NCBI GenBank assembly: GCA_025927765.1
Contig: JAICKU010000016.1
Span: forward strand, 1 to 57,714
Reading direction: 5' to 3'
DNA: 57,714 nucleotides
Origin: Burkholderiales bacterium
GTDB lineage: Bacteria; Pseudomonadota; Gammaproteobacteria; Burkholderiales; Casimicrobiaceae
The notes under the pieces were generated by a model. It was not told the DNA's origin, did not search any database, and saw only the letters and a list, made by a program, of their open reading frames with translations. Numbering within the stretch: the first letter of the stretch is position 1; every line of letters begins with the position of its first letter. Both the position numbers and the translations under genes were made by a program. This document shows positions 1-57,714 of the stretch, in pieces.

Positions 1-2
1 CA

Positions 3-584
3 AGGGTCACGGGTCGCATAGTTCACGGTGAACGGCGTGACGAAGCTCGCCTGCAGCGTTACCTCGCCACTCGGAAAACTTTGCGACAGCAGTATTCACG
101 AGCTGCGTTTCTCCCGGCATTTGAACCTACGGCGAGGCAAGAGTTTCGCGCATTCACGCGGGACGTCTATGCACGAATTGAGATTGTCGACGGCATCGGC
201 CGATCGCCAGTCAACCCTACAGCGGTCGTAATAGTATTAGTTTCTGCGGCGAATGCCATGCTGCAGGTTCAGGGCGCAGAAGCTGCTCGATGTCTTGGCC
301 TGTCCACTCAAGTTCCGCTGAGACCAATCTTCTGGACCTTCGGACCGGCTCGGCGCATTCGTCAAGCTGCAAGTGCAAATGAAGCATGTCGCTTCGCGCT
401 AGCTTGCGCTTGCGGGACGTCCCGCTGGATTGGCAGTAGCCGCACTCTGGTATTTAGGAAAGAAGGGAGTAACCCCGACAATCGCGTTCACGCCATCGAA
501 AGCAAGCTTTCCGCAGTAGAGTTTGCCGCGCTCTCACTGCGGAAATCGGCATCATGCCCCGGTGGATGCGAAGCGCATTCGTGA
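3..584 (+). CDS. Open reading frame fragment at window edge, unrecognised
   Basis: A frame is open from the left edge to a stop at 582-584. Its first ~75 residues (Arg-rich, with a run like RQEFRAFTRDVYARIEIVDG) read like real protein, but I recognise no family. The last ~45 residues lie inside the direct repeat at 442-614, where the other copy of the repeat reads in a different frame. Any real gene therefore probably ends, or has been cut, before about base 440. It could be the 3' part of a gene truncated when the neighbouring island arrived. Confidence 0.2.
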   Translation, partial: RVTGRIVHGERRDEARLQRYLATRKTLRQQYSRAAFLPAFEPTARQEFRAFTRDVYARIEIVDGIGRSPVNPTAVVIVLVSAANAMLQVQGAEAARCLGLSTQVPLRPIFWTFGPARRIRQAASANEACRFALACACGTSRWIGSSRTLVFRKEGSNPDNRVHAIESKLSAVEFAALSLRKSASCPGGCEAHS

Positions 585-614
585 CGTACCGGTTGAAAGG
601 GAAGCGGGGCATCT
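442..614. repeat. Direct repeat copy A (~173 bp), left boundary of the catabolic island
   Basis: This segment matches 20217-20384 in the same orientation. By hand alignment I count 3 substitutions and 5 indel bases in three small gaps (2, 2 and 1). Both copies begin at GCACTCTGG and end at GCGGGGCATCT. The 19.6 kb between the copies holds the carboxylase/BKACE gene set. I see no convincing terminal inverted repeats and do not recognise the element. The indels change reading frame, so at least one copy is not coding. Confidence 0.85.
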
Positions 615-920
615 CTGATCGTGAGATGGCCTCATCGAGCCGCTCGAGCAGCTAGATAACGCTCAACCATAGGGCAGCGCGAGGACACTTACTTGAAGTC
701 GCGCTCGCGAAGGGAATGAAGGCGGAGTCCGATCGGCTGGGATACGAGAGATTTTGGAAGACGCGCTTAGCTGGAACGTCTTCGTCAGCTTGGACGGTGC
801 CCGGCACCCGCAATTACTGTTGCAATAGCTACAGTAAACATGATGAGAAGTATGTTGCCAGCCGAAACCCGCGCCGCACGCCGTGGATGTCGATGACGTG
901 CCGGCAATTTCAACGAAGTG
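615..920. other. Gene-free stretch between repeat copy A and bioY
   Basis: About 300 bases with no recognisable gene, terminator or inverted repeat. Short frames exist on both strands but none resembles a known family. It lies downstream of bioY and probably represents island-border debris. Confidence 0.5.
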
Positions 921-1511
921 CTAGCTGGATAGCCGGTGGACCAGGCGCCATGCTGCGGGAAGCGTCCACCCCGCAAGCAGCGTCTTTGCGACCGTCGCAG
1001 CGGCAAAGGGCGTCAGACCGAACCGGATGGCTCGCCCCCCACCGACGAGCTCCGATAGCCAGATGACGCCTACGCCAAGGATCAGGACGTGGGCGAGTGT
1101 CATTCCGACCAAAGCATGCCCAAGTCTCCGATCCCAGCCGCGTGCGGCGAGCGCTCCGCAAAGCCATGCGGCGAGGACGAACCCCAGGAGATAGCCTCCC
1201 GTCGGGCCAATCATGTATGCGATGCCGATTCCCCTCTCTGGCGTACCCGCGAAGACCGGGAGGCCCAGCGCACCCGCGGCGAGATATGCGAGCATGGTCG
1301 CAACGCCGAGCCGCGTTCCGTACGCCATCCCGATGACGAGAACGACGTAGGTTTGCATGGTCATCGGTACCGGCCACCAGGGGATCTCGATCTTTGCCGA
1401 AACAGTCAAGGCGACAACGCCTAGCAGCGCCAGGAGCAACTCCGCCCGTCCCCGACGGTGCGCAATCGCCCAAACGATCGGTGAACTCCCCTGCAAAGCC
1501 ACTTCGCGCAC
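921..1511 (-). CDS. bioY: Biotin transporter BioY (S-component)
   Basis: A 196-residue membrane protein with the BioY hallmarks. The segment IEIPWWPVPMTMQTYVVL comes after the first transmembrane helix, followed by YGTRLG, ALGLPVFAG and the GPTGGYLLGF motif, with about six hydrophobic segments in all. BioY takes up biotin, alone or with an ECF energising module; no EcfA or EcfT gene is present here. It is the last gene of the leftward operon that begins with the biotin carboxyl carrier and biotin carboxylase. Biotin import therefore seems to be co-inherited with a biotin-dependent enzyme. Length is normal for the family. Confidence 0.93.
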   Translation of the reverse strand: MREVALQGSSPIVWAIAHRRGRAELLLALLGVVALTVSAKIEIPWWPVPMTMQTYVVLVIGMAYGTRLGVATMLAYLAAGALGLPVFAGTPERGIGIAYMIGPTGGYLLGFVLAAWLCGALAARGWDRRLGHALVGMTLAHVLILGVGVIWLSELVGGGRAIRFGLTPFAAATVAKTLLAGWTLPAAWRLVHRLSS

Positions 1512-1570
1512 GATCTCTCCTTTCCACTAACGCCGGTTGTACATTGGTAGATCAACCGTATCCTTCAGCA

Positions 1571-1672
1571 TCACGTCATGGCTTCACGCGCGTATCGCCG
1601 CGCGATCGTGCTACCGATTCCGCCACCCGACCCGGTAATGAGCGCAACCCGACCTGCCAGGCGATTGGCCAT
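1571..1672 (-). pseudogene. SDR oxidoreductase N-terminal fragment
   Basis: A minus-strand ATG at 1672 opens a 33-residue frame beginning MANRLAGRVALITGSGGGIG, which is the start and NAD(P)-binding TGxxxGIG motif of a short-chain dehydrogenase. It stops at 1571-1573, just after the first helix (ARRYARE). The rest of the ~250-residue family is absent. The fragment lies between the TSUP gene and bioY in the same direction, so an SDR gene of this operon has apparently been deleted down to its first beta-alpha-beta unit. Confidence 0.7.
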
Positions 1673-1703
1673 ACTATTCGGACCAAAGTACGCGCTGCAG
1701 GCG

Positions 1704-2432
1704 TCAGGCAAAGACGATGCCGGTCGACACCGCAATCAGTAGAAGCAATGTGAGCTGCCGAAAGCGGGCGTCGCTGAGACGTGGGAACACGCGGGTGCCC
1801 GCAATCAGCCCGAAGTAATACGTGGGGGCGAGCCACAGCGACGCCACGACGGCAGGTACGTCAAACACATCCTGGTACCAGAGTGCTGCAAGGCCAGCGA
1901 GTGACGCGATCGTTACATACAACGTGAGATTGGCTCGTGTGGTGGCTACCGGATCCGGGCCCGAAAGTAGATACAAGATCACCGGCGGCCCGCCGACACT
2001 CGTTGCTCCCAGCATGGCGCCGCTTAGCGCACCCAATCCGACCGACGTGCTGAGCCGCTGACGACCACTGTACCGCCATCCGATCAGCAAGATCACCGCG
2101 AATACGATGACCGTAAGCGCGATCGCACGCCGCATCAGCTGCGGCTCCAGCGATACGAGAACCAGCGTGCCGAGCGGTACACAAACGCACGCCGCCAAGA
2201 GGATTGCGCCCATCAAGCGCCAGTTCACGAGAGTATGTGTGTGCAACAACATCGGAGCAGCCACTATCGACTCCAGCACCAGCACGACTGGCACCGTCAG
2301 CCGCGGCCCGAGCAGCAAGGCGAGCGGTGGCGACATCACCATTGCACCGCCAAACCCCGTCACGCCACGGACGATCCCTGCTGCGCCGGCGATGAGCAGC
2401 GCGACAGCCAATGTGTTTGCACCGAGTGGCAT
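1704..2432 (-). CDS. TSUP (TauE/SafE) family membrane transporter
   Basis: A 242-residue hydrophobic protein with the family's twofold pattern. RGVTGFGGAMVMSPPLALLLG occurs near residue 22, and a second half contains SGAMLGATSVGGPPVILYLL near residue 132. About eight transmembrane segments are visible. TSUP proteins move sulfite, sulfonates or organic acids across the inner membrane; the substrate cannot be read from sequence. It is 47 bases downstream of the carboxyltransferase gene and co-directional, so it probably exports or imports a substrate or by-product of that operon. Confidence 0.85.
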   Translation of the reverse strand: MPLGANTLAVALLIAGAAGIVRGVTGFGGAMVMSPPLALLLGPRLTVPVVLVLESIVAAPMLLHTHTLVNWRLMGAILLAACVCVPLGTLVLVSLEPQLMRRAIALTVIVFAVILLIGWRYSGRQRLSTSVGLGALSGAMLGATSVGGPPVILYLLSGPDPVATTRANLTLYVTIASLAGLAALWYQDVFDVPAVVASLWLAPTYYFGLIAGTRVFPRLSDARFRQLTLLLLIAVSTGIVFA

Positions 2433-2479
2433 GTCGGGTGAGCGACGCGTGGGTCGGTTACCTGGTCGCCTGCATCACA

Positions 2480-3949
2480 TCACGCGGCGACAGTTATGTC
2501 GGCTCCAGCAAATCTGACTCGCGCGTAGCCCACATCCGTCCGCGCCCCCAGATAGCGAATCAGCTCCATCAGCGGCGTTGCGCGGAATTGGCACCCCGGA
2601 ATCGGGTTGCGCAGTGGCTCGATCAGCTTGCGATCGTAAAACGCCGAGAGCAGAAGGTCCTCGTCGGTTGCCGCCGCTCCGAGTTCACGCCGCAGGCGTG
2701 GAATTCGCGGTTCGAGGCGCGCGGCTGGCGCTTCGGTTACGTACTCCCGGTCTGAAATATTGGCGCGCTCGAGGAACTCCGGCGCAAGTGGTGCCGCGAG
2801 ACGGCCGTAGTAACCCCGTGCGTACTTGCGAATCTCGTCCGGAATCGTCTTGTACCGCTCCCCCTGTACGACGTTCAGCGTCGCCTGGGTGACGAGGTAT
2901 TGTGCGAACGGACTGACCGCGATCGGGTAACCGAGGTCGCGACGCACTCGCGCAACCTCGTCGAGGATCTCGGGAAGACGGTGCGCAAGCCTCATCGACT
3001 CGAGCTGATAGCGCAAGTTCGAGATCATTCCGCCAGGTATCTGGTGCTCGTAGAGCGCCGGGTCATACGCCGCGATCTTCCCGCGCGGCTTATCTTCGCG
3101 TTCGCAAATCCAATCAAAATACCCCGCCACTTCCGCCAATGCGGCATCGTCCATGGACGTCGCGAGCCCAAGTCTGCGGGCACGCGCAAGGATATCCTCG
3201 GTTGCGGGTAACGAAGCCCCGTTGGCCAGTGGCTCCGTGGCCGTATAGCCGAGACGAAAGCCACTTTGCATCGCAATGTCGTAGACCTCCGGTGCGAGCC
3301 CCGACTGGCAGTGCGAGTGGAGCTGCAACGGAATTCCATTTGCCGCCTGTACTACTGCGGGAAACAGGCTGCGGCCACGCTCCGGTGTAAGCAGCCCGGT
3401 CGGGTCCTTGATCGAGATGAACTCGACCCCGAGTGCCAGCAGCTCGCGCGTACGCTCCACGTAATAGGCGTCGGTATGTACCGGCGAAAGCGTGTAGGTC
3501 ATCATGGCGTTGACCTGCATGCCTGCCTCGTGTCCCGAGCGAACGGACGACTCTATGTTGCGATTGTCGTTCAGCGCATCGTATACCGTAAGTACTTTGA
3601 TGCCGCGGCGGGCGAGGACATGCGAGTTGAGCGACACGACATCATCGGGGAAGAGCTCGAACGTATAAAGACTTTGACCGCGAGTTAGACCGTCGCAGGC
3701 GGTCGCAAAGCGACTGCATAGCAGTCCCACGCGCTCCCAGGGATTTTCCTGCAAGTAGCGCACGCATACATCGAAGACTGCACCGCCAAGGATGTTGATG
3801 AACGCGTACCCTGCGCGATCGATAACGTCGACGATTGGCGTCATCGTTGCCGTGGTCATGCGCGTACCCCACAGGCATTGGTGTGCATCGCGTAGCGTTA
3901 CGTCGATGAAGTCGAAGCGGTGCTCACCGGGGCGGAAGTTGGCGCTCAT
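2480..3949 (-). CDS. Biotin-dependent carboxyltransferase subunit (PycB/OadA-like), paralogue 1
   Basis: A 489-residue protein with an HMGL-like TIM barrel followed by the conserved PYC/OADA domain. Visible landmarks are DVTLRDAHQ (metal-ligand Asp16 and Gln24), GGAVFDVCVR (Arg64), IKDPTG with the expected carbamylated Lys181, and the HSH metal pair at 211/213. Near residue 350 there is VSPFAQYLVTQATLNV, then GERYKT. It lacks a biotinyl domain, which is encoded separately two genes upstream. By family this transfers CO2 between carboxybiotin and a keto acid or ketone. HSHC replaces the usual HTHD/HTHA, a feature shared with the second paralogue at 17408-18880. Its ATG directly follows the biotin carboxylase stop codon. 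The substrate is not known to be pyruvate. Confidence 0.9.
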   Translation of the reverse strand: MSANFRPGEHRFDFIDVTLRDAHQCLWGTRMTTATMTPIVDVIDRAGYAFINILGGAVFDVCVRYLQENPWERVGLLCSRFATACDGLTRGQSLYTFELFPDDVVSLNSHVLARRGIKVLTVYDALNDNRNIESSVRSGHEAGMQVNAMMTYTLSPVHTDAYYVERTRELLALGVEFISIKDPTGLLTPERGRSLFPAVVQAANGIPLQLHSHCQSGLAPEVYDIAMQSGFRLGYTATEPLANGASLPATEDILARARRLGLATSMDDAALAEVAGYFDWICEREDKPRGKIAAYDPALYEHQIPGGMISNLRYQLESMRLAHRLPEILDEVARVRRDLGYPIAVSPFAQYLVTQATLNVVQGERYKTIPDEIRKYARGYYGRLAAPLAPEFLERANISDREYVTEAPAARLEPRIPRLRRELGAAATDEDLLLSAFYDRKLIEPLRNPIPGCQFRATPLMELIRYLGARTDVGYARVRFAGADITVAA

Positions 3950-5314
3950 TTATGCCTCTGCGAACTCGTCCTCGACGAAGCGCGTGTGGACATCAGCCCC
4001 GAGGAACCGCGCGTCGGCCAACAGGCGCTGGTGGAACGAAGCGGTCGTCGGGATGCCCTCGATGCGCATTTCAGCCAGGGCCCGTCGCATGCGTGCAATT
4101 GCCTCATCGCGATCACTGCCCCAAGCGATAACCTTGGCGAGGAGTGAGTCGTAATACGGCGGTACGCTGTAGCCGGGATAGAGATGCGAATCGACACGAA
4201 TCCCGGGGCCGCCTGGCCAGATCACGGTGTGTATCTCGCCTGGGGTCGGCGCAAATCCACGCTCCGGATCCTCGGCATTGATGCGGCACTCGAGCGCATG
4301 GCCGGTTGGCCGCACGTCGCGTTGGTGGAGGCCGATCGGCTCGCCCTGTGCGATGCGGATCTGCGCTTTGACAATGTCGATCCCTGTCACCATTTCAGTG
4401 ACGGGATGCTCCACTTGGACGCGCGTGTTCATCTCCATGAAGTAGAAGGCTCCGTTCGCGGCGTTGACAATGAACTCGATCGTTCCAGCGTTCACGTAGC
4501 CCACCTGTCGACAGATCCGCACCGCTGCCTCACCCATTTGAGCGCGGACCACCTCATCGAGCGCTGGCGACGGACTTTCCTCGACCAGCTTTTGATTGCG
4601 CCGCTGTATCGAGCAATCGCGCTCACCAAGGTGCAGTACGGTCTCGCCATCGGACAGCACCTGGATCTCGACGTGCCGTACTCGCTCGAGGAATTTCTCG
4701 ATATATAGGCCAGCGTCACCAAAGGCTGATTGCGCCTCGTGCGCCGCGTCCCTGAAATGGCGCGGGAGGCTTGTCTCATCACGCACCACACGCATCCCGC
4801 GGCCTCCGCCGCCCGCGGTCGCCTTCAGGAGTACGGGATAGCCGAGGGCCGACGCAGCGACAAGCGCGGCAGCGACGTCGGGAACTGTCCCCGCTGAGCC
4901 CGGCGTGATTGGCACATCGGCCTCGGCAGCCATGCGACGCGCCGTGGCCTTGTCACCCATCAGCTCGATCGCGCGTGCCCCCGGTCCAATGAAGACGATT
5001 CCGGCCTCGTCGCAGGCGCGCGCAAATGCCGCGTTCTCGGAGAGAAAGCCATATCCGGGGTGAATCGCGTCGGCGCCGGCGAGACGGGCTGCGGCAACGA
5101 TCTTTTCGATATCAAGATAGCTGCTGCGCGACGGCGGTGAACCGATGCATATGGAGCTTTCGGCCATTCGGACGGCAAGTGAATTGCGGTCCGCGGTTGA
5201 GTACACAGCCACGGTCTCGAGCCCGATCTCCCGGCACGCACGCAGCACCCGTAGCGCGATTTCCCCCCGGTTCGCCACCAGGACGCGCCGAAACGTGCGC
5301 CGCGGACGACTCAT
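3950..5314 (-). CDS. Biotin carboxylase subunit (AccC/PycA-like)
   Basis: A 454-residue ATP-grasp protein of full family length. It begins VLVANRGEIALRVLRACRE and contains GADAIHPGYGFLSEN, the glycine-rich ATP loop KATAGGGGRGM, ERDCSIQRRNQKLVEE, and the catalytic stretch MEMNTRVQVEHPVTE. It carboxylates biotin on the carrier protein using ATP and bicarbonate. Its start overlaps the carrier's stop (ATGA) and its stop abuts the carboxyltransferase start. The three proteins should therefore be made together as one enzyme. It is probably not the housekeeping AccC, because no fatty-acid genes are linked and a carboxyltransferase of the pyruvate type is adjacent. Confidence 0.94.
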   Translation of the reverse strand: MSRPRRTFRRVLVANRGEIALRVLRACREIGLETVAVYSTADRNSLAVRMAESSICIGSPPSRSSYLDIEKIVAAARLAGADAIHPGYGFLSENAAFARACDEAGIVFIGPGARAIELMGDKATARRMAAEADVPITPGSAGTVPDVAAALVAASALGYPVLLKATAGGGGRGMRVVRDETSLPRHFRDAAHEAQSAFGDAGLYIEKFLERVRHVEIQVLSDGETVLHLGERDCSIQRRNQKLVEESPSPALDEVVRAQMGEAAVRICRQVGYVNAGTIEFIVNAANGAFYFMEMNTRVQVEHPVTEMVTGIDIVKAQIRIAQGEPIGLHQRDVRPTGHALECRINAEDPERGFAPTPGEIHTVIWPGGPGIRVDSHLYPGYSVPPYYDSLLAKVIAWGSDRDEAIARMRRALAEMRIEGIPTTASFHQRLLADARFLGADVHTRFVEDEFAEA

Positions 5315-5880
5315 TTGGGACGGGGTGCAAGCACGATGAGCGGCGCTTGCGCTTCCACCGGTGCTGCGTCCTCCACCAGGATGTGGGTGACCACCCCCTC
5401 GGCCCCCGCCGAGATCGAATTCATCAGTTTCATTACCTCAATGATGCAGACGATTGTGTCCGCGTCCACACGATCCCCAACCGCCACAAACGGTCGCGCA
5501 CCGGGCTCAGGCGCCCGGTAGAAGGTACCCACCATCGGCGCACGAATCACCATCGCATCCGGCGGCCAGCGGTCGCCTGATGCTTGTTCAGGATGCGGTG
5601 CGACCGACACAGGTTGGGCCGGGGGAAGATCCGACGACACCGTAGTCGGCGACGCAGGTGGCGCGTGAGCCGGTGTAGCGGGCAATGCGGGCGACGGCGA
5701 GCGTCCCGGTGCTCGCTCGACCGTCGGAAGGTCGGTCGTCGACGGCGCCGCCGGCGCGCGCCGTCGCAGCTCGACTTCGATGTCACCGACCTTCAACCGA
5801 AACTCGGAAAACAGCTCGGACGCCTTCAGGATCTCCACGATACGCAGCAGATCCTCGTAGGTGAGCGGGTCGTTGGCCAA
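5311..5880 (-). CDS. Biotin carboxyl carrier protein (AccB-like)
   Basis: The N-terminal helix resembles AccB (YEDLLRIVEILKASELFSEF, then a VGDIEVELRRR strand). A Pro/Ala-rich linker of ~60 residues follows, then a C-terminal biotinyl domain with APMVGTFY and EVMKLMN, whose Lys (~151) would carry biotin. I place the start at a TTG at 5880 because GGAG sits six bases before it. An ATG at 5991 in the same frame would add 37 residues, but would overlap the start of the divergent iclR. It is first in the leftward operon and overlaps the biotin carboxylase gene by four bases. Confidence 0.85.
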   Translation of the reverse strand: MANDPLTYEDLLRIVEILKASELFSEFRLKVGDIEVELRRRAPAAPSTTDLPTVERAPGRSPSPALPATPAHAPPASPTTVSSDLPPAQPVSVAPHPEQASGDRWPPDAMVIRAPMVGTFYRAPEPGARPFVAVGDRVDADTIVCIIEVMKLMNSISAGAEGVVTHILVEDAAPVEAQAPLIVLAPRPK

Positions 5881-5895
5881 GCGCGACTCCGGAAA

Positions 5896-6001
5896 TGAAA
5901 TTGCAAGAGGTCGTTCGCGCGCCCGGCAGGCGAGCGACGCGATGATTGCACGACAACCGGAGTCTTGCAATAATAAAACATGGTATTTCATCCAACGAAA
6001 T
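5896..6001. promoter_or_regulatory. Candidate IclR operator / divergent promoter region
   Basis: This is the short region between the leftward carboxylase operon and rightward iclR. It contains an inverted repeat ATTGCA-N15-TGCAAT (5945-5971), a second one ATTTC-N7-GAAAT (5985-6001), and another ATTGCA at 5900. AT-rich DNA (AATAATAAAACAT) lies between. IclR-family regulators commonly bind such short palindromes in divergent promoters. Which palindrome is the operator is a guess. Confidence 0.45.
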
Positions 6002-6840
6002 TTGCGTCGACCGAGGACAGAGGCGAGCTGGCGACCTCTGCAGCCTTACGCGCATTCGTCGTGCTTGAATGCATCGTGAGTGCGGAGCGGCCACCGACCC
6101 TCGACGAGATCACTCGCACGAGTGGCTTACCGAAGCCGACGGTTTATCGCGTACTCCAGCTTCTTGTGCGAAGCAGCCTGGCAGAGCGCGAGGTGCATGA
6201 AAGACGCTACACGGTCGGTTCACGTACGGCCGCACTTGCCCTCGCGGTACAGGTACACGCACCGCGCCGTGCAGAACGGCGGGCGATCCTCGCGCGCCTC
6301 GTCGATACGATTGGTGAGACATGCAACTTCACCATGCTCGATGGGAACGAGGTCGTGTATCTCGAGCGGGTGGAGACTGCGGCCAACGTGCGCCTGCACA
6401 TGAGGGCCGGTTCGCGTGTACCGCTCCATTGCACGGCGAGCGGCAAGCTCCTGTTGTCCGGTCTTGCGCCGGCGCAGGCCCGGCGGCTCCTGGGGTCGGG
6501 CCCACTGCGCCGTTACACCGAGCGAACGATAGTGGAAGTCGATGTGCTGCTGCGCGAGCTTGCGAAAGTGCGCTCTACCGGCGTAGGTACTGACGCCGGC
6601 GAGTACCTCGAAGGATCGGTATGCCTCGCGGTGCCGGTATTTGATCCACGCGGCCGAATGTGTGCAACGCTTGCAGTCCACGGACCCGCGCCACGAATGT
6701 CGCTCAAGAAGGGCCAGGGGTTCCTCGCCGCTATGCGTGAAGCCGCGGAACTCATGGGCGCCACGCTGGTTTCCGATCGAACTGCTCACGCCACTGCTTC
6801 CGGACCTGCTCACCCACGACCACCACGCATTGCCGCATGA
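5980..6840 (+). CDS. IclR-family transcriptional regulator
   Basis: A 286-residue protein with an N-terminal winged helix-turn-helix (PTLDEITRTSGLPKPTVYRVLQ, about residues 39-60). The C-terminal IclR effector domain includes RAGSRVPLHCTASGKLLLSG and the later SVCLAVPVFD strand. It is divergent from the biotin carboxylase operon and its stop overlaps the start of the BKACE gene (ATGA), so it probably controls both transcription units in response to a small acid. The ATG at 5980 has no strong ribosome site, but it is the only start that leaves the full DNA-binding domain. Confidence 0.92.
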   Translation: MVFHPTKFASTEDRGELATSAALRAFVVLECIVSAERPPTLDEITRTSGLPKPTVYRVLQLLVRSSLAEREVHERRYTVGSRTAALALAVQVHAPRRAERRAILARLVDTIGETCNFTMLDGNEVVYLERVETAANVRLHMRAGSRVPLHCTASGKLLLSGLAPAQARRLLGSGPLRRYTERTIVEVDVLLRELAKVRSTGVGTDAGEYLEGSVCLAVPVFDPRGRMCATLAVHGPAPRMSLKKGQGFLAAMREAAELMGATLVSDRTAHATASGPAHPRPPRIAA

Positions 6841-7670
6841 CACAGCCCGTCATAATCACCGTAGCGATCACTGGTGCCGTACCACGGAAGAAAGACAACC
6901 CAGCGGTGCCAGTAACCCCAGTGGAGCAGGTCGAGTCTACGCACGAGGCCTTCGAGGCTGGCGCCTCGCTGGTTCACATCCATGTCCGTAGTTCGGATGA
7001 ATCCCCGAGCTCCGATCCCCAGCTTTACGCGCGCGTGCAGGAAGGGGTGCGGAAGCACTGTCCGGGCATGATCGTTCAGTTCTCCACGGGTGGCCGCGGA
7101 CGCGACCAGGCTAAGCGTGGCGCGATGCTCTACCTCAAGCCGGACATGGCCTCGCTCGCAACCGGGTCGGTCAACTTCCCCACCGGAATCTACGAGAATC
7201 CACCGGACTTCGTGGAGGGGCTCGCGAAGGCAATGCTCGACAATGGCATCAAGCCGGAGATTGAAGTCTTCGACCTTGCGATGCTGTACAACGCTGCGAA
7301 TCTAGCGAAGAAGGGGCTCCTCGCCGAGCGACCGCATGTGCAGTTTGTCCTCGGTGTGCCCAATGCGTTGCCGGCAAGGCGCTCGATCTTCGACTTTCTA
7401 CGTGCAGAGCTCGCCCCCGTGCTACCTGGCGCAACGTGGGTGGCAGCCGGCATTGGACGGCACCAATGGGAAGTCAACCAATGGTGCCTGGAGACGGGCG
7501 GTCACTGCCGCACCGGCCTTGAGGACAATCTAAAGATTACACCGGACCGGCTCGCGGTGAGCAATGCGGAACTCGTCCGTAAGGTCGTCGATGCGTGCGC
7601 CGGCTACAACCGTCGACCCGCGACGCCCGCGGAGGCGCGGCTGATGTTGGGACTCGCGCCGACACAGTGA
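6837..7670 (+). CDS. BKACE beta-keto acid cleavage enzyme (DUF849)
   Basis: A 277-residue protein matching the 3-keto-5-aminohexanoate cleavage enzyme family. It has VHIHVR with the zinc ligands His47 and His49, the FSTGGRGRD loop, and TGLEDN with Glu229, the third metal ligand. Family members condense a beta-keto acid with acetyl-CoA and split it to acetoacetate and a new acyl-CoA. The gene overlaps iclR by four bases. Because the divergent operon encodes a carboxylase whose product could be a beta-keto acid, the two enzymes may act in sequence. Substrate specificity varies widely in this family and is not resolved here. Confidence 0.93.
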   Translation: MTQPVIITVAITGAVPRKKDNPAVPVTPVEQVESTHEAFEAGASLVHIHVRSSDESPSSDPQLYARVQEGVRKHCPGMIVQFSTGGRGRDQAKRGAMLYLKPDMASLATGSVNFPTGIYENPPDFVEGLAKAMLDNGIKPEIEVFDLAMLYNAANLAKKGLLAERPHVQFVLGVPNALPARRSIFDFLRAELAPVLPGATWVAAGIGRHQWEVNQWCLETGGHCRTGLEDNLKITPDRLAVSNAELVRKVVDACAGYNRRPATPAEARLMLGLAPTQ

Positions 7671-7918
7671 ATCGGGCACAGGGCAGGCGCTAGATGAGGT
7701 TGTGATTTGCCGACGGTCGAATGGGGGCACTGAGCGCCGAAGCTGCTTTAGCTAAGCGAGGAGCCTGGAAGCGTTCGGGATCGACGGCAGCCATAGCCCG
7801 AGGATTGCGAAGGGTGCACCACCGTAAGTGCGTATAGCGAGTCGGATAAGCGATCGCGAGGACCTCTCGACCGAAGACCTTCAGTGGAGTTGCGCAGAAC
7901 ACGCGGCGGAGCAAGACG

Positions 7919-8668
7919 ATGGATCTCGAGCTCAATGGCAGGACGGCGCTGGTAACGGGTGCGGGTGGTGGCATCGGCGCGACCATTGCGGCGACGCTGG
8001 CGGCCCATGGCTGTATCGTCTACGTCGGCGATACCAACCTTGAAGCCGCGCGCGTGGCGGCGGGCGCGTGCGTTGGTACGGCGCAGCCGGTCTTGCTCGA
8101 CGTAGGCGATCCCGAAGCGGTCGCGCGGGTGGTCGACCGCGTCGTTCATGAAAATGCCCGCTTCGACATCTTGGTAAACAATGCGGGTATCCTCAAGACC
8201 GGGCCGGCTGTCGAGTCGAGCATCAGGGACTGGGACGACGTCTGCCGCGTCAACCTGTCCGGAGTCTTTTACTGCTGCAGGACCGTCCTGCCCGTCATGC
8301 TCGTTCAACGCTACGGCAAGATCGTAAATATCGCGTCCGTCTCGGCGGTCAAAGGGGGCGGGACGTTCGGCAATGTGCTTTACGGTACGACCAAAGCTGG
8401 AGTGGTCGCGCTTACCAAGGGTCTTGCGCGCGAAGTCGCCCCACACGGCATAAACGTAAACGCCATCGCACCGGGAGTCACCGAAACGGCGATGACCAGC
8501 AGCCTCATGACGCCTCAGTCCCGCGAAGTCGTGCTTGCCTCGATCCCCGCAGGCCGGCTTGCGGCAGTTCAGGACGTCGCCAATGTCGCGGCACTGCTCG
8601 CGTCGGACGTCCTCTCCTACGTGAACGGCGCAACCATCCCTGTCGATGGCGGCTACCTCACGCGATAA
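7919..8668 (+). CDS. Short-chain dehydrogenase/reductase (FabG-like)
   Basis: A 249-residue SDR of classical length. It has the cofactor motif TGAGGGIG, the NNAG motif, a catalytic Ser in NIASVSAV, the YGTTK Tyr-Lys pair, and the C-terminal strand GATIPVDGGYL. It would interconvert an alcohol and a ketone using NAD(P)H. It sits 250 bases after BKACE and 100 bases before the ABC importer. A role in oxidising a substrate alcohol to the ketone used by the carboxylase is possible but inferred only from position. Confidence 0.92.
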   Translation: MDLELNGRTALVTGAGGGIGATIAATLAAHGCIVYVGDTNLEAARVAAGACVGTAQPVLLDVGDPEAVARVVDRVVHENARFDILVNNAGILKTGPAVESSIRDWDDVCRVNLSGVFYCCRTVLPVMLVQRYGKIVNIASVSAVKGGGTFGNVLYGTTKAGVVALTKGLAREVAPHGINVNAIAPGVTETAMTSSLMTPQSREVVLASIPAGRLAAVQDVANVAALLASDVLSYVNGATIPVDGGYLTR

Positions 8669-8769
8669 GGCGTCGTGCGAATCGACGGTAGTGCGAGCTA
8701 GATCGGATTGATTCACCCGCCCTGATCCGAGACGGCACAACAAGCGGACCAACCGAAGGAGGAGATGAG

Positions 8770-10143
8770 ATGGGCAACTCGAAGCAGAACGGCAATGCGG
8801 CGCGCCGCAAAACTCGGCAGCAGCGTGAGTCGTCCCGGCGCCAGTTCCTGGGTGACATCGCGAAGGTCGCCGGAGCCGCGGTTCTCGGAGGAGTCACCCC
8901 ATCTGCGGCATGGGGTCAAGGCCAGGCGCCTGCCGTCATAGTACGGAAGTTCACCGAATGGGGTTGGCCCCTGCCCTACGAGCCGATCTCCGCGAGATCC
9001 AGGGAGTGGCTACAGAGCAAGGGATGGCGACCTCTCGATGCAGCGTGGATGGTCGTATGGTCCGGTCAGGAGATGATCGGCGACGTGACGCAGACGCAGA
9101 AATTGCTCGAGAAGCGGGGCATCGATACCAACTGGCGGACCACCGTGGCTGCCGGATTCTCAAATGAGGCGTTCATTCCGGGACGCATTCAGCTCACCAG
9201 CACGGGCGCTCTCGGCGTGCTCGCGCTGTTGTCGAACAAGGTTCCTACGTGCGCGTTTGCCGTTCAGTCCCCGGGGATCACGCACGCCGCAACGGTGCCT
9301 CTCGACTCGCCGCTCAAGAGTCTCGCAGACTTGAAGGGCCATAAGGTGCTCAAGCGCCCGGCCATCGTCGGCACGACCACCGGATCCACCAACCACTTCG
9401 GCTTCCTTGCAGCGGCAGGGTACTTGGGCCTCAAGCAGGACGAGGACTACACCCTGCGAAGCATGCCACCGGGTGATCTCGCAACGGGTCCGAAGGGCGT
9501 CGACGTCTTTACGCTCTGGGAGCCCCACATTTCCTACTCGACGGACGTACTGAAGGTGACTCGGTTGCTCGAGTCCCTCAACCCCTACTACATCTATAGT
9601 GGCTACTGCTACCTGCGTCAGGAGGTCGAAGACAACGCACCCGATGTCGTGCAGGCGGCCACCGACGCGTTCATCGAAGCGGTACTGTGGGCAAAGGCCA
9701 ATCAGGAGAAGGCCGTCGCCAATCTCGCCAGCCAACAAGCCTACGGGCGTCTGGGTGTGCCGCTGATCACGAAGATGTCGCAACGCTACCTCTTCTGGCC
9801 GAAGCCTACCGTCTACTACCCCTTCGCCGACCCGAACGGGATTTGGCCGAAGGAGGAGTCCCGGATCAGCGAGTGGGCATATGAAACGGGTGCGTCGAAG
9901 AACCGTGTCACCACCGAAGACTGGGTCAAGGTACGGCGCACGCGTTACATGGAGGCGACGTTCGACAAATTGGGATGGAACGTGCCGCAGCAGCCGCCTT
10001 TCCTGCCCAAAGACTTTGGAGGCGTAGGCAATCTGCCCTACAAACCGTACGCGGCTGCGCTTCTCAACGGACCGGCACCGTTCCCCGAACCCGGTGAATT
10101 GAAGCGGCCATGGACCTTCATGGGCAAGACATATCAGCCATGA
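8770..10143 (+). CDS. ABC transporter substrate-binding protein, NitT/TauT (SsuA-like), Tat-exported
   Basis: A 457-residue periplasmic binding protein. The N-terminus has a twin-arginine signal (SRRQFLG then a hydrophobic stretch ending near PSAAWG). The body has the SsuA/THI5-like pattern, with SLADLKGHKV, GTTTGSTNHFGFLAAAG and PPGDLATGPKG. A strong ribosome site, AAGGAGGAG, precedes the ATG. The permease gene starts within its stop codon. Related importers take sulfonates, nitrate, pyrimidine precursors or aromatic acids. At 457 residues it is longer than typical SsuA (~320), so the ligand is uncertain. Confidence 0.85.
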   Translation: MGNSKQNGNAARRKTRQQRESSRRQFLGDIAKVAGAAVLGGVTPSAAWGQGQAPAVIVRKFTEWGWPLPYEPISARSREWLQSKGWRPLDAAWMVVWSGQEMIGDVTQTQKLLEKRGIDTNWRTTVAAGFSNEAFIPGRIQLTSTGALGVLALLSNKVPTCAFAVQSPGITHAATVPLDSPLKSLADLKGHKVLKRPAIVGTTTGSTNHFGFLAAAGYLGLKQDEDYTLRSMPPGDLATGPKGVDVFTLWEPHISYSTDVLKVTRLLESLNPYYIYSGYCYLRQEVEDNAPDVVQAATDAFIEAVLWAKANQEKAVANLASQQAYGRLGVPLITKMSQRYLFWPKPTVYYPFADPNGIWPKEESRISEWAYETGASKNRVTTEDWVKVRRTRYMEATFDKLGWNVPQQPPFLPKDFGGVGNLPYKPYAAALLNGPAPFPEPGELKRPWTFMGKTYQP

Positions 10144-11087
10144 CCACGGCAGCAGGTGCTGCGGCGCGCGTCGGTGGACGCGCGCCGGACCGCCACGCCG
10201 ATCCGCGGGGCTCGATCCACGCGACGGAAGCCGCGATACCGATGGCTAACGGGGATCCGACCCCGCAGGCAATCGCCGCCATCGTCGCGGAGCTCGTGCC
10301 GCGACCTGTTCCGCGGTGGCGACGCGCGCTGTCGCGAGTGGCGCATCTGTGGCTGCTCGTGCTTTTCCTCGTCGTATGGGAGCTCGTGAGTGTCTACGGG
10401 ACGAGGATCGATCCAGACCTCGGCGTAATGCTGCCGGCGCCTACGACGGTCATTTCGGCGGCGGTCGAATTGCTGCACCGCCACGTCCTGCTCACAAACA
10501 TCTTCGCCAGTCTCTACCGCGTGCTCCTAGCGGTCGGCGCGGCCACGGCGCTCGGCGTACCCCTTGGCCTTGCGATGGGCTGGTCCCCGCGCTTCCGCCG
10601 AGCGGTCGATCCCCTCCTCGAGTTCGTCCGACCGATCCCGCCGCTCGCATGGATCCCTCTATCCATCCTCTGGTTCGGCATCGGCAACGCTCAAATCGTC
10701 TACATTATTTTTCTTGCCGCGTTCTTTCCCGTCGTCCTCAATTCGATGGCCGGCGCGCGGGACGTCGACGCATACCTGGTACGCGCTGGCCTCAGCCTCG
10801 GAGCACGCGGTGGTGAGCTGTTTCGAACAGTCGTTTTGCCGGCGGCACTCCCGCAGATCTTCACGGGCATGCGCGTCGGACTCGGCATCGGATGGATGGC
10901 GCTGGTCGCAGGCGAACTCATCGCCGCGCCAAGCGGTCTCGGCTACATGATCAACAATGCACGAACCCTGTTCCGCAGCGATTACATCCTGCTCGGGATG
11001 GTGTTGATCGGTGTGCTCGGCCTGATACTCGACTTTCTCATGCGCCAAATCATCCGACTCACCATGCCGTGGTATCACGGAAAATAG
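10140..11087 (+). CDS. ABC transporter permease, NitT/TauT (SsuC-like)
   Basis: A 315-residue inner-membrane protein with about six transmembrane helices and the BPD-transport motif in the coupling-helix region (GARGGELFRTVVLPAALPQI). The start at 10140 overlaps the binding-protein stop (ATGA). A longer form from 10110 would lie inside that gene. The ~70-residue hydrophilic N-terminal tail before the first helix is longer than usual. It forms the channel of the importer with the flanking binding protein and ATPase. Confidence 0.9.
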   Translation: MTTAAGAAARVGGRAPDRHADPRGSIHATEAAIPMANGDPTPQAIAAIVAELVPRPVPRWRRALSRVAHLWLLVLFLVVWELVSVYGTRIDPDLGVMLPAPTTVISAAVELLHRHVLLTNIFASLYRVLLAVGAATALGVPLGLAMGWSPRFRRAVDPLLEFVRPIPPLAWIPLSILWFGIGNAQIVYIIFLAAFFPVVLNSMAGARDVDAYLVRAGLSLGARGGELFRTVVLPAALPQIFTGMRVGLGIGWMALVAGELIAAPSGLGYMINNARTLFRSDYILLGMVLIGVLGLILDFLMRQIIRLTMPWYHGK

Positions 11088-11097
11088 TTAAAGCTCG

Positions 11098-11880
11098 ATG
11101 AGCACAAATTCGTCTCAAGTCAAGGTTGATCGCGTCAGCAAGGTGCACTATTCGTTGCAGGGTGAGCCCCTCCTGGCCCTAGTCGACGTCACCTTCAGCG
11201 TCGCAAACAACGAGTTCTTCTCCATCGTGGGACCGAGTGGCTGCGGCAAGACAACGCTGCTCAATCTACTCGCGGGGTTCGAGGAACCCACACGCGGCGA
11301 GCTGTGCATCGGCAGCGAGCTGATCACCGCACCCGGCTGGGAGCGGGCAGTTGTCTTCCAGGAATATGCGCTGTTTCCGTGGTACAACGTTTACGACAAC
11401 GTGTGCTATGGGCTCAAGCGCAAACGCGTCCCGGAAACCGAGCAGCGCGCGATTGCGGAGCACTACATCGCGCTCGTGGGCTTGCGCGGGTTTGAAAAGC
11501 GTTACCCGCGCGAGCTTTCCGGCGGGATGCGTCAACGGGTAAGCATTGCGCGTGCGCTCGCGGTGAACCCCTCAGTCCTCTTGATGGACGAACCGTTTGC
11601 GGCACTTGATATCCAGACGCGCGAGTACATGCAGGACGAGCTGCTGAAAATCTGGGAGCGCGAGCCGAAGACAGTCATCTTCATCACGCACAGCATCGAC
11701 GAGGCGATCAAGCTATCCGATCGTATCGCGATAATGGCGCCGCGCCCTGGGCGCATCGCGGAGATCAAGTCGGTCGAATTGCCGCGACCACGCAACCTTG
11801 CCGATCCCACAATGGCCGAACTTGCTCGCGAGGTGAAGAATTGGCTCCGACAGCATGCGTTCGAGACCGCGCCAGCGTGA
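11098..11880 (+). CDS. ABC transporter ATP-binding protein, NitT/TauT (SsuB-like)
   Basis: A 260-residue ATPase with Walker [10 protein letters not shown], the signature [15 protein letters not shown], Walker [12 protein letters not shown] and the switch His in [15 protein letters not shown] after the switch is typical of the nitrate/sulfonate/taurine branch. It follows the permease by ten bases and completes a three-gene importer. It is the last gene of the rightward operon; the next gene is convergent. Confidence 0.93.
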
Positions 11881-11953
11881 TCGCGCATCAGGTAAGCCGT
11901 TATGCGCTCGTATCACCGGCTTCGCGACTGATGACCCTCCTTCGGTCAAATGC

Positions 11954-12955
11954 TCACCCGATCTCCAGGACGATCTTTCCAGTGGTGTGCCCCTCCTCCA
12001 GCATCCGGTGACCTTCGGCGACGCGTGCAAGCGGCAGGACGGCACTGACGTGGACCCGCAGCTCACCGTTGTCGATCATCGTTGCGGCCGCCTCGAGCAT
12101 GCGCGTTTGTGCGAGCCGCGCGGCATCGTTGCTCAAGAACGACGGCGCGGTCATCTGCACGTAACCGACGGTCAGGTTGCGCATTCGCGCCCTGTTGACG
12201 TCACCGAGCTCGCACGCGGTCGACAGTATGGTCGCAATACGTCCGTACATACGCAGCGCTGTGAACGACTTGTAGAAGGCAGGGCCACCGACGGTGTCGA
12301 GTACGACATCCAAGCCACGTCCCTCGGTCCAACGCAGCGCCGCAGCGACGAAATCTTCGCGTTCATAGTCAATGGCGAGCTCGGCGCCGAGGCCGCAAAC
12401 GAATTCGGCCTTTTCGCCCCCGCGGATCGTGGTCGCAACGTGCGCACCTCGCTTACGCGCGAGCTGGATTGCAACGTGTCCAACCCCCCCGGCGCCGGCG
12501 TGGATCAGAACATTCTCACCCTGCGCAAGCGCAACGCGATCGTATAGTGCCTCCCACGCTGTGATCAATACAAGTGGTACCGCAGCGGCCTCCACCATCG
12601 ACACGCGCTTGGGCTTGAGCGCGGCGTGCGCTTCGTGTACGAGGGTGTATTCGGCATATGTCCCAGTCTCCCGCCCCAGTCCACCGTTAAAGAAATACAC
12701 CGCGTCGCCCGGTTTGAAACGGGTCACTGCGTTACCGGTGCGCTCCACGATACCGGCACCATCGCAACCAAGAATCGCTGGCAGATGATCCGGGTACATG
12801 AAGTGCAACTTACGCACCTTCGTGTCAAGAGGATTCAATCCCGCGGCGTGCAAGCGCACGATCATCTGGTGCGCATCGGAAATCGTCGGCACCGGTATGT
12901 CAGCCATCTCAAGCACGTCGGCCGGACCTGGTGCCCGCATCAATATCGCCTTCAT
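11954..12955 (-). CDS. Zinc-independent MDR oxidoreductase (quinone reductase-like)
   Basis: A 333-residue medium-chain reductase with a GroES-like N-terminal half (GCDGAGIVERTG) and a Rossmann half (LIHAGAGGVGHVAIQLA). The Cys/His set that binds zinc in alcohol dehydrogenases is missing, as in quinone oxidoreductases and enoyl reductases. A GAGGAG ribosome site precedes the ATG. It is followed upstream on the same strand by a GST, and both are divergent from the DUF35-thiolase operon. It could reduce an unsaturated intermediate of the pathway. Confidence 0.9.
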   Translation of the reverse strand: MKAILMRAPGPADVLEMADIPVPTISDAHQMIVRLHAAGLNPLDTKVRKLHFMYPDHLPAILGCDGAGIVERTGNAVTRFKPGDAVYFFNGGLGRETGTYAEYTLVHEAHAALKPKRVSMVEAAAVPLVLITAWEALYDRVALAQGENVLIHAGAGGVGHVAIQLARKRGAHVATTIRGGEKAEFVCGLGAELAIDYEREDFVAAALRWTEGRGLDVVLDTVGGPAFYKSFTALRMYGRIATILSTACELGDVNRARMRNLTVGYVQMTAPSFLSNDAARLAQTRMLEAAATMIDNGELRVHVSAVLPLARVAEGHRMLEEGHTTGKIVLEIG

Positions 12956-12992
12956 GCTCTTTACTCCTCAGCTATCACGTGTGCGCAGCGCA

Positions 12993-13649
12993 TTAGCGCG
13001 CAAATCGGCCCCGAACGGATGGTGTCGTCATGCCGACATCAATTCCCGGCTTGGTGAGCGCGAATTCCGTAAGGGTGTTGCAGTGTTTCGACAGCGCGTC
13101 GAGACGCGGAAATCGTCCGGGCGTTACGAGCGCAGGGTTGACGAGTTGTGCGAAGTCAAATAAGGATACCGCGGTTACGTCTGCTTGTGTGAAGCGATCC
13201 AACGCCAGCCAGAGCTTGCCCGGTCGCGCGTCAAGCCAGGTCAAAGCGGAAGTGGCCTGGTCCTCGTTATGCGCCGCCCAGGGCCCGTGCACCTTCTCGG
13301 ATGGCCGCATCGTTGTCTCATAGACCCATGCGGTGAGTTTCTCGAGCGCCCCCAAACCACACGCCACCACGCGCAATACCTCATGCCGCTCCGGCTCTCG
13401 CGACGGCAGAAGGGCACGCGCTGGATCGACCAGATGATCGATGTAATCAAGAATCGCGACGCTGTCGAACAACACCGTACCAGAGTCCAGAACCAGTGAT
13501 GGAACGCGGCCTACCGGATTGTATCGGCGGACCTCCTCCAAATGGTTCCAGGCGGTGAGCGGACGGTGCTCGTACTCGAGATCGAAATGGCGCAGGGTGA
13601 TGGCGACACGCCGTGTAAAGGGTGAGCGGTAGCGGCCAATGAGAATCAT
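12993..13649 (-). CDS. Glutathione S-transferase family protein
   Basis: A 218-residue protein with an N-terminal thioredoxin-like domain (SPFTRRVAITLRHF, then NPVGRVPSLVLDSG with cis-Pro and DSVAILDYID) and an all-helical C-terminal domain. It may conjugate or isomerise electrophilic intermediates using glutathione; bacterial catabolic clusters often carry such a GST as isomerase. It precedes the MDR reductase on the same strand by 37 bases, so the two are probably co-transcribed. Confidence 0.87.
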   Translation of the reverse strand: MILIGRYRSPFTRRVAITLRHFDLEYEHRPLTAWNHLEEVRRYNPVGRVPSLVLDSGTVLFDSVAILDYIDHLVDPARALLPSREPERHEVLRVVACGLGALEKLTAWVYETTMRPSEKVHGPWAAHNEDQATSALTWLDARPGKLWLALDRFTQADVTAVSLFDFAQLVNPALVTPGRFPRLDALSKHCNTLTEFALTKPGIDVGMTTPSVRGRFAR

Positions 13650-13745
13650 GCGAGCGAGTTCCCTGGCGGGTCAGCGTCGAATCCGAGCAGAACGCATGTA
13701 CCAGAACGCCGAAGCGATCGTACTGTGTACGCGTAGAGATATACC

Positions 13746-14159
13746 ATGAATCGACGATCAATTCCTGATACCCGCAATGCCGGGCGCACGTTCTGGGCGC
13801 TCGCTGCGGAAGGGCAACTCGCACTTCCGTATTGCACGCCGTGCAGTCGTGCGTTCTGGTATCCGCGATGGTGCTGCCCACACTGTGGGTCCGCGGCTGT
13901 CGAATGGAGGACCACCTCCGGAGATGGCAGCGTTCACACCTTCACGGTCGTGCGCCGATCGGACCATCCGCACTTTCTCGAACGGGTTCCGTACGTCGTG
14001 GCCATGATCGATCTCGACGAGGGCGTTCGGATCATGAGCAACGTCATCGGCTGCGAGCCGGAAGTCGTGACGATCGGCATGCGCGTTCACTGCGCCTTTG
14101 AGCGGATCGATGACTACGTGGGCCTCCCGCTGTTCGCACCGATGAGCAAGACCGCGTGA
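13746..14159 (+). CDS. DUF35 / ChsH2-type OB-fold zinc-ribbon protein
   Basis: A 137-residue protein with the DUF35 arrangement: an N-terminal helix (TRNAGRTFWALAAEGQL), a rubredoxin-like zinc ribbon (CTPC and CPHC), then an OB fold (GSVHTFTVVRR, later MIDLDEGVRIMSNVIG). Such proteins partner thiolase-like enzymes. In steroid degradation the ChsH2 DUF35 domain binds the aldolase Ltp2. The stop overlaps the start of the thiolase-like gene (GTGA), so the partner relation is well supported by context. Confidence 0.9.
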   Translation: MNRRSIPDTRNAGRTFWALAAEGQLALPYCTPCSRAFWYPRWCCPHCGSAAVEWRTTSGDGSVHTFTVVRRSDHPHFLERVPYVVAMIDLDEGVRIMSNVIGCEPEVVTIGMRVHCAFERIDDYVGLPLFAPMSKTA

Positions 14160-15298
14160 GTGCTCGGCCGAGCGGCGAAGCCGCGATCGTTGGCGCATCC
14201 ACCTGCGGAATCGGGTGGACAACCGATCGCAGCGCTATCGAACTGATGGCGAACGCGTCATTGCGAGCGCTGCAGGATGCGGGTCTCCAGCTCGCGGACG
14301 TCGACGGCGTCTTTGCCGTAACCCCGTACCACTGGATGACCTCCGTGGCACTTGCCGATCAACTCGGTATCCAGCCGCGGGCTACAGACTCCACGAACAT
14401 CGGAGGTGCATCGGCAGTATCGCTCGCGGGGCACGCTCTGCGCGCGATCGCGCTTGGACAGTGCGAGGTGGCGCTCGTGGCCTACGGAAGCACGCAGCGC
14501 ACGGACACCGGCAAGCTTGTCACCGGCGCCGAATCGCTGCCCTTCGAAGCTCCGTACGGTCCGCAGTATCCGATTTCTGGTTATGCAATGGCGACACAGC
14601 GGCACATGTTCGAGTTCGGAACAACGCGCGAGCAGCTGGCCAGCGTGACGGTTGCCGCAAGCCAGTGGGCAGCACTCAATCCCGGGGCCCTTAAGCGCGA
14701 GCCGATATCGATCGCCGACGTCCTTGCTTCCCCCCTCGTCAGCGACCCGTTGCGAAAGCTCGACATATGCCTTGTCACCAACGGAGCAGGTGCGGTGGTT
14801 CTTACGCACCGCGAGCGCGCAAGGCGTCTCGATCGCCACCCCGTTGCCATTCTGGGTGCAGGTGAAAGTCACAGCCATTTATACCTGTCCAGCATGCGCA
14901 GCCTTGTTGCGACGGCCGCACGGCAGTCCTCGAGTGCGGCCTACGAGATGGCCGGCCTGGGTCCTCAGGATATGGACTTCGCACAAATCTACGACGCTTT
15001 CACCATCATGGTCCCGATCGGTCTCGAAGACCTGGGCTTCTGCACAAAGGGCGATGGCGGGCCGTTTGTGCAGCGTGGCATCGGACCCGGTTCACCCCTG
15101 CCCGTCAATACATCCGGTGGCGGGCTTCGGTACTGTCATCCGGGGATGTTCGGAATCTTCGCCCTGATCGAAGCTGTGCGCCAGCTTCGGGGCGAGTGCG
15201 GCGTGCGACAGGTGCGCGATGCGCGCATCGGTGTCGTACACGGATTCGGTGGCATATTTGCGGGCAATGCAACAGTTGTTCTTGGACGCGACAGCTAA
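14156..15298 (+). CDS. Thiolase-like protein (SCP2/lipid-transfer type) lacking the usual nucleophilic Cys
   Basis: A 380-residue thiolase-fold protein of the nondecarboxylating lipid-transfer branch. In true SCP2 thiolases a Cys follows the Asn of the nucleophile motif. Here the stretch reads STNIGGASAV, with Gly83 at that position. A C-terminal SGGGLRYCHPGMFG is present. Loss of the Cys together with an upstream DUF35 partner is the pattern of retro-aldolases such as Ltp2, which split a beta-hydroxyacyl-CoA. The GTG start overlaps the DUF35 stop. Aldolase activity is inferred; an acyl-CoA binding role is an alternative. Confidence 0.85.
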   Translation: MSARPSGEAAIVGASTCGIGWTTDRSAIELMANASLRALQDAGLQLADVDGVFAVTPYHWMTSVALADQLGIQPRATDSTNIGGASAVSLAGHALRAIALGQCEVALVAYGSTQRTDTGKLVTGAESLPFEAPYGPQYPISGYAMATQRHMFEFGTTREQLASVTVAASQWAALNPGALKREPISIADVLASPLVSDPLRKLDICLVTNGAGAVVLTHRERARRLDRHPVAILGAGESHSHLYLSSMRSLVATAARQSSSAAYEMAGLGPQDMDFAQIYDAFTIMVPIGLEDLGFCTKGDGGPFVQRGIGPGSPLPVNTSGGGLRYCHPGMFGIFALIEAVRQLRGECGVRQVRDARIGVVHGFGGIFAGNATVVLGRDS

Positions 15299-15319
15299 CT
15301 CTCGCACCGGGTGGTATCG

Positions 15320-16888
15320 ATGAATGTCCTTGCAGACTTGATTGCTCGTTCGGCCGAACGGTTTTCGGAGCGCATCGCAGTCGTGTGCGGCGCGCATCAA
15401 GCCACGTTCGAGGAAATGGGAACACAAACGAACGCCCTCGCCGGGGCAATGTCGTCTTCGCTCGGATTGCGCAAGGGTGACCGGGTCGCAATCCTCCTTC
15501 CAAACTGCGTCCAGTCAATCATTGCAGACTTCGCGCTGATCAAGGCAGCACTAATTCGTGTTCCGATCAATCCACGCTACACCTCTCGCGAGATCGAACA
15601 TATCCTCCGACATTCCGGTAGTAGCGCGATCGTCACAGACAGCGCCCACGCTACCGTAATCGAATCGCTTATCGCCTCCTTGCCGGAGCTGCGGCACGCA
15701 ATAGTGATCTCCGACTGTCCGAAGGCCGCACCGTTCGTTCCATGGGAAGAGATCATCGGCGGCGCCCCTGTCGAGCGGTACGCGGTCGAGACGACCGACG
15801 ACGACGGGTACATGATCGCGTACACATCCGGCACGACCGGGATGCCGAAAGGGGTCGTGACCACGGTCGCCTCTCGCTGGGCAGGTCTTCTCCATACTTA
15901 TGCCAACGAGCTGTTTATCACTCCCGACGACGTCATGCTGCATGCGGCATCACTCGCGCATGGAAGCGGAACCAAGGTGCTCCCCTACTTTGCGAAGGGG
16001 GCTCGCTCGGTTGTCATGCCCAAGTTCGACCCACGCGAGTTCTTCCGCCTCGTCGAAAATCAGTGCGTCACCACGACGTGGCTGGTTCCCACGATGATAG
16101 GCATGCTGGTCGAGTCGTTTTCCGCACAGCACTCGCTGAGTTCACTGCATACGATCTTCTACGCCGGCTCGCCCATGCCGCGGCCGCTACTCCGTCGTGC
16201 GATGGACACCTTCGGTCCGATCTTCGTCCAGATCTACGGGTTAACCGAGGCGCCCCAGCCTGACCTGATTCTGGGCAAGAACGATCACCAGGTGCAATTC
16301 GACCTGGATGATCGTGAGCCGTTTCCAGCCGGTTACCCCGCAATTGGTGTGAGCGCCAAGATCGTCGACGACGCGGGCGAGCAGGTTCCCTGTGGCGAAA
16401 TCGGTGAGCTGGCCGTAACCGGGAAACACATCATGGCAGGTTACTGGAACGACCCCGCGGCAACCCACAACACGCTCCGTCACGGTTGGTGCATGACCGG
16501 CGATCTGGCGCGGCGCGACGCGCGCGGGCTTCACTACCTCGTTGGGCGTAGACGGGACCTGATCATCTCTGGTGGATTCAACGTGTATCCGAAGGAGGTC
16601 GAGGACGTGCTTTACCAGCTCGACGCCGTGGAGGATTGCGCGGTCATTGGCGAGCCTGATCCTCTGTGGGGTGAAATCGTCCACGCGTTCGTGACCTGCA
16701 AGTCTGGTCTACATCTCACTGAAAAGGCGATCCTCGAGCACTGCAAGCAACAGTTGGCGGAATACAAGAAGCCCCGTCGAATCTCCCTGGTCTCCGCACT
16801 ACCGCTTACCGCCAATGGCAAGCCCGACAAGAAACAGTTGCTAGCGATGATCGCGAACCCGCTTGACGCGTGCGAAGTCTCGAGATGA
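15320..16888 (+). CDS. Acyl-CoA synthetase (AMP-forming, fatty/aryl acid ligase)
   Basis: A 522-residue ANL-family ligase. It has the P-loop-like YTSGTTGMPKGV, IYGLTEA, GYWNDP, the hinge region YLVGRRRDLIISGGFNVYPKEVE, and LPLTANGKPDKK with the adenylation Lys. It activates a carboxylic acid to its CoA thioester. I chose the ATG at 15320 over a GTG nine bases earlier. It follows the thiolase-like gene closely and its stop overlaps the next start (ATGA). It probably primes the pathway substrate or a product acid; chain specificity is not readable. Confidence 0.93.
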   Translation: MNVLADLIARSAERFSERIAVVCGAHQATFEEMGTQTNALAGAMSSSLGLRKGDRVAILLPNCVQSIIADFALIKAALIRVPINPRYTSREIEHILRHSGSSAIVTDSAHATVIESLIASLPELRHAIVISDCPKAAPFVPWEEIIGGAPVERYAVETTDDDGYMIAYTSGTTGMPKGVVTTVASRWAGLLHTYANELFITPDDVMLHAASLAHGSGTKVLPYFAKGARSVVMPKFDPREFFRLVENQCVTTTWLVPTMIGMLVESFSAQHSLSSLHTIFYAGSPMPRPLLRRAMDTFGPIFVQIYGLTEAPQPDLILGKNDHQVQFDLDDREPFPAGYPAIGVSAKIVDDAGEQVPCGEIGELAVTGKHIMAGYWNDPAATHNTLRHGWCMTGDLARRDARGLHYLVGRRRDLIISGGFNVYPKEVEDVLYQLDAVEDCAVIGEPDPLWGEIVHAFVTCKSGLHLTEKAILEHCKQQLAEYKKPRRISLVSALPLTANGKPDKKQLLAMIANPLDACEVSR

Positions 16889-17385
16889 CCTGCGTTCGCA
16901 TCAGTCACTACGTCGAATGTGGAGCAACGTCCGGTGAATCGGATTGGTACTTCTGCGACGCGACGTCCCAGTTCGTCCGTATCGAACGTACGTCGGTAGA
17001 GCAGTCACCGGGCCTCGAACCCGACGCGCGCGCACTCGTAAGTTGGATCGGCTGCCACACCCGCGCCTTCGGACGTCGGCAGGAAGGTACGATCACCTAC
17101 GTGCTCAAGTATCCGGTCCCACTGGATTATTTCAACGAATTCGACGCATGGTTTTCGTACGAGCACATGCCGCTGCTTCTCGAGGAGCCCACCTGGTACG
17201 GTTGCGATTTCTTTCGCGCACTTGCGCCCTCGACGCACACGTTCGCAGCCATACACTACCTCGAGCCCGGCGCACTCACGTCGAAAGCGAGGGACCGTTC
17301 GATAGCTACTCCGTGGTGGAACAGATTGAAGCAATGCCCTTGGTTCGACAAAGGCTTTGACCGCGCGATTCTACGACGCATCTAG
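16885..17385 (+). CDS. Small protein resembling a dimeric alpha-beta barrel (EthD-like), function unknown
   Basis: A 166-residue soluble protein. The segment TYVLKYPVPLDYFNEFDAWF followed by YEHMPLLLEEPTWYGCDFFR has the strand-helix-strand look of ferredoxin-like dimeric barrels, in which an EHMP stretch is common. It is tightly coupled (ATGA) behind the acyl-CoA ligase and lies 22 bases before the second carboxyltransferase. A role as decarboxylase, cyclase or accessory factor is possible, but I cannot assign one. Confidence 0.65.
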   Translation: MTCVRISHYVECGATSGESDWYFCDATSQFVRIERTSVEQSPGLEPDARALVSWIGCHTRAFGRRQEGTITYVLKYPVPLDYFNEFDAWFSYEHMPLLLEEPTWYGCDFFRALAPSTHTFAAIHYLEPGALTSKARDRSIATPWWNRLKQCPWFDKGFDRAILRRI

Positions 17386-17407
17386 AACGACTCGAAGGGA
17401 ATCTCCC

Positions 17408-18880
17408 ATGTCCAGGCACGTTCCGATCTGCGAAGAAGCATTGCGCGACGCGCACCAGTGTCTCTGGTCGACGCGCATGACCAACGAAATGATGCTGCCC
17501 ATCGCTAGCGTGATGGACTCGGTCGGCTACGACGCAATCGACCTGATTGGTGGCGCAGTATGGGATGTATCGGTGCGCTTTCTTCGCGAAGACCCGTGGG
17601 AGCGGATGCGACACGTCCGTCACCTTATTCCCAAGACTCCCCTCAACGCCTGGGTACGCGGTCAAAGCCTCTGGACTTTTGAAGTGTTTCCCAACGACGT
17701 CGTCGAACTCGCCATGGAGCGGCTGTTCGCGAACGGCATCCGCGAGATTGCGCTTTACGATCAGTTCAACGATCTACGCAACGTGGAGGTTGTCGTCGCC
17801 AAGGCGAAATCCGTGGGAATCGTCGTACGTGGTGCTCTCGTTTTCTCACGCAGCCCCGTGCATACGGATGCGTACTATGCGGGTAAGGCCGCCGAGTTTG
17901 TGCGTCTTGGTGCAGACCAAATCATCGTGAAGGACCCAAGCGGCATGCTCGACGTTCCGCGCGTTCGCTCGCTCGTTCCCGCATTGCGCAGAGTAATCGG
18001 CCCGGTTCGGATCAATATCCACAGTCACTGCATGAGCGGGCGAGCTCCCGAAGTTCTGCTTGAGGCGGTCGACGCCGGTGCGGACACCGTGCACACCGCG
18101 ATTTCTCCGCTGGCGCTCGGACCGTCCCATCCCCCGACGGAATGGGTGGACGAGCAACTTCAAAAGCGTGGCTACTCGACCGATCTCGATCGGGATGCGC
18201 TGCATCGGATGGCATCGTACTTTCGCTACGTCTGTCACCGGTGGCGAAAACCTCTCGGCGCCCCCATGCCTGAGGATCCGCTTCTGGACGAACACCAGCT
18301 TCCAGGTGGCATGATCACCAACTTACGCACCCAGCTGCGGGAGCGCGGGCTCGAGCAACGGCTCACGGAGATCCTGACGGAGGCCACCCAAGTACGCAAG
18401 GATATGGGATATGTCCCGGTTGTCAGCCCGACGGCGCAATTCATGCTGACACAGGCGACACTCAACGTGATTCAGGGTGAAAGATACAAGACAGTTCCGG
18501 ACGAGTTACGCAAATACGTACTTGGTTATTACGGCACACCTCCGGCTCCAATTGCGCCGGAACTCCTCGAGCGCGCAGTACGCAAGGGTGATCGATTCGT
18601 GTCTGGCCGGGCGGGCGACCTGGTGCCACCAGCACTCAAACGCGTGCGCAGAACGCGGGGTCCGTTTCGCTCCGACGAAGACCTGCTAAATGCCGTGTTC
18701 TACGGCGACGAGATCCTCAAGCCATTGTTCGAGGCGCGAACGACACGGGACTACGCGCAGTTCTACCGACCGGCGAACGCACTGTCCGACCTTGTGTACG
18801 AAATAGCGCGCCAGCCCGACATTTCCTTCATGCGAATCACTCGCGGTAATGCCTTGTCCATGACCTTCGGTGAGACGTAG
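17408..18880 (+). CDS. Biotin-dependent carboxyltransferase subunit (PycB/OadA-like), paralogue 2
   Basis: A 490-residue paralogue of the protein at 2480-3949, with the same layout and the shared signatures RDAHQCLW, GGAVWDVSVR, IVKDPSG (Lys175), HSHC (205-208), VSPTAQ and GERYKT. The metal-ligand Asp at the start of the DxTLRD motif is replaced by Glu9 (ICEEALRD). No biotinyl domain and no second biotin carboxylase are present, so it should depend on the carrier and carboxylase of the other operon. The ATG at 17408 is preferred over an upstream extension. It may form a mixed carboxyltransferase with paralogue 1, or serve a second substrate. Confidence 0.88.
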   Translation: MSRHVPICEEALRDAHQCLWSTRMTNEMMLPIASVMDSVGYDAIDLIGGAVWDVSVRFLREDPWERMRHVRHLIPKTPLNAWVRGQSLWTFEVFPNDVVELAMERLFANGIREIALYDQFNDLRNVEVVVAKAKSVGIVVRGALVFSRSPVHTDAYYAGKAAEFVRLGADQIIVKDPSGMLDVPRVRSLVPALRRVIGPVRINIHSHCMSGRAPEVLLEAVDAGADTVHTAISPLALGPSHPPTEWVDEQLQKRGYSTDLDRDALHRMASYFRYVCHRWRKPLGAPMPEDPLLDEHQLPGGMITNLRTQLRERGLEQRLTEILTEATQVRKDMGYVPVVSPTAQFMLTQATLNVIQGERYKTVPDELRKYVLGYYGTPPAPIAPELLERAVRKGDRFVSGRAGDLVPPALKRVRRTRGPFRSDEDLLNAVFYGDEILKPLFEARTTRDYAQFYRPANALSDLVYEIARQPDISFMRITRGNALSMTFGET

Positions 18881-18983
18881 GCCAAGAGCCGATTTCGCGA
18901 CGATTAACCTCGGGCCACCGATCGGCAGTCGATGGCGGCCGGGCTCGAACTCCGAGGACCCCCGAAAGAACGCGATCGCTTAC

Positions 18984-19877
18984 TCAAGCCCGGTTTGCAT
19001 GCGCGCGGCGTACGAACCGGGCAAGTTCCCGGTTGAAGCGTACCGGATCTTCCCAAAAGGGAGAATGACCTGTTTCGGCGTACAACGAGAGCTCTGATCG
19101 CCTGACGGCGCGCGCGACGTATCGTGCCGCACCTGGAAGCTTGATTGCGTCAGCGGTCCCATGCGTAATCAACACTGGAATCCTCACCGACTTCAGCACC
19201 GCGTCATAGGACCCTGGCCTGCGCATCCACTGGCGAACTTTGCTCGGTACCGTCATGCTGATCGCCACTAATTGATCGAGGTCGGGCGTCGGTGGAGGTC
19301 TGCAAAAGCACGCTCGATTGAATTCCCGTGTTGCGTTTAGGCGCCACGCGAAGTCATCGGAAAGCGCCCTCTCGAGAAACACTAGGCCTGGACCACCATG
19401 ATCTTCATCGTCGCTCAGCGAGGAACCAATGAAATTGATTCCGGCAATTGCCCTATCGCCATACTTAGTTAGATAGTCGGCAATGATGCGCGTTCCATAC
19501 GACCAGCCAACGAGTATTGGATTGTGCATAGCGAAAGCGCTGATCACCGCATGAAGTTCATCGGCAAACCTTCCGCTCTCACGATAGAGGTCTTGGTTTC
19601 CTATCTTGTCTGATCCTCCGTGCCCGCGAATATCGTAGGTCACCATGTGAAGCGCACGCGTGAGACTGCGATTGCTGAACTGGTTCCACCAACATAGATG
19701 GCTTTGTAGGAAACCATGAATGAAGACGCAGTCCACGCCGCCGGAATCGCCCCACTCCTGAGCGCTGACGCTGAGCCCGTCTGGCGCGCCGATTCGAAGT
19801 TCTCTACATCGTGCCGCTGCCAGCGCTCTCTGCCTTACGGTTCGACTGCGGCTTTCTTCATCAGTGGTATCTGGCAT
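18984..19877 (-). CDS. Alpha/beta hydrolase
   Basis: A ~297-residue hydrolase with the oxyanion loop FIHGFLQSH, YDIRGHGGSDK, the nucleophile elbow GWSYG, an acid in THGTADAI and the catalytic His in TGHSPFWEDP. The full triad is therefore present. An upstream in-frame start (19946) would add 23 Pro-rich residues, and I favour the ATG at 19877. It is the last gene before repeat copy B. It could hydrolyse an ester, lactone or C-C bond in the island's pathway. Confidence 0.85.
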   Translation of the reverse strand: MPDTTDEESRSRTVRQRALAAARCRELRIGAPDGLSVSAQEWGDSGGVDCVFIHGFLQSHLCWWNQFSNRSLTRALHMVTYDIRGHGGSDKIGNQDLYRESGRFADELHAVISAFAMHNPILVGWSYGTRIIADYLTKYGDRAIAGINFIGSSLSDDEDHGGPGLVFLERALSDDFAWRLNATREFNRACFCRPPPTPDLDQLVAISMTVPSKVRQWMRRPGSYDAVLKSVRIPVLITHGTADAIKLPGAARYVARAVRRSELSLYAETGHSPFWEDPVRFNRELARFVRRAHANRA

Positions 19878-19946
19878 AAGAGTTGGGCAACCGGGCGGAT
19901 CAAGAATGGCGTGACCTGGGCAGGGTTTCGGCGACGTAAGCATCAC

Positions 19947-20216
19947 TTCCGACGCTCACGGCGCTGCCGTTTGCATGGGCGGCCGAATACATGAGCGTAT
20001 CCCGGCGAAGTCGACTGGGGAATCCGATGATGTTGACCACGATCCGATGCACAAGGCCTGATCGCCATGATTCCCCCATTATTCATCATGGGCGTGGTCC
20101 GCTCGCGGGCAACACGTTCTAGCGTGGCACTGCCGCTGCTCGAGATGGTGCTCGTCCCGGTACCGCCCAAGATTTCCTCCACACCTCCACTGCGCGGTTT
20201 TCGTCCGGCGTTGACA
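19947..20216. other. Gene-poor border before repeat copy B
   Basis: About 270 bases between the hydrolase and the right repeat. Only short frames occur, none recognisable, and no terminator is obvious. Probably island-border sequence. Confidence 0.45.
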
Positions 20217-20384
20217 GCACTCTGGTGTTTAGGAAAGAAGGGAGTAACCCCGACAATCGTTCACACCATCGAAAGCAAGCTTTCCGCATTAGAGTTTGCC
20301 GCGCTCACTGCGGAAATCGGCATCATGCCCGGTGGATGCGAAGCGCATTCGTGACGTACCGGTTGAAAGGGAAGCGGGGCATCT
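20217..20384. repeat. Direct repeat copy B (~168 bp), right boundary of the catabolic island
   Basis: Same-orientation partner of 442-614 (3 substitutions, 5 indel bases). In this copy a plus-strand frame runs through the repeat and ends GGCEAHS, while copy A shifts frame twice. This copy lies 58 bases past the 3' end of the leftward DUF347 gene, so the repeat occupies an intergenic site of what looks like the chromosomal backbone. Confidence 0.85.
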
Positions 20385-20441
20385 TGGGCAATGCGAGCAC
20401 GAGCAGGAGCAGCGCGACTGCGTTTCACGGGTCGCGTGCGG

Positions 20442-21203
20442 TCAGGCCGCCTTCTGCCGCTCCGCACGCTGCGGCATGAATATGATGCACGCGATGATGA
20501 ACCCGGCAATGACGGCGGATGCGGTATAGCGACTAAGCGCCAGCCCGCCATGCGCGTGGGGCTTGTCGAGCAAGTCACCCACGGTGGCCCCAAGCGGGCG
20601 CGTAAGGATGAACGCGGCCCAGAACAGAAGTGTGCGCGACACGCGGGTATGGAAATAGGCGGCCGCAACGACGCCGAGGCCGACGGCGAAGACGATCGCG
20701 CCGCCTTCGTAGCCGAGGCCGGTGGTGTCCGCCATCCAGTCGCCGAGCGCGGTGCCCAATGTCTGCGAGAACATGACGGTGACCCAGTAAAAGACCTCCG
20801 CCTTACGGGTCGTCAACCGCTCCACGGACACCGAGCCGAGCGACCAGTGCCACAGCGCGAGCGTCGAGATCAGCAGAACGAAGAGCGTGGCGGCGCCACC
20901 TGCGTAACCTATTCCGAATGACCGATCGAACAGGTCGGCCAGCGTCGTCCCGAACGTGGTGGTCGCGACGATGACGGTCCAGAACAGGAATGGATGGAAC
21001 CGCCTGGCCCGCAGTTGCGCCGTGACAGCAAGCGCAAACAACGCGGCGAAGATGGCCGACCCGATCCAGTAACCGAGATTCATCGACATCGTCACGGCGT
21101 CGCCGCCGGTCTCCCCGAGCGTCGTGGCCAGGATCTTGATGATCCAGAAACCAAGTGTGACTTCCGGGAGCTTGCTCAATGCCCTTTCGCGCATCGACCT
21201 CAT
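20442..21203 (-). CDS. DUF347 (COG4705) integral membrane protein
   Basis: A 253-residue membrane protein with four DUF347 repeats, each built on a Gly-Asp core in a helix: TTLGETGGDAV, TTFGTTLADL, QTLGTALGDWM and RPLGATVGDLL. About eight helices are visible. I start at the ATG at 21203 (MRSMRERALSK), since the upstream extension is not membrane-protein-like. The family's function is not established to my knowledge. It is divergent from the PAP2-led cluster. Confidence 0.85.
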   Translation of the reverse strand: MRSMRERALSKLPEVTLGFWIIKILATTLGETGGDAVTMSMNLGYWIGSAIFAALFALAVTAQLRARRFHPFLFWTVIVATTTFGTTLADLFDRSFGIGYAGGAATLFVLLISTLALWHWSLGSVSVERLTTRKAEVFYWVTVMFSQTLGTALGDWMADTTGLGYEGGAIVFAVGLGVVAAAYFHTRVSRTLLFWAAFILTRPLGATVGDLLDKPHAHGGLALSRYTASAVIAGFIIACIIFMPQRAERQKAA

Positions 21204-21383
21204 GCGTTCTCCATATTTGCGAGCGCAAGTTTTCCTGACTGCGAGCCCGGGAGCCAAGTTCCGCGCAGGACAATTCCAAGCAGGATGTCCCGAGAATATC
21301 GAACCCGCACGAGCGTCGCCATCGGCGCATAGAATGGCGCCAGGCAGGCACCGGCCCACTTTGCGGTCCGACGGCGAATCCTC

Positions 21384-22112
21384 ATGGCAACGTGGCCTCG
21401 ACCAGCCCCGACGGAATCACCGCCAGCCAAAGCTTCCCACGCAAACGCGACGCGGATGCCTGCGACCGCCGGGCTCGTCGCGTTGGCCGCATTCGCCGGA
21501 CTGACCGTTGCGGTCACGACGTCCCGGGCGGTGACCGCGTTTGACCTCTCGATCGTTATGTGGGCCGAAACGCATCGCATCGCGTCGGCAACGTGGCTCG
21601 CGGTGTGGGTGAGTCGCCTGGGAGGTCCGTCGATCGTCAGTGCGTACGCGGCCGTTCTTCTCGTTGCGCTCGTTTGGCGCGGTCACCTGCTGATGGCCGT
21701 CGGCGTCGCGCTCATTGTGTACGGTGGTATTGGCTTGAATGTCGCCGTCAAGTACCTGGTTCACCGCGGTCGGCCGGCCGGCACCGATGCGCTTGTCCAT
21801 CTGGTCACGTACAGCTACCCCAGCGGACACGCGGCCGCTGCGACGATGTTCGGCGGCGTGTTGACCGTCCTGCTCCTTGCGCGAGCAAGGCGCAGCGCCG
21901 CCACCATCGCCTGCATCGTCGTGGTGAGTCTCTGGATTACCGCGGTGTGCGCAAGCCGCGTGTATCTCGGCGCGCATTACCCCACGGATGTCGTCGCCGG
22001 CGTGCTCGAAGGCATCGCTTGGCTGCTGCTCGCGTCGCTGGCACTCCGACATTGGCACATCGTGATCAACTGGAAGCGCGCGGCGAACGTTGCCAGGCGC
22101 AAGGATCCGTGA
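21384..22112 (+). CDS. PAP2-family membrane phosphatase
   Basis: A 242-residue protein with about six transmembrane helices and the three PAP2 motifs: KYLVHRGRP, YPSGHAAA and SRVYLGAHYPTDV. All the catalytic residues (Lys, Arg, Ser, two His, Asp) are present. It would dephosphorylate a lipid phosphate or undecaprenyl diphosphate at the membrane. The stop overlaps the GTG start of the lipid-kinase gene, and with the following metallophosphoesterase it forms a compact lipid/phosphate operon. Confidence 0.9.
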   Translation: MATWPRPAPTESPPAKASHANATRMPATAGLVALAAFAGLTVAVTTSRAVTAFDLSIVMWAETHRIASATWLAVWVSRLGGPSIVSAYAAVLLVALVWRGHLLMAVGVALIVYGGIGLNVAVKYLVHRGRPAGTDALVHLVTYSYPSGHAAAATMFGGVLTVLLLARARRSAATIACIVVVSLWITAVCASRVYLGAHYPTDVVAGVLEGIAWLLLASLALRHWHIVINWKRAANVARRKDP

Positions 22113-23002
22113 CGTACGTCGTGCTGCTCAATGCCGGCGCAGCCGGAATGCCGAGCGACGCCGCGAACGCGATACGCCGACGCTTTGCAATGCATGGCGT
22201 GCCGGCCGACGTCCGCCTCGTCGAGGCTGGGGAGAACATCAGCCACGCGGCGGCGCGTGCGATGGCCGACAATCCGCAGGTGATCGTCGCCGGCGGGGGA
22301 GACGGCACACTCAACGCCGTCGCGGGCGCAATCATCGGTCATGCCATCGCCTTCGGCGTGCTACCCCTCGGCACGCTCAACCACTTCGCAAAGGACGCGG
22401 GCATCCCGCTCGACCTCGACGCGGCCGTCGCGGCGATCTGCACGGGCGACGTGAAGGAAGTCGACGTCGGTCGCGTCAACGGCAGGGTGTTCCTGAACAA
22501 CTCGAGTCTCGGCTTGTATCCACAAGTGGTGAAAGAGCGCAACGCGCTGACCGAGCGGCTCGGCCACACCAAGTGGCCGTCGTTCGTGTGGGCGGCGTTG
22601 AACGTGCTGCGGCGATTTCCGTTCCTCGACGTGCACGTAAAGAGCGAAGGCAAGGCGGCGTCGTACCGCGCGCCGGTCGTCTTCGTCGGCAACAACCGCT
22701 ACGAACTGCACGGCATGGCCATTGGCGAGCGACATTGCCTGGATGCGGGTCATTTGAGCGTCGATATCGTCAGCGCCACGAGCCGGATGGAGTTGCTCGC
22801 ACTCGCCGCGCGGGCGTTGCTCGGGCGCCTTGGCGAGGCCACGGATTTCATCTCGTTCCAGGCAACCGAGGTCGTCGTGCAAACGCGGCGAACGAGCGCC
22901 GTCGTCGCGATCGATGGCGAAGTGCATCGACTGCAGACGCCGCTCGTCTTTGGCATGGAGCCGCGCGCGCTTCGCGTTCTCGTTCCGGCGCACAACCGCT
23001 GA
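22109..23002 (+). CDS. Diacylglycerol/sphingosine kinase-like lipid kinase
   Basis: A 297-residue protein with the DAGK catalytic motif AGGGDGTLNAVAG, the following LPLGTLNHFAKD, and a C-terminal beta-rich domain ending near RVLVPAHNR. It would phosphorylate a membrane lipid using ATP. The GTG start at 22109 overlaps the PAP2 stop by four bases. The pairing of lipid kinase and lipid phosphatase suggests a shared phospholipid turnover function. Confidence 0.9.
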   Translation: MTYVVLLNAGAAGMPSDAANAIRRRFAMHGVPADVRLVEAGENISHAAARAMADNPQVIVAGGGDGTLNAVAGAIIGHAIAFGVLPLGTLNHFAKDAGIPLDLDAAVAAICTGDVKEVDVGRVNGRVFLNNSSLGLYPQVVKERNALTERLGHTKWPSFVWAALNVLRRFPFLDVHVKSEGKAASYRAPVVFVGNNRYELHGMAIGERHCLDAGHLSVDIVSATSRMELLALAARALLGRLGEATDFISFQATEVVVQTRRTSAVVAIDGEVHRLQTPLVFGMEPRALRVLVPAHNR

Positions 23003-23008
23003 GAGTCC

Positions 23009-23848
23009 ATGCGCAAGCTCGCGCACTTGTCGGACCTGCATTTCGGGCGCGTCGACATGACCGTTGTCGATGCGCTGCGCAACTGCCTGGAAGCGATCGC
23101 GCCGGAAGTCATCGCGGTATCCGGCGATCTGACGCAACGGGCAACGGCGCATCAGTTCGCCGCGGCACGCCGTTTCCTCGATTCCCTCCCGGCACCCGCG
23201 GTCGTCGTGCCGGGCAATCACGACATCCCGCTGCACAATGTCTTCGCCCGCTTCCTCACGCCGCTCGCGCGTTATCGCCGTTTCGTCGCGTCCGAAGCGG
23301 AGGCTGCGTTCGTCGACGATGAAATCGTCGTGGTCGGCGTGAACACGGCGCGGTCGAACGTGTTCAAGGGCGGGCGCATCAATGTCGAGCAAGTGCTGCG
23401 TGCGCGGCGGATTTTTCATGAGGTGGGGCGCGAACGACTGCGCGTTCTCGTCACGCATCACCCCTTTCAGCTCGCCAGCATGCAACGCAGGGATCGGGTG
23501 GGTCGCGCGGACATGGCGTTGGCCCAGTTGCGCGAATGCATGCCCGACATCCTGCTCGCAGGTCACATGCATGCCCATGAAATCGGAACGACGGCACGGC
23601 GAAATGAATCCGGCCGTCCCAGCGCGCTCGTGGTGCAGGCGGGAACGGCGACGTCGACGCGCGGGCGCGGCGAGCGAAACTCGTTCAACCTGCTGTACCT
23701 GGAGCGGCATGCGGTACGCGTGTGCCGTTACGACTGGAAGCCGGAAGAGGCCGCGTTTACGCCTGCCGCGCCGCGGCGCTACGTGCGCCGCGGCATCGAA
23801 TGGGTCAGCGACGACGAGGCGACGATCGATGCGCAGATCCGGGATTGA
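23009..23848 (+). CDS. Calcineurin-like metallophosphoesterase
   Basis: A 279-residue phosphoesterase with all the metal motifs: LSDLHFG, SGDLTQR, PGNHD, THHPF and AGHMHAHE. It resembles the CpdA/Icc branch, which hydrolyses cyclic nucleotides or other phosphodiesters. It starts six bases after the lipid kinase gene, so it is the third gene of that operon. Substrate unknown. Confidence 0.9.
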   Translation: MRKLAHLSDLHFGRVDMTVVDALRNCLEAIAPEVIAVSGDLTQRATAHQFAAARRFLDSLPAPAVVVPGNHDIPLHNVFARFLTPLARYRRFVASEAEAAFVDDEIVVVGVNTARSNVFKGGRINVEQVLRARRIFHEVGRERLRVLVTHHPFQLASMQRRDRVGRADMALAQLRECMPDILLAGHMHAHEIGTTARRNESGRPSALVVQAGTATSTRGRGERNSFNLLYLERHAVRVCRYDWKPEEAAFTPAAPRRYVRRGIEWVSDDEATIDAQIRD

Positions 23849-23889
23849 GCCGTCGACGCCACGCGCTTACCTTTTGCGCCGATTCCGTG

Positions 23890-23985
23890 CTCCGACAGCT
23901 CGACCAAGGTCCTGTGACCCTTGATCGCGACGACGGCCACGTTCGCCTTGAATGCTGCCGAAATGGCTAGGGCCGGGTCTTTCAT
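23890..23985 (-). pseudogene. IS3-family transposase OrfA remnant
   Basis: On the minus strand the stretch AAFKANVAVVAIKGHRTLVELSE matches the N-terminal helix-turn-helix start of IS3-type OrfA (typically FKAKVALAAIKG...TLAELAEQF). It breaks off immediately after, without the HPNQITQWK segment. No OrfB or terminal repeats are visible. This is a decayed end of an insertion sequence inside the 536-base gap 23849-24384. Confidence 0.55.
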
Positions 23986-24286
23986 TGCTTCTGCACCTCG
24001 GCGACAACGTCGCCGATTTTTGGCGCAGAGCCACACACTTATCCGGCCGTCCGATTTCCCGGAGACACCTCTTCTCCCCTACCACCGACATCGACAGCAA
24101 CGTCGCAAAAAGTCGTTGCCAACTCTGCCCGTCGCAAGTTATCTTTGCGGCCACGGCGATCCATGCCGATATCCAGCGTGGTGATCCACATCCTGCACCG
24201 CGACGAGTCGTAGGGTTTTCATCGTCAAGGACTTAGCCAGGCCGGGCGAGGGAGGGTCGTTCCTCCTCGTCTCCACCAGCTTTCGA

Positions 24287-24316
24287 AGGCCCTGATCCGT
24301 CAGGGCCTTTTTGTTT
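24287..24316 (+). terminator. Rho-independent terminator
   Basis: A 9-bp perfect stem AGGCCCTGA-TCCG-TCAGGGCCT followed by a T-rich run (TTTTGTTTT). It lies 440 bases past the metallophosphoesterase gene and 70 bases before the glucoamylase gene. It either ends the upstream operon or belonged to a lost gene. Confidence 0.85.
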
Positions 24317-24384
24317 TGACGCCTCGTCACGCAATTTCACCGGTTGTGGATCCCGTCGGGCACATAGGAACCTGAGGTCGCAAC

Positions 24385-26787
24385 ATGGTTCGGGAATCCG
24401 ATGCTTTCGCCCCCGGTTGGCCCGGCATTCCCGCGCGCTGGACGTCGAGCGCGAAAACCGGTCTCGGCACTTCGATCGGGCGCGAGAGCCGGGTGTGGTT
24501 CACGCTGAGCCACGGGATCCTGAACGAGATCTACTACCCGCGCGTCGACAGCGCCTGCACGCGCGACCTCGGCTTGATCGTCACCGACGGACAGTCGCTC
24601 TTTTCGGAAGAGAAGCGCGATGCGCGATCCGAGACTTCCACGGTCGAGCCGGGAATCCCGTGCTATCGCATCCGCAACACCCAGGTCGACGACCGCTACG
24701 AGATCGAAAAGGAAGTGCTGACCGACCCGAGGCGTGACGTGGTGCTGCAGCGCGTTCGCTTCATGCCGCGTTCGGGCACGCTCGCCGACTACGGACTCTA
24801 CGTGCTGCTGGCGCCTCACCTCGCCAACCGTGGCGCGGGCAATTCCGCCTGGATCGATGAGTACAAGGGCACCCCGGTACTCTTTGCGCAACGCGAGAGC
24901 TTCGCGCTGGCGCTCGCCTGTTCGGCGCCATGGCTCGCGCGTTCGGCGGGCTTCGTCGGCGCCTCCGACGGGTGGCAGCAATTGCGCGCCGACAAACGGC
25001 TGACCCATACGTACCGACGGGCCGAGAACGGCAACGTGGCGCTCACGGGGCAGGTCGATCTTGGCGCGTCGGATGGACAGTTCGTCCTCGCGCTCGGCTT
25101 CGGTCCAACGCCAAACGAAGCGGCGCAACACGCCTGTCTCAGCCTGCTCGACGATTTCGACGAAACGAAAGCTGCCTATGTGGACGGCTGGAGGCAGTGG
25201 CAGGAGGCGCTGCAGCGGCGAACGAGGACACCGCCGCGACGCTTGTTCCTGGCGAGCGCCGCGGTGCTGCGCATTCATGAATCGAAACGCATTCAAGGAG
25301 GGGTGATCGCGAGCCTGTCGATTCCCTGGGGCTTTTCCAAGGGCGACGACGATCTCGGTGGCTACCATCTGGTGTGGCCGCGCGATCTCGTCGAAACGGC
25401 GGGCGGGTTCCTGGCGGCAGGCGCACTGCGCGAAGTCCGGCGCGTGCTGCGCCACCTGCAGGTCACTCAGGAAGCCGACGGTCACTGGGCGCAGAACATG
25501 TGGCTCGACGGCACACCGTATTGGTCCGGCATTCAGATGGACGAAACGGCGCTGCCGATCCTGCTCGTCGATCTCGCGCTGCGCCACGGTGCGCTCGACG
25601 CCCGCGGTGAACGCGCATTGTGGCCGATGATCGAGCGCGCCGCCGGGTTTCTGGTCCGCAACGGACCGGCCAGTCCGCAGGATCGCTGGGAAGAGGACGC
25701 GGGCTATTCGCCGTTCACGTTGGCCGCCGAAATCGCTGCACTCCTCGTGGCCGCCGACGTCGCCGATCGAGCGTCGCGCGGCAGCATGGCGACCTTCCTC
25801 CGCGAGACAGCAGACGCGTGGAACGCGAGCATCGAGCGGTGGCTGTACGTCGAGGACACCGATCTTGCACGGCGCCACGCCGTGGATGGCTACTACGTGC
25901 GTGTTTCCGAGCCGGATCGGGCGCGCCCGGCCTCGCCTCGCGAGGGCTTCGTGCCCATCAAGAATCGGCCGGCGGACCAATCGATGGTCCCGGCCGCGTC
26001 GATCGTGAGCGTCGACGCGCTCGCGCTCGTCCGCTTCGGGTTACGCACTGCCGACGACCCGCGCATCGTCAATACGGTCAAGCTGATCGACGCCCTGCTC
26101 AAGGTCGACACCCCAAACGGTCCGGCCTGGCGCCGCTATCAAGGCGATGGCTACGGCGAACATGCCGATGGCCGGCCGTTCGATGGCGTCGGCATCGGTC
26201 GTGCATGGCCGCTTCTCACCGGTGAGCGCGCGCATTTCGAGCTCGCGGCCGGCCGCACGGACGAGGCCGAACGCCTCGCTGGCGTGCTCGAGGCATTCGG
26301 GGGCGCGAGCGGGTTGATCCCCGAACAGATCTGGGACAGCGCGGACGTGCCCGCACACGAACTTTTCTTCGGACACGCGTCGGGCTCGGCGAGCCCGCTC
26401 GTGTGGGCGCACGCGGAGTACCTGAAGCTATGCCGCTCCCTTCGCGACGGCGAGATCTTCGACCGTCCGCCGCAGACGGTGGAGCGCTACCTGGTGAAGC
26501 ACACGACGTCGAATCGCTTCATCTGGCGCATCGACGACACGATACCGGCGATGCCGCCGCGCTCGACACTTCGCATCGAGACCTTCGCGCCGGCGCGCGT
26601 GCATTGGACCGTCGATGGCTGGCAATCGGTTCGCGACGACGATACCCGCGACACGACGTTGGGCGTGCACGTCGCGGATTTACCCACGGCCGACCTCGGC
26701 ATCGGCCGCCGCGTGGATTTCACGTTCTACTGGCCGGACGAGCACCGCTGGGAGGGCGCCGATTTCTGCGTGCGCGTCGAGTGCTGA
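24385..26787 (+). CDS. Glycoside hydrolase family 15 glucoamylase
   Basis: An 800-residue enzyme with an N-terminal beta-sandwich (GRESRVWFTLSHGILNEIYYP) and an (alpha/alpha)6 catalytic barrel. The likely general acid is Glu387 in QMDET and the base Glu647 in GLIPEQIWD. WPRDLVE and a C-terminal tail with a second beta region follow. It releases glucose from alpha-1,4 (and related) glucans. I see no signal peptide, so it is probably cytoplasmic, as in many proteobacterial trehalose/glycogen-linked homologues. It is flanked by stress-type genes (baeRF, catalase). Confidence 0.92.
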   Translation: MVRESDAFAPGWPGIPARWTSSAKTGLGTSIGRESRVWFTLSHGILNEIYYPRVDSACTRDLGLIVTDGQSLFSEEKRDARSETSTVEPGIPCYRIRNTQVDDRYEIEKEVLTDPRRDVVLQRVRFMPRSGTLADYGLYVLLAPHLANRGAGNSAWIDEYKGTPVLFAQRESFALALACSAPWLARSAGFVGASDGWQQLRADKRLTHTYRRAENGNVALTGQVDLGASDGQFVLALGFGPTPNEAAQHACLSLLDDFDETKAAYVDGWRQWQEALQRRTRTPPRRLFLASAAVLRIHESKRIQGGVIASLSIPWGFSKGDDDLGGYHLVWPRDLVETAGGFLAAGALREVRRVLRHLQVTQEADGHWAQNMWLDGTPYWSGIQMDETALPILLVDLALRHGALDARGERALWPMIERAAGFLVRNGPASPQDRWEEDAGYSPFTLAAEIAALLVAADVADRASRGSMATFLRETADAWNASIERWLYVEDTDLARRHAVDGYYVRVSEPDRARPASPREGFVPIKNRPADQSMVPAASIVSVDALALVRFGLRTADDPRIVNTVKLIDALLKVDTPNGPAWRRYQGDGYGEHADGRPFDGVGIGRAWPLLTGERAHFELAAGRTDEAERLAGVLEAFGGASGLIPEQIWDSADVPAHELFFGHASGSASPLVWAHAEYLKLCRSLRDGEIFDRPPQTVERYLVKHTTSNRFIWRIDDTIPAMPPRSTLRIETFAPARVHWTVDGWQSVRDDDTRDTTLGVHVADLPTADLGIGRRVDFTFYWPDEHRWEGADFCVRVEC

Positions 26788-26816
26788 CGACGGGCAGCGC
26801 GAGCGCTCGACATCGA

Positions 26817-27962
26817 TCAATACCGGTACGCCGCGGCCGCGCCCGAGTCCGACGGCATTCGCTCCGACGGCACCACGATCACCTCGCCACCGGTGCGCAG
26901 CACCTGCTCACCGACGTCGTCGAGCACGTCCGCCTGCGCAGGGCTCGCGCTCGGCTCCACCCGGATGGCGCCCGTCGTCGAACCGAGTGTTCCGGCGACG
27001 CGCCGATCCGCGTCGATCAGCAGCGTTGCCACGCGCCCCTCGTACGCCGCGCGCGCAATGTCCGCGAGATCGAGCGAACCCGCGTGACGTGCCGTCGCGG
27101 CGTGGATGTGGTCGACGAGCGCGGCGAGGCGCGCGAGGTAGGACGGCAGCATCGCCTGCCAGGCACGATCGCGTAACTCCCCTTCGGACAGATCGTCCGG
27201 ATGGACGTCGAGGGCGACGTCCATGAGCTGCGGATTGCTGCTCACCCTGCGGAACATTGCGTGGTGCTCGGGCAGCGCCGCAAGCAGCAGCGGCAAGCCG
27301 GAGGGGCGCGAGTAGTGCTCGGTCACCGCCTGGTCGACGGCGCGAAAGAAGCGCTCGGTCTCGTTGTCGCGAAACTGCTGCTCCCCGCCGGTGCCATGGC
27401 GCGTCACGCCTTCGGCGGTCGTCGCACCGTAGATGCGCGTTCCGCGTTCGGCGCCGGGAACGTCCAGGCCGGCCGCGCCGGGCGTCGGCATCACGCCTGA
27501 CGTATCGATCTCGGCCAGCGCGTCCCGATTGCCTTCGAACAGGCGCGCCTCGCTGCGGCTAAGCGCGAGGATCTGGTAGCGATCGGCGGATTGCTGGATG
27601 CGCAGCAGCGGCTTGGTGTGGAAGCTGTCGGCCACGATCGCGAGCTCCGGGACCGCGCGCTGAACGCGGTAGACGCGCATGCCCTCCGGATTTCGCAGCA
27701 CGGCGAGGCCCTGCAGCACGTGATTCCAGAATCCGCGATCGTGGGCGAGGCCGTGCAGCGGTTCGAGCAACGCGCGGATCTCGGGCGGAGCGCCGCCCTG
27801 CTGCAGCAGCGACGCCTCCAGCGATTTCACGAGATTGCGATACCGGATGACGTCCTGCTGCTTCTCGGGATGCGTCGGATGCGTGGGCTGGTACAGCGAA
27901 AGGCATGGCGGCGCATGCGCCGCGAGCAACGCCTGCGGGTAGTGCTGATCGAGCTTGTCCAT
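26817..27962 (-). CDS. baeRF-family (bacterial archaeo-eukaryotic release factor-like) protein
   Basis: A 381-residue protein matching the baeRF3 pattern: LSLYQPTHPTHPEKQQD at the N-terminus, ADSFHTKPLLRIQQSADRYQ, then LALSRSEARLFEGNRDAL, and a C-terminal domain with DVGEQVLRTGGEVIVVPSERMP. These proteins resemble eRF1 domains and are thought to act on ribosomes. I start at the ATG at 27962 (MDKLDQHY); one five codons earlier is possible. It is divergent from catalase with a 160-base shared control region, which suggests stress regulation. Confidence 0.82.
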   Translation of the reverse strand: MDKLDQHYPQALLAAHAPPCLSLYQPTHPTHPEKQQDVIRYRNLVKSLEASLLQQGGAPPEIRALLEPLHGLAHDRGFWNHVLQGLAVLRNPEGMRVYRVQRAVPELAIVADSFHTKPLLRIQQSADRYQILALSRSEARLFEGNRDALAEIDTSGVMPTPGAAGLDVPGAERGTRIYGATTAEGVTRHGTGGEQQFRDNETERFFRAVDQAVTEHYSRPSGLPLLLAALPEHHAMFRRVSSNPQLMDVALDVHPDDLSEGELRDRAWQAMLPSYLARLAALVDHIHAATARHAGSLDLADIARAAYEGRVATLLIDADRRVAGTLGSTTGAIRVEPSASPAQADVLDDVGEQVLRTGGEVIVVPSERMPSDSGAAAAYRY

Positions 27963-28125
27963 GTGCGTTGGGCCCATCGAGTGCCGATAGCGGGCTCGCC
28001 GTCCTGGTCCCGCCTCTGAACCACGGACAGCTACGCGCTGTCGACGTTCGAATTGGGGCCGACGCGTCAGGTCCGCGAGGCCGCACGCGCTTTCTTGCAG
28101 CACGGGAACAGCACAGGAGGTCACC

Positions 28126-29625
28126 ATGGCCGGGCAAAACGAAAGCACGAACGACGGTTCCACCACCGGCAGCGGCGCGCCCGCGCCGAGCGACCGGCAT
28201 TCGCTGACCGTGGGCCCCGACGGTCCGGTGCTGCTGCACGATGTGCACTTCCTCGAGCAGATGGCGCATTTCAACCGCGAGAAGGTGCCGGAGCGGCAGC
28301 CGCATGCGAAGGGCGGCGGCGCGTTTGGCCGGTTCGAGATGACGGGGGATGTGTCGCGGTGGACGAAGGCGGCCGTCTTTCGCAAGGGCGCGGCCACCGA
28401 GGTGCTGGCGCGCTTCTCCACGGTCGCCGGCGAGCAGGGCAGCCCCGACACCTGGCGCGACGTGCGTGGCTTCTCGCTCAAGTTCTATACGGACGAAGGC
28501 AATTACGACCTCGTCGGCAACAACACGCCCATCTTCTTCGTGCGCGATCCGATGAAGTTCCCGCACTTCATCCGCAGCCAGAAGCGCCTGCCCGATTCGG
28601 GGCTGCGCGACAGCCACATGCAGTGGGACTTCTGGACCGCCAATCCGGAGAGCGCGCATCAGGTGACGTACCTGATGGGCGTGCGCGGATTGCCGCGCAC
28701 GTGGCGTCACATGAACGGCTACGGGTCGCACGCCTACATGTGGGTGAACGCGTCGGGGGACCGGTTCTGGGTCAAGTACCACTTCCATACGCGACAGGGG
28801 ATGGCGTTCTTCACGAACGCCGAAGCCGCGGAGATGGCAGGCAAGGATGCCGACTTCCATCGCCGCGACCTGTTCCAGGCCATCGCGCGCGGCGAGCATC
28901 CGAGCTGGACGCTGTCGGTGCAGATCATGCCCTACGCCGAAGGCAAGACGTACCGGCTGAACCCGTTCGACCTCACCAAGACGTGGCCGCACGCCGACTA
29001 TCCGCTGGTCGAGGTCGGCATCCTCACGCTCGATCGCAACCCCGACAACTTCTTCGCGCAAATCGAGCAGGCCGCGTTCTCACCGGGCAATACCGTTCCG
29101 GGCATCGGCCTGTCACCCGACAAGATGCTGCTGGGGCGCGCCTTCGCGTACAACGATGCGCAACGCAATCGCATCGGCACCAATTTCCACCAGCTCCCGG
29201 TGAACCGGCCGAAAGTGCCGGTCAACACCTACATGTTCGACGGCCAGATGACGTACGAGCACAGCGGCAGCGCACCGGTCTACGCGCCCAACAGCGGCGG
29301 TCGCCCGTGCTCGGATGAGACGGGCCGGATGCCGGAAGGCTGGGAGGCCGATGGCGAGATGGTGCGAAGCGCGTACACGCGGCGGCCCGACGACGACGAT
29401 TTCACGCAGCCCGGCATCCTCGTGCGCAACGTGTTCGACGATGCGCAGCGCGAACGCCTCGTCGACCAGGTGGCGGGGAGTCTGCTCGGCGGCGTGCGCT
29501 CGCCGGTGCTCGAGCGCGCCTTCGAGTACTGGAAGAACGTCGACGCCGACGTCGGGCGCCGCATCGAGGACAAGGTGCGAAGCGGCAGTGCGCCGCGCCC
29601 GGCCGAAGGGATGGGCGAGCGCTGA
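28126..29625 (+). CDS. katA: Monofunctional haem catalase, small-subunit type
   Basis: A 499-residue catalase with the distal His60 in RQPHAKGGG, the catalytic Asn in [14 protein letters not shown], and the haem-ligand Tyr in [15 protein letters not shown]. Length fits the small-subunit clade, and no C-terminal flavodoxin-like domain is present. It converts hydrogen peroxide to water and oxygen in the cytoplasm. A strong ribosome site (CAGGAGGT) lies before the ATG. The preceding 160 bases are shared with the divergent baeRF gene. The symbol is by family, not by orthology test. Confidence 0.95.
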
Positions 29626-29646
29626 ACGCGCGCCACGCGAATGTCC

Positions 29647-29670
29647 AACGCCCTGATGCGTCGGGGCGTT
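29647..29670. terminator. Terminator-like hairpin after catalase
   Basis: A 7-bp stem AACGCCC...GGGCGTT begins 22 bases past the catalase stop. There is no clear T-tract, so its role as terminator is tentative. Confidence 0.4.
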
Positions 29671-29795
29671 AGCAATATCGGGCGGGCGTCGTCCGCCGTT
29701 GACGGTGCACGCGAAATACGTTAGATCGATTCGAAACCCGGTCGGAAAAGAGCGATCCGTTCGCTTGGCAGCGGCAAAGGAGGCAGCGAAGGCGC

Positions 29796-30464
29796 GTGTA
29801 CAGCTTCAAGTTCGCCCCGGTATTCGCCAATTTCGGTCGCCTGCTGGAGGGCGCGGCCGTCACGCTGGAGCTGTCGTGCGGCGCGATGCTGCTCGGGCTC
29901 GTCATCTCGATCGTCTGCGCCGCGGCGAGAACGTCGCGCATCGTGCCGCTGCAATGGATCGTCAGCGTGTACGTCGAGGTGATCCGGAACACGCCGTTCC
30001 TCGTCCAGATCTTCTTCATCTATTTCGGCCTTCCCGCCGTCGGCATTTCGTTCAATCCGAACCCGGCGGCGCTGGTGGCGCTCACCATCAACGTGGGCGC
30101 GTACGGCACCGAGATCATCCGCGCGGGCATCGAGTCGATCCACTGGGGACAGGTGGAGGCCGGCATCGCGCTCGGTCTCAAGCGCCTGCAGATCTTCCGC
30201 TACATCATCCTCAAGCCGGCGCTGCGGACCGTCTATCCGGCGCTCACCAGCCAGTTCATCTTCCTGATGCTCACCTCGAGCGTCGTTTCGGTGATCTCGG
30301 CCACCGACCTCGCCGCCGCGGGCAACGACGTCAATTCGGAGACCTTCGCGAGCTTCGAGACCTACATCGTCGTCACGGCGATGTACCTCGTGATGTCCAC
30401 GATCCTGTCGGGAATTTTCGCGGCGATCCAGCGGGTGGCGTTTCGCTATCCGATGGCACGCTGA
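29796..30464 (+). CDS. Polar amino-acid ABC transporter permease (HisM/GlnP type)
   Basis: A 222-residue membrane protein with the His/Glu/Gln/Arg permease pattern: GAAVTLELSCGAMLLGLV, YVEVIRNTPFLVQIFFIYFGLP, GAYGTEIIRAGIESI and the EAA-loop region GQVEAGIALGL. The start is a GTG at 29796, preceded by AAAGGAGG. First of four genes (two permeases, binding protein, ATPase) that form a complete importer. Confidence 0.9.
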   Translation: MYSFKFAPVFANFGRLLEGAAVTLELSCGAMLLGLVISIVCAAARTSRIVPLQWIVSVYVEVIRNTPFLVQIFFIYFGLPAVGISFNPNPAALVALTINVGAYGTEIIRAGIESIHWGQVEAGIALGLKRLQIFRYIILKPALRTVYPALTSQFIFLMLTSSVVSVISATDLAAAGNDVNSETFASFETYIVVTAMYLVMSTILSGIFAAIQRVAFRYPMAR

Positions 30465-30479
30465 ACGGGGAACGGCGGG

Positions 30480-31136
30480 ATGATCCGGCAGTTCGGGTGG
30501 AACGAGTTCGAGCTCCTCGTCTTCGCGGCGCGCTGGACGATCGTTCTCGCGATCATCGCCTTCGTGGGCGGCGGCATCGGCGGGCTGATCGTCGCCCTGC
30601 TGCGCACCGCGGACAGCCGCGTGGCGCGCACCGCCATGATCGTCTTCATCCGCGTCTTCCAGGGCACGCCGCTGCTCATGCAGCTGTTCCTCGCGTATTT
30701 CGGCATGGCGATCTTCGGCTTCAGCGTGAATCCGCTGATCGCAGCGATGATCGCGCTGACGGCGCACGCCAGCGCGTATCTCGGCGAGATCTGGCGCGGC
30801 TGCATCCAAGCGGTGCCGCACGGCCAGACCGAGGCGGCCAAGGCGCTCGGCCTGCACTACTTCGCGCGAATGCGCCATGTCGTGCTGCCGCAGGCGGCGC
30901 GCATCGCCGTACCGCCCACGGTCGGCTTTCTCGTGCAGCTTTTGAAGGAGACGTCGCTGACCTCGATCATCGGCTTCGTCGAGCTCACGCGGCAGGGACA
31001 GATCATCACCAGCGTCACGTTCCGTCCGTTCCTCGTCTTCGGCCTCGTCGCGGCGATCTACTTCGCGATGTGCTGGCCGCTCACGCTGGTGGCACGGTGG
31101 ATGGAGCGAGGCATGGCCCGCGCAACCAATCGTTGA
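30480..31136 (+). CDS. Polar amino-acid ABC transporter permease, second subunit
   Basis: A 218-residue paralogue of the preceding permease, with VFIRVFQGTPLLMQLFLAYFG, SAYLGEIWRGCIQAV and the coupling loop GQTEAAKALGL. It starts 15 bases after the first permease and would form the heterodimeric membrane core with it. Confidence 0.92.
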   Translation: MIRQFGWNEFELLVFAARWTIVLAIIAFVGGGIGGLIVALLRTADSRVARTAMIVFIRVFQGTPLLMQLFLAYFGMAIFGFSVNPLIAAMIALTAHASAYLGEIWRGCIQAVPHGQTEAAKALGLHYFARMRHVVLPQAARIAVPPTVGFLVQLLKETSLTSIIGFVELTRQGQIITSVTFRPFLVFGLVAAIYFAMCWPLTLVARWMERGMARATNR

Positions 31137-31185
31137 CGAACCACGCGCCGGAGCGTCGTCCGGCCCCAACCAGGAGGAGCGAATC

Positions 31186-31977
31186 ATGAATGCATTGAAG
31201 AACGCCTTGGCAATCGTTGTCGGGGTCGGCCTGATGCTGGCCGGGAGCCTGGCCGGCGCCGACACGCTGCAGGACATCCAGTCGCGCGGCACCATCAAGG
31301 TGGGCATGCTCGTCGACTTCCCGCCGTATGGATTGATGAACGAGCAGAACCAGCCCGACGGCTACGACGCCGACGTCGCGAAGCTGCTGGCGCCCGACCT
31401 CGGCGTCAAGCTGCAACTGGTCCCTGTCACCGGGCCCAATCGCATCCCGTATCTGTTGAGCGGCCAGGTGGACGTGCTCGTCGCCTCTTTGGGCATCACG
31501 CCCGAGCGGGCCAAGAGCGTCGACTTCTCGGAGCCTTATGCCGCCATCACCATCGCCGTGTACGGCAAGGACGACGAAAAGATCACGAAGCCTGCGGACC
31601 TCGCCGGCAAGACCATCGCCGTCGCACGAGCGTCGACGCAGGATACGGCGGTGACCAAGGTGGCGCCGCCATCCGCCACCATCCGGCGCTTCGACTCGGA
31701 TGCCGCCGCGCTGCAGGCGCTGATGTCGGGCCAGGTGCCGCTGATCGGCTGTTCGAACGTGTGCTACCTGACGATCCAGAAGCTCGCGCCTGGCAAGTTC
31801 AACAAGAAGTTCGAGCTGTCGAGCCAGGTGCAGGGCATCGCGGTCAAGCCGGGCGAGCAGAATCTGCTCGCGCGGATCAACCAGTTCATCGACAAGATCA
31901 AGGCCAACGGCGAGCTCGACAAGATCAACGAGAAGTGGCTCGGCGAGCCGATGCCGGCCGTGCTCAAGAAGAAGTGA
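31186..31977 (+). CDS. Amino-acid ABC transporter substrate-binding protein
   Basis: A 263-residue SBP_bac_3 protein. It has a signal peptide of about 25 residues (hydrophobic core [15 protein letters not shown]), then [46 protein letters not shown] and the C-terminal [21 protein letters not shown] ribosome site precedes the ATG. Ligand not determined; the aspartate/glutamate-like or basic amino-acid groups are both possible. Confidence 0.92.
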
Positions 31978-31990
31978 TCGGCATGCCGCG

Positions 31991-32767
31991 ATGACCCCCA
32001 GCGTCGAGAACGTGCGTGTAACCTCGAGGAACGAAGACGCCGACGTGGCCGTCAGGATGGAAGGTGTCGACAAGTGGTACGACACCTTCCAGGCGCTGAA
32101 GGACATCAACCTCACCGTCGCAAGCGGCGAGCGCATCGTCATCTGCGGACCTTCGGGCTCCGGCAAGTCGACGCTGATCCGCTGCATCAATCAGCTCGAG
32201 GTGATCCAGAAGGGACGCATCTTCGTCGACGGCATCGAGCTTTCGGGGCGCAGGAACATCGCCGAGATCCGGCACGAGGTCGGCATGGTGTTCCAGCAGT
32301 TCAATCTGTTCCCGCACATGACGGTGCTCGAGAACTGCATGCTCGCGCCGATGAAAGTGCGCCGCGCGAGCCGCGCCGAGGCCGAGACGACGGCGCGGCG
32401 CTATCTCGAGCGCGTGCACATTCCGGAGCAGGCCGATAAGTATCCGGCGCAGCTTTCCGGCGGCCAGCAGCAGCGCGTGGCGATCGCCCGCGCGCTCTGC
32501 ATGAACCCCAAGGTGATGCTGTTCGACGAACCCACGTCGGCACTCGACCCCGAGATGGTCAAGGAAGTGCTCGACACGATGATCGACCTCGCCAACGAGG
32601 GGATGACCATGCTCGTGGTGACGCACGAGATGAATTTCGCGCGGAGCGTCGCCAACCGCGTGATCTTCATGGACCGCGGCGAGATCGTGGAAGCGGCGCC
32701 GCCCGAAGAGTTCTTCAACAACCCGAAGCACGAGCGCACCCGCGCGTTCCTCGGGCAGATCTCGTAG
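31991..32767 (+). CDS. Amino-acid ABC transporter ATP-binding protein
   Basis: A 258-residue GlnQ/HisP-type ATPase with Walker [10 protein letters not shown], the Q-loop [11 protein letters not shown], the signature [15 protein letters not shown], Walker [16 protein letters not shown] and the switch His in VVTHEM. It starts 14 bases after the binding protein and closes the four-gene importer. Confidence 0.95.
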
Positions 32768-32783
32768 GCGACGCGCCTTCCCG

Positions 32784-33752
32784 TCACATCGCAATCACGT
32801 GCGGTTCGCCGGGCTTCAACACCCTGGCCGTCACTCCCGGCGCGATCGTCGCGAGCGCGCGCTTGAATTCGTCGCCCGCCTCGACACCCTTCACCTGCGC
32901 ATTGTGCGCATAGTGAACCGGAATCGCCTGCGACACGCCGGCCCATTGGCATGCGCGCGCCGCGTCCTCCGGCCCCATGGTGTACGGACCGTCGCCGACG
33001 CAAACGATCGCGAGATTCGGCCGGTATCGCTCGCCGATCAATTTGATGTCGCCGAAGAGATCGGTATCGCCGCTGGCATACACGCGCATGCCGCCGATGT
33101 CGAGGATGAAGCCTGCCGCCGGATAGGCATGCAGGTTCGAATGGATGGCCGGGACGAGATACGCGGTCATCGCGCCATGTTTCGCGACGCCGCCGAAGTT
33201 CATGCCCGCACCGGCGTTGGCGACGATCTTCGACGCATCGAGACCCGCGTGCTTGAAATCGTCGACGAGGCCCTTGCGCATCAGATCGCTCTGGCCGGTC
33301 GTCATCACCGGAAGACCGGCTGCCCATAAGCCCTGCAGCATCTCGAAGTAGTCGCCCATGTGATCGCCGTGATCGTGCGTCAGCAGCACGAACACGGCCT
33401 CGGGCTTCTTGCCCGAGACGTAGCGGACGAAGCCTTCCTTGCTCGCGTACTCTGCCGGCTTCTGAATGCCGAACCGGCTCCATCCGGTGTTGTTCCAGAT
33501 CCACGCGTCGATGTATGCGATCTGCTTGTAGTCGGGCGTGGCCAGTTCCATGACGCCACCGCCAAGCCAGCGGGCGGAAATCCTTCCACCCCCTGCGGCA
33601 GCATGGCGAGACTGCATCTGCGCGCCAACGGTCGTGCACGACGCCAGCGAGAATGCGCCGCCGGCGACGAGCACGCCACGCAGCAGCAGGCGACGCCGCG
33701 CTGCGTGTTCGTCGATTTCATGCTCCTTCGATTCCCGACTCGCCTGTGCCAT
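32784..33752 (-). CDS. Metallo-beta-lactamase-fold hydrolase with Tat signal and lipobox
   Basis: A 322-residue protein starting at the ATG at 33752, which follows a GGAGGT site. The N-terminus has ARRRLLLRG, a hydrophobic stretch and LASC. That is a twin-arginine signal with a lipoprotein cleavage site, so it is probably anchored in the periplasm or envelope. The mature part has the zinc motif LTHDHGDH, the Asp ligand in YASGDTDLFGD and a late PVHYAH, as in UPF0173/UlaG-like hydrolases. The reaction is not known. It is convergent with the amino-acid importer. Confidence 0.85.
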   Translation of the reverse strand: MAQASRESKEHEIDEHAARRRLLLRGVLVAGGAFSLASCTTVGAQMQSRHAAAGGGRISARWLGGGVMELATPDYKQIAYIDAWIWNNTGWSRFGIQKPAEYASKEGFVRYVSGKKPEAVFVLLTHDHGDHMGDYFEMLQGLWAAGLPVMTTGQSDLMRKGLVDDFKHAGLDASKIVANAGAGMNFGGVAKHGAMTAYLVPAIHSNLHAYPAAGFILDIGGMRVYASGDTDLFGDIKLIGERYRPNLAIVCVGDGPYTMGPEDAARACQWAGVSQAIPVHYAHNAQVKGVEAGDEFKRALATIAPGVTARVLKPGEPHVIAM

Positions 33753-34053
33753 GAGGTGACCTCCGAGAAGATTGAAATGAGCGAGCGCCAACGCCGGCGA
33801 CTGGAAGGGTTGCGGTGCTGCGAGCGACGATACCCGCGGCTTGAATCGTTCGCAACCAGCGCGCGCGAACCGTGAACGACGTGTCGAGTCGATCACGCCA
33901 AGTGATCGATAAATCGCAGGATTTCGAAAGTTTTCACAAGATTTGGAAAGCGGAACGACGCAATCTGCGTTTGAATGTCCCGCCACTTCCAGGCACCCAG
34001 CGTTCGGCGGTCGGATGTCGCCGAATTCACAGGACAAGACAAGGAGTCGATGA

Positions 34054-36213
34054 ATGAATTGCAGCAAGTCGAAACACGCTGTCCCGGCGACGACGGCAGG
34101 CGCGCGTCAATGTCTGCGCCATACCCTCGTTCATGTCGGCGTGGCCGCTGCGCTGGGGATGATCGCCGTCGCCACGGTGCCCGTCGCGCAGGCACGCATC
34201 ACTCGCATCGAGATCACGCAGACCGAATCGCCGACGTTTGGTGGTTACGCGTGGACCGGCGTGGGGCAATACGAGAAGATCGTTGGCAAGGCGTACGGCG
34301 AGATCGACCCCACCGATCGCCGCAACGCGGTCATCGCCGATATCGCGCTCGCGCCGCGCAACGCGAACGGCAACGTCGAGTATTCGTTCGACTTCTACCT
34401 GCTGCGGCCGATCGACTTGTCCAAGGGCAACCACAAGCTGATGTACGAGCCGCCGAATCGCGGCCGCAAGCTGTTCGGCACGCTCAATCGCACCGCAGGC
34501 GGCAACGACCCCGGATCGGTCACCGATTCGCAGGCGCTGTCCGATGCGTTCCTGATGGAGCGCGGCTATTCGCTCGCCTGGAGCGGTTGGGACGCCTCGG
34601 CAGGCAGCAGCACGGCCAACTTCAACGCGACGATCACGCTGCCGGTGGCGAAGAACGGCGACTCGACGATCACGGGTCCCGCTTACGAGTACATCGTGAA
34701 TGCGGGCGCGCACTACAACCTCACCTACCACGCGGCGACGCTCGACCAGTCGCAGGCGAAGCTCACCCACCGCGTGCACCTCGACGACACGCCCGAGGTC
34801 GTGCCCGCCAGCGACTGGCAGTACAACGCGGCGGGCACCGCGATCTCGCTCACCGGCGGCAACTTCGCGCAGAACGATATCTACGAGTTCACGTATACCG
34901 CGAAGGATCCCACGGTCAACGGCATCGGCTTCGCCGCCATTCGCGACTGGATCACTTTCCTGCGTTACGACGCGCAAGACGGGAGCGGCAACGCCAACCC
35001 GCTCGCAGGCGACGTGCAGGAGGTCTACACGTACACGCTGTCACAGCCGGCGCGGCTGCTCAACGACTTCACGTCGCTGGGCTTCAACGAAAGCGAGACC
35101 GGGAAAAAGGTCGTCGACGGCATGCTGCAGTGGATCGGGGCCGCCGACGGCGTGAACATGAACTATCGGTTCTCGCAGCCGGGCCGCACCAATCGCAACC
35201 GGCAGGAGTTGCTATATCAGGAAGGTGTGTTCCCGTTCGCCAACGTCACGACGTCGGATCCGATCAGCGGCCAGACGGCGAGCCGGTACGACCGCTGCCT
35301 TGCGACGAATACATGTCCGGTCGCGATGGAGATCTACTCGGCGAACGAGTACTGGGTGAAGGCCGCATCGTTGCTGCACACCTCGCCGGACGGCACGCGT
35401 GACCTGCCCGATTCGCCGTACGCGCGCAACTACTTCATTTCGAGTCACCAGCACGGTGTCGGCAACGGGAAGTCGGCCGGCTCGTGCCAGCAACTGCAGA
35501 ATCCGCTCGACTCGGCCCCCGTGCAGCGTGCGCTGTGGGAGGCAATGGATCGGTGGGTGATGCAAGGAACTACCCCGCCGCCGAGCATGGTGCCGAAGAT
35601 TGCCGACGGCACGCTCGCGAAGTCCACCGGGCAAAGCGACGTCGGCTTCCCGAGCATTCCCGGCGTCACGTACACGGGCCTCAAGACCACGCGCTACCGC
35701 TTCGATTTCGGCCCGAACTACTACTCGACGCTCGTGCCGACGATCAATCCGCCGGTGGTCTCGCCGCCGTACGAGGACAATCCCGCGAACGGCCCGATCT
35801 ATCCGAGCTTCGTGCCGAAGACCGACAGCGACGGCAACGACATCGCGGGGGTGCGCCTGCCGGACGTCACCGTACCGCTGGCGACGTACACGGGATGGGC
35901 GCTTCGCGCTGGAAAATGGGCGAACGATGGATGCGAAGGGTCGGGGCAAATGATCCCGTTTGCGAAGACCAGGGCCGAGCGGCTCGCTTCGGGCGACCCC
36001 AGACCGTCGGTGCAGGAGCGTTACCCCTCGTTCGCGCAGTACCGCAGCGCCGTGATGCGCGCCATCGACAGCATGGTGAGGCAGGGCCTGATGCTGTGCG
36101 AGGACGTCGCCGACCAGCAGGCAAGGCTGCTGCAGGCGGGGCTCGACGCAGGCGTACCGCCGCCGAAAGGCAATCCGCTGCCGCAGGAGCAGGTGCCCGC
36201 CTGCCACGGCTAG
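34054..36213 (+). CDS. Secreted alpha/beta hydrolase domain-containing protein (Abhydrolase_10 type)
   Basis: A 719-residue protein with a long N-terminal signal (hydrophobic VGVAAALGMIAVATVPVAQA, cleaved near residue 48), then the family's start RITRIEITQTESPTFGGYAW. Later come YFLLRP-like strands, LMYEPPNRGRK, RGYSLAWSGWDA, AIRDWITFLRY, and a C-terminal part with TGWALRAG and a helical end. Function of the family is poorly known; ester hydrolysis is possible. AAGGAG precedes the ATG, and a good terminator follows 20 bases after the stop. It has its own ~300-base upstream region (33753-34053) with no other gene. Confidence 0.82.
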   Translation: MNCSKSKHAVPATTAGARQCLRHTLVHVGVAAALGMIAVATVPVAQARITRIEITQTESPTFGGYAWTGVGQYEKIVGKAYGEIDPTDRRNAVIADIALAPRNANGNVEYSFDFYLLRPIDLSKGNHKLMYEPPNRGRKLFGTLNRTAGGNDPGSVTDSQALSDAFLMERGYSLAWSGWDASAGSSTANFNATITLPVAKNGDSTITGPAYEYIVNAGAHYNLTYHAATLDQSQAKLTHRVHLDDTPEVVPASDWQYNAAGTAISLTGGNFAQNDIYEFTYTAKDPTVNGIGFAAIRDWITFLRYDAQDGSGNANPLAGDVQEVYTYTLSQPARLLNDFTSLGFNESETGKKVVDGMLQWIGAADGVNMNYRFSQPGRTNRNRQELLYQEGVFPFANVTTSDPISGQTASRYDRCLATNTCPVAMEIYSANEYWVKAASLLHTSPDGTRDLPDSPYARNYFISSHQHGVGNGKSAGSCQQLQNPLDSAPVQRALWEAMDRWVMQGTTPPPSMVPKIADGTLAKSTGQSDVGFPSIPGVTYTGLKTTRYRFDFGPNYYSTLVPTINPPVVSPPYEDNPANGPIYPSFVPKTDSDGNDIAGVRLPDVTVPLATYTGWALRAGKWANDGCEGSGQMIPFAKTRAERLASGDPRPSVQERYPSFAQYRSAVMRAIDSMVRQGLMLCEDVADQQARLLQAGLDAGVPPPKGNPLPQEQVPACHG

Positions 36214-36231
36214 CGAAACGTTTGTCACCCC

Positions 36232-36261
36232 AAAACCCGCCGGTGCACCGGCGGGTTTTTC
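36232..36261 (+). terminator. Rho-independent terminator
   Basis: A perfect 10-bp stem ACCCGCCGGT-GC-ACCGGCGGGT followed by TTTTC, 20 bases after the stop of the secreted hydrolase. Confidence 0.9.
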
Positions 36262-36294
36262 ATGACCGATGCACGCGGCGCCTGCCACGCATTG

Positions 36295-36378
36295 CAGAAA
36301 GCCAAGCGCATTGCCGACGACCGATACCCCACTCGGCGACATCGCCAGCGCCCCAATGAGTGGCGACAGCAGGATCCA
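36295..36378 (-). pseudogene. Heavy-metal P-type ATPase C-terminal remnant
   Basis: On the minus strand the 28 codons PWILLSPLIGALAMSPSGVS plus VVGNALGFL match the last transmembrane pair of copper/heavy-metal P1B ATPases, where LLSPMIAAAAMSLSSVSVVxNALR is typical. Nothing else of the ~800-residue enzyme is present, and it is flanked by a ChrA fragment and a broken DUF1259 gene. It is evidence of a deleted metal-resistance locus. Confidence 0.6.
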
Positions 36379-36610
36379 GGGACGAAGCCGATCGTGCGCT
36401 CTTGACGTAATTCCATGATTCCACAATCGCCGCCGTTCTCGCATGGCGCGGCGAACTCTTCGGGCATGTCAACGAACTTGACGCGGAGGCGCGGCCGGTT
36501 CTAGTCTACCGAAACACGCGGGGACATCCGCAGACTCCCCGATTCAAGACGTGTCGCCGCGTCCAAGCTCTGCTCCTTCATCGGGTCGCCGCATCCGAAG
36601 GGGAGTCGCG

Positions 36611-37684
36611 TTGGACGCAAAGTCGACCTCACCTGCGCATTACTCGCTCGCGGCGCGGACGCGCTATTTCCTAAAGCTCGGCGCGATCGGCTTCGGCGGT
36701 CCCGTCGCGCTCGTCGGCTCCGTTGCCGCGATGGTCGGCGTGCTCGCATTCGCCGGCACGGTGCGCGCGCAAACGCCCGCGCCGCTCGAGCTCGCCTACA
36801 CGGTTCCCCTGCCCGACGTGCGCGGCCGCATCGATCATTTCGCCCTCGATAAGGAGGACGGCCGGCTCTTCGTGGCAGCGCTCGGCAACGGCTCGGTCGA
36901 GGTGATCGACCTGCGAGCGAGAACGCGCAGCGCTCGCATCACCGGATTGCACGAGCCGCAGGGCATCGGGTACGTACCCCGGAGCAAGCGCCTGTTCGTG
37001 GCCGACGCCGGCGGCGGCGTCGACGTGTTCGACGGCTGGCCGCTCCAACGCACGGCGCGCATCGACGGCTTGGACGACGCCGACAACGTGCGCTACGACG
37101 CGTCCGCTCGGCGTATCTACGTCGGATATGGTCATGCGTTGGCCCTTGTCGACGTCAGCACGCACGCGCTCGCAGGCTCGATCGATCTCGCCGGCCACCC
37201 CGAGTCGTTCCAGCTCGCGTCTTCCGGTTCGCGCATCTTCGTGAACGTGCCGACCGCGCGACACATCGCGATCGTCGATCGCGACAAACGCACGGTGATC
37301 GGCCAATGGCCGATCGACGATGCGAGCGCGAATTTCCCGATGGCGCTCGACGAAGCCAACCATCGGCTGTTCGTCGCCACGCGACGTCCCGCATTGCTGC
37401 TCGTCTACGACACGCAAAGGGGGACTCGGGTCGCGACGGTTCGCATTGGTGGAGACGCGGACGACCTGTTCTTCGACGCAAAGCGCAGGCAGCTGTATGT
37501 CGTCTGCGGCGAGGGCGTCGTCGACATCGTGCAGCAGCGCGACGCGGATCATTACGCGTCGGCGGAGCAAGTGCCTACCGTGCGCGGCGCGCGAACCGGA
37601 TGGTTCGCCGACGACGTTCTGTACGTCGCCGTTCCGGCGCGCGGTACTTCGCCGGCCGAGATACGCGCCTATGCCATTCGATAG
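36611..37684 (+). CDS. ChrA N-terminal fragment fused to a YncE/YVTN-type beta-propeller
   Basis: The first ~36 residues (YFLKLGAIGFGGPVALVG) are the start of a ChrA chromate transporter. They run directly into a second hydrophobic segment, VAAMVGVLAFAGTVRAQ, which looks like the Sec signal of an exported propeller. The remainder has repeats such as GRLFVAALGNGSVEVIDL and KRLFVADAGGGVDVFD. I take the TTG at 36611, which has GAAGGGGAG before it; a GTG at 36551 is also open. The fusion is in frame, and the propeller may still be translated using the ChrA start. Function of the propeller is unknown. Confidence 0.7.
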   Translation: MDAKSTSPAHYSLAARTRYFLKLGAIGFGGPVALVGSVAAMVGVLAFAGTVRAQTPAPLELAYTVPLPDVRGRIDHFALDKEDGRLFVAALGNGSVEVIDLRARTRSARITGLHEPQGIGYVPRSKRLFVADAGGGVDVFDGWPLQRTARIDGLDDADNVRYDASARRIYVGYGHALALVDVSTHALAGSIDLAGHPESFQLASSGSRIFVNVPTARHIAIVDRDKRTVIGQWPIDDASANFPMALDEANHRLFVATRRPALLLVYDTQRGTRVATVRIGGDADDLFFDAKRRQLYVVCGEGVVDIVQQRDADHYASAEQVPTVRGARTGWFADDVLYVAVPARGTSPAEIRAYAIR

Positions 37685-37753
37685 CGCGATGCGAAACCAT
37701 CCGAGCAGCGGTTCGTCCCGATGGTGCAACACGCAATCCGCACGAGGTGACCC

Positions 37754-38072
37754 ATGAAAGCTTCACGCAAATTGATGACGTTCGCGCTATTCGCAGGTCG
37801 GTGGCGCGCTGGGCAAAAGCGGCTCCGCGATGCCGGGCGGCGTCTATCGGGTGGGATTGCCGCGCAGCGATCTGCGTCACGCTCGATGGCGTCGAAGTGA
37901 AGCCCGCGCTTGCCCTCGGATGGCTTGGCTTCGGCAAGACCGGCAACGCGGGCATCACATGCTGAACGACCAGCCGCGACTGTTCTTCGTGCACTTCCGG
38001 GCGAATGACGACGTGCGGAAGCTGAGCGCAGGACTGAAATCGGCAATCGCCAACATCAACGTCGCTAGATAG
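37754..38072 (+). pseudogene. DUF1259 (LppY/LpqO-type) gene with frameshift and internal deletion
   Basis: After an ATG at 37754 (MKASRKLMTFALFA), family sequence appears in pieces. One frame gives GKSGSAMPGGVYRVGLPRSDLR. After a ~2-base loss the next frame gives VTLDGVEVKPALALGWLGFG and KTGN. The sequence then jumps to the C-terminal part MLNDQPRLFFVHF...NDDVRKLSAGLKSAI, ending at the stop at 38070-38072. The middle of the domain is missing. No intact protein can be made. Confidence 0.75.
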
Positions 38073-38234
38073 AGATTCTTCGAGCCATCGACGCCGCACC
38101 TGCAGGACGGGACCGAAATTTCCGCCCAGGCAACGCTCGTCGAGGCAAGCCAGGCGAATCCCGCAAAGGGATGACGCCCGCAAATTCCCAGTGGGTGAGA
38201 ATTGAGCTATCACCGCGGAGCGGGTCGTGGCACG

Positions 38235-39020
38235 ATGCCCGCCGTGTCCTCGCGCCCTGCCCGCTCCCATGCCGCCGACGTTGCGTTGTCGCCGTCGGAT
38301 CGCGTGTTGCAACTGCTCGCCGCCGTCGCGCAACACGGGTCGGCGGTGCCGGTCAAACGCCTAGCTGAACTAGCCAACCTCCCGACCAGCACCGTCTATC
38401 GTCACCTCGGCGTACTGAAGCGCTGGGGCTTCGTCGCCGAAGGCGAGCGCGAGGGAACGTACGAGCCGGGGCCGATGAGTCTCCAGCTCGGCTGGGGCGG
38501 TCAGGCGTCGCAGCTCGTGAAGACCGCGCACGACGAGCTGCACAACCTCGTCGACGCCACCGGTGAAACGGCCGGCTTGATGGTGACGATCAACGGTAAG
38601 TTGGTCTGCCTCGATCTCGTCGAAAGTCCGCAATCGCTGCGGTGCTCGGTCCGGCGCGGCAGCTCGCTGCCGCTGCTGCGCGGCGCATCGGCGAAGGCGC
38701 AGCTCGCCTTCCTGCCGATACGCGAGCGCACCGCGGTGCTCGACGTCCATTTCGCACCTGCCGACACCGGGAAGCGACGGGAGCTCGAACGCGAGCTCGC
38801 CACGATCCGCGACGCCGGTTACGCCGCCAGCGAAGGCGAAGTCGACTGGGGCGTGTGGGGCGTGTCGGTGCCGCTCATGAGCCGTCACGAACGCCTGCTC
38901 GGCGGCATCACGCTGATGGCGCCCTCGATGCGCGTCGCCCGCAAGCACAAGGCTCTGATCCACGCGACCGTCTCCGCCGCCGGGCGGATCACCGGTCGAT
39001 TCCGATTTTCGCAACCGTAG
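38235..39020 (+). CDS. IclR-family transcriptional regulator
   Basis: A 261-residue regulator with a winged helix-turn-helix ([24 protein letters not shown]) and an IclR effector domain ([22 protein letters not shown], later [19 protein letters not shown]). The ATG at 38235 is chosen over a TTG 33 bases upstream. It is 20 bases upstream of, and co-directional with, the amino-acid importer and hutG, so it probably regulates that operon, and also itself if co-transcribed. Confidence 0.9.
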
Positions 39021-39040
39021 CCATTCCAGGAGGAAATGCC

Positions 39041-39772
39041 ATGAACCCGATCCGCCGCAGTTTGCTCGCCCTGGCCGCCTCGGCCGCCTTCACGCTCACC
39101 GGCGTCGCGCACGCGGAGGAAGTGCTGCGCGTCGCCACCGACGCCACGTTCCCGCCGTTCGAGTACACCGAGAACGGCAAGCGCACGGGCTTCGATATCG
39201 AGTTGATCGAGGCGATCGCGAAGGTGCTGAACCGCAAGGTCGAATGGACCGACATCGACTTCAAGGGCCTGGTGCCCGGGCTCGTCGCGAAGCGCTTCGA
39301 CGTCGCGGCGTCCGCGATCTACATCACCGACGAGCGCCGCAAGGTCGTCGACTTCACCGATCCGTATTACCCGGGCGGCCTGGTGATCATGACGAAGAAG
39401 GGCGACACGTCGATCAAGGGTCCCGAGGATCTCAAGGGCAAGAAGGTGACCGTGCAGGTCGGCACGAAATCGGTCAATTACCTGAAGGAGCACTACCCTG
39501 CCGCGCAACCGGTCGAGGTGGAGAAGAACCAGCAGATGTTCGAGCTGGTCGAGATCGGCCGCGCCGACGCCGCCGTTACGGGCAAGCCGGCCGCGAAGGT
39601 GTACGCGCGCACGAAGGGCACGCTGCAGGTCGTCGACCAGCCGCTCACCGTCGAGGAATACGGCTACGCGCTGCGCAAGGACACGCCGGAGCTCACGAAG
39701 CAGTTCAACGAGGCGCTGAAGAAGCTCAAGGCCGACGGCACGTACGACAAGCTGGTCGCGAAGTACCTGTAA
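39041..39772 (+). CDS. Amino-acid ABC transporter substrate-binding protein
   Basis: A 243-residue SBP_bac_3 protein with a clear signal peptide ([16 protein letters not shown]) and then [35 protein letters not shown] and the family core [23 protein letters not shown]. The start is preceded by CAGGAGG. It is followed by a permease and an ATPase and then hutG, so histidine, urocanate or formimino-glutamate-like ligands are plausible. The ligand itself cannot be read off. Confidence 0.93.
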
Positions 39773-39799
39773 CGCGTAACGCACTCGAGCGCGCGAACG

Positions 39800-40468
39800 G
39801 TGGACTTCGACTTTGCACCGGTCTTCCACGGCTGGCGCGCGCTGGCGCACGGCGCGCTCGTCACGGTCGAAGTCTCGGTCGGCGCGATCGCGCTCGGCTG
39901 CCTCGTCGGCCTCGTCATCGGGCTCGGGCGGCTGGATCCGCGGCGCCGCGTCGTCTACGCGCTGTGCTCGGCGTACCTGACCGTCGTCCGCGGAACGCCG
40001 CTTCTCGTCCAGCTCTTCATCTGGTTCTTCGGGTTGCCGGTCATCGGCATCCAGTTGCCTGCCTTCTTCTGCGGTATCGTCGGCATCGGCATGTACAGCG
40101 GCGCCTACGTCTCCGAGATCGTGCGCGGCGCGATCCAGTCGATCGACCGCGGACAGATGGAAGCGGCGCGTTCGCTCGGCATGCCCTATCGGATGGCGAT
40201 GCGCAGCATCGTCATTCCGCAGGCGGTGATCCGGATGATCCCGCCGCTCGGCAACGAGTTCATCGCGGTGATCAAGAACTCGTCGCTGGTGTCGCTTGTG
40301 ACGATCGCCGACGTGATGCACGAGGGACAGAAGATCATCAGCGTGTCGTACCGCTCGCTCGAGGTGTACCTCGCCATCGCGGTGGTGTACTTCGCGCTCA
40401 CGAATCTCACCGGATTCGCGTTGCGCTTCGCCGAGCGCCGCCTGGCGGTCGGTGGGCTCGTGCAATGA
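39800..40468 (+). CDS. Amino-acid ABC transporter permease
   Basis: A 222-residue HisM/GlnP-type permease starting at a GTG. It shows [57 protein letters not shown] and the coupling loop [11 protein letters not shown]. Only one permease is present in this importer, so it probably works as a homodimer. The stop overlaps the ATPase start (ATGA). Confidence 0.92.
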
Positions 40469-41304
40469 GCGAGGTCGGGGCAGCGGCTCCGCGGCGTCCC
40501 ATCATCAGCGCTCGTGGCCTCCGGAAATCGTTCGGCGCCCTCGAAGTGCTGAAGGGCATCGACTTCGACGTGCTGCCGTCCCAGGTGAGCGTCGTGATCG
40601 GCCCGAGCGGCTCGGGCAAGAGCACGCTGCTTCGCTGTTGCAACGGCCTCGAGACGGCGGACGCCGGAAGCCTCGAGATCTGCGGCCGCACGCTCGTCGA
40701 CCACGGCCGGCGCCTGCCGGAGCCCGAGCTCAATGCGCTCCGCACACGCGTCGGGATGGTGTTCCAGTCGTTCAATCTTTTTCCGCATCTGACGGTGCTC
40801 GGCAACGTCACGATCGGGCCGCGCAAGCTGCGCGATTTGTCGGCGGCAGACGCGGAAACGGCGGCGCGGCGGCTGCTCGACAAGGTCGGACTTGCCAGCA
40901 AGGCCGACGCGTATCCCTCGACGCTGTCCGGCGGACAGAAGCAGCGCGTCGCGATCGCGCGCGCACTCGCGATGGAACCGCAGGTGATGCTCTTCGACGA
41001 GCCGACGTCGGCGCTCGATCCCGAGCTCGTCGGCGAAGTGCTGCTGGTGATGAAGAACCTCGCGCGCGAAGGAATGACGATGATGGTGGTCACGCACGAG
41101 ATGGGCTTTGCGCGCGAAGTGGGCGACGTCGTCTCGGTGATGGACCACGGCGTCGTGCTCGAATCGGGGCCACCCGCGCAAATCTTCGATGCGCCTTTGC
41201 ATGCGCGTACGCGCGAATTCCTTCAGGCCGTCGTCACGCGCGCCGGACCGAAGCCGCAAGCGACGCAGCCGGCGACGGCGCCGCTCGCGATCGACGATCA
41301 TTGA
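40465..41304 (+). CDS. Amino-acid ABC transporter ATP-binding protein
   Basis: A 279-residue ATPase with Walker [21 protein letters not shown], the signature [15 protein letters not shown], Walker [16 protein letters not shown] and the switch His in VVTHEM. The C-terminal ~20 residues are a basic/Ala-rich tail. It overlaps the permease by four bases and hutG begins one base after its stop, so transport and catabolism are tightly coupled. Confidence 0.95.
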
Positions 41305-41305
41305 G

Positions 41306-42313
41306 ATGACGGATACGACAGCCCTCTGGCGCGGCCGCGACGATTCCGGCGATTCGGGCGATACCCGTCGCTGGCATCACGTGGTGCGCCGTTTCGACGA
41401 CGACACGCGTGCAGGTGTGGCGCTGATCGGCTTCGCGTGCGACGAAGGCGTACGCCGAAACGGGGGTCGTCCCGGGGCATCGGAGGGCCCGGCGGCACTG
41501 CGCGCCGCGCTCGCCAACATGCCGCTGCATGACGAGCCCGCGCTCTACGATGCCGGTGACGTCGCATGCGACGACGGCGCGCTCGAGGATGCACAGGCGC
41601 GGCTCGCTACGCGCGTTGCGCAGGTGCGCGCGCGCAATTCATTGCCCGTGGTGCTCGGCGGTGGACACGAGATCGCGTTCGGCACCTTCCAGGGTTTGGC
41701 GTCGTCATTGTCGCCGCACACCCGCATCCTGATCGTCAACCTCGACGCACACTTCGACCTGCGCGAAGCCGCCGAGGGCAATTCGGGCACGCCGTTTCGG
41801 CAGATCCAGGAATGGTGTGTCGAGCGTGGCATGTCGTTCGACTACCGCGTGCTCGGCGTGAGCCGCTATGCGAACACGCGCGCGCTGTTCGATCGCGCCG
41901 ATCGCTTGGGCGTGCGCTATTGGGAGGACGAGAGGCTGCAGGATCTCGCCGGCGCTGCGAAGGCCTGTGCAGACCTCGCCGACGACCTCGCCCGCGCGGA
42001 CGCCATCTACCTCACGATCTGCCTCGACGTCCTTCCCGGTGACAAGGCGCCCGGCGTATCCGCGCCGGCAGCGCTCGGCGTTCCCCTCGCGTGCATCGAG
42101 CGAAGCGTCGATACGATCGTCGCCAGCGGCAAAGTGGCGGCGGTGGACATCGCCGAGTTCAACCCGCGATTCGACCGCGATGCAATGACGGCGCGCGTCG
42201 CGGCACGCCTCATTGCGCGCGTCGCGCGGGGTGCGGCGCGTGCGGGCTGGCTTCCTCCGGCGGGTGCACGTTTCGAAACAGCGCGAGCAGCATCAGGTCG
42301 TACGCGATCTTGA
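41306..42313 (+). CDS. hutG: Formimidoylglutamase (HutG), ureohydrolase family
   Basis: A 335-residue arginase-superfamily enzyme. It has VLGGGHEIAFG, NLDAHFDLR and CLDVLPGDKAPGVSAPA, the form seen in formimidoylglutamase rather than agmatinase or arginase. These supply the His and Asp ligands of the two-manganese centre. HutG hydrolyses N-formimidoyl-glutamate to glutamate and formamide, the last step of one histidine-degradation route. It directly follows the amino-acid importer. Its 3' end overlaps the convergent MFS gene by 104 bases. No other hut genes are in the window. Confidence 0.82.
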   Translation: MTDTTALWRGRDDSGDSGDTRRWHHVVRRFDDDTRAGVALIGFACDEGVRRNGGRPGASEGPAALRAALANMPLHDEPALYDAGDVACDDGALEDAQARLATRVAQVRARNSLPVVLGGGHEIAFGTFQGLASSLSPHTRILIVNLDAHFDLREAAEGNSGTPFRQIQEWCVERGMSFDYRVLGVSRYANTRALFDRADRLGVRYWEDERLQDLAGAAKACADLADDLARADAIYLTICLDVLPGDKAPGVSAPAALGVPLACIERSVDTIVASGKVAAVDIAEFNPRFDRDAMTARVAARLIARVARGAARAGWLPPAGARFETARAASGRTRS

Positions 42314-43445
42314 TGGCACCGGCCAGCACCAGCGGCCATCCGAATGGAGACAGCCCCAGCAAATAGCCTGCAAGCAGCGGACTGCCTGCTGCGGCCAGGC
42401 TGCGCGGGACTGCGGTGGTGCTGGCGGCGGCCGGCCGTTCGACGGGCGTGACGACGGCCATCACGTAGGAGCTTCGCGTCGGCACGTCCATCTGCGACAG
42501 GGCGCTGCGCACGAGCAACAGCGCCACGGCGACATGGACGTCGCTCACAAATGGAATGGCGATCAGCGCCACGCTCGACGGTATATGCGTGAACACCATC
42601 GTGTTGACGAGGCCGAAGCGCTGCGCGAGCGGCACTGCCGCGAGATACGACGCCGCGGCAAGCAAGCTCGTGGCGGAGAACAGCACGCCGAGCTCGGCCG
42701 GCGCAAGCGCGAAGCGCTGCACGAGCCACAGGCTCAGCATCGACTGCACGATCAGGCCGCCGGCGAACGCGTCCACGCTGAAGAGCGCGGCCAGCGTCAG
42801 GACGATGCGTCGCGATTCGTGCAGCGGCGCCTCACGTTGCGCGCTCTCGGAAACGCCACCGGCGCGAACGGGCAGGCGTCGGTACAGCAGCCACGAGGCG
42901 AGGCCCAACGCTGCATAGAACACGAACATGCTTTGCAGCGCGACGCGCCAGGGCACGTGCAGCGTGTCGGCCAGCATCTGCGGCACCGCGGCGAGCAGCG
43001 CGCCGAGCGCGCCGCAAAGTGCGCCCACCAGGCTGTAGCGCGCGAACGTGCGCGTGCGTGCTTTTGCACTGACGACATCGGAGAGCACCGCGTGCTCGAG
43101 CGGCAGGAACGCGCTGACGTCCCCGCTCGACGGATTGAGCGTTCCGACGAACGCCACGACGAGCAGCGGCCAGAAATCGCGCACAGCAGTGAACGCGATG
43201 CCCGTCGCGAGCATCAGCAGCGCGGTCCCGAGCAGCGCGCGGCGATAGCCGATGCGCGTCGCATGCATGCCGATCGTCAACGACAAGGCCGCGGAACCGA
43301 GCAGCGTCGCCGTGGACACGAGGCCGACTTCGAGCGGCGAATAGCCGAGCGCGAGCAGGTACAGCGGCAACGTGAGGCTGACGAAGCCGTCGCCCAACGC
43401 GCGTACGCCGCGGGCGGCAACAACGAGTGAAACCGTGGAGTCCAT
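42210..43445 (-). CDS. MFS transporter
   Basis: A ~411-residue protein with twelve hydrophobic segments. The N-terminal half contains RGVRALGDGFVSLTLPLYLL and LGYSPLEVGLVSTATLLGSAAL, with the family loop MHATRIGYRRAL between helices 2 and 3. The ATG at 43445 is preferred, though a GTG four codons upstream is possible. Its last 35 codons are read through DNA that also encodes the HutG C-terminus on the other strand. Substrate unknown; drug or sugar efflux is typical for this branch. Confidence 0.88.
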   Translation of the reverse strand: MDSTVSLVVAARGVRALGDGFVSLTLPLYLLALGYSPLEVGLVSTATLLGSAALSLTIGMHATRIGYRRALLGTALLMLATGIAFTAVRDFWPLLVVAFVGTLNPSSGDVSAFLPLEHAVLSDVVSAKARTRTFARYSLVGALCGALGALLAAVPQMLADTLHVPWRVALQSMFVFYAALGLASWLLYRRLPVRAGGVSESAQREAPLHESRRIVLTLAALFSVDAFAGGLIVQSMLSLWLVQRFALAPAELGVLFSATSLLAAASYLAAVPLAQRFGLVNTMVFTHIPSSVALIAIPFVSDVHVAVALLLVRSALSQMDVPTRSSYVMAVVTPVERPAAASTTAVPRSLAAAGSPLLAGYLLGLSPFGWPLVLAGAIKIAYDLMLLALFRNVHPPEEASPHAPHPARRAQ

Positions 43446-43591
43446 GCCTTCTCCCACGCGGACCCGGATGGCTCCGCATCAGGAGCAGCGCTTGGACGGA
43501 CGATCGTCTTGGGAAGCGGGGAGCCTGCCGATCCCCGCGATTTCGACTCTAGCGCGACGCGGCGAGCGACGCAAACGCCATCGCTCGTGGA

Positions 43592-43971
43592 TTACGCAAT
43601 CTCGAACAATCCGGCCGCGCCCATGCCGCCGCCGACGCACATCGCCACGACCACGTATCTCGCGCCCCGACGCTTGCCTTCGATGTCGTCGATCGTGAGC
43701 CGGCATTGGCGATCGATCGTCCGTCCGGGCACCGTCACCGGCAAGCCCGCGGCGAGCGCGCCGAGCCGCGCGACGTTCAGGCTGCGGTTCCGGCCGCGAG
43801 CACCGTTCCGAACACGACGTCGTCGACCTCTCCCGGTTCGACGCGCGCGCGTTCGACGACGTGGCGAATCGCATGCCCCGCGAGCGTGGGGGATTTCGTG
43901 CGATTGAAGGCGCCGCGGAACGCGCGGCCGATCGGCGTGCGCGCGGTCGAGACGATCACTGCATCGGTCAT
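43592..43971 (-). pseudogene. Thiolase (acetyl-CoA acetyltransferase) gene reduced to its two ends
   Basis: From the ATG at 43971 the minus strand reads a thiolase N-terminus (AVIVSTARTPIGRAFRGAFN) up to VFGTVLAAGTAA. A frameshift follows, then NVARLGALAAGLPVTVPG and DRQC. At the position of the active-site Cys the sequence jumps to the family C-terminus KRRGARYVVVAMCVGGGMGA and ends AGLFEIA. Roughly two-thirds of a ~390-residue enzyme is missing. Confidence 0.85.
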
Positions 43972-43999
43972 GTCAAACGCGTGCGCGACATGGTTCGCT

Positions 44000-45472
44000 T
44001 CAGCGAAACGCCACTTCCGCAAAGCTTCGCAGCTTGCGGCTGTGCAGTTGCTCGGGCGGCTGCGCGCGCAAGAGCTCCATCGCACGCAGCCCGATGCGCA
44101 AATGCTGGTCCACGCGCTCGCGGTAGAACGCGTTGGCCATGCCCGGCAGCTTGATCTCGCCGTGCAGCGGCTTGTCGCTGACGCACAGCAATGTTCCATA
44201 CGGAACGCGAAAGCGGAACCCGTTCGCGGCGATGGTCGCGCTTTCCATGTCGAGCGCGATCGCTCGGCTTTGACTGAAGCGGCGCACCGGCGTGCCGTGG
44301 GGCAGCAGCTCCCAGTTGCGATTGTCGGTGCTCGCCACCGTGCCGGTGCGCATCACGCGCTTGAGCTCGTAGCCCTGCAGCCGCGTGATGTCGGTGACCG
44401 CGGTTTGCAACGCGATCTGAATTTCGGCAAGCGCGGGAATCGGCACCCAGGGCGGAAGGTCCTCGTCGAGCACGTGATCCTCGCGCACATACCCGTGCGC
44501 GAGCACGTAGTCGCCGAGCTGCTGCGTCGTGCGCAATCCGGCGCAGTGCCCGAGCATCACCCACGCATGCGGTCGCAGCACGGCGATGTGGTCGGTCACC
44601 GTCTTCGCGTTCGCGGGACCGACGCCGATGTTGACCATCGTCACGCCCATGTGGTCGTCGCGCACGAGGTGATACGCGGGCATCTGCGGCAAGCGCGTCG
44701 CCGGATGCGGCAGGCCGTGCGCTTCGCCTCGACGCGTGACCAGGTTGCCGGGCTCGACGAACGCCGCATAGCCTTCGCCCTCCGACACCGACTCCTGCAT
44801 CAGCGTGCGGCCGAGGCGCACGAACTCGTCGACGTAGAACTGGTAATTGGTGAACAGCACGAAGTTCTGGAAATGCCGGGGCGACGTGCCCGTGTAGTGG
44901 CGAAGCCTATGCAGCGAGTAATCGACGCGCGGCGCCGTGAAGAGCGCGAGCGGATGCGGCGCGCCCGGCTGGAACTCGCGCGTGCCGTTGGCAATGCCGT
45001 CGTCCATCGCGGCGAGATCCGGGAAGTCGAAGCGCTCCCGCATCTGCCGCTGCCGCGCCGGCGTCAACGTTCCTTCGATGTACTCGTCGTCGCCGAACGC
45101 GAAATGCACCGGGATCGGCTGGTTGCTGGTGCCGATCTCGAGCGGGACCTGATGGTTGGCGAGCAGCAGCCGCAACTGCTCGAGGTAATACGCCTCGAAC
45201 AGGTCGGGGCGCGTGAGCGTGGTTTCATAGACGCCGGCCCCGGCGGCGAAACCATAGCTTCGGCGCGAGTCGGTGCGCGTGCCGGTGAGCGTGCGCAATC
45301 GCAGGTACGGGTAGTGGGCGCGCACGTGGTCGTCGAGCACTTCGCCGCGGATGAACTCCCGCGCGGCGTCGCGAAGAAAGCCGGCCGCCGAATCGTAGAT
45401 GCGTCGCAGCTGGGCGAGCGCGACGTCCGCATCCTCGGCGTGAATGGGCGCGATGTAGGGCGGGCTGATCAT
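44000..45472 (-). CDS. amn: AMP nucleosidase
   Basis: A 490-residue enzyme with the N-terminal AMP nucleosidase domain (YPYLRLRT, FDDEYIEG-like stretch, APHPLALFTAPRVDYSLHRL, FQNFVLFTNYQFYVDEF) and a C-terminal purine-phosphorylase fold (MVNIGVGPANAKTV, MLGHCAGLR, ALDMESATIAANGFRFRVPYGTLLCVSDKP). It cleaves AMP to adenine and ribose 5-phosphate, regulating the adenylate pool. Length matches the family. Confidence 0.94.
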   Translation of the reverse strand: MISPPYIAPIHAEDADVALAQLRRIYDSAAGFLRDAAREFIRGEVLDDHVRAHYPYLRLRTLTGTRTDSRRSYGFAAGAGVYETTLTRPDLFEAYYLEQLRLLLANHQVPLEIGTSNQPIPVHFAFGDDEYIEGTLTPARQRQMRERFDFPDLAAMDDGIANGTREFQPGAPHPLALFTAPRVDYSLHRLRHYTGTSPRHFQNFVLFTNYQFYVDEFVRLGRTLMQESVSEGEGYAAFVEPGNLVTRRGEAHGLPHPATRLPQMPAYHLVRDDHMGVTMVNIGVGPANAKTVTDHIAVLRPHAWVMLGHCAGLRTTQQLGDYVLAHGYVREDHVLDEDLPPWVPIPALAEIQIALQTAVTDITRLQGYELKRVMRTGTVASTDNRNWELLPHGTPVRRFSQSRAIALDMESATIAANGFRFRVPYGTLLCVSDKPLHGEIKLPGMANAFYRERVDQHLRIGLRAMELLRAQPPEQLHSRKLRSFAEVAFR

Positions 45473-45554
45473 CGGCCCTGCAGATTATGCGATGCCGCGG
45501 CCCCGGCGATCCCCGCAAGTGCTATTGCAACCCGGCGCACCCCTCAGCGCTGCA

Positions 45555-46517
45555 TCAGGCCAACCCGTTCCACTGATCGCGGGGCCGGTCGAGCGCTGCG
45601 CGGTCCCACGCGGCGAGATCGGCGGCGGCGTCGTACGTCGATTGCATGAACGCGAGCAGCGTGGCGTCGGGATCGCCCGCCCGGCGCACTGCCTCGTAGG
45701 GAAGCACGAATTCGTGCAGCTCGGGGTGGTAGTAGGCCGCGGAAACGTCGAGGCTGTGCTTGGCGTAACCCTCCGGTTCCGGATAGGCGTACGCGTAGAA
45801 CGCCGCTTCGCTCATCGCGCCCCCGCCCGGCCAGAATCCCCAGCTCGCGCATTCCTTCGAGTAGGCCTCGACCACCACGTAATCGGGGCAATTCGGAACG
45901 CCGCCCGGATGCCGCGGCGCATCGCGCCCCGAGAACCGGGTGGTCGCCAGATCGAAGCTGCCCCAGAAGAAGTGGACCGGGCTCGCCTTGCCCTCGAAGC
46001 GCGTGCGGAAGTGCTCGAACACGCGTTGCGCCTGCAGCAGAACGCGCCAGTGGCGCTGCGCGGCATCGGCGTCGTACGCGGCGTGCACGCGATCGTCGGC
46101 GAACGGAATCGCCGTCGCCACTTCGACGGGCACGGGATGAATGCGCGCGGGTACATCGAGCGCGCGCAACGCGTCCATGTAATCGGCGTAGAAGTCGGCC
46201 ACCGCGCGCGGCGCAAGCGCGAGCGACGTGCTCGTGCCGTGGCTGGTGGCGATGACGAGCCGGTGATCGAGAAAGTCGAAGGCCACCTCGACCGTGCGCT
46301 CGCCGCAGGGCATGGCCCCGGTCGTGAGCCCGCGCGCCGTGGGATAAAGCGTGACCTCCCACCAGTGGTTCTGCAGCGGCGCGAGCGCGAGCCGCGTCTT
46401 GCCGACGATCTGCGTCCACATGTGCAACGTTTCGTACGTTGCCTGCCACTCTGCGAGCGGCAGCGCCGGCCAGGAACCCGCGCTCGCCGGATGACTGTCC
46501 CGCGCCGTTGTGCCCAT
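45555..46517 (-). CDS. DUF5996 family protein
   Basis: A 320-residue soluble protein with the conserved start WPALPLAEWQATYETLHMWT, QIVGKTRLAL, NHWWEVTLYPTARGLTTG, FWGSFDLATTRFSGRDAP and an acidic C-terminal region. I recognise the family but no function is established. It stands alone on the minus strand downstream of the cytochrome gene. Confidence 0.8.
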   Translation of the reverse strand: MGTTARDSHPASAGSWPALPLAEWQATYETLHMWTQIVGKTRLALAPLQNHWWEVTLYPTARGLTTGAMPCGERTVEVAFDFLDHRLVIATSHGTSTSLALAPRAVADFYADYMDALRALDVPARIHPVPVEVATAIPFADDRVHAAYDADAAQRHWRVLLQAQRVFEHFRTRFEGKASPVHFFWGSFDLATTRFSGRDAPRHPGGVPNCPDYVVVEAYSKECASWGFWPGGGAMSEAAFYAYAYPEPEGYAKHSLDVSAAYYHPELHEFVLPYEAVRRAGDPDATLLAFMQSTYDAAADLAAWDRAALDRPRDQWNGLA

Positions 46518-46607
46518 GGCCTGCCTCGTTCCCCGCGTTTCCGTAGCGATTGGAACGTGGCGGGTATGAACAGTTCGAGCTGACGGAGCAGCGGGAAGCC
46601 CGCGACC

Positions 46608-47039
46608 TTACCGTGGTGCGTTCGCGCGCGTCGGCGCGTGGTCGAGCGACATGATGTAGCGCGCCATCGTCTGCGCCTCCGCCGGCGACACTTCGGGATG
46701 CGGCGGCATGTGCCACGGCCCGCCGCGTCGCATGCCGCGGCGAATCTCGCGCGCGATCGTGGGCACCGCATCGGCACGCCCGCGGAAGTAGCGGGCCACG
46801 TCGACGTAGGCGGGCCCCGCCTTCGTCTCGTGATCCGCGTGACAGATGTAGCACTTGTATTGGCCGAGCAGGCGTTGCGCGTCTGCTGCGGCGATGCGAT
46901 CGGCGGCGGCAGAAGCCGAGGGCGTCAACGTCGCCGCGGCGGCGATCGCCAGCGCGACAGCGAACAGGCGACGTCGCGCCACGCGTTCCTTCGCCGGAGC
47001 AAACGGCCTGCCATTCATGTCGACTCGATCGTGAAGCAT
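46608..47039 (-). CDS. Small c-type cytochrome
   Basis: A 143-residue protein with an N-terminal signal (FAVALAIAAAATLTPSASA), a single haem-binding CYICH motif and a downstream MPPHPEVSPAE with the likely Met axial ligand. This is the class I cytochrome c layout of ~90 mature residues. An ATG seven codons further in (47018) is another possible start. It would act as a periplasmic electron carrier. It is divergent from the TPR lipoprotein. Confidence 0.85.
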   Translation of the reverse strand: MLHDRVDMNGRPFAPAKERVARRRLFAVALAIAAAATLTPSASAAADRIAAADAQRLLGQYKCYICHADHETKAGPAYVDVARYFRGRADAVPTIAREIRRGMRRGGPWHMPPHPEVSPAEAQTMARYIMSLDHAPTRANAPR

Positions 47040-47196
47040 CCAGCCGATTCTAGGGCTCGCAGCCTTCGCGACCGTTGACGCGCGTCAAGGAAAGATGCCG
47101 ATCCAGCGGGGCGAGCCGGGCTCCGCATCCCGCGAAAACAGTGCGAAGATGGCACCCACGGTTCTATCGATCACAACGTCCACCGAAGGAGGCGCC

Positions 47197-48354
47197 ATGA
47201 AGGCGCTCGCTCTCGTCGTCCTGGTGGTAGCGCTTGCCGGCTGTGCGAGCATGCCGACGCAGTCCCCGGAGCCCATCCTTCACGACGCCCTGTTCGGGCC
47301 GCCCACGCAACCGGTGCGCGCCGACGACGTGTTTGCGGCGAGCCCCGCGATGAAGGCATTCGTCGCGACCGACATCGAGCGACTCGTGCGCATCAAGGGG
47401 ACGCGGCGCGGGCTGTTCGAGGCGTTGCGCGACAAGGCGGGACTGTCGCTCGAGTACGACTCCACCCTGACGCGCAACGCGGCGGAGGCGTTCGAGGCAC
47501 GCAAGGGCAATTGTCTGTCGCTCGTGATCATGACGGCCGCGTTCGCGAAGGAAATGGGCTTGCCCGTGCGGTTCCAGAACGTGTTCACCGATGAAACGTG
47601 GAGCCGCAACGGCAGCTTCTACCTGTCGATCGGCCACGTTAACGTGGTGATCGGCGGCACGCACGTCGAGCCGGGCTATGGACATTACGACCTCGACGCG
47701 ATGGTCGTCGACTTCCTGCCGCCGGTCGACGCGAGGAGCCTCAAGACTTGGATCATCGACGAGTCGACGATCGTCGCGATGTACATGAACAACCGGGCCG
47801 TCGAGGCGCTGATCGCGGGCAACGTGAACGACGCCTACTGGTGGGCGCGCGAGGCGGTGCGGCAGGACGCGCATTTTCTCGGTGCGGCCAACACGCTCGG
47901 CGTTGTCTATCGCGCCCACGGCGACCTGCCCGAAGCACAGCGCGCGCTCGACTACGTTCTCGCGCGCGAGCCCGATAACGCGAGCGCCTTGTCGAACCTC
48001 GTCACGGTGCTGAAGCAGCGCGGCGACACCACCGGCGCGCGTGTCGCGGCCGAGCGCCTCGCGCGCATCGAGCCCACGCCGCCGTTCGCGTACTTCGAAC
48101 GCGGCATCGCCGCGATGAAGGCCGGCGATTACCGTTTGGCGCGCGACATGTTCACGCGCGAGGTCGACCGCGCCGCCTATTACCACGAGTTCAGGTTCTG
48201 GCTCGCGCTCGCGAATCTCGGTCTCGGCGACATGGATCAGGCGCGCGCAAACCTGGCGATCGCGCTGGAGAACAGTCCCGCAGGCCGCGAGCACGACCTG
48301 TATGCGGCGAAGCTCGAGCGATTGCGAGCGGAGGTGCCGGTCATAAGGCGGTGA
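47197..48354 (+). CDS. Lipoprotein with transglutaminase-like domain and TPR repeats
   Basis: A 385-residue protein. The start at 47197 (GGAGG upstream) gives a lipoprotein signal ending LAGC. The next domain has GNCLSLVIMTAAFAKEMGLP and IGHVNVVIGG, with the Cys and His expected of a transglutaminase-like fold. The C-terminal half has at least three tetratricopeptide repeats (AANTLGVVYRAHGDLPEAQR; YFERGIAAMKAGDYRLARDM; WLALANLGLGDMDQARANL). Possibly an outer-membrane assembly or peptide-processing factor; no specific role is known. Confidence 0.82.
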   Translation: MKALALVVLVVALAGCASMPTQSPEPILHDALFGPPTQPVRADDVFAASPAMKAFVATDIERLVRIKGTRRGLFEALRDKAGLSLEYDSTLTRNAAEAFEARKGNCLSLVIMTAAFAKEMGLPVRFQNVFTDETWSRNGSFYLSIGHVNVVIGGTHVEPGYGHYDLDAMVVDFLPPVDARSLKTWIIDESTIVAMYMNNRAVEALIAGNVNDAYWWAREAVRQDAHFLGAANTLGVVYRAHGDLPEAQRALDYVLAREPDNASALSNLVTVLKQRGDTTGARVAAERLARIEPTPPFAYFERGIAAMKAGDYRLARDMFTREVDRAAYYHEFRFWLALANLGLGDMDQARANLAIALENSPAGREHDLYAAKLERLRAEVPVIRR

Positions 48355-48395
48355 ACCGCTTTGGCGCGGCTCCCGGGATTCGAGCTCCTGCGAGC

Positions 48396-49346
48396 CTAGC
48401 GGCCCGCCCCACACATGCCGAAGCGAAGCGGATCGGCCTCGTCGAAGATCAGCGTCGATTCTGCCGTAACGTACGCATTGCCGGTGATCCTTGGCAGCAC
48501 GCGTCCGTGCTCACCCATCGCATACGAGGCGTCGAACACGGTCCCGATCACGCTCTGCTGGCGCCACGGTTCGTCCGGCTCGAGCTCTCCGCGCGCGTGA
48601 AGGCAGGCGAGCTTGGCACTGGTGCCCGTGCCGCAGGGTGAGCGGTCGTAGGCGCCACCGGGACACAGCACGAAATTGCGCGCACCCTTGCCCGCGGCTT
48701 CGAGCGGCTCGTACACCTCGATGTGATCGATCGTCGCACCGTCTTCCCCGCGAATGCCCTGCTGCTCGAGCGCGGCACGAACCGCGCGCGCGAAGCCGCC
48801 GAGTCTCTCGATGTTCGGCAAAGAAATTTCGATACCCGGCGATTCGACGAGGAAAAACCAATTGCCGCCCCACGCGATGTCGCCCGTCGTTTTCGGGAAC
48901 CCAGGAACGTTCAGCGAAACGTCGGCTGCGTGCCGATAGCTCGGCACGTTGGCGACGGTGACCCGGTGCTTGTCGTGCAATTCGACGCTGACGGCGCCGA
49001 CCGGCGTTTCGATTCGGTGTATACCGGGTTCGATCCGTCCGAGGTGCGCGAGCGTGACCGCGACGCCGATCGTGCCGTGGCCGCACATGCCGATGACGCC
49101 GACGTTGTTGAAGAAAATCACGCCCGCGGCACAGGACCGATCGACCGGCTCGGAGAGCAGCGCGCCGACGATGACGTCCGAACCGCGCGGCTCGTTGACG
49201 ACGCCCGAGCGGAAATGGTCGAAGTCGCGGCGGAAGATCTCCCGGCGGGTCGCGAGATCACCGCTGCCAAGATCGGGGCCGCCTTCGACGACGACGCGCG
49301 TCGGCTCGCCGGCGGTGTGGGAATCGATGACGCGCACGGTTTTCAT
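48396..49346 (-). CDS. 4-hydroxyproline epimerase (proline racemase family)
   Basis: A 316-residue protein with both catalytic cysteines: Cys88 in GMCGHGTIG and Cys238 in DRSPCGTG, with His90 and Asp234. Having the Cys/Cys pair marks a racemase or epimerase rather than a trans-3-hydroxyproline dehydratase. It converts trans-4-hydroxy-L-proline to cis-4-hydroxy-D-proline (or racemises proline). The genes of the downstream hydroxyproline pathway are not in this window. Confidence 0.9.
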   Translation of the reverse strand: MKTVRVIDSHTAGEPTRVVVEGGPDLGSGDLATRREIFRRDFDHFRSGVVNEPRGSDVIVGALLSEPVDRSCAAGVIFFNNVGVIGMCGHGTIGVAVTLAHLGRIEPGIHRIETPVGAVSVELHDKHRVTVANVPSYRHAADVSLNVPGFPKTTGDIAWGGNWFFLVESPGIEISLPNIERLGGFARAVRAALEQQGIRGEDGATIDHIEVYEPLEAAGKGARNFVLCPGGAYDRSPCGTGTSAKLACLHARGELEPDEPWRQQSVIGTVFDASYAMGEHGRVLPRITGNAYVTAESTLIFDEADPLRFGMCGAGR

Positions 49347-49517
49347 CGCGATACACTAACCTACGGCAATTCAGAACGAGCCGAGGCGTCGTCGCCGTCA
49401 ATCAAGCGCGCGCGTCTTTGCAGGCGACGATGTCGCTGACGAAGATCAATTCCAGCGCCGCGTTCGATCCTGTAATGTCGCCAAACTGAGGCCATTGCCC
49501 GCTCTTTTCCCCGACCC

Positions 49518-52500
49518 ATGAAATCCGACAACCCGAAGCACCTCCGCCCCCTCGCCCCCACGCTGCCGGCACAGGCCATCTCGGAAGAGGTCCTGCTCGA
49601 GAAGTACGCGAAGGGCGACGAGCGCACGATCGCGGACGTGCGGCGCCGCGTCGCGCGCGCGCTCGCCGCCGTGGAGGCGCCCGAGCAGCGCGCGCAATGG
49701 GAAGAGGCGTTCTATCGCGCGCAGGAGAACGGCTTGATCCTCGGCGGCCGCATCAACTCCGCGGCGGGCACCGACCTCAAGGCGACGCTCATCAACTGCT
49801 TCGTGCAGCCGGTGGGCGACAGCATTTCCGGCGGCGCCGATGGGCCCGGCATCTACGTTGCGCTGAACGAAGCGGCGGAAACCATGCGCCGCGGCGGTGG
49901 CGTGGGCTACGACTTCTCGCCCATCCGCCCGCGTGGCGCGCACGTTCGCGGCACCGACAGCCGTGCGAGCGGGCCCCTCTCGTACATGCGCGTGTTCGAC
50001 CAGAGCTGCGAAACCGTCGAATCGGCGGGCTCGCGGCGCGGCGCGCAGATGGGCATCCTGCGCTGCGATCATCCGGACATCGAAGCGTTCGTCCACGCGA
50101 AGGACGACGGCAGCCTGACGAACTTCAACATCTCGGTCTCCGTCACCGACGCATTCGTCGAAGCGGTGCGCGACGACCGCGACTGGGAGCTCGTGCACAA
50201 GGCGCCACCGGCTCCCGACCTCATCGCCGCGGGTGCACGTCAGCGCGACGACGGGATGTGGGTGTATCGCACGGTCAAGGCGCGCGCGCTGTGGGACGAG
50301 ATCATGCGTTCGACGTACGACCATGCCGAGCCGGGGGTCGTGTTCATCGACACGATCAATCGCGACGACAATCTCTCGTATTGCGAAGCGATTGCGGCCA
50401 CGAATCCTTGCGTGACCGCCGATACCTGGGTCATGACGTCACAGGGTGCGCGGCAGGTACATCAAATCGTCGGCAAGAAATTTTCGGCCGTGGTGGGCGG
50501 CATCGTCCATGACGTCGAAAGTGCAGGTTTTTTCCACACTGGCACCAAGCCCGTGCTCCGCGTCAGGACGCATGAGGGCTACACGCTGCGGCTTACCCAC
50601 GATCACCCAGTCCGCCGCGTCACACGCATCACTCGATACGCACAGGACTCGGAATGGGTTCCGGCAGCGCAATTGCGCCCGGGAGACAAGGTGGTCCTGA
50701 ACGATCACCGACAACTGCAAACATGGGCCGGCGCCGGCACCGAGAACGAGGGGTACCTGCTGGGACTCCTCATCGGTGACGGCTCGCTAAAGCAAGAGGA
50801 GGCCCTGCTCTCGGTGTGGGCACCCGATATTCCTCGTGTCGCCAACGCTTCCGTCGACTACGCCTCGACGCGCGCGGCTGGCATCGTCGCAGGCGCCGAA
50901 GCAGCCATTGCCGGTCTGAAGCACCGAGCCGATTTCGCCGGCTTTCGGCGCCCTGCTGCAAATCGGGCAGAGGCGCGCCTGGCTTCGGTGCCGTTGCGTG
51001 ACCTCGCGCTCGCATGGGGTTTGCGACGCGGGCACAAGACGCTGACGCCCGAGATGGAAAGTGGCAGCAGCGGATTCACACGCGGCGTGTTGCGCGGCCT
51101 CTTCGACGCCGACGGACGTGTTCAAGGCTCGCACGATAAGGGCGTAAGCGTACGACTCGCACAATGTGACGAACACCTGCTCGAAGCAGCATCCGCTGTG
51201 CTGCTGCGACTGGGCATCGCATCCACGCTTTATCGAGATCGGCGGCCGGCCACGATGCGTCGGATGCCGGATGGTGATGGTGGAACCGAAGTTCATCCAT
51301 CCAAGGCTTTCCACGAACTGGTCGTCAGTGGCGAAAATTTGGCAACGTTCCGTGAGCGCATCGGTTTCTCCGATTCCGAAAAGGCACGACGGCTCGAACG
51401 CCTGCTGCGCGAGTCTCAACGACGCCTGAACCGCGAACCGTTCACCGCTACGGTCACGTCCGTGGTCGAGGACGGGCGCGAAGATGTGTTCGACGTAACC
51501 GTCGCCGACGTGCACGCCTTCGACGCCAACGGGTTGCTCGTGCACAACTGCGGCGAACAACCGTTGCCCCCGTACGGCTGCTGCGATCTCGGCAGCGTCG
51601 ACCTGACGCGCTTCGTGCGCCAGCCGTTCACGCCGCAGGCCGAATTCGACTTCTACGGCTTTGCCGCGACGGTCGCCGTCGGCATTCGCATGCTCGACAA
51701 CGTGCTCGACGTCACCGCATGGCCGCTGCCGCAACAACAGAAGGAAGCGATGGCGAAGCGTCGTGTCGGTTTGGGCTTCACGGGACTCGGTGACGCGCTG
51801 ATCGAGCTCGGCTTGCGCTACGACACCGACGAAGGACGCAACATGGCAGCCCGGATCGCCGAGGAGATGCGCGACGCAGCGTACATGGCGTCGGTCGACA
51901 TCGCCAAGGAGAAAGGCGCGTTCCCGCTGCTCGACGCGGACCAGTATCTCGACGCACCGCGCTTTGCCTCGCGGCTACCCGATGCGATCAAGATCGCGAT
52001 CGGCGAGCACGGCATCCGCAACAGCCATTTGCTGTCGATCGCACCCACGGGCACGATCTCCCTCGCCTTCGCCGACAACGCGTCGAACGGCATCGAGCCT
52101 GCATTCAGCTGGACGTACAAGCGCCGAAAGCGCATGCCCGACGACTCGATGAAGGAATTCATCGTCGAGGATCACGCGTATCGCGTCTTCCGGCATCTGC
52201 ACGGCCTCGACGAGGACGTCGAAATCGTCAATTTCGACGCGGCGAATACCCGTAAGCCGGGCGAGCCGTGGACCGACGCCGACGGCACGCGTCGCGCGAT
52301 GCTTTCGCCTGCGTTCGTCAGCGCGCTCGAGATGAGCGCGCTCGATCACATGCGCATGAACGCAGTCGTGCAGCCGTTCGTCGACACCGCCATCAGCAAG
52401 ACGGTGAACGTGCCTGCCGACTATCCGTTCGACGCGTTCGAGGACCTGTACTTCGAAGCGTGGAAGGCGGGCCTCAAGGGCATCGCCACGTATCGCCCCA

Positions 52501-53612
52501 ATGACGTACTCGGCGCGGTGCTCGAAGTCGCGTCACCCGCGGCCCCTGCGGCGACGCACGAGGATCTCGACGTTGCCGATCCCGATCGGCGCATTCGACT
52601 CGATCGCGCGATCGAGCCGCCGCTCGCGAGCCTGCGCTGGCCGGGCCGTCCCCAATTGCCGAACGGCAATCCGTGCTGGACGTACGTGGTGCGGCATCCG
52701 CTCGGCGACTTCGCCGTGTTCATCGGCCACATCGAGAACGGCCATTCGTATCCGTTCGAAGTATGGATCAACGGCGCCGAGCAGCCGCGCGGCCTTGGAG
52801 CAATCGCCAAGACGCTGTCGATGGACATGCGCACCGACGATCGCAAGTGGCTCGACATGAAGCTCTCGGCGCTGCAGAAGGCGGTGGGCGACGACGCGTT
52901 CGAGATGGCGATGCCGCCCGACGGGCGCAAGGTGCGCGTGCCGAGCCTGGTGTCGGGCTTCGCGAAGCTGATCCGCTATCGTGTGAACGAGCTCGGCGCC
53001 TTCGACGACGAAGGCAGCGATAACACGCCCGTGATCGACGCGCTGATGGGGGTGAAGGAACCGAAGGCGGGCCCGGACGGCACGCTGTCGTGGACCGTCG
53101 ACGTCGTCAATCACACGACCGGCGACGACTTCGTGCTGTTCCTCAAGGAACTCGTGATGCCGAACGGCCAGCGGCGGCCGTATTCGATGTGGCTGTCGGG
53201 CGAATATCCGCGCGTGCTCGACGGGCTGTGCAAGGCGGTGTCGCTCGACATGCGCGTGTACGACCCGGCGTGGATCGGCATGAAGCTGCGCAAGCTCCTG
53301 AACTACGGCGAGCCCAACGGCGAGTTCATGGCGCGCATTCCCGGCTCGAACAAGTCGCAGACGTATCCGTCGACGATCGCGTATCTCGCGCAGCTCATGA
53401 TCCACCGCTACGCGATGCTCGGCATCCTCACCGAGGAGGGCTATCCGGTCGCGGCGGCGGGCATTCTGGACGTGCCCGAGACGGAGCAGGCGCAGCGCAC
53501 GTACAAGACGCTGCCGGGAAAGAAGTGTCCCGAATGCGGGAACCGCGCGATGATCCGCAAGGACGGTTGCGACTTCTGCACCGATTGCGGGTATACGGGG
53601 GCGTGCGGGTAA
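49518..53612 (+). CDS. nrdJ: Adenosylcobalamin-dependent (class II) ribonucleotide reductase NrdJ, with intein
   Basis: A 1364-residue precursor containing a 380-residue intein (residues 298-677), leaving a 984-residue enzyme. N-terminal landmarks include [26 protein letters not shown] and the substrate loop [12 protein letters not shown]. The active-site stretch [12 protein letters not shown] (radical Cys678) is followed by [20 protein letters not shown]. The end has a TSCPD-like part and a Zn-ribbon ([11 protein letters not shown], then [13 protein letters not shown]). It makes deoxyribonucleotides using B12, with or without oxygen. Splicing is obligatory because the intein splits the NxCxE motif. 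Flanking genes are unrelated. Confidence 0.95.
50409..51548 (+). other. LAGLIDADG intein inserted before the NrdJ radical-site Cys
   Basis: The intein begins Cys-Val-Thr-Ala (first residue the N-terminal splice nucleophile) and ends Val-His-Asn, with Cys678 as the +1 residue. Splice-block landmarks are [12 protein letters not shown] (block B, intein residues ~57-68) and [22 protein letters not shown] in blocks F/G. The two endonuclease motifs are [11 protein letters not shown] (~115-125) and [11 protein letters not shown] (~226-236), each with its catalytic Asp. All key residues for splicing and homing look intact. Insertion is between Pro297 and Cys678, inside the catalytic NxCxE motif. Confidence 0.95.
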
Positions 53613-53632
53613 GACCTCGTACGCGGGCTCCG

Positions 53633-54025
53633 GTGGGGTCCCCGCTTCATCGGTCCCGCCCGCGCCTTCGCCAGGTGGCGTGGATGATCGCCGGCGTGCT
53701 GGCGCTCGTCACGGGAGTGGTCGGCATCGTGGTGCCGCTGCTGCCGACCACACCGTTCATCCTGCTCGCCGCGTTCTGCTTCTCGCGCGGTTGCGAGCGC
53801 TGCGAGCGCTGGATGCTCGAGCATGCGCGTCTCGGCCCGATCGTGCGCGACTGGCGCGCGCGTCACGCGGTGCCGCGACGCGCCAAGCAGCTCGCCACCG
53901 TGATGATGGCGCTCGGGTCGGCCGCGGCGGCGTTCATGCTGCCGCCGTCCGTCGCACGGTTGCCGGCGCTCGTGTGCGTCGGGGTGGCCGTGTGGTTGTG
54001 GCGGCTGCCGTCGAGCGCCGCATAG
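53633..54025 (+). CDS. DUF454 (YbaN-like) small membrane protein
   Basis: A ~130-residue protein with the family core GVVGIVVPLLPTTPFILLAAFCFSRGCERCERWMLEHARLGP and two further helices. The start is uncertain. A GTG at 53633 gives a short basic N-terminus before the first helix; alternatives are GTG 53603 (overlapping nrdJ) and ATG 53684. Function is unknown. It is placed directly after nrdJ and could be co-transcribed. Confidence 0.78.
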   Translation: MGSPLHRSRPRLRQVAWMIAGVLALVTGVVGIVVPLLPTTPFILLAAFCFSRGCERCERWMLEHARLGPIVRDWRARHAVPRRAKQLATVMMALGSAAAAFMLPPSVARLPALVCVGVAVWLWRLPSSAA

Positions 54026-54059
54026 TCCCGCGGCGCCCGAGCTATCCGGCGCGAAGCCG

Positions 54060-54644
54060 TTACGTCACCGACACGCCCGCGGGTCGGGCGGACGACCCGC
54101 GACTGCCGGGCAGCATGCGGCGCAGCGTGTCGTCGCGCATGAGGTAGTGATGGAACAGCGCCGCGCCGGCATGCAGTCCGATCAGGTAGTAACCGACCAC
54201 GCCGATAAGCTCGTGGATGTCCTCGATGTCGTGGGCCAATGCCTTGTCGGGCCCGATCAACGCAGGCACCTGCAATCCGAAGAATGGAACAGCCTTGCCC
54301 TTGGCGCTCATCATCAGCCAGCCCAGCAACGGCATTGCCACCAGGAAGGCATAGAGCGCGGCGTGCATCGCCGACGCGAGGAAGCGCTGCCAATCAGGCG
54401 GCGCCGGCGTGATGACGGGCGACCGCAGTACCAGCCGCAGCGCCAGTCGCACGAAGACGAGGCCGAAGATCGTCATGCCCAGCATCTCGTGCCACGTCTT
54501 CATCGCATCGCGCGGATCGCTTCCCTTGGGGAAGATGCCGCGCAACTCGATCGACGCGTATACGGCGATCAGAAGCGCCAGCATCAGCCAATGCACGCCG
54601 ATCGCAAGCGGGTGGTAGCGGCCGACCGTGTCGTTCGTCGTCAT
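54060..54644 (-). CDS. Cytochrome b561 family protein
   Basis: A 194-residue membrane protein with four transmembrane helices. Haem-ligand histidines are in AIGVHWLMLA, TWHEMLGMT, ASAMHAALYAF and IGLHAGAALFHH, as in YodB/CybB. It carries electrons between quinol and a periplasmic or membrane acceptor. It is divergent from the cyclase gene with ~100 bases between. Confidence 0.9.
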   Translation of the reverse strand: MTTNDTVGRYHPLAIGVHWLMLALLIAVYASIELRGIFPKGSDPRDAMKTWHEMLGMTIFGLVFVRLALRLVLRSPVITPAPPDWQRFLASAMHAALYAFLVAMPLLGWLMMSAKGKAVPFFGLQVPALIGPDKALAHDIEDIHELIGVVGYYLIGLHAGAALFHHYLMRDDTLRRMLPGSRGSSARPAGVSVT

Positions 54645-54742
54645 GATTTCTCACCTCGTGGTTTCAGGTGAGGCCGACGATACGAACGGTTTCTTAATTC
54701 ACGCTTAATGAACTCGAGTGGCGCCACGCGCGCGGGTTCACT

Positions 54743-56710
54743 ATGATGCCGCAACCAACGGCGCTCCGGGAGGGATGGGTGGCGCGCGATCAGCGACGTC
54801 TCGCGGCGATCGTCTCGTTCGACGTGGCGGGGTATTCGCGCCTGATGGGCCGCGACGAGAGCGGCACGCTCGCCGCGCTCAAGGCGCACCGGCGCGAGCT
54901 GATCGACCCGAAGATCGCCGAGCACGGCGGCCGCATCGTCAAGACCACCGGCGACGGCCTCCTCGTCGAGTTCTCGAGCGTCGTCGACGCGGTGCGCTGC
55001 GCGGTCGACGTGCAGCGCGGCATGGCCGAACGCAATTCGGGCACGTCTGTCGACAAGCGGCTCGAATATCGTATCGGCATCAACGTCGGCGACATCATCA
55101 TCGACGGCGACGACATCTTCGGCGACGGCGTCAACGTCGCGGCGCGCCTCGAGGCGCTCGCCGACCCGGGCGGCATCTGCGTAAGCCGCGTCGTGCGCGA
55201 CCAGGTGCTCGACAAGCTGGCGTTCTCGTTCGTGGACCTCGGCGCCCGCGAGGTCAAGAACATCGTTCATCCGGTCGAAGTGTTTCGCGTCGCATTCGAT
55301 GCAGCGACGGCGGCCCTACCGGCACGGCGTCGCTTCGTGCCGCGCCGATTCGTGCGCGCGGCACGATCCCTCCGCGTGCTGCTCGGCGCGGCGGCCCTGG
55401 TTGCCGTCGGCATCGGGGCCTTTGCCGGCTACGCTGCGTTCCTGCGGCCGCAGGTCATCGCCCCCTATTCCGCGCAGGACCGGCGCATGACGTTCGCGGT
55501 GCTGCCGTTCCAGGCGCCCGTCGACGACAAGGCGGGCGCGGAGGTGGCCGCGGTGCTCACCGACGCCGCGACCGGCATTCAGGAAGGCAAGGTGGTGTGG
55601 GCGCAGGTCGCGTCCCGCCACAGCGTCGAGCAGGCGGTGAAGGAGCACGCGACGGCGAAAGCGATCGCCACCGCCCTCGATGTCCATTTCCTGATCCGCG
55701 GCAACCTGGCGCCGGCCGAGACGGGTTACCACGCCGAGCTGCTGGTCGTCGAGGGTCCCACCGAGCGCGTGCTCGGCACGAAATCGCTTCGCGTGGCAAC
55801 GCGCACGCCGAGCGCGCGCGAGCGAGAGGACCTGGAGGTGGCACTCGCCTCGCTCACCTACAACGCGCTCCAGGCCGAAGTGCAGCGCGCGAGGAGCAAG
55901 CCCGATGCGGCGCTCGACGTGCGCGACCTGTCGTTCCGCGCGTACGTCGACTGGAACGACAAATCGAAGGAGCGCGACGCGAAGGGCGCCTACGTCGCCG
56001 CCACCGACCTGCTCAATCGCGCCCTGGCGCTCGCGCCCGACGATCCGCTGGCGCTGTACCTCACCGCGCGCGTAAACCTGTGCGATTGCGTGGACGGCTG
56101 GTCGAAGAACGTCGACGAGCAGCAGGCGATCGGCGCCGCGGCGCTCGAGAAGTACCTGCGGCACGACCCGGACTCGGCGTCGATGCTCAACGTGAAGAGC
56201 GAGCTCTTCGCGCTGCGCGGCCGCTACGAGGAGTCGTTGCTGGTCACCGAGTCGGTGCTCCGGCGCCATCCCAACGATGGCGAGGCCCTTCACGACAAGG
56301 CGTATGCGCTGCTGAAGCTCGGCCGGCCGCAGGACGCCCTCGTCGCCCTCAACGAACTGCTCGAGAGCGGCCGGCGAATCGCCAGCGACAGTGCCGCCCT
56401 GGCCGCGAGCATCCAGTACACGCTCGGGCGATACGACGCAGCGGCGCGCATGGCGCGAACGGCCGTCGCGCAATCGAGCGCCGAGGAATCGCGCAATCCC
56501 AGGCTGGGCGCGGTCGCGCTGACGCTGGTCGCCGCCGAGGCCCGGCTTGGCCACATGCCGCAGGCGAAGGCGGCACTCGCCGATTTCAATACGGCCGTGC
56601 CGACCGTGCGCACCGTCGCGCAGGTCAAGGCGTGGATGCATCCCGCCGCCGACCTCGCGGGTTACGAGCCGCTGTTCGAGGGACTGCGGCTGGCAGGCGT
56701 CGAGGATTGA
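54743..56710 (+). CDS. Class III adenylate/guanylate cyclase-like protein with TPR domain
   Basis: A 655-residue protein. An N-terminal class III cyclase homology domain (VSFDVAGYSRLMGRDE with metal Asp, KTTGDGLLVEF with second metal Asp, IFGDGVNVAARLEAL) occupies residues ~18-185. A single transmembrane helix (AAALVAVGIGAFAGYAAFL) lies near 215-235. A periplasm-side FlgO-like segment (FAVLPFQAP) is followed by C-terminal tetratricopeptide repeats. It may make cAMP or cGMP in response to an envelope signal. Whether the cyclase is active was not tested. A start at GTG 54779 is also possible. Confidence 0.87.
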   Translation: MMPQPTALREGWVARDQRRLAAIVSFDVAGYSRLMGRDESGTLAALKAHRRELIDPKIAEHGGRIVKTTGDGLLVEFSSVVDAVRCAVDVQRGMAERNSGTSVDKRLEYRIGINVGDIIIDGDDIFGDGVNVAARLEALADPGGICVSRVVRDQVLDKLAFSFVDLGAREVKNIVHPVEVFRVAFDAATAALPARRRFVPRRFVRAARSLRVLLGAAALVAVGIGAFAGYAAFLRPQVIAPYSAQDRRMTFAVLPFQAPVDDKAGAEVAAVLTDAATGIQEGKVVWAQVASRHSVEQAVKEHATAKAIATALDVHFLIRGNLAPAETGYHAELLVVEGPTERVLGTKSLRVATRTPSAREREDLEVALASLTYNALQAEVQRARSKPDAALDVRDLSFRAYVDWNDKSKERDAKGAYVAATDLLNRALALAPDDPLALYLTARVNLCDCVDGWSKNVDEQQAIGAAALEKYLRHDPDSASMLNVKSELFALRGRYEESLLVTESVLRRHPNDGEALHDKAYALLKLGRPQDALVALNELLESGRRIASDSAALAASIQYTLGRYDAAARMARTAVAQSSAEESRNPRLGAVALTLVAAEARLGHMPQAKAALADFNTAVPTVRTVAQVKAWMHPAADLAGYEPLFEGLRLAGVED

Positions 56711-56740
56711 GACGCGCCGGCGGCGAGCGCCGTCAAGAAG

Positions 56741-56769
56741 AGCGCCCGTGCGACGGTCGCACGGGCGCT
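56741..56769. terminator. Bidirectional terminator-like hairpin
   Basis: A perfect 13-bp stem AGCGCCCGTGCGA-CGG-TCGCACGGGCGCT lies between the converging cyclase and Tyr-rich lipoprotein genes. T-tracts are weak, but position and stem strength fit a shared terminator. Confidence 0.7.
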
Positions 56770-56787
56770 AGATGCGTGACGACTGCA

Positions 56788-57240
56788 TCACTGCTGTGAA
56801 GTGCGATCGTTGGGCCTGTTCGTGCCGCCCCACGGGTCGTTGGCACCGGACGGCCACGGCGCCGCCGAATGCGCGCGGTCCCGGTCGCCGCGCCACTGAT
56901 TGTTGTCGCCGCCACGATAGTCGTTGTGTTCCCTGTAGTCGTTGCGCTGCCGGGAGTAATCGCGGTCGTAGTGTTCCCGGCCGCCGTCGCGATAGGTGAA
57001 GCCGAACCCGACCGACGGTGCGACGTAGCCCGAAGGACCGTAGTCGTAGTAATAGCCGTTGTCGTACGAGTACGGGCCGTAGTCTTGGGCGTCGTTGTAC
57101 CCGTATGTGTACCCGTAGCCGGGCGCGTAGTCGTAGGTTGCGCACCCGGCGAGCGCCGCGGCAGCGGCGACGGCAAGCGCGGATCTGACGACCCATTTCA
57201 TGCGCGTCTTTCCCCTTCCTTGGGCTTGATTCCGATTCAT
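56788..57240 (-). CDS. Small Tyr/Gly/Asp-rich lipoprotein
   Basis: A 150-residue protein starting at 57240 after AAGGAG. The signal peptide ends ALAGC, a lipobox. The mature part begins with repeats of YDYAPGYGYTYGYND type, then a hydrophilic Asp/Arg/Asn-rich half (QRNDYREHNDYRGGDNNQWR). It is probably a disordered surface or outer-membrane lipoprotein of unknown role. Confidence 0.75.
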   Translation of the reverse strand: MNRNQAQGRGKTRMKWVVRSALAVAAAAALAGCATYDYAPGYGYTYGYNDAQDYGPYSYDNGYYYDYGPSGYVAPSVGFGFTYRDGGREHYDRDYSRQRNDYREHNDYRGGDNNQWRGDRDRAHSAAPWPSGANDPWGGTNRPNDRTSQQ

Positions 57241-57380
57241 GAGGAGTTCTCCTTCCTGATGCAGCGTCGGAGTGCTGCCTCCGCATATAGTGACGGTGAC
57301 GCCTCGTCGCGACCACGCTCGCCGTGCTGATTCGGCTGTCGCTTCACGGCCGACATTGAACGCCGTTGCAACCTGGCAGC

Positions 57381-57704
57381 TCACGCCGACCTCGCGGCTG
57401 GAAGCGCACGCGTATCGAACGGGGCGAAGTCGGGCAGCGCGCGCCAAAGCTCTCCGAGGTATGCGTGATGTCCCCACCTCGCGGCTTCCTTCAGATCGAA
57501 CTCACGGCCCGATGATTTCGCGAGTGTGAACATCGCCTGCAGCTTCGGCACGACGGCCGCGCCGGTCAGTGCGCGGCAATCGAGCACGACGCGTCGCCCA
57601 TCGACGATCGCCTCGCCGTGCGCCGGCGCATCGCTTCCGGGGTAGTACTCGAGCGTCACGCGCGCTTCGTCGCAGCCGCGCTCTTCGACGAGGCGCTGGG
57701 CCAT
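57381..57704 (-). CDS. Hypothetical protein at the right edge, possibly partial
   Basis: 107 residues from an ATG at 57704, only ten bases from the window edge, so the true start may lie outside. It contains VTLEYYPGSDAPAHGEAIVD, TGAAVVPKLQAMFTLAKSSG and a hydrophobic/aromatic end (RWGHHAYLGELWRALPDFAPF). I recognise no family. Confidence 0.5.
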   Translation of the reverse strand: MAQRLVEERGCDEARVTLEYYPGSDAPAHGEAIVDGRRVVLDCRALTGAAVVPKLQAMFTLAKSSGREFDLKEAARWGHHAYLGELWRALPDFAPFDTRALPAARSA

Positions 57705-57714
57705 CGCGCGCGCG

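Follow-up and report, generated by a model that had tools for sequence, protein, structure and literature searches.

A conserved carboxyltransferase–BKACE gene unit in a Casimicrobiaceae genome and its predicted role in the degradation of a sulfonated ketone

Introduction

The sulfoacetate pathway, reportedly described by Weinitschke in 2010, runs from SauT through SauS to Xsc, with SauS handling sulfoacetyl-CoA. In carboxyltransferases of the PycB/OadA type, the metal site consists of an Asp, an HxH motif and a carbamylated Lys. Biotin-dependent carboxylation of ketones has also been described. The three-part enzyme HpeCBA was shown to carboxylate the methyl group of ketones to give beta-keto acids – its substrates are phosphorylated hydroxyacetophenones, and its operon includes a kinase and a phosphatase – and similar activity is reported for Xcc (XccBCA), which like HpeCBA is a phosphophenylethanone/hydroxyacetophenone carboxylase, and for the Acv carboxylase of SYK-6 (PMC9618137, PMC13101465).

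The window analyzed here is the whole stretch of 57,714 nucleotides from contig JAICKU010000016.1 of a Burkholderiales bacterium in the family Casimicrobiaceae (GCA_025927765.1). An initial annotation of positions 921–18880 had proposed that a ketone is carboxylated and the product then cleaved by a BKACE, with two carboxyltransferases and a biotin importer taking part, and had implied that the biotin-dependent carboxylation was new. Since HpeCBA, Xcc and Acv are already known, the carboxylation step itself is not.

Results and Discussion

Gene content of the locus

All of the genes named in the initial annotation were found in their places by profile searches, with family scores far above chance. 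On the reverse strand are the biotin importer BioY (921–1511; PF02632, 1.4e-31), a TauE/SafE-type exporter predicted to export sulfite (1704–2432; PF01925, 9.9e-26), the first PycB/OadA-type carboxyltransferase, CT1 (2480–3949; PF02436, 2.9e-33), a biotin carboxylase subunit, BC (3950–5314; PF02786, PF00289 and PF02785), and the biotin carboxyl carrier protein, BCCP (5311–5991; PF00364; TIGR00531, 115.8 bits with a cut-off of 115.2). BC, BCCP and CT1 are thus three separate subunits encoded by three genes. The biotin-lysine motif of BCCP is EVMKLM, and its ORF is probably over-extended, with the true start inside it.

On the forward strand are an IclR regulator (5980–6840; PF01614 and PF09339), the BKACE (6837–7670; PF05853, 7.3e-94), an SDR dehydrogenase (7919–8668; PF13561) and three genes for an ABC importer (8770–11880): a solute-binding protein (8770–10143; TIGR01728 SsuA family, 3.5e-14, below cut-off), a TauC/SsuC-type permease (10110–11087; PF00528; PRK10160 TauC, 187.7 bits, below cut-off) and an ATPase (11098–11880; PF00005). 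The best PDB match of the binding protein is SsuA (2x26, 2.6e-8), and by these similarities the importer is SsuA/TauC-like, of the sulfonate type.

Reverse-strand genes for a zinc-type ADH-family protein (11954–12955) and a GST (12993–13649) separate this operon from a second one on the forward strand, which encodes a DUF35/ChsH2-like OB-fold protein (13746–14159; PF01796 and PF12172), a thiolase-like protein (14156–15298), an AMP-forming acyl-CoA ligase (15311–16888; PF00501), a protein of 171 amino acids (16870–17385) and a second PycB/OadA-type carboxyltransferase, CT2 (17357–18880; PF02436, 1.9e-32). Across the draft genome (4.0 Mb), PYC_OADA matched CT1 and CT2 only. The description "thiolase-like" holds at the level of family (PF22691), but the nucleophilic Cys is missing – IGGAS is found where NACAS is expected – and classical thiolysis by this operon is therefore doubtful. 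At a threshold of 0.001 neither Pfam nor NCBIfam gave a match for the 171-residue protein. It is conserved in the CT2 operon: relatives 47–49% identical to it adjoin CT2 in two other loci (L051 and L054).

Conservation of the locus in relatives

Loci of the best 80 of 282 relatives were compared. The CT1 clade accounts for 68 of these, and all counts of CT1-clade loci given here refer to that set; twelve loci at 50–54% identity (L102–L113) were left outside it. The 68 include many near relatives and collapse to 19 clusters at 80% identity, 15 of them with BKACE and 6 with SauS. Linkage was counted by tblastn because a greedy ORF picker took antisense frames in the GC-rich DNA.

BKACE was found in 51 of the 68 CT1-clade loci, and in 42 of the 46 that have at least 4.5 kb upstream; the four without it despite 4.5 kb upstream are L037, L054, L071 and L074. 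The linkage on which the initial annotation had made its pathway depend is therefore conserved in other genomes, and it recurs in many Betaproteobacteria. BCCP was found in 64 loci, the importer in 45, relatives of TauE in 24 and a relative of the SDR (at least 44% identity) in 19, while BC was absent from 40, some of these loci being short. Carboxyltransferases of a neighboring branch, from Alphaproteobacteria, lie beside a BKACE in all six of their loci (L104 and L109–L113), three of which also have SauS, and these BKACE are 69–71% identical to that of the window. In two Trinickia loci (L045 and L100) the entire gene set is in one place. The carriers are soil and freshwater bacteria.

Two parts of the proposed pathway did not survive this comparison. 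BioY had no match in any of the 68 loci (best 80 of 282 relatives), 26 of which have 9 kb on both sides, so it is a local neighbor and not a conserved member of the unit. CT2 was found in only 2 of the same 68 loci, which argues against a single pathway for both carboxyltransferases; it forms its own branch with L051 (support 100/100).

SauS, Xsc and the proposed route

The neighboring genes point to a sulfonate substrate, which the initial annotation had left open. SauS was found in 24 of the 68 CT1-clade loci; of the 26 that extend 9 kb to either side, 15 have it. Nine SauS proteins, hand-picked from the 27 found, all scored 731–798 bits on NF047625 (cut-off 600). In six loci (L053, L055, L056, L063, L064 and L101) SauS follows BKACE at a distance of 30–118 bp and reads in the same direction. 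SauT was not found in the stretches of these six loci, an absence that means little for L063 and L064, which end 224 and 21 bases past SauS. SauS and BKACE lie on opposite strands in 17 of the 24 loci, and in the Polynucleobacter-type loci, where SauT accompanies it, SauS may be only a neighbor. No Xsc was found in the genome of L063, whose SauS scored 740 bits on the same model.

SauS is not in the window. The source genome encodes it on another contig (732.7 bits, cut-off 600), side by side with Xsc (941.2 bits, cut-off 676.4) and together with a SauT-like ligase, a set that suffices for sulfoacetate. Xsc was found in 36 of 39 genomes with CT1-type loci and in 2 of 24 genomes from other families of the same order (Fisher 1e-11, or 7e-10 without 13 Polynucleobacter-type genomes, uncorrected for relatedness), the 39 being a hand-picked, non-random set of 35 of the 68 plus 4 Alphaproteobacterial genomes, chosen after the SauS distribution was known. 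Within the window's family Xsc was over its cut-off in 26 of 37 genomes, including the source genome; it is common there, so it says nothing inside the family and was rejected as a specific marker.

From the observed gene content and linkage, and because the source genome has both SauS and Xsc, we infer a substrate and a series of reactions. With a probability of roughly 0.6, the unit of IclR–BKACE, BCCP–BC–CT1, the ABC importer and TauE degrades a methyl ketone that carries a sulfonate group, sulfoacetone being the likeliest. Carboxylation of a ketone followed by BKACE cleavage is very probable, and that much of the earlier proposal is retained on the CT1–BKACE linkage, though not BioY, a pathway shared with CT2, or the newness of the carboxylation. 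Sulfoacetone itself is the probable substrate. The odds are slightly in favor of BC–BCCP–CT1 being a biotin-dependent sulfoacetone carboxylase that, with BKACE, opens a "sulfoacetoacetate" pathway feeding sulfoacetyl-CoA into SauS and Xsc.

In this pathway, the sulfonate-type importer would take up sulfoacetone (2-oxopropane-1-sulfonate) or its alcohol, which the SDR could oxidize to sulfoacetone. BC and BCCP would form carboxybiotin from ATP and bicarbonate, and CT1 would transfer the carboxyl group to the methyl group of sulfoacetone, giving 4-sulfo-3-oxobutanoate (sulfoacetoacetate). BKACE would convert this and acetyl-CoA to sulfoacetyl-CoA and acetoacetate; SauS would reduce sulfoacetyl-CoA to sulfoacetaldehyde, Xsc would yield acetyl phosphate and sulfite, and TauE would export the sulfite. 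Sulfoacetyl-CoA, SauS and Xsc are common to this route and the sulfoacetate pathway, but here sulfoacetyl-CoA would arise via BKACE rather than a SauT ligase.

BKACE and the nature of the substrate

The BKACE matches PF05853 over its full length (314.6 bits, cut-off 24.8), the family (BKACE, DUF849) of Kce 2y7d and 3no5. It differs from Kce in having Val-Pro-Arg-Lys-Lys in place of Glu-Thr-Thr-Arg-Ala. That Glu of Kce presumably binds the amino group of the substrate, and its replacement by Val, followed by Pro-Arg-Lys-Lys, suggests a substrate with an anionic tail.

In an alternative reading, the unit would degrade levulinate or a similar methyl ketone bearing a carboxylate: carboxylation of the methyl group would yield 3-oxoadipate, which BKACE would cleave to succinyl-CoA and acetoacetate, with SauS, TauE and the importer as mere neighbors. 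The BKACE does score 460 bits (cut-off 350) on NF053568, which NCBIfam names 3-oxoadipate:acetyl-CoA acetyltransferase; Arg90 of CT1 could bind a carboxylate; and the window has no SauS. However, NF053568 also takes in paralogs that share only 58–60% identity with the BKACE of the window and have no CT1 nearby, so the name is no proof of substrate. It matches in 5 of 5 CT1-positive and 2 of 56 CT1-negative genomes (Fisher 3.5e-6), but in G012, G005 and G017 the matching proteins are of this different 58–60% subgroup; the window's subgroup alone is in 4 of 5 and 0 of 56 (Fisher 9.6e-6). A search of 120 genomes of the same order gave NF053568 matches in two, one of them the source genome. The six loci with SauS behind BKACE, the SsuA-type binding protein and the frequency of Xsc in genomes with such loci all make levulinate an unlikely substrate.

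CT1 and its active site

Prediction of the carboxyltransferase active sites had been suggested in the initial annotation. The predicted structure of CT1 (pLDDT 88.9) resembles 5ks8, 2nx9 and 1rqh, with the fold and catalytic residues of PycB, OadA and transcarboxylase 5S. In the model and alignment D21, Q24, R90, K181, H211 and H213 are retained; D21, K181, H211 and H213, the metal-site positions, are invariant across 28 aligned rows. This conservation, with a score of 422 bits on the PRK09282 domain model (cut-off 402), would fit an ordinary subunit of pyruvate carboxylase or oxaloacetate decarboxylase, placed beside BKACE by operon packing. CT1 differs from such enzymes in several ways. A Pfam scan found no BCCP domain on it, and it reached none of the listed equivalog cut-offs for PycB, OadA or PC (oadA, 376.5 bits with 756.5 needed; PRK14041, 369.1 with 734 needed). 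Its pocket is altered at five positions relative to two canonical PycB rows – W54L/M, T58V, Y97F, M183P and T346S – and all CT1, Alphaproteobacterial and Rokubacterial rows differ from the two at these positions. Given also the conserved linkage to BKACE and sulfonate genes, an ordinary role of this kind is improbable.

Slightly less probable still is that CT1 carboxylates another ketone after phosphorylation, as in the hydroxyphenylethanone (Hpe/Acv) pathways. The separate BC, BCCP and carboxyltransferase subunits are like those of HpeCBA, Xcc and Acv; pBAR1 has BKACE, BCCP, BC, a carboxyltransferase and a HAD-like hydrolase together; and Rhodococcus plasmids have a PPDK-type kinase, BCCP, BC, a carboxyltransferase, DUF35, a thiolase and a phosphatase. 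However, no kinase or phosphatase is among the 18 genes scanned in 921–18880, while the Hpe operon has both; the transporter and neighbors in the window are of the sulfonate type, and the predicted cleavage is by BKACE rather than by a ligase and hydrolase. The pBAR1 carboxyltransferase, a likely relative of HpeB and XccC (WP_011236024.1), has Thr for Arg90 and falls in another branch, a placement made unsure by its long branch.

BKACE reactions are reversible in principle, but a reverse pathway, in which sulfoacetyl-CoA would condense with acetoacetate and the product would then lose its carboxyl group to biotin, is very improbable given a biotin carboxylase with an ATP-grasp domain and an importer and TauE exporter that fit uptake and breakdown.

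Conclusions

A sulfonate route through BKACE would be new and looks undescribed. If the CT1–BKACE unit does degrade sulfoacetone, a gene group that occurs in many Betaproteobacteria would acquire both a substrate and a complete route; the named families closest to these genes are pyruvate carboxylase subunit B and 3-oxoadipate acetyltransferase. The carriers of the pathway would be many Betaproteobacteria, including streamlined freshwater Polynucleobacter, and with named isolates among them (Trinickia soli GP25-8 and several Polynucleobacter) the route is testable. If it is correct, carboxylation joins the ways in which bacteria open organosulfonates, and PycB-type carboxyltransferases, paired with BKACE, have spread into several ketone pathways.

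Gene content of the window

The gene list of the initial annotation was borne out by Pfam and NCBIfam scans. BioY, the predicted sulfite exporter TauE, the PycB/OadA-like carboxyltransferase CT1 (2480–3949), biotin carboxylase (BC) and the biotin carrier (BCCP) are on the minus strand; IclR, the beta-keto acid cleavage enzyme (BKACE, 6837–7670), an SDR and a SsuA/TauC-type importer are on the plus strand. An ADH-family protein and a GST lie between the importer and the CT2 operon, which encodes a DUF35 protein, a thiolase-like protein, an acyl-CoA ligase, a 171-aa protein of unknown function and the second carboxyltransferase, CT2 (17357–18880, plus strand). The genome, a 4.01-Mb draft of 148 contigs, has no PYC_OADA match other than CT1 and CT2. 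A second BKACE, which belongs to the subgroup of the window's enzyme and is 77% identical to it, lies at G000:C80:12336–13151; the surrounding 20 kb hold none of the other tblastn-panel genes. Elsewhere in the window (49518–53612, plus strand), the large chain of ribonucleotide reductase is split by an intein with a LAGLIDADG domain.

The carboxyltransferase CT1

The AlphaFold model of CT1 (pLDDT 88.9, pTM 0.87) matches PDB entries 5ks8 (two-subunit pyruvate carboxylase), 2nx9 (OadA) and 1rqh (transcarboxylase 5S with pyruvate). Asp21, Gln24, Arg90, Lys181, His211 and His213, which we take to be the metal ligands, the carbamylated lysine and the pyruvate-binding residues, are invariant in a 28-row alignment. 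Relative to two canonical PycB rows, five pocket positions are changed in the rows of CT1, CT2, the Alphaproteobacteria and the Rokubacteria: W54 to L/M/V/I, T58 to V, Y97 to F, M183 to P and T346 to S. PDB titles name mutants of 5S (A59T, Met186Ile), Staphylococcus aureus PC (A610T, T908A) and Rhizobium etli PC (Y628A); from the alignments and the residue numbering of those enzymes, M186, T908 and Y628 presumably correspond to CT1 positions 183, 346 and 97. On the model and alignment, the chemistry of CT1 thus looks to have been kept and its pocket altered. Among other PycB-like proteins, two next to a BC (L027, G010:C44, 10409–11893; L028, G015:C5, 8723–10195) have N for the metal Asp and S for the carbamylated Lys, and one on a Rhodococcus plasmid (L127) has Glu at the Lys position.

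Ketone carboxylation and the CT2 operon

Biotin-dependent ketone carboxylation is not new, although the initial annotation had implied that it was: HpeCBA carboxylates 4-phospho-acetovanillone, with no detectable activity on the unphosphorylated ketones (PMC9618137), and PMC13101465 reports Acv of SYK-6 as well as a comparable route in N. aromaticivorans.

The pairing of a PycB-type carboxyltransferase with BKACE recurs in further branches, including two loci (L026, L031) with 33–36% identical BKACE and ABC transporter genes. On plasmid pBAR1 of Sphingomonas bisphenolicum (L126, 2582–9351), a thioesterase, BKACE, a Tm-1-like protein, BCCP, BC, a PycB-like carboxyltransferase and a HAD-like hydrolase form one run, likely a 4-hydroxyacetophenone route with BKACE. 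Rhodococcus plasmids carry a set parallel to the CT2 operon – ligase, PPDK-type kinase, BCCP, BC, carboxyltransferase, DUF35, thiolase and phosphatase – but their thiolases have NACAS where the window's thiolase-like protein has IGGAS. Given this replacement, a retro-aldol role, the role of Ltp2/ChsH2, would by analogy be as likely for the DUF35/thiolase-like pair; the DUF35 protein has Pfam domains of the ChsH2 type. On plasmid pNK84 of Caballeronia sp. NK8 (L128, 2068–15959), a CT-BCCP-BC group lies near an acetoacetate decarboxylase, a carbonic anhydrase and a BioA-type transaminase.

Conservation of the CT1 locus

CT1, CT2 and a carboxyltransferase of a third type were aligned and used to scan the genome_contigs collection. 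This gave 282 relatives, of which the best 80 were taken; among these, the nearest named CT1 relatives are Betaproteobacteria/Burkholderiaceae MAGs. In 68 loci (L034–L101) the carboxyltransferase is 57–85% identical to CT1, and 14 sampled from these form one clade with CT1 (support 100/100). Neighbors were counted by tblastn at identity thresholds of our choosing: BCCP in 64 loci, IclR in 52, BKACE in 51, the importer binding protein in 45, BC in 28, a GMC oxidoreductase in 27, TauE and the acylating sulfoacetaldehyde dehydrogenase SauS in 24 each, SDR in 19, the sulfoacetate ligase SauT in 18, Xsc in 4, CT2 in 2 and BioY in none.

Many of these contigs are short. Where at least 4.5 kb lies upstream, BKACE is present in 42 of 46 loci, so the CT1–BKACE linkage, which the initial annotation had proposed to check in other genomes, is conserved. 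By tblastn, no BKACE of the window's kind was found in the other four (L037, L054, L071, L074), though L071 has one of another kind (34% identical). L054 also has two CT1-type genes (63% and 70–71%), CT2 and two stretches resembling the 171-aa protein (912–11449). The 68 loci are not independent, forming 19 clusters at 80% identity, 15 with BKACE and 6 with SauS. Across the window's genome and 60 relatives, CT1 orthologs (at least 71%) occur in 5, and the window's BKACE subgroup in 4 of these 5 (the exception is G012) versus none of the other 56.

BC was not found by tblastn in 40 of the 68 loci. Where BCCP and CT1 are adjacent without BC, the carrier would have to borrow one, for example from acetyl-CoA carboxylase. 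The Polynucleobacter-type loci (L075–L099) have no BC found and adjacent BCCP and CT1 in those measured, and so probably share BC with another carboxylase.

SauS, Xsc and the substrate

SauS follows directly behind BKACE, on the same strand and after a gap of 30–118 bp, in six loci (L053, L055, L056, L063, L064, L101). SauT was not found in these six; four extend 5.5 kb past SauS, and the contigs of L063 and L064 end almost right after it. Two Trinickia loci (L045, L100) have IclR, BKACE, BCCP, BC, CT1, importer, TauE, SDR and SauS together. SauS is in 15 of the 26 CT1-clade loci that are flanked by 9 kb in each direction, and nine SauS chosen from 27 all pass the cut-off of 600 bits (731–798). 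Six Alphaproteobacterial loci (L104, L109–L113) all have BKACE (69–71% identical to the window's) and three have SauS; carboxyltransferases from four of them fall in a branch neighboring the CT1 clade. SauS is on the opposite strand from BKACE in 17 of the 24 loci that have it, and in Polynucleobacter-type loci, where it stands with SauT, it could be a mere neighbor.

BKACE converts R-CO-CH2-COO- and acetyl-CoA to R-CO-SCoA and acetoacetate, as Bastard reportedly described in 2014. If R-CO-SCoA is sulfoacetyl-CoA, the acid cleaved would be 4-sulfo-3-oxobutanoate and the ketone before carboxylation sulfoacetone. The main rival is that the unit carboxylates levulinate, which the NCBIfam name of BKACE, 3-oxoadipate:acetyl-CoA acetyltransferase, fits equally well.

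In the non-subscription literature searched, no degradation context was found for sulfoacetone, its alcohol or its carboxylation product, nor was BKACE found together with sulfoacetyl-CoA; 2-hydroxypropane-1-sulfonate was met, by titles, only in oil recovery, batteries, ionic liquids and nano-dots. A phloroglucinol paper (PMC10470551) contains BKACE wording and sulfoacetaldehyde.

If sulfoacetaldehyde is formed, Xsc is expected in the genomes that carry these loci. It was found in 36 of 39 checked, hand-picked from the 80 loci and not blind to SauS (the exceptions are those of L050, L063 and L079), versus 2 of 24 same-order genomes outside the window's family (Fisher 1e-11, or 7e-10 without 13 Polynucleobacter-type genomes, kinship uncorrected). 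Inside the family, 26 of 37 genomes have Xsc over the cut-off, so there it is non-discriminating. SauS is absent from the window itself; in the window's genome Xsc, SauS and a SauT-like ligase are adjacent on contig C16, the ligase passing no specific NCBIfam cut-off shown and named by position.

Sulfoacetone as the substrate is a deduction, as is every reaction of the route: CT1, BC and BCCP would carboxylate sulfoacetone, BKACE would cleave the product to sulfoacetyl-CoA, and SauS and then Xsc would take it further.
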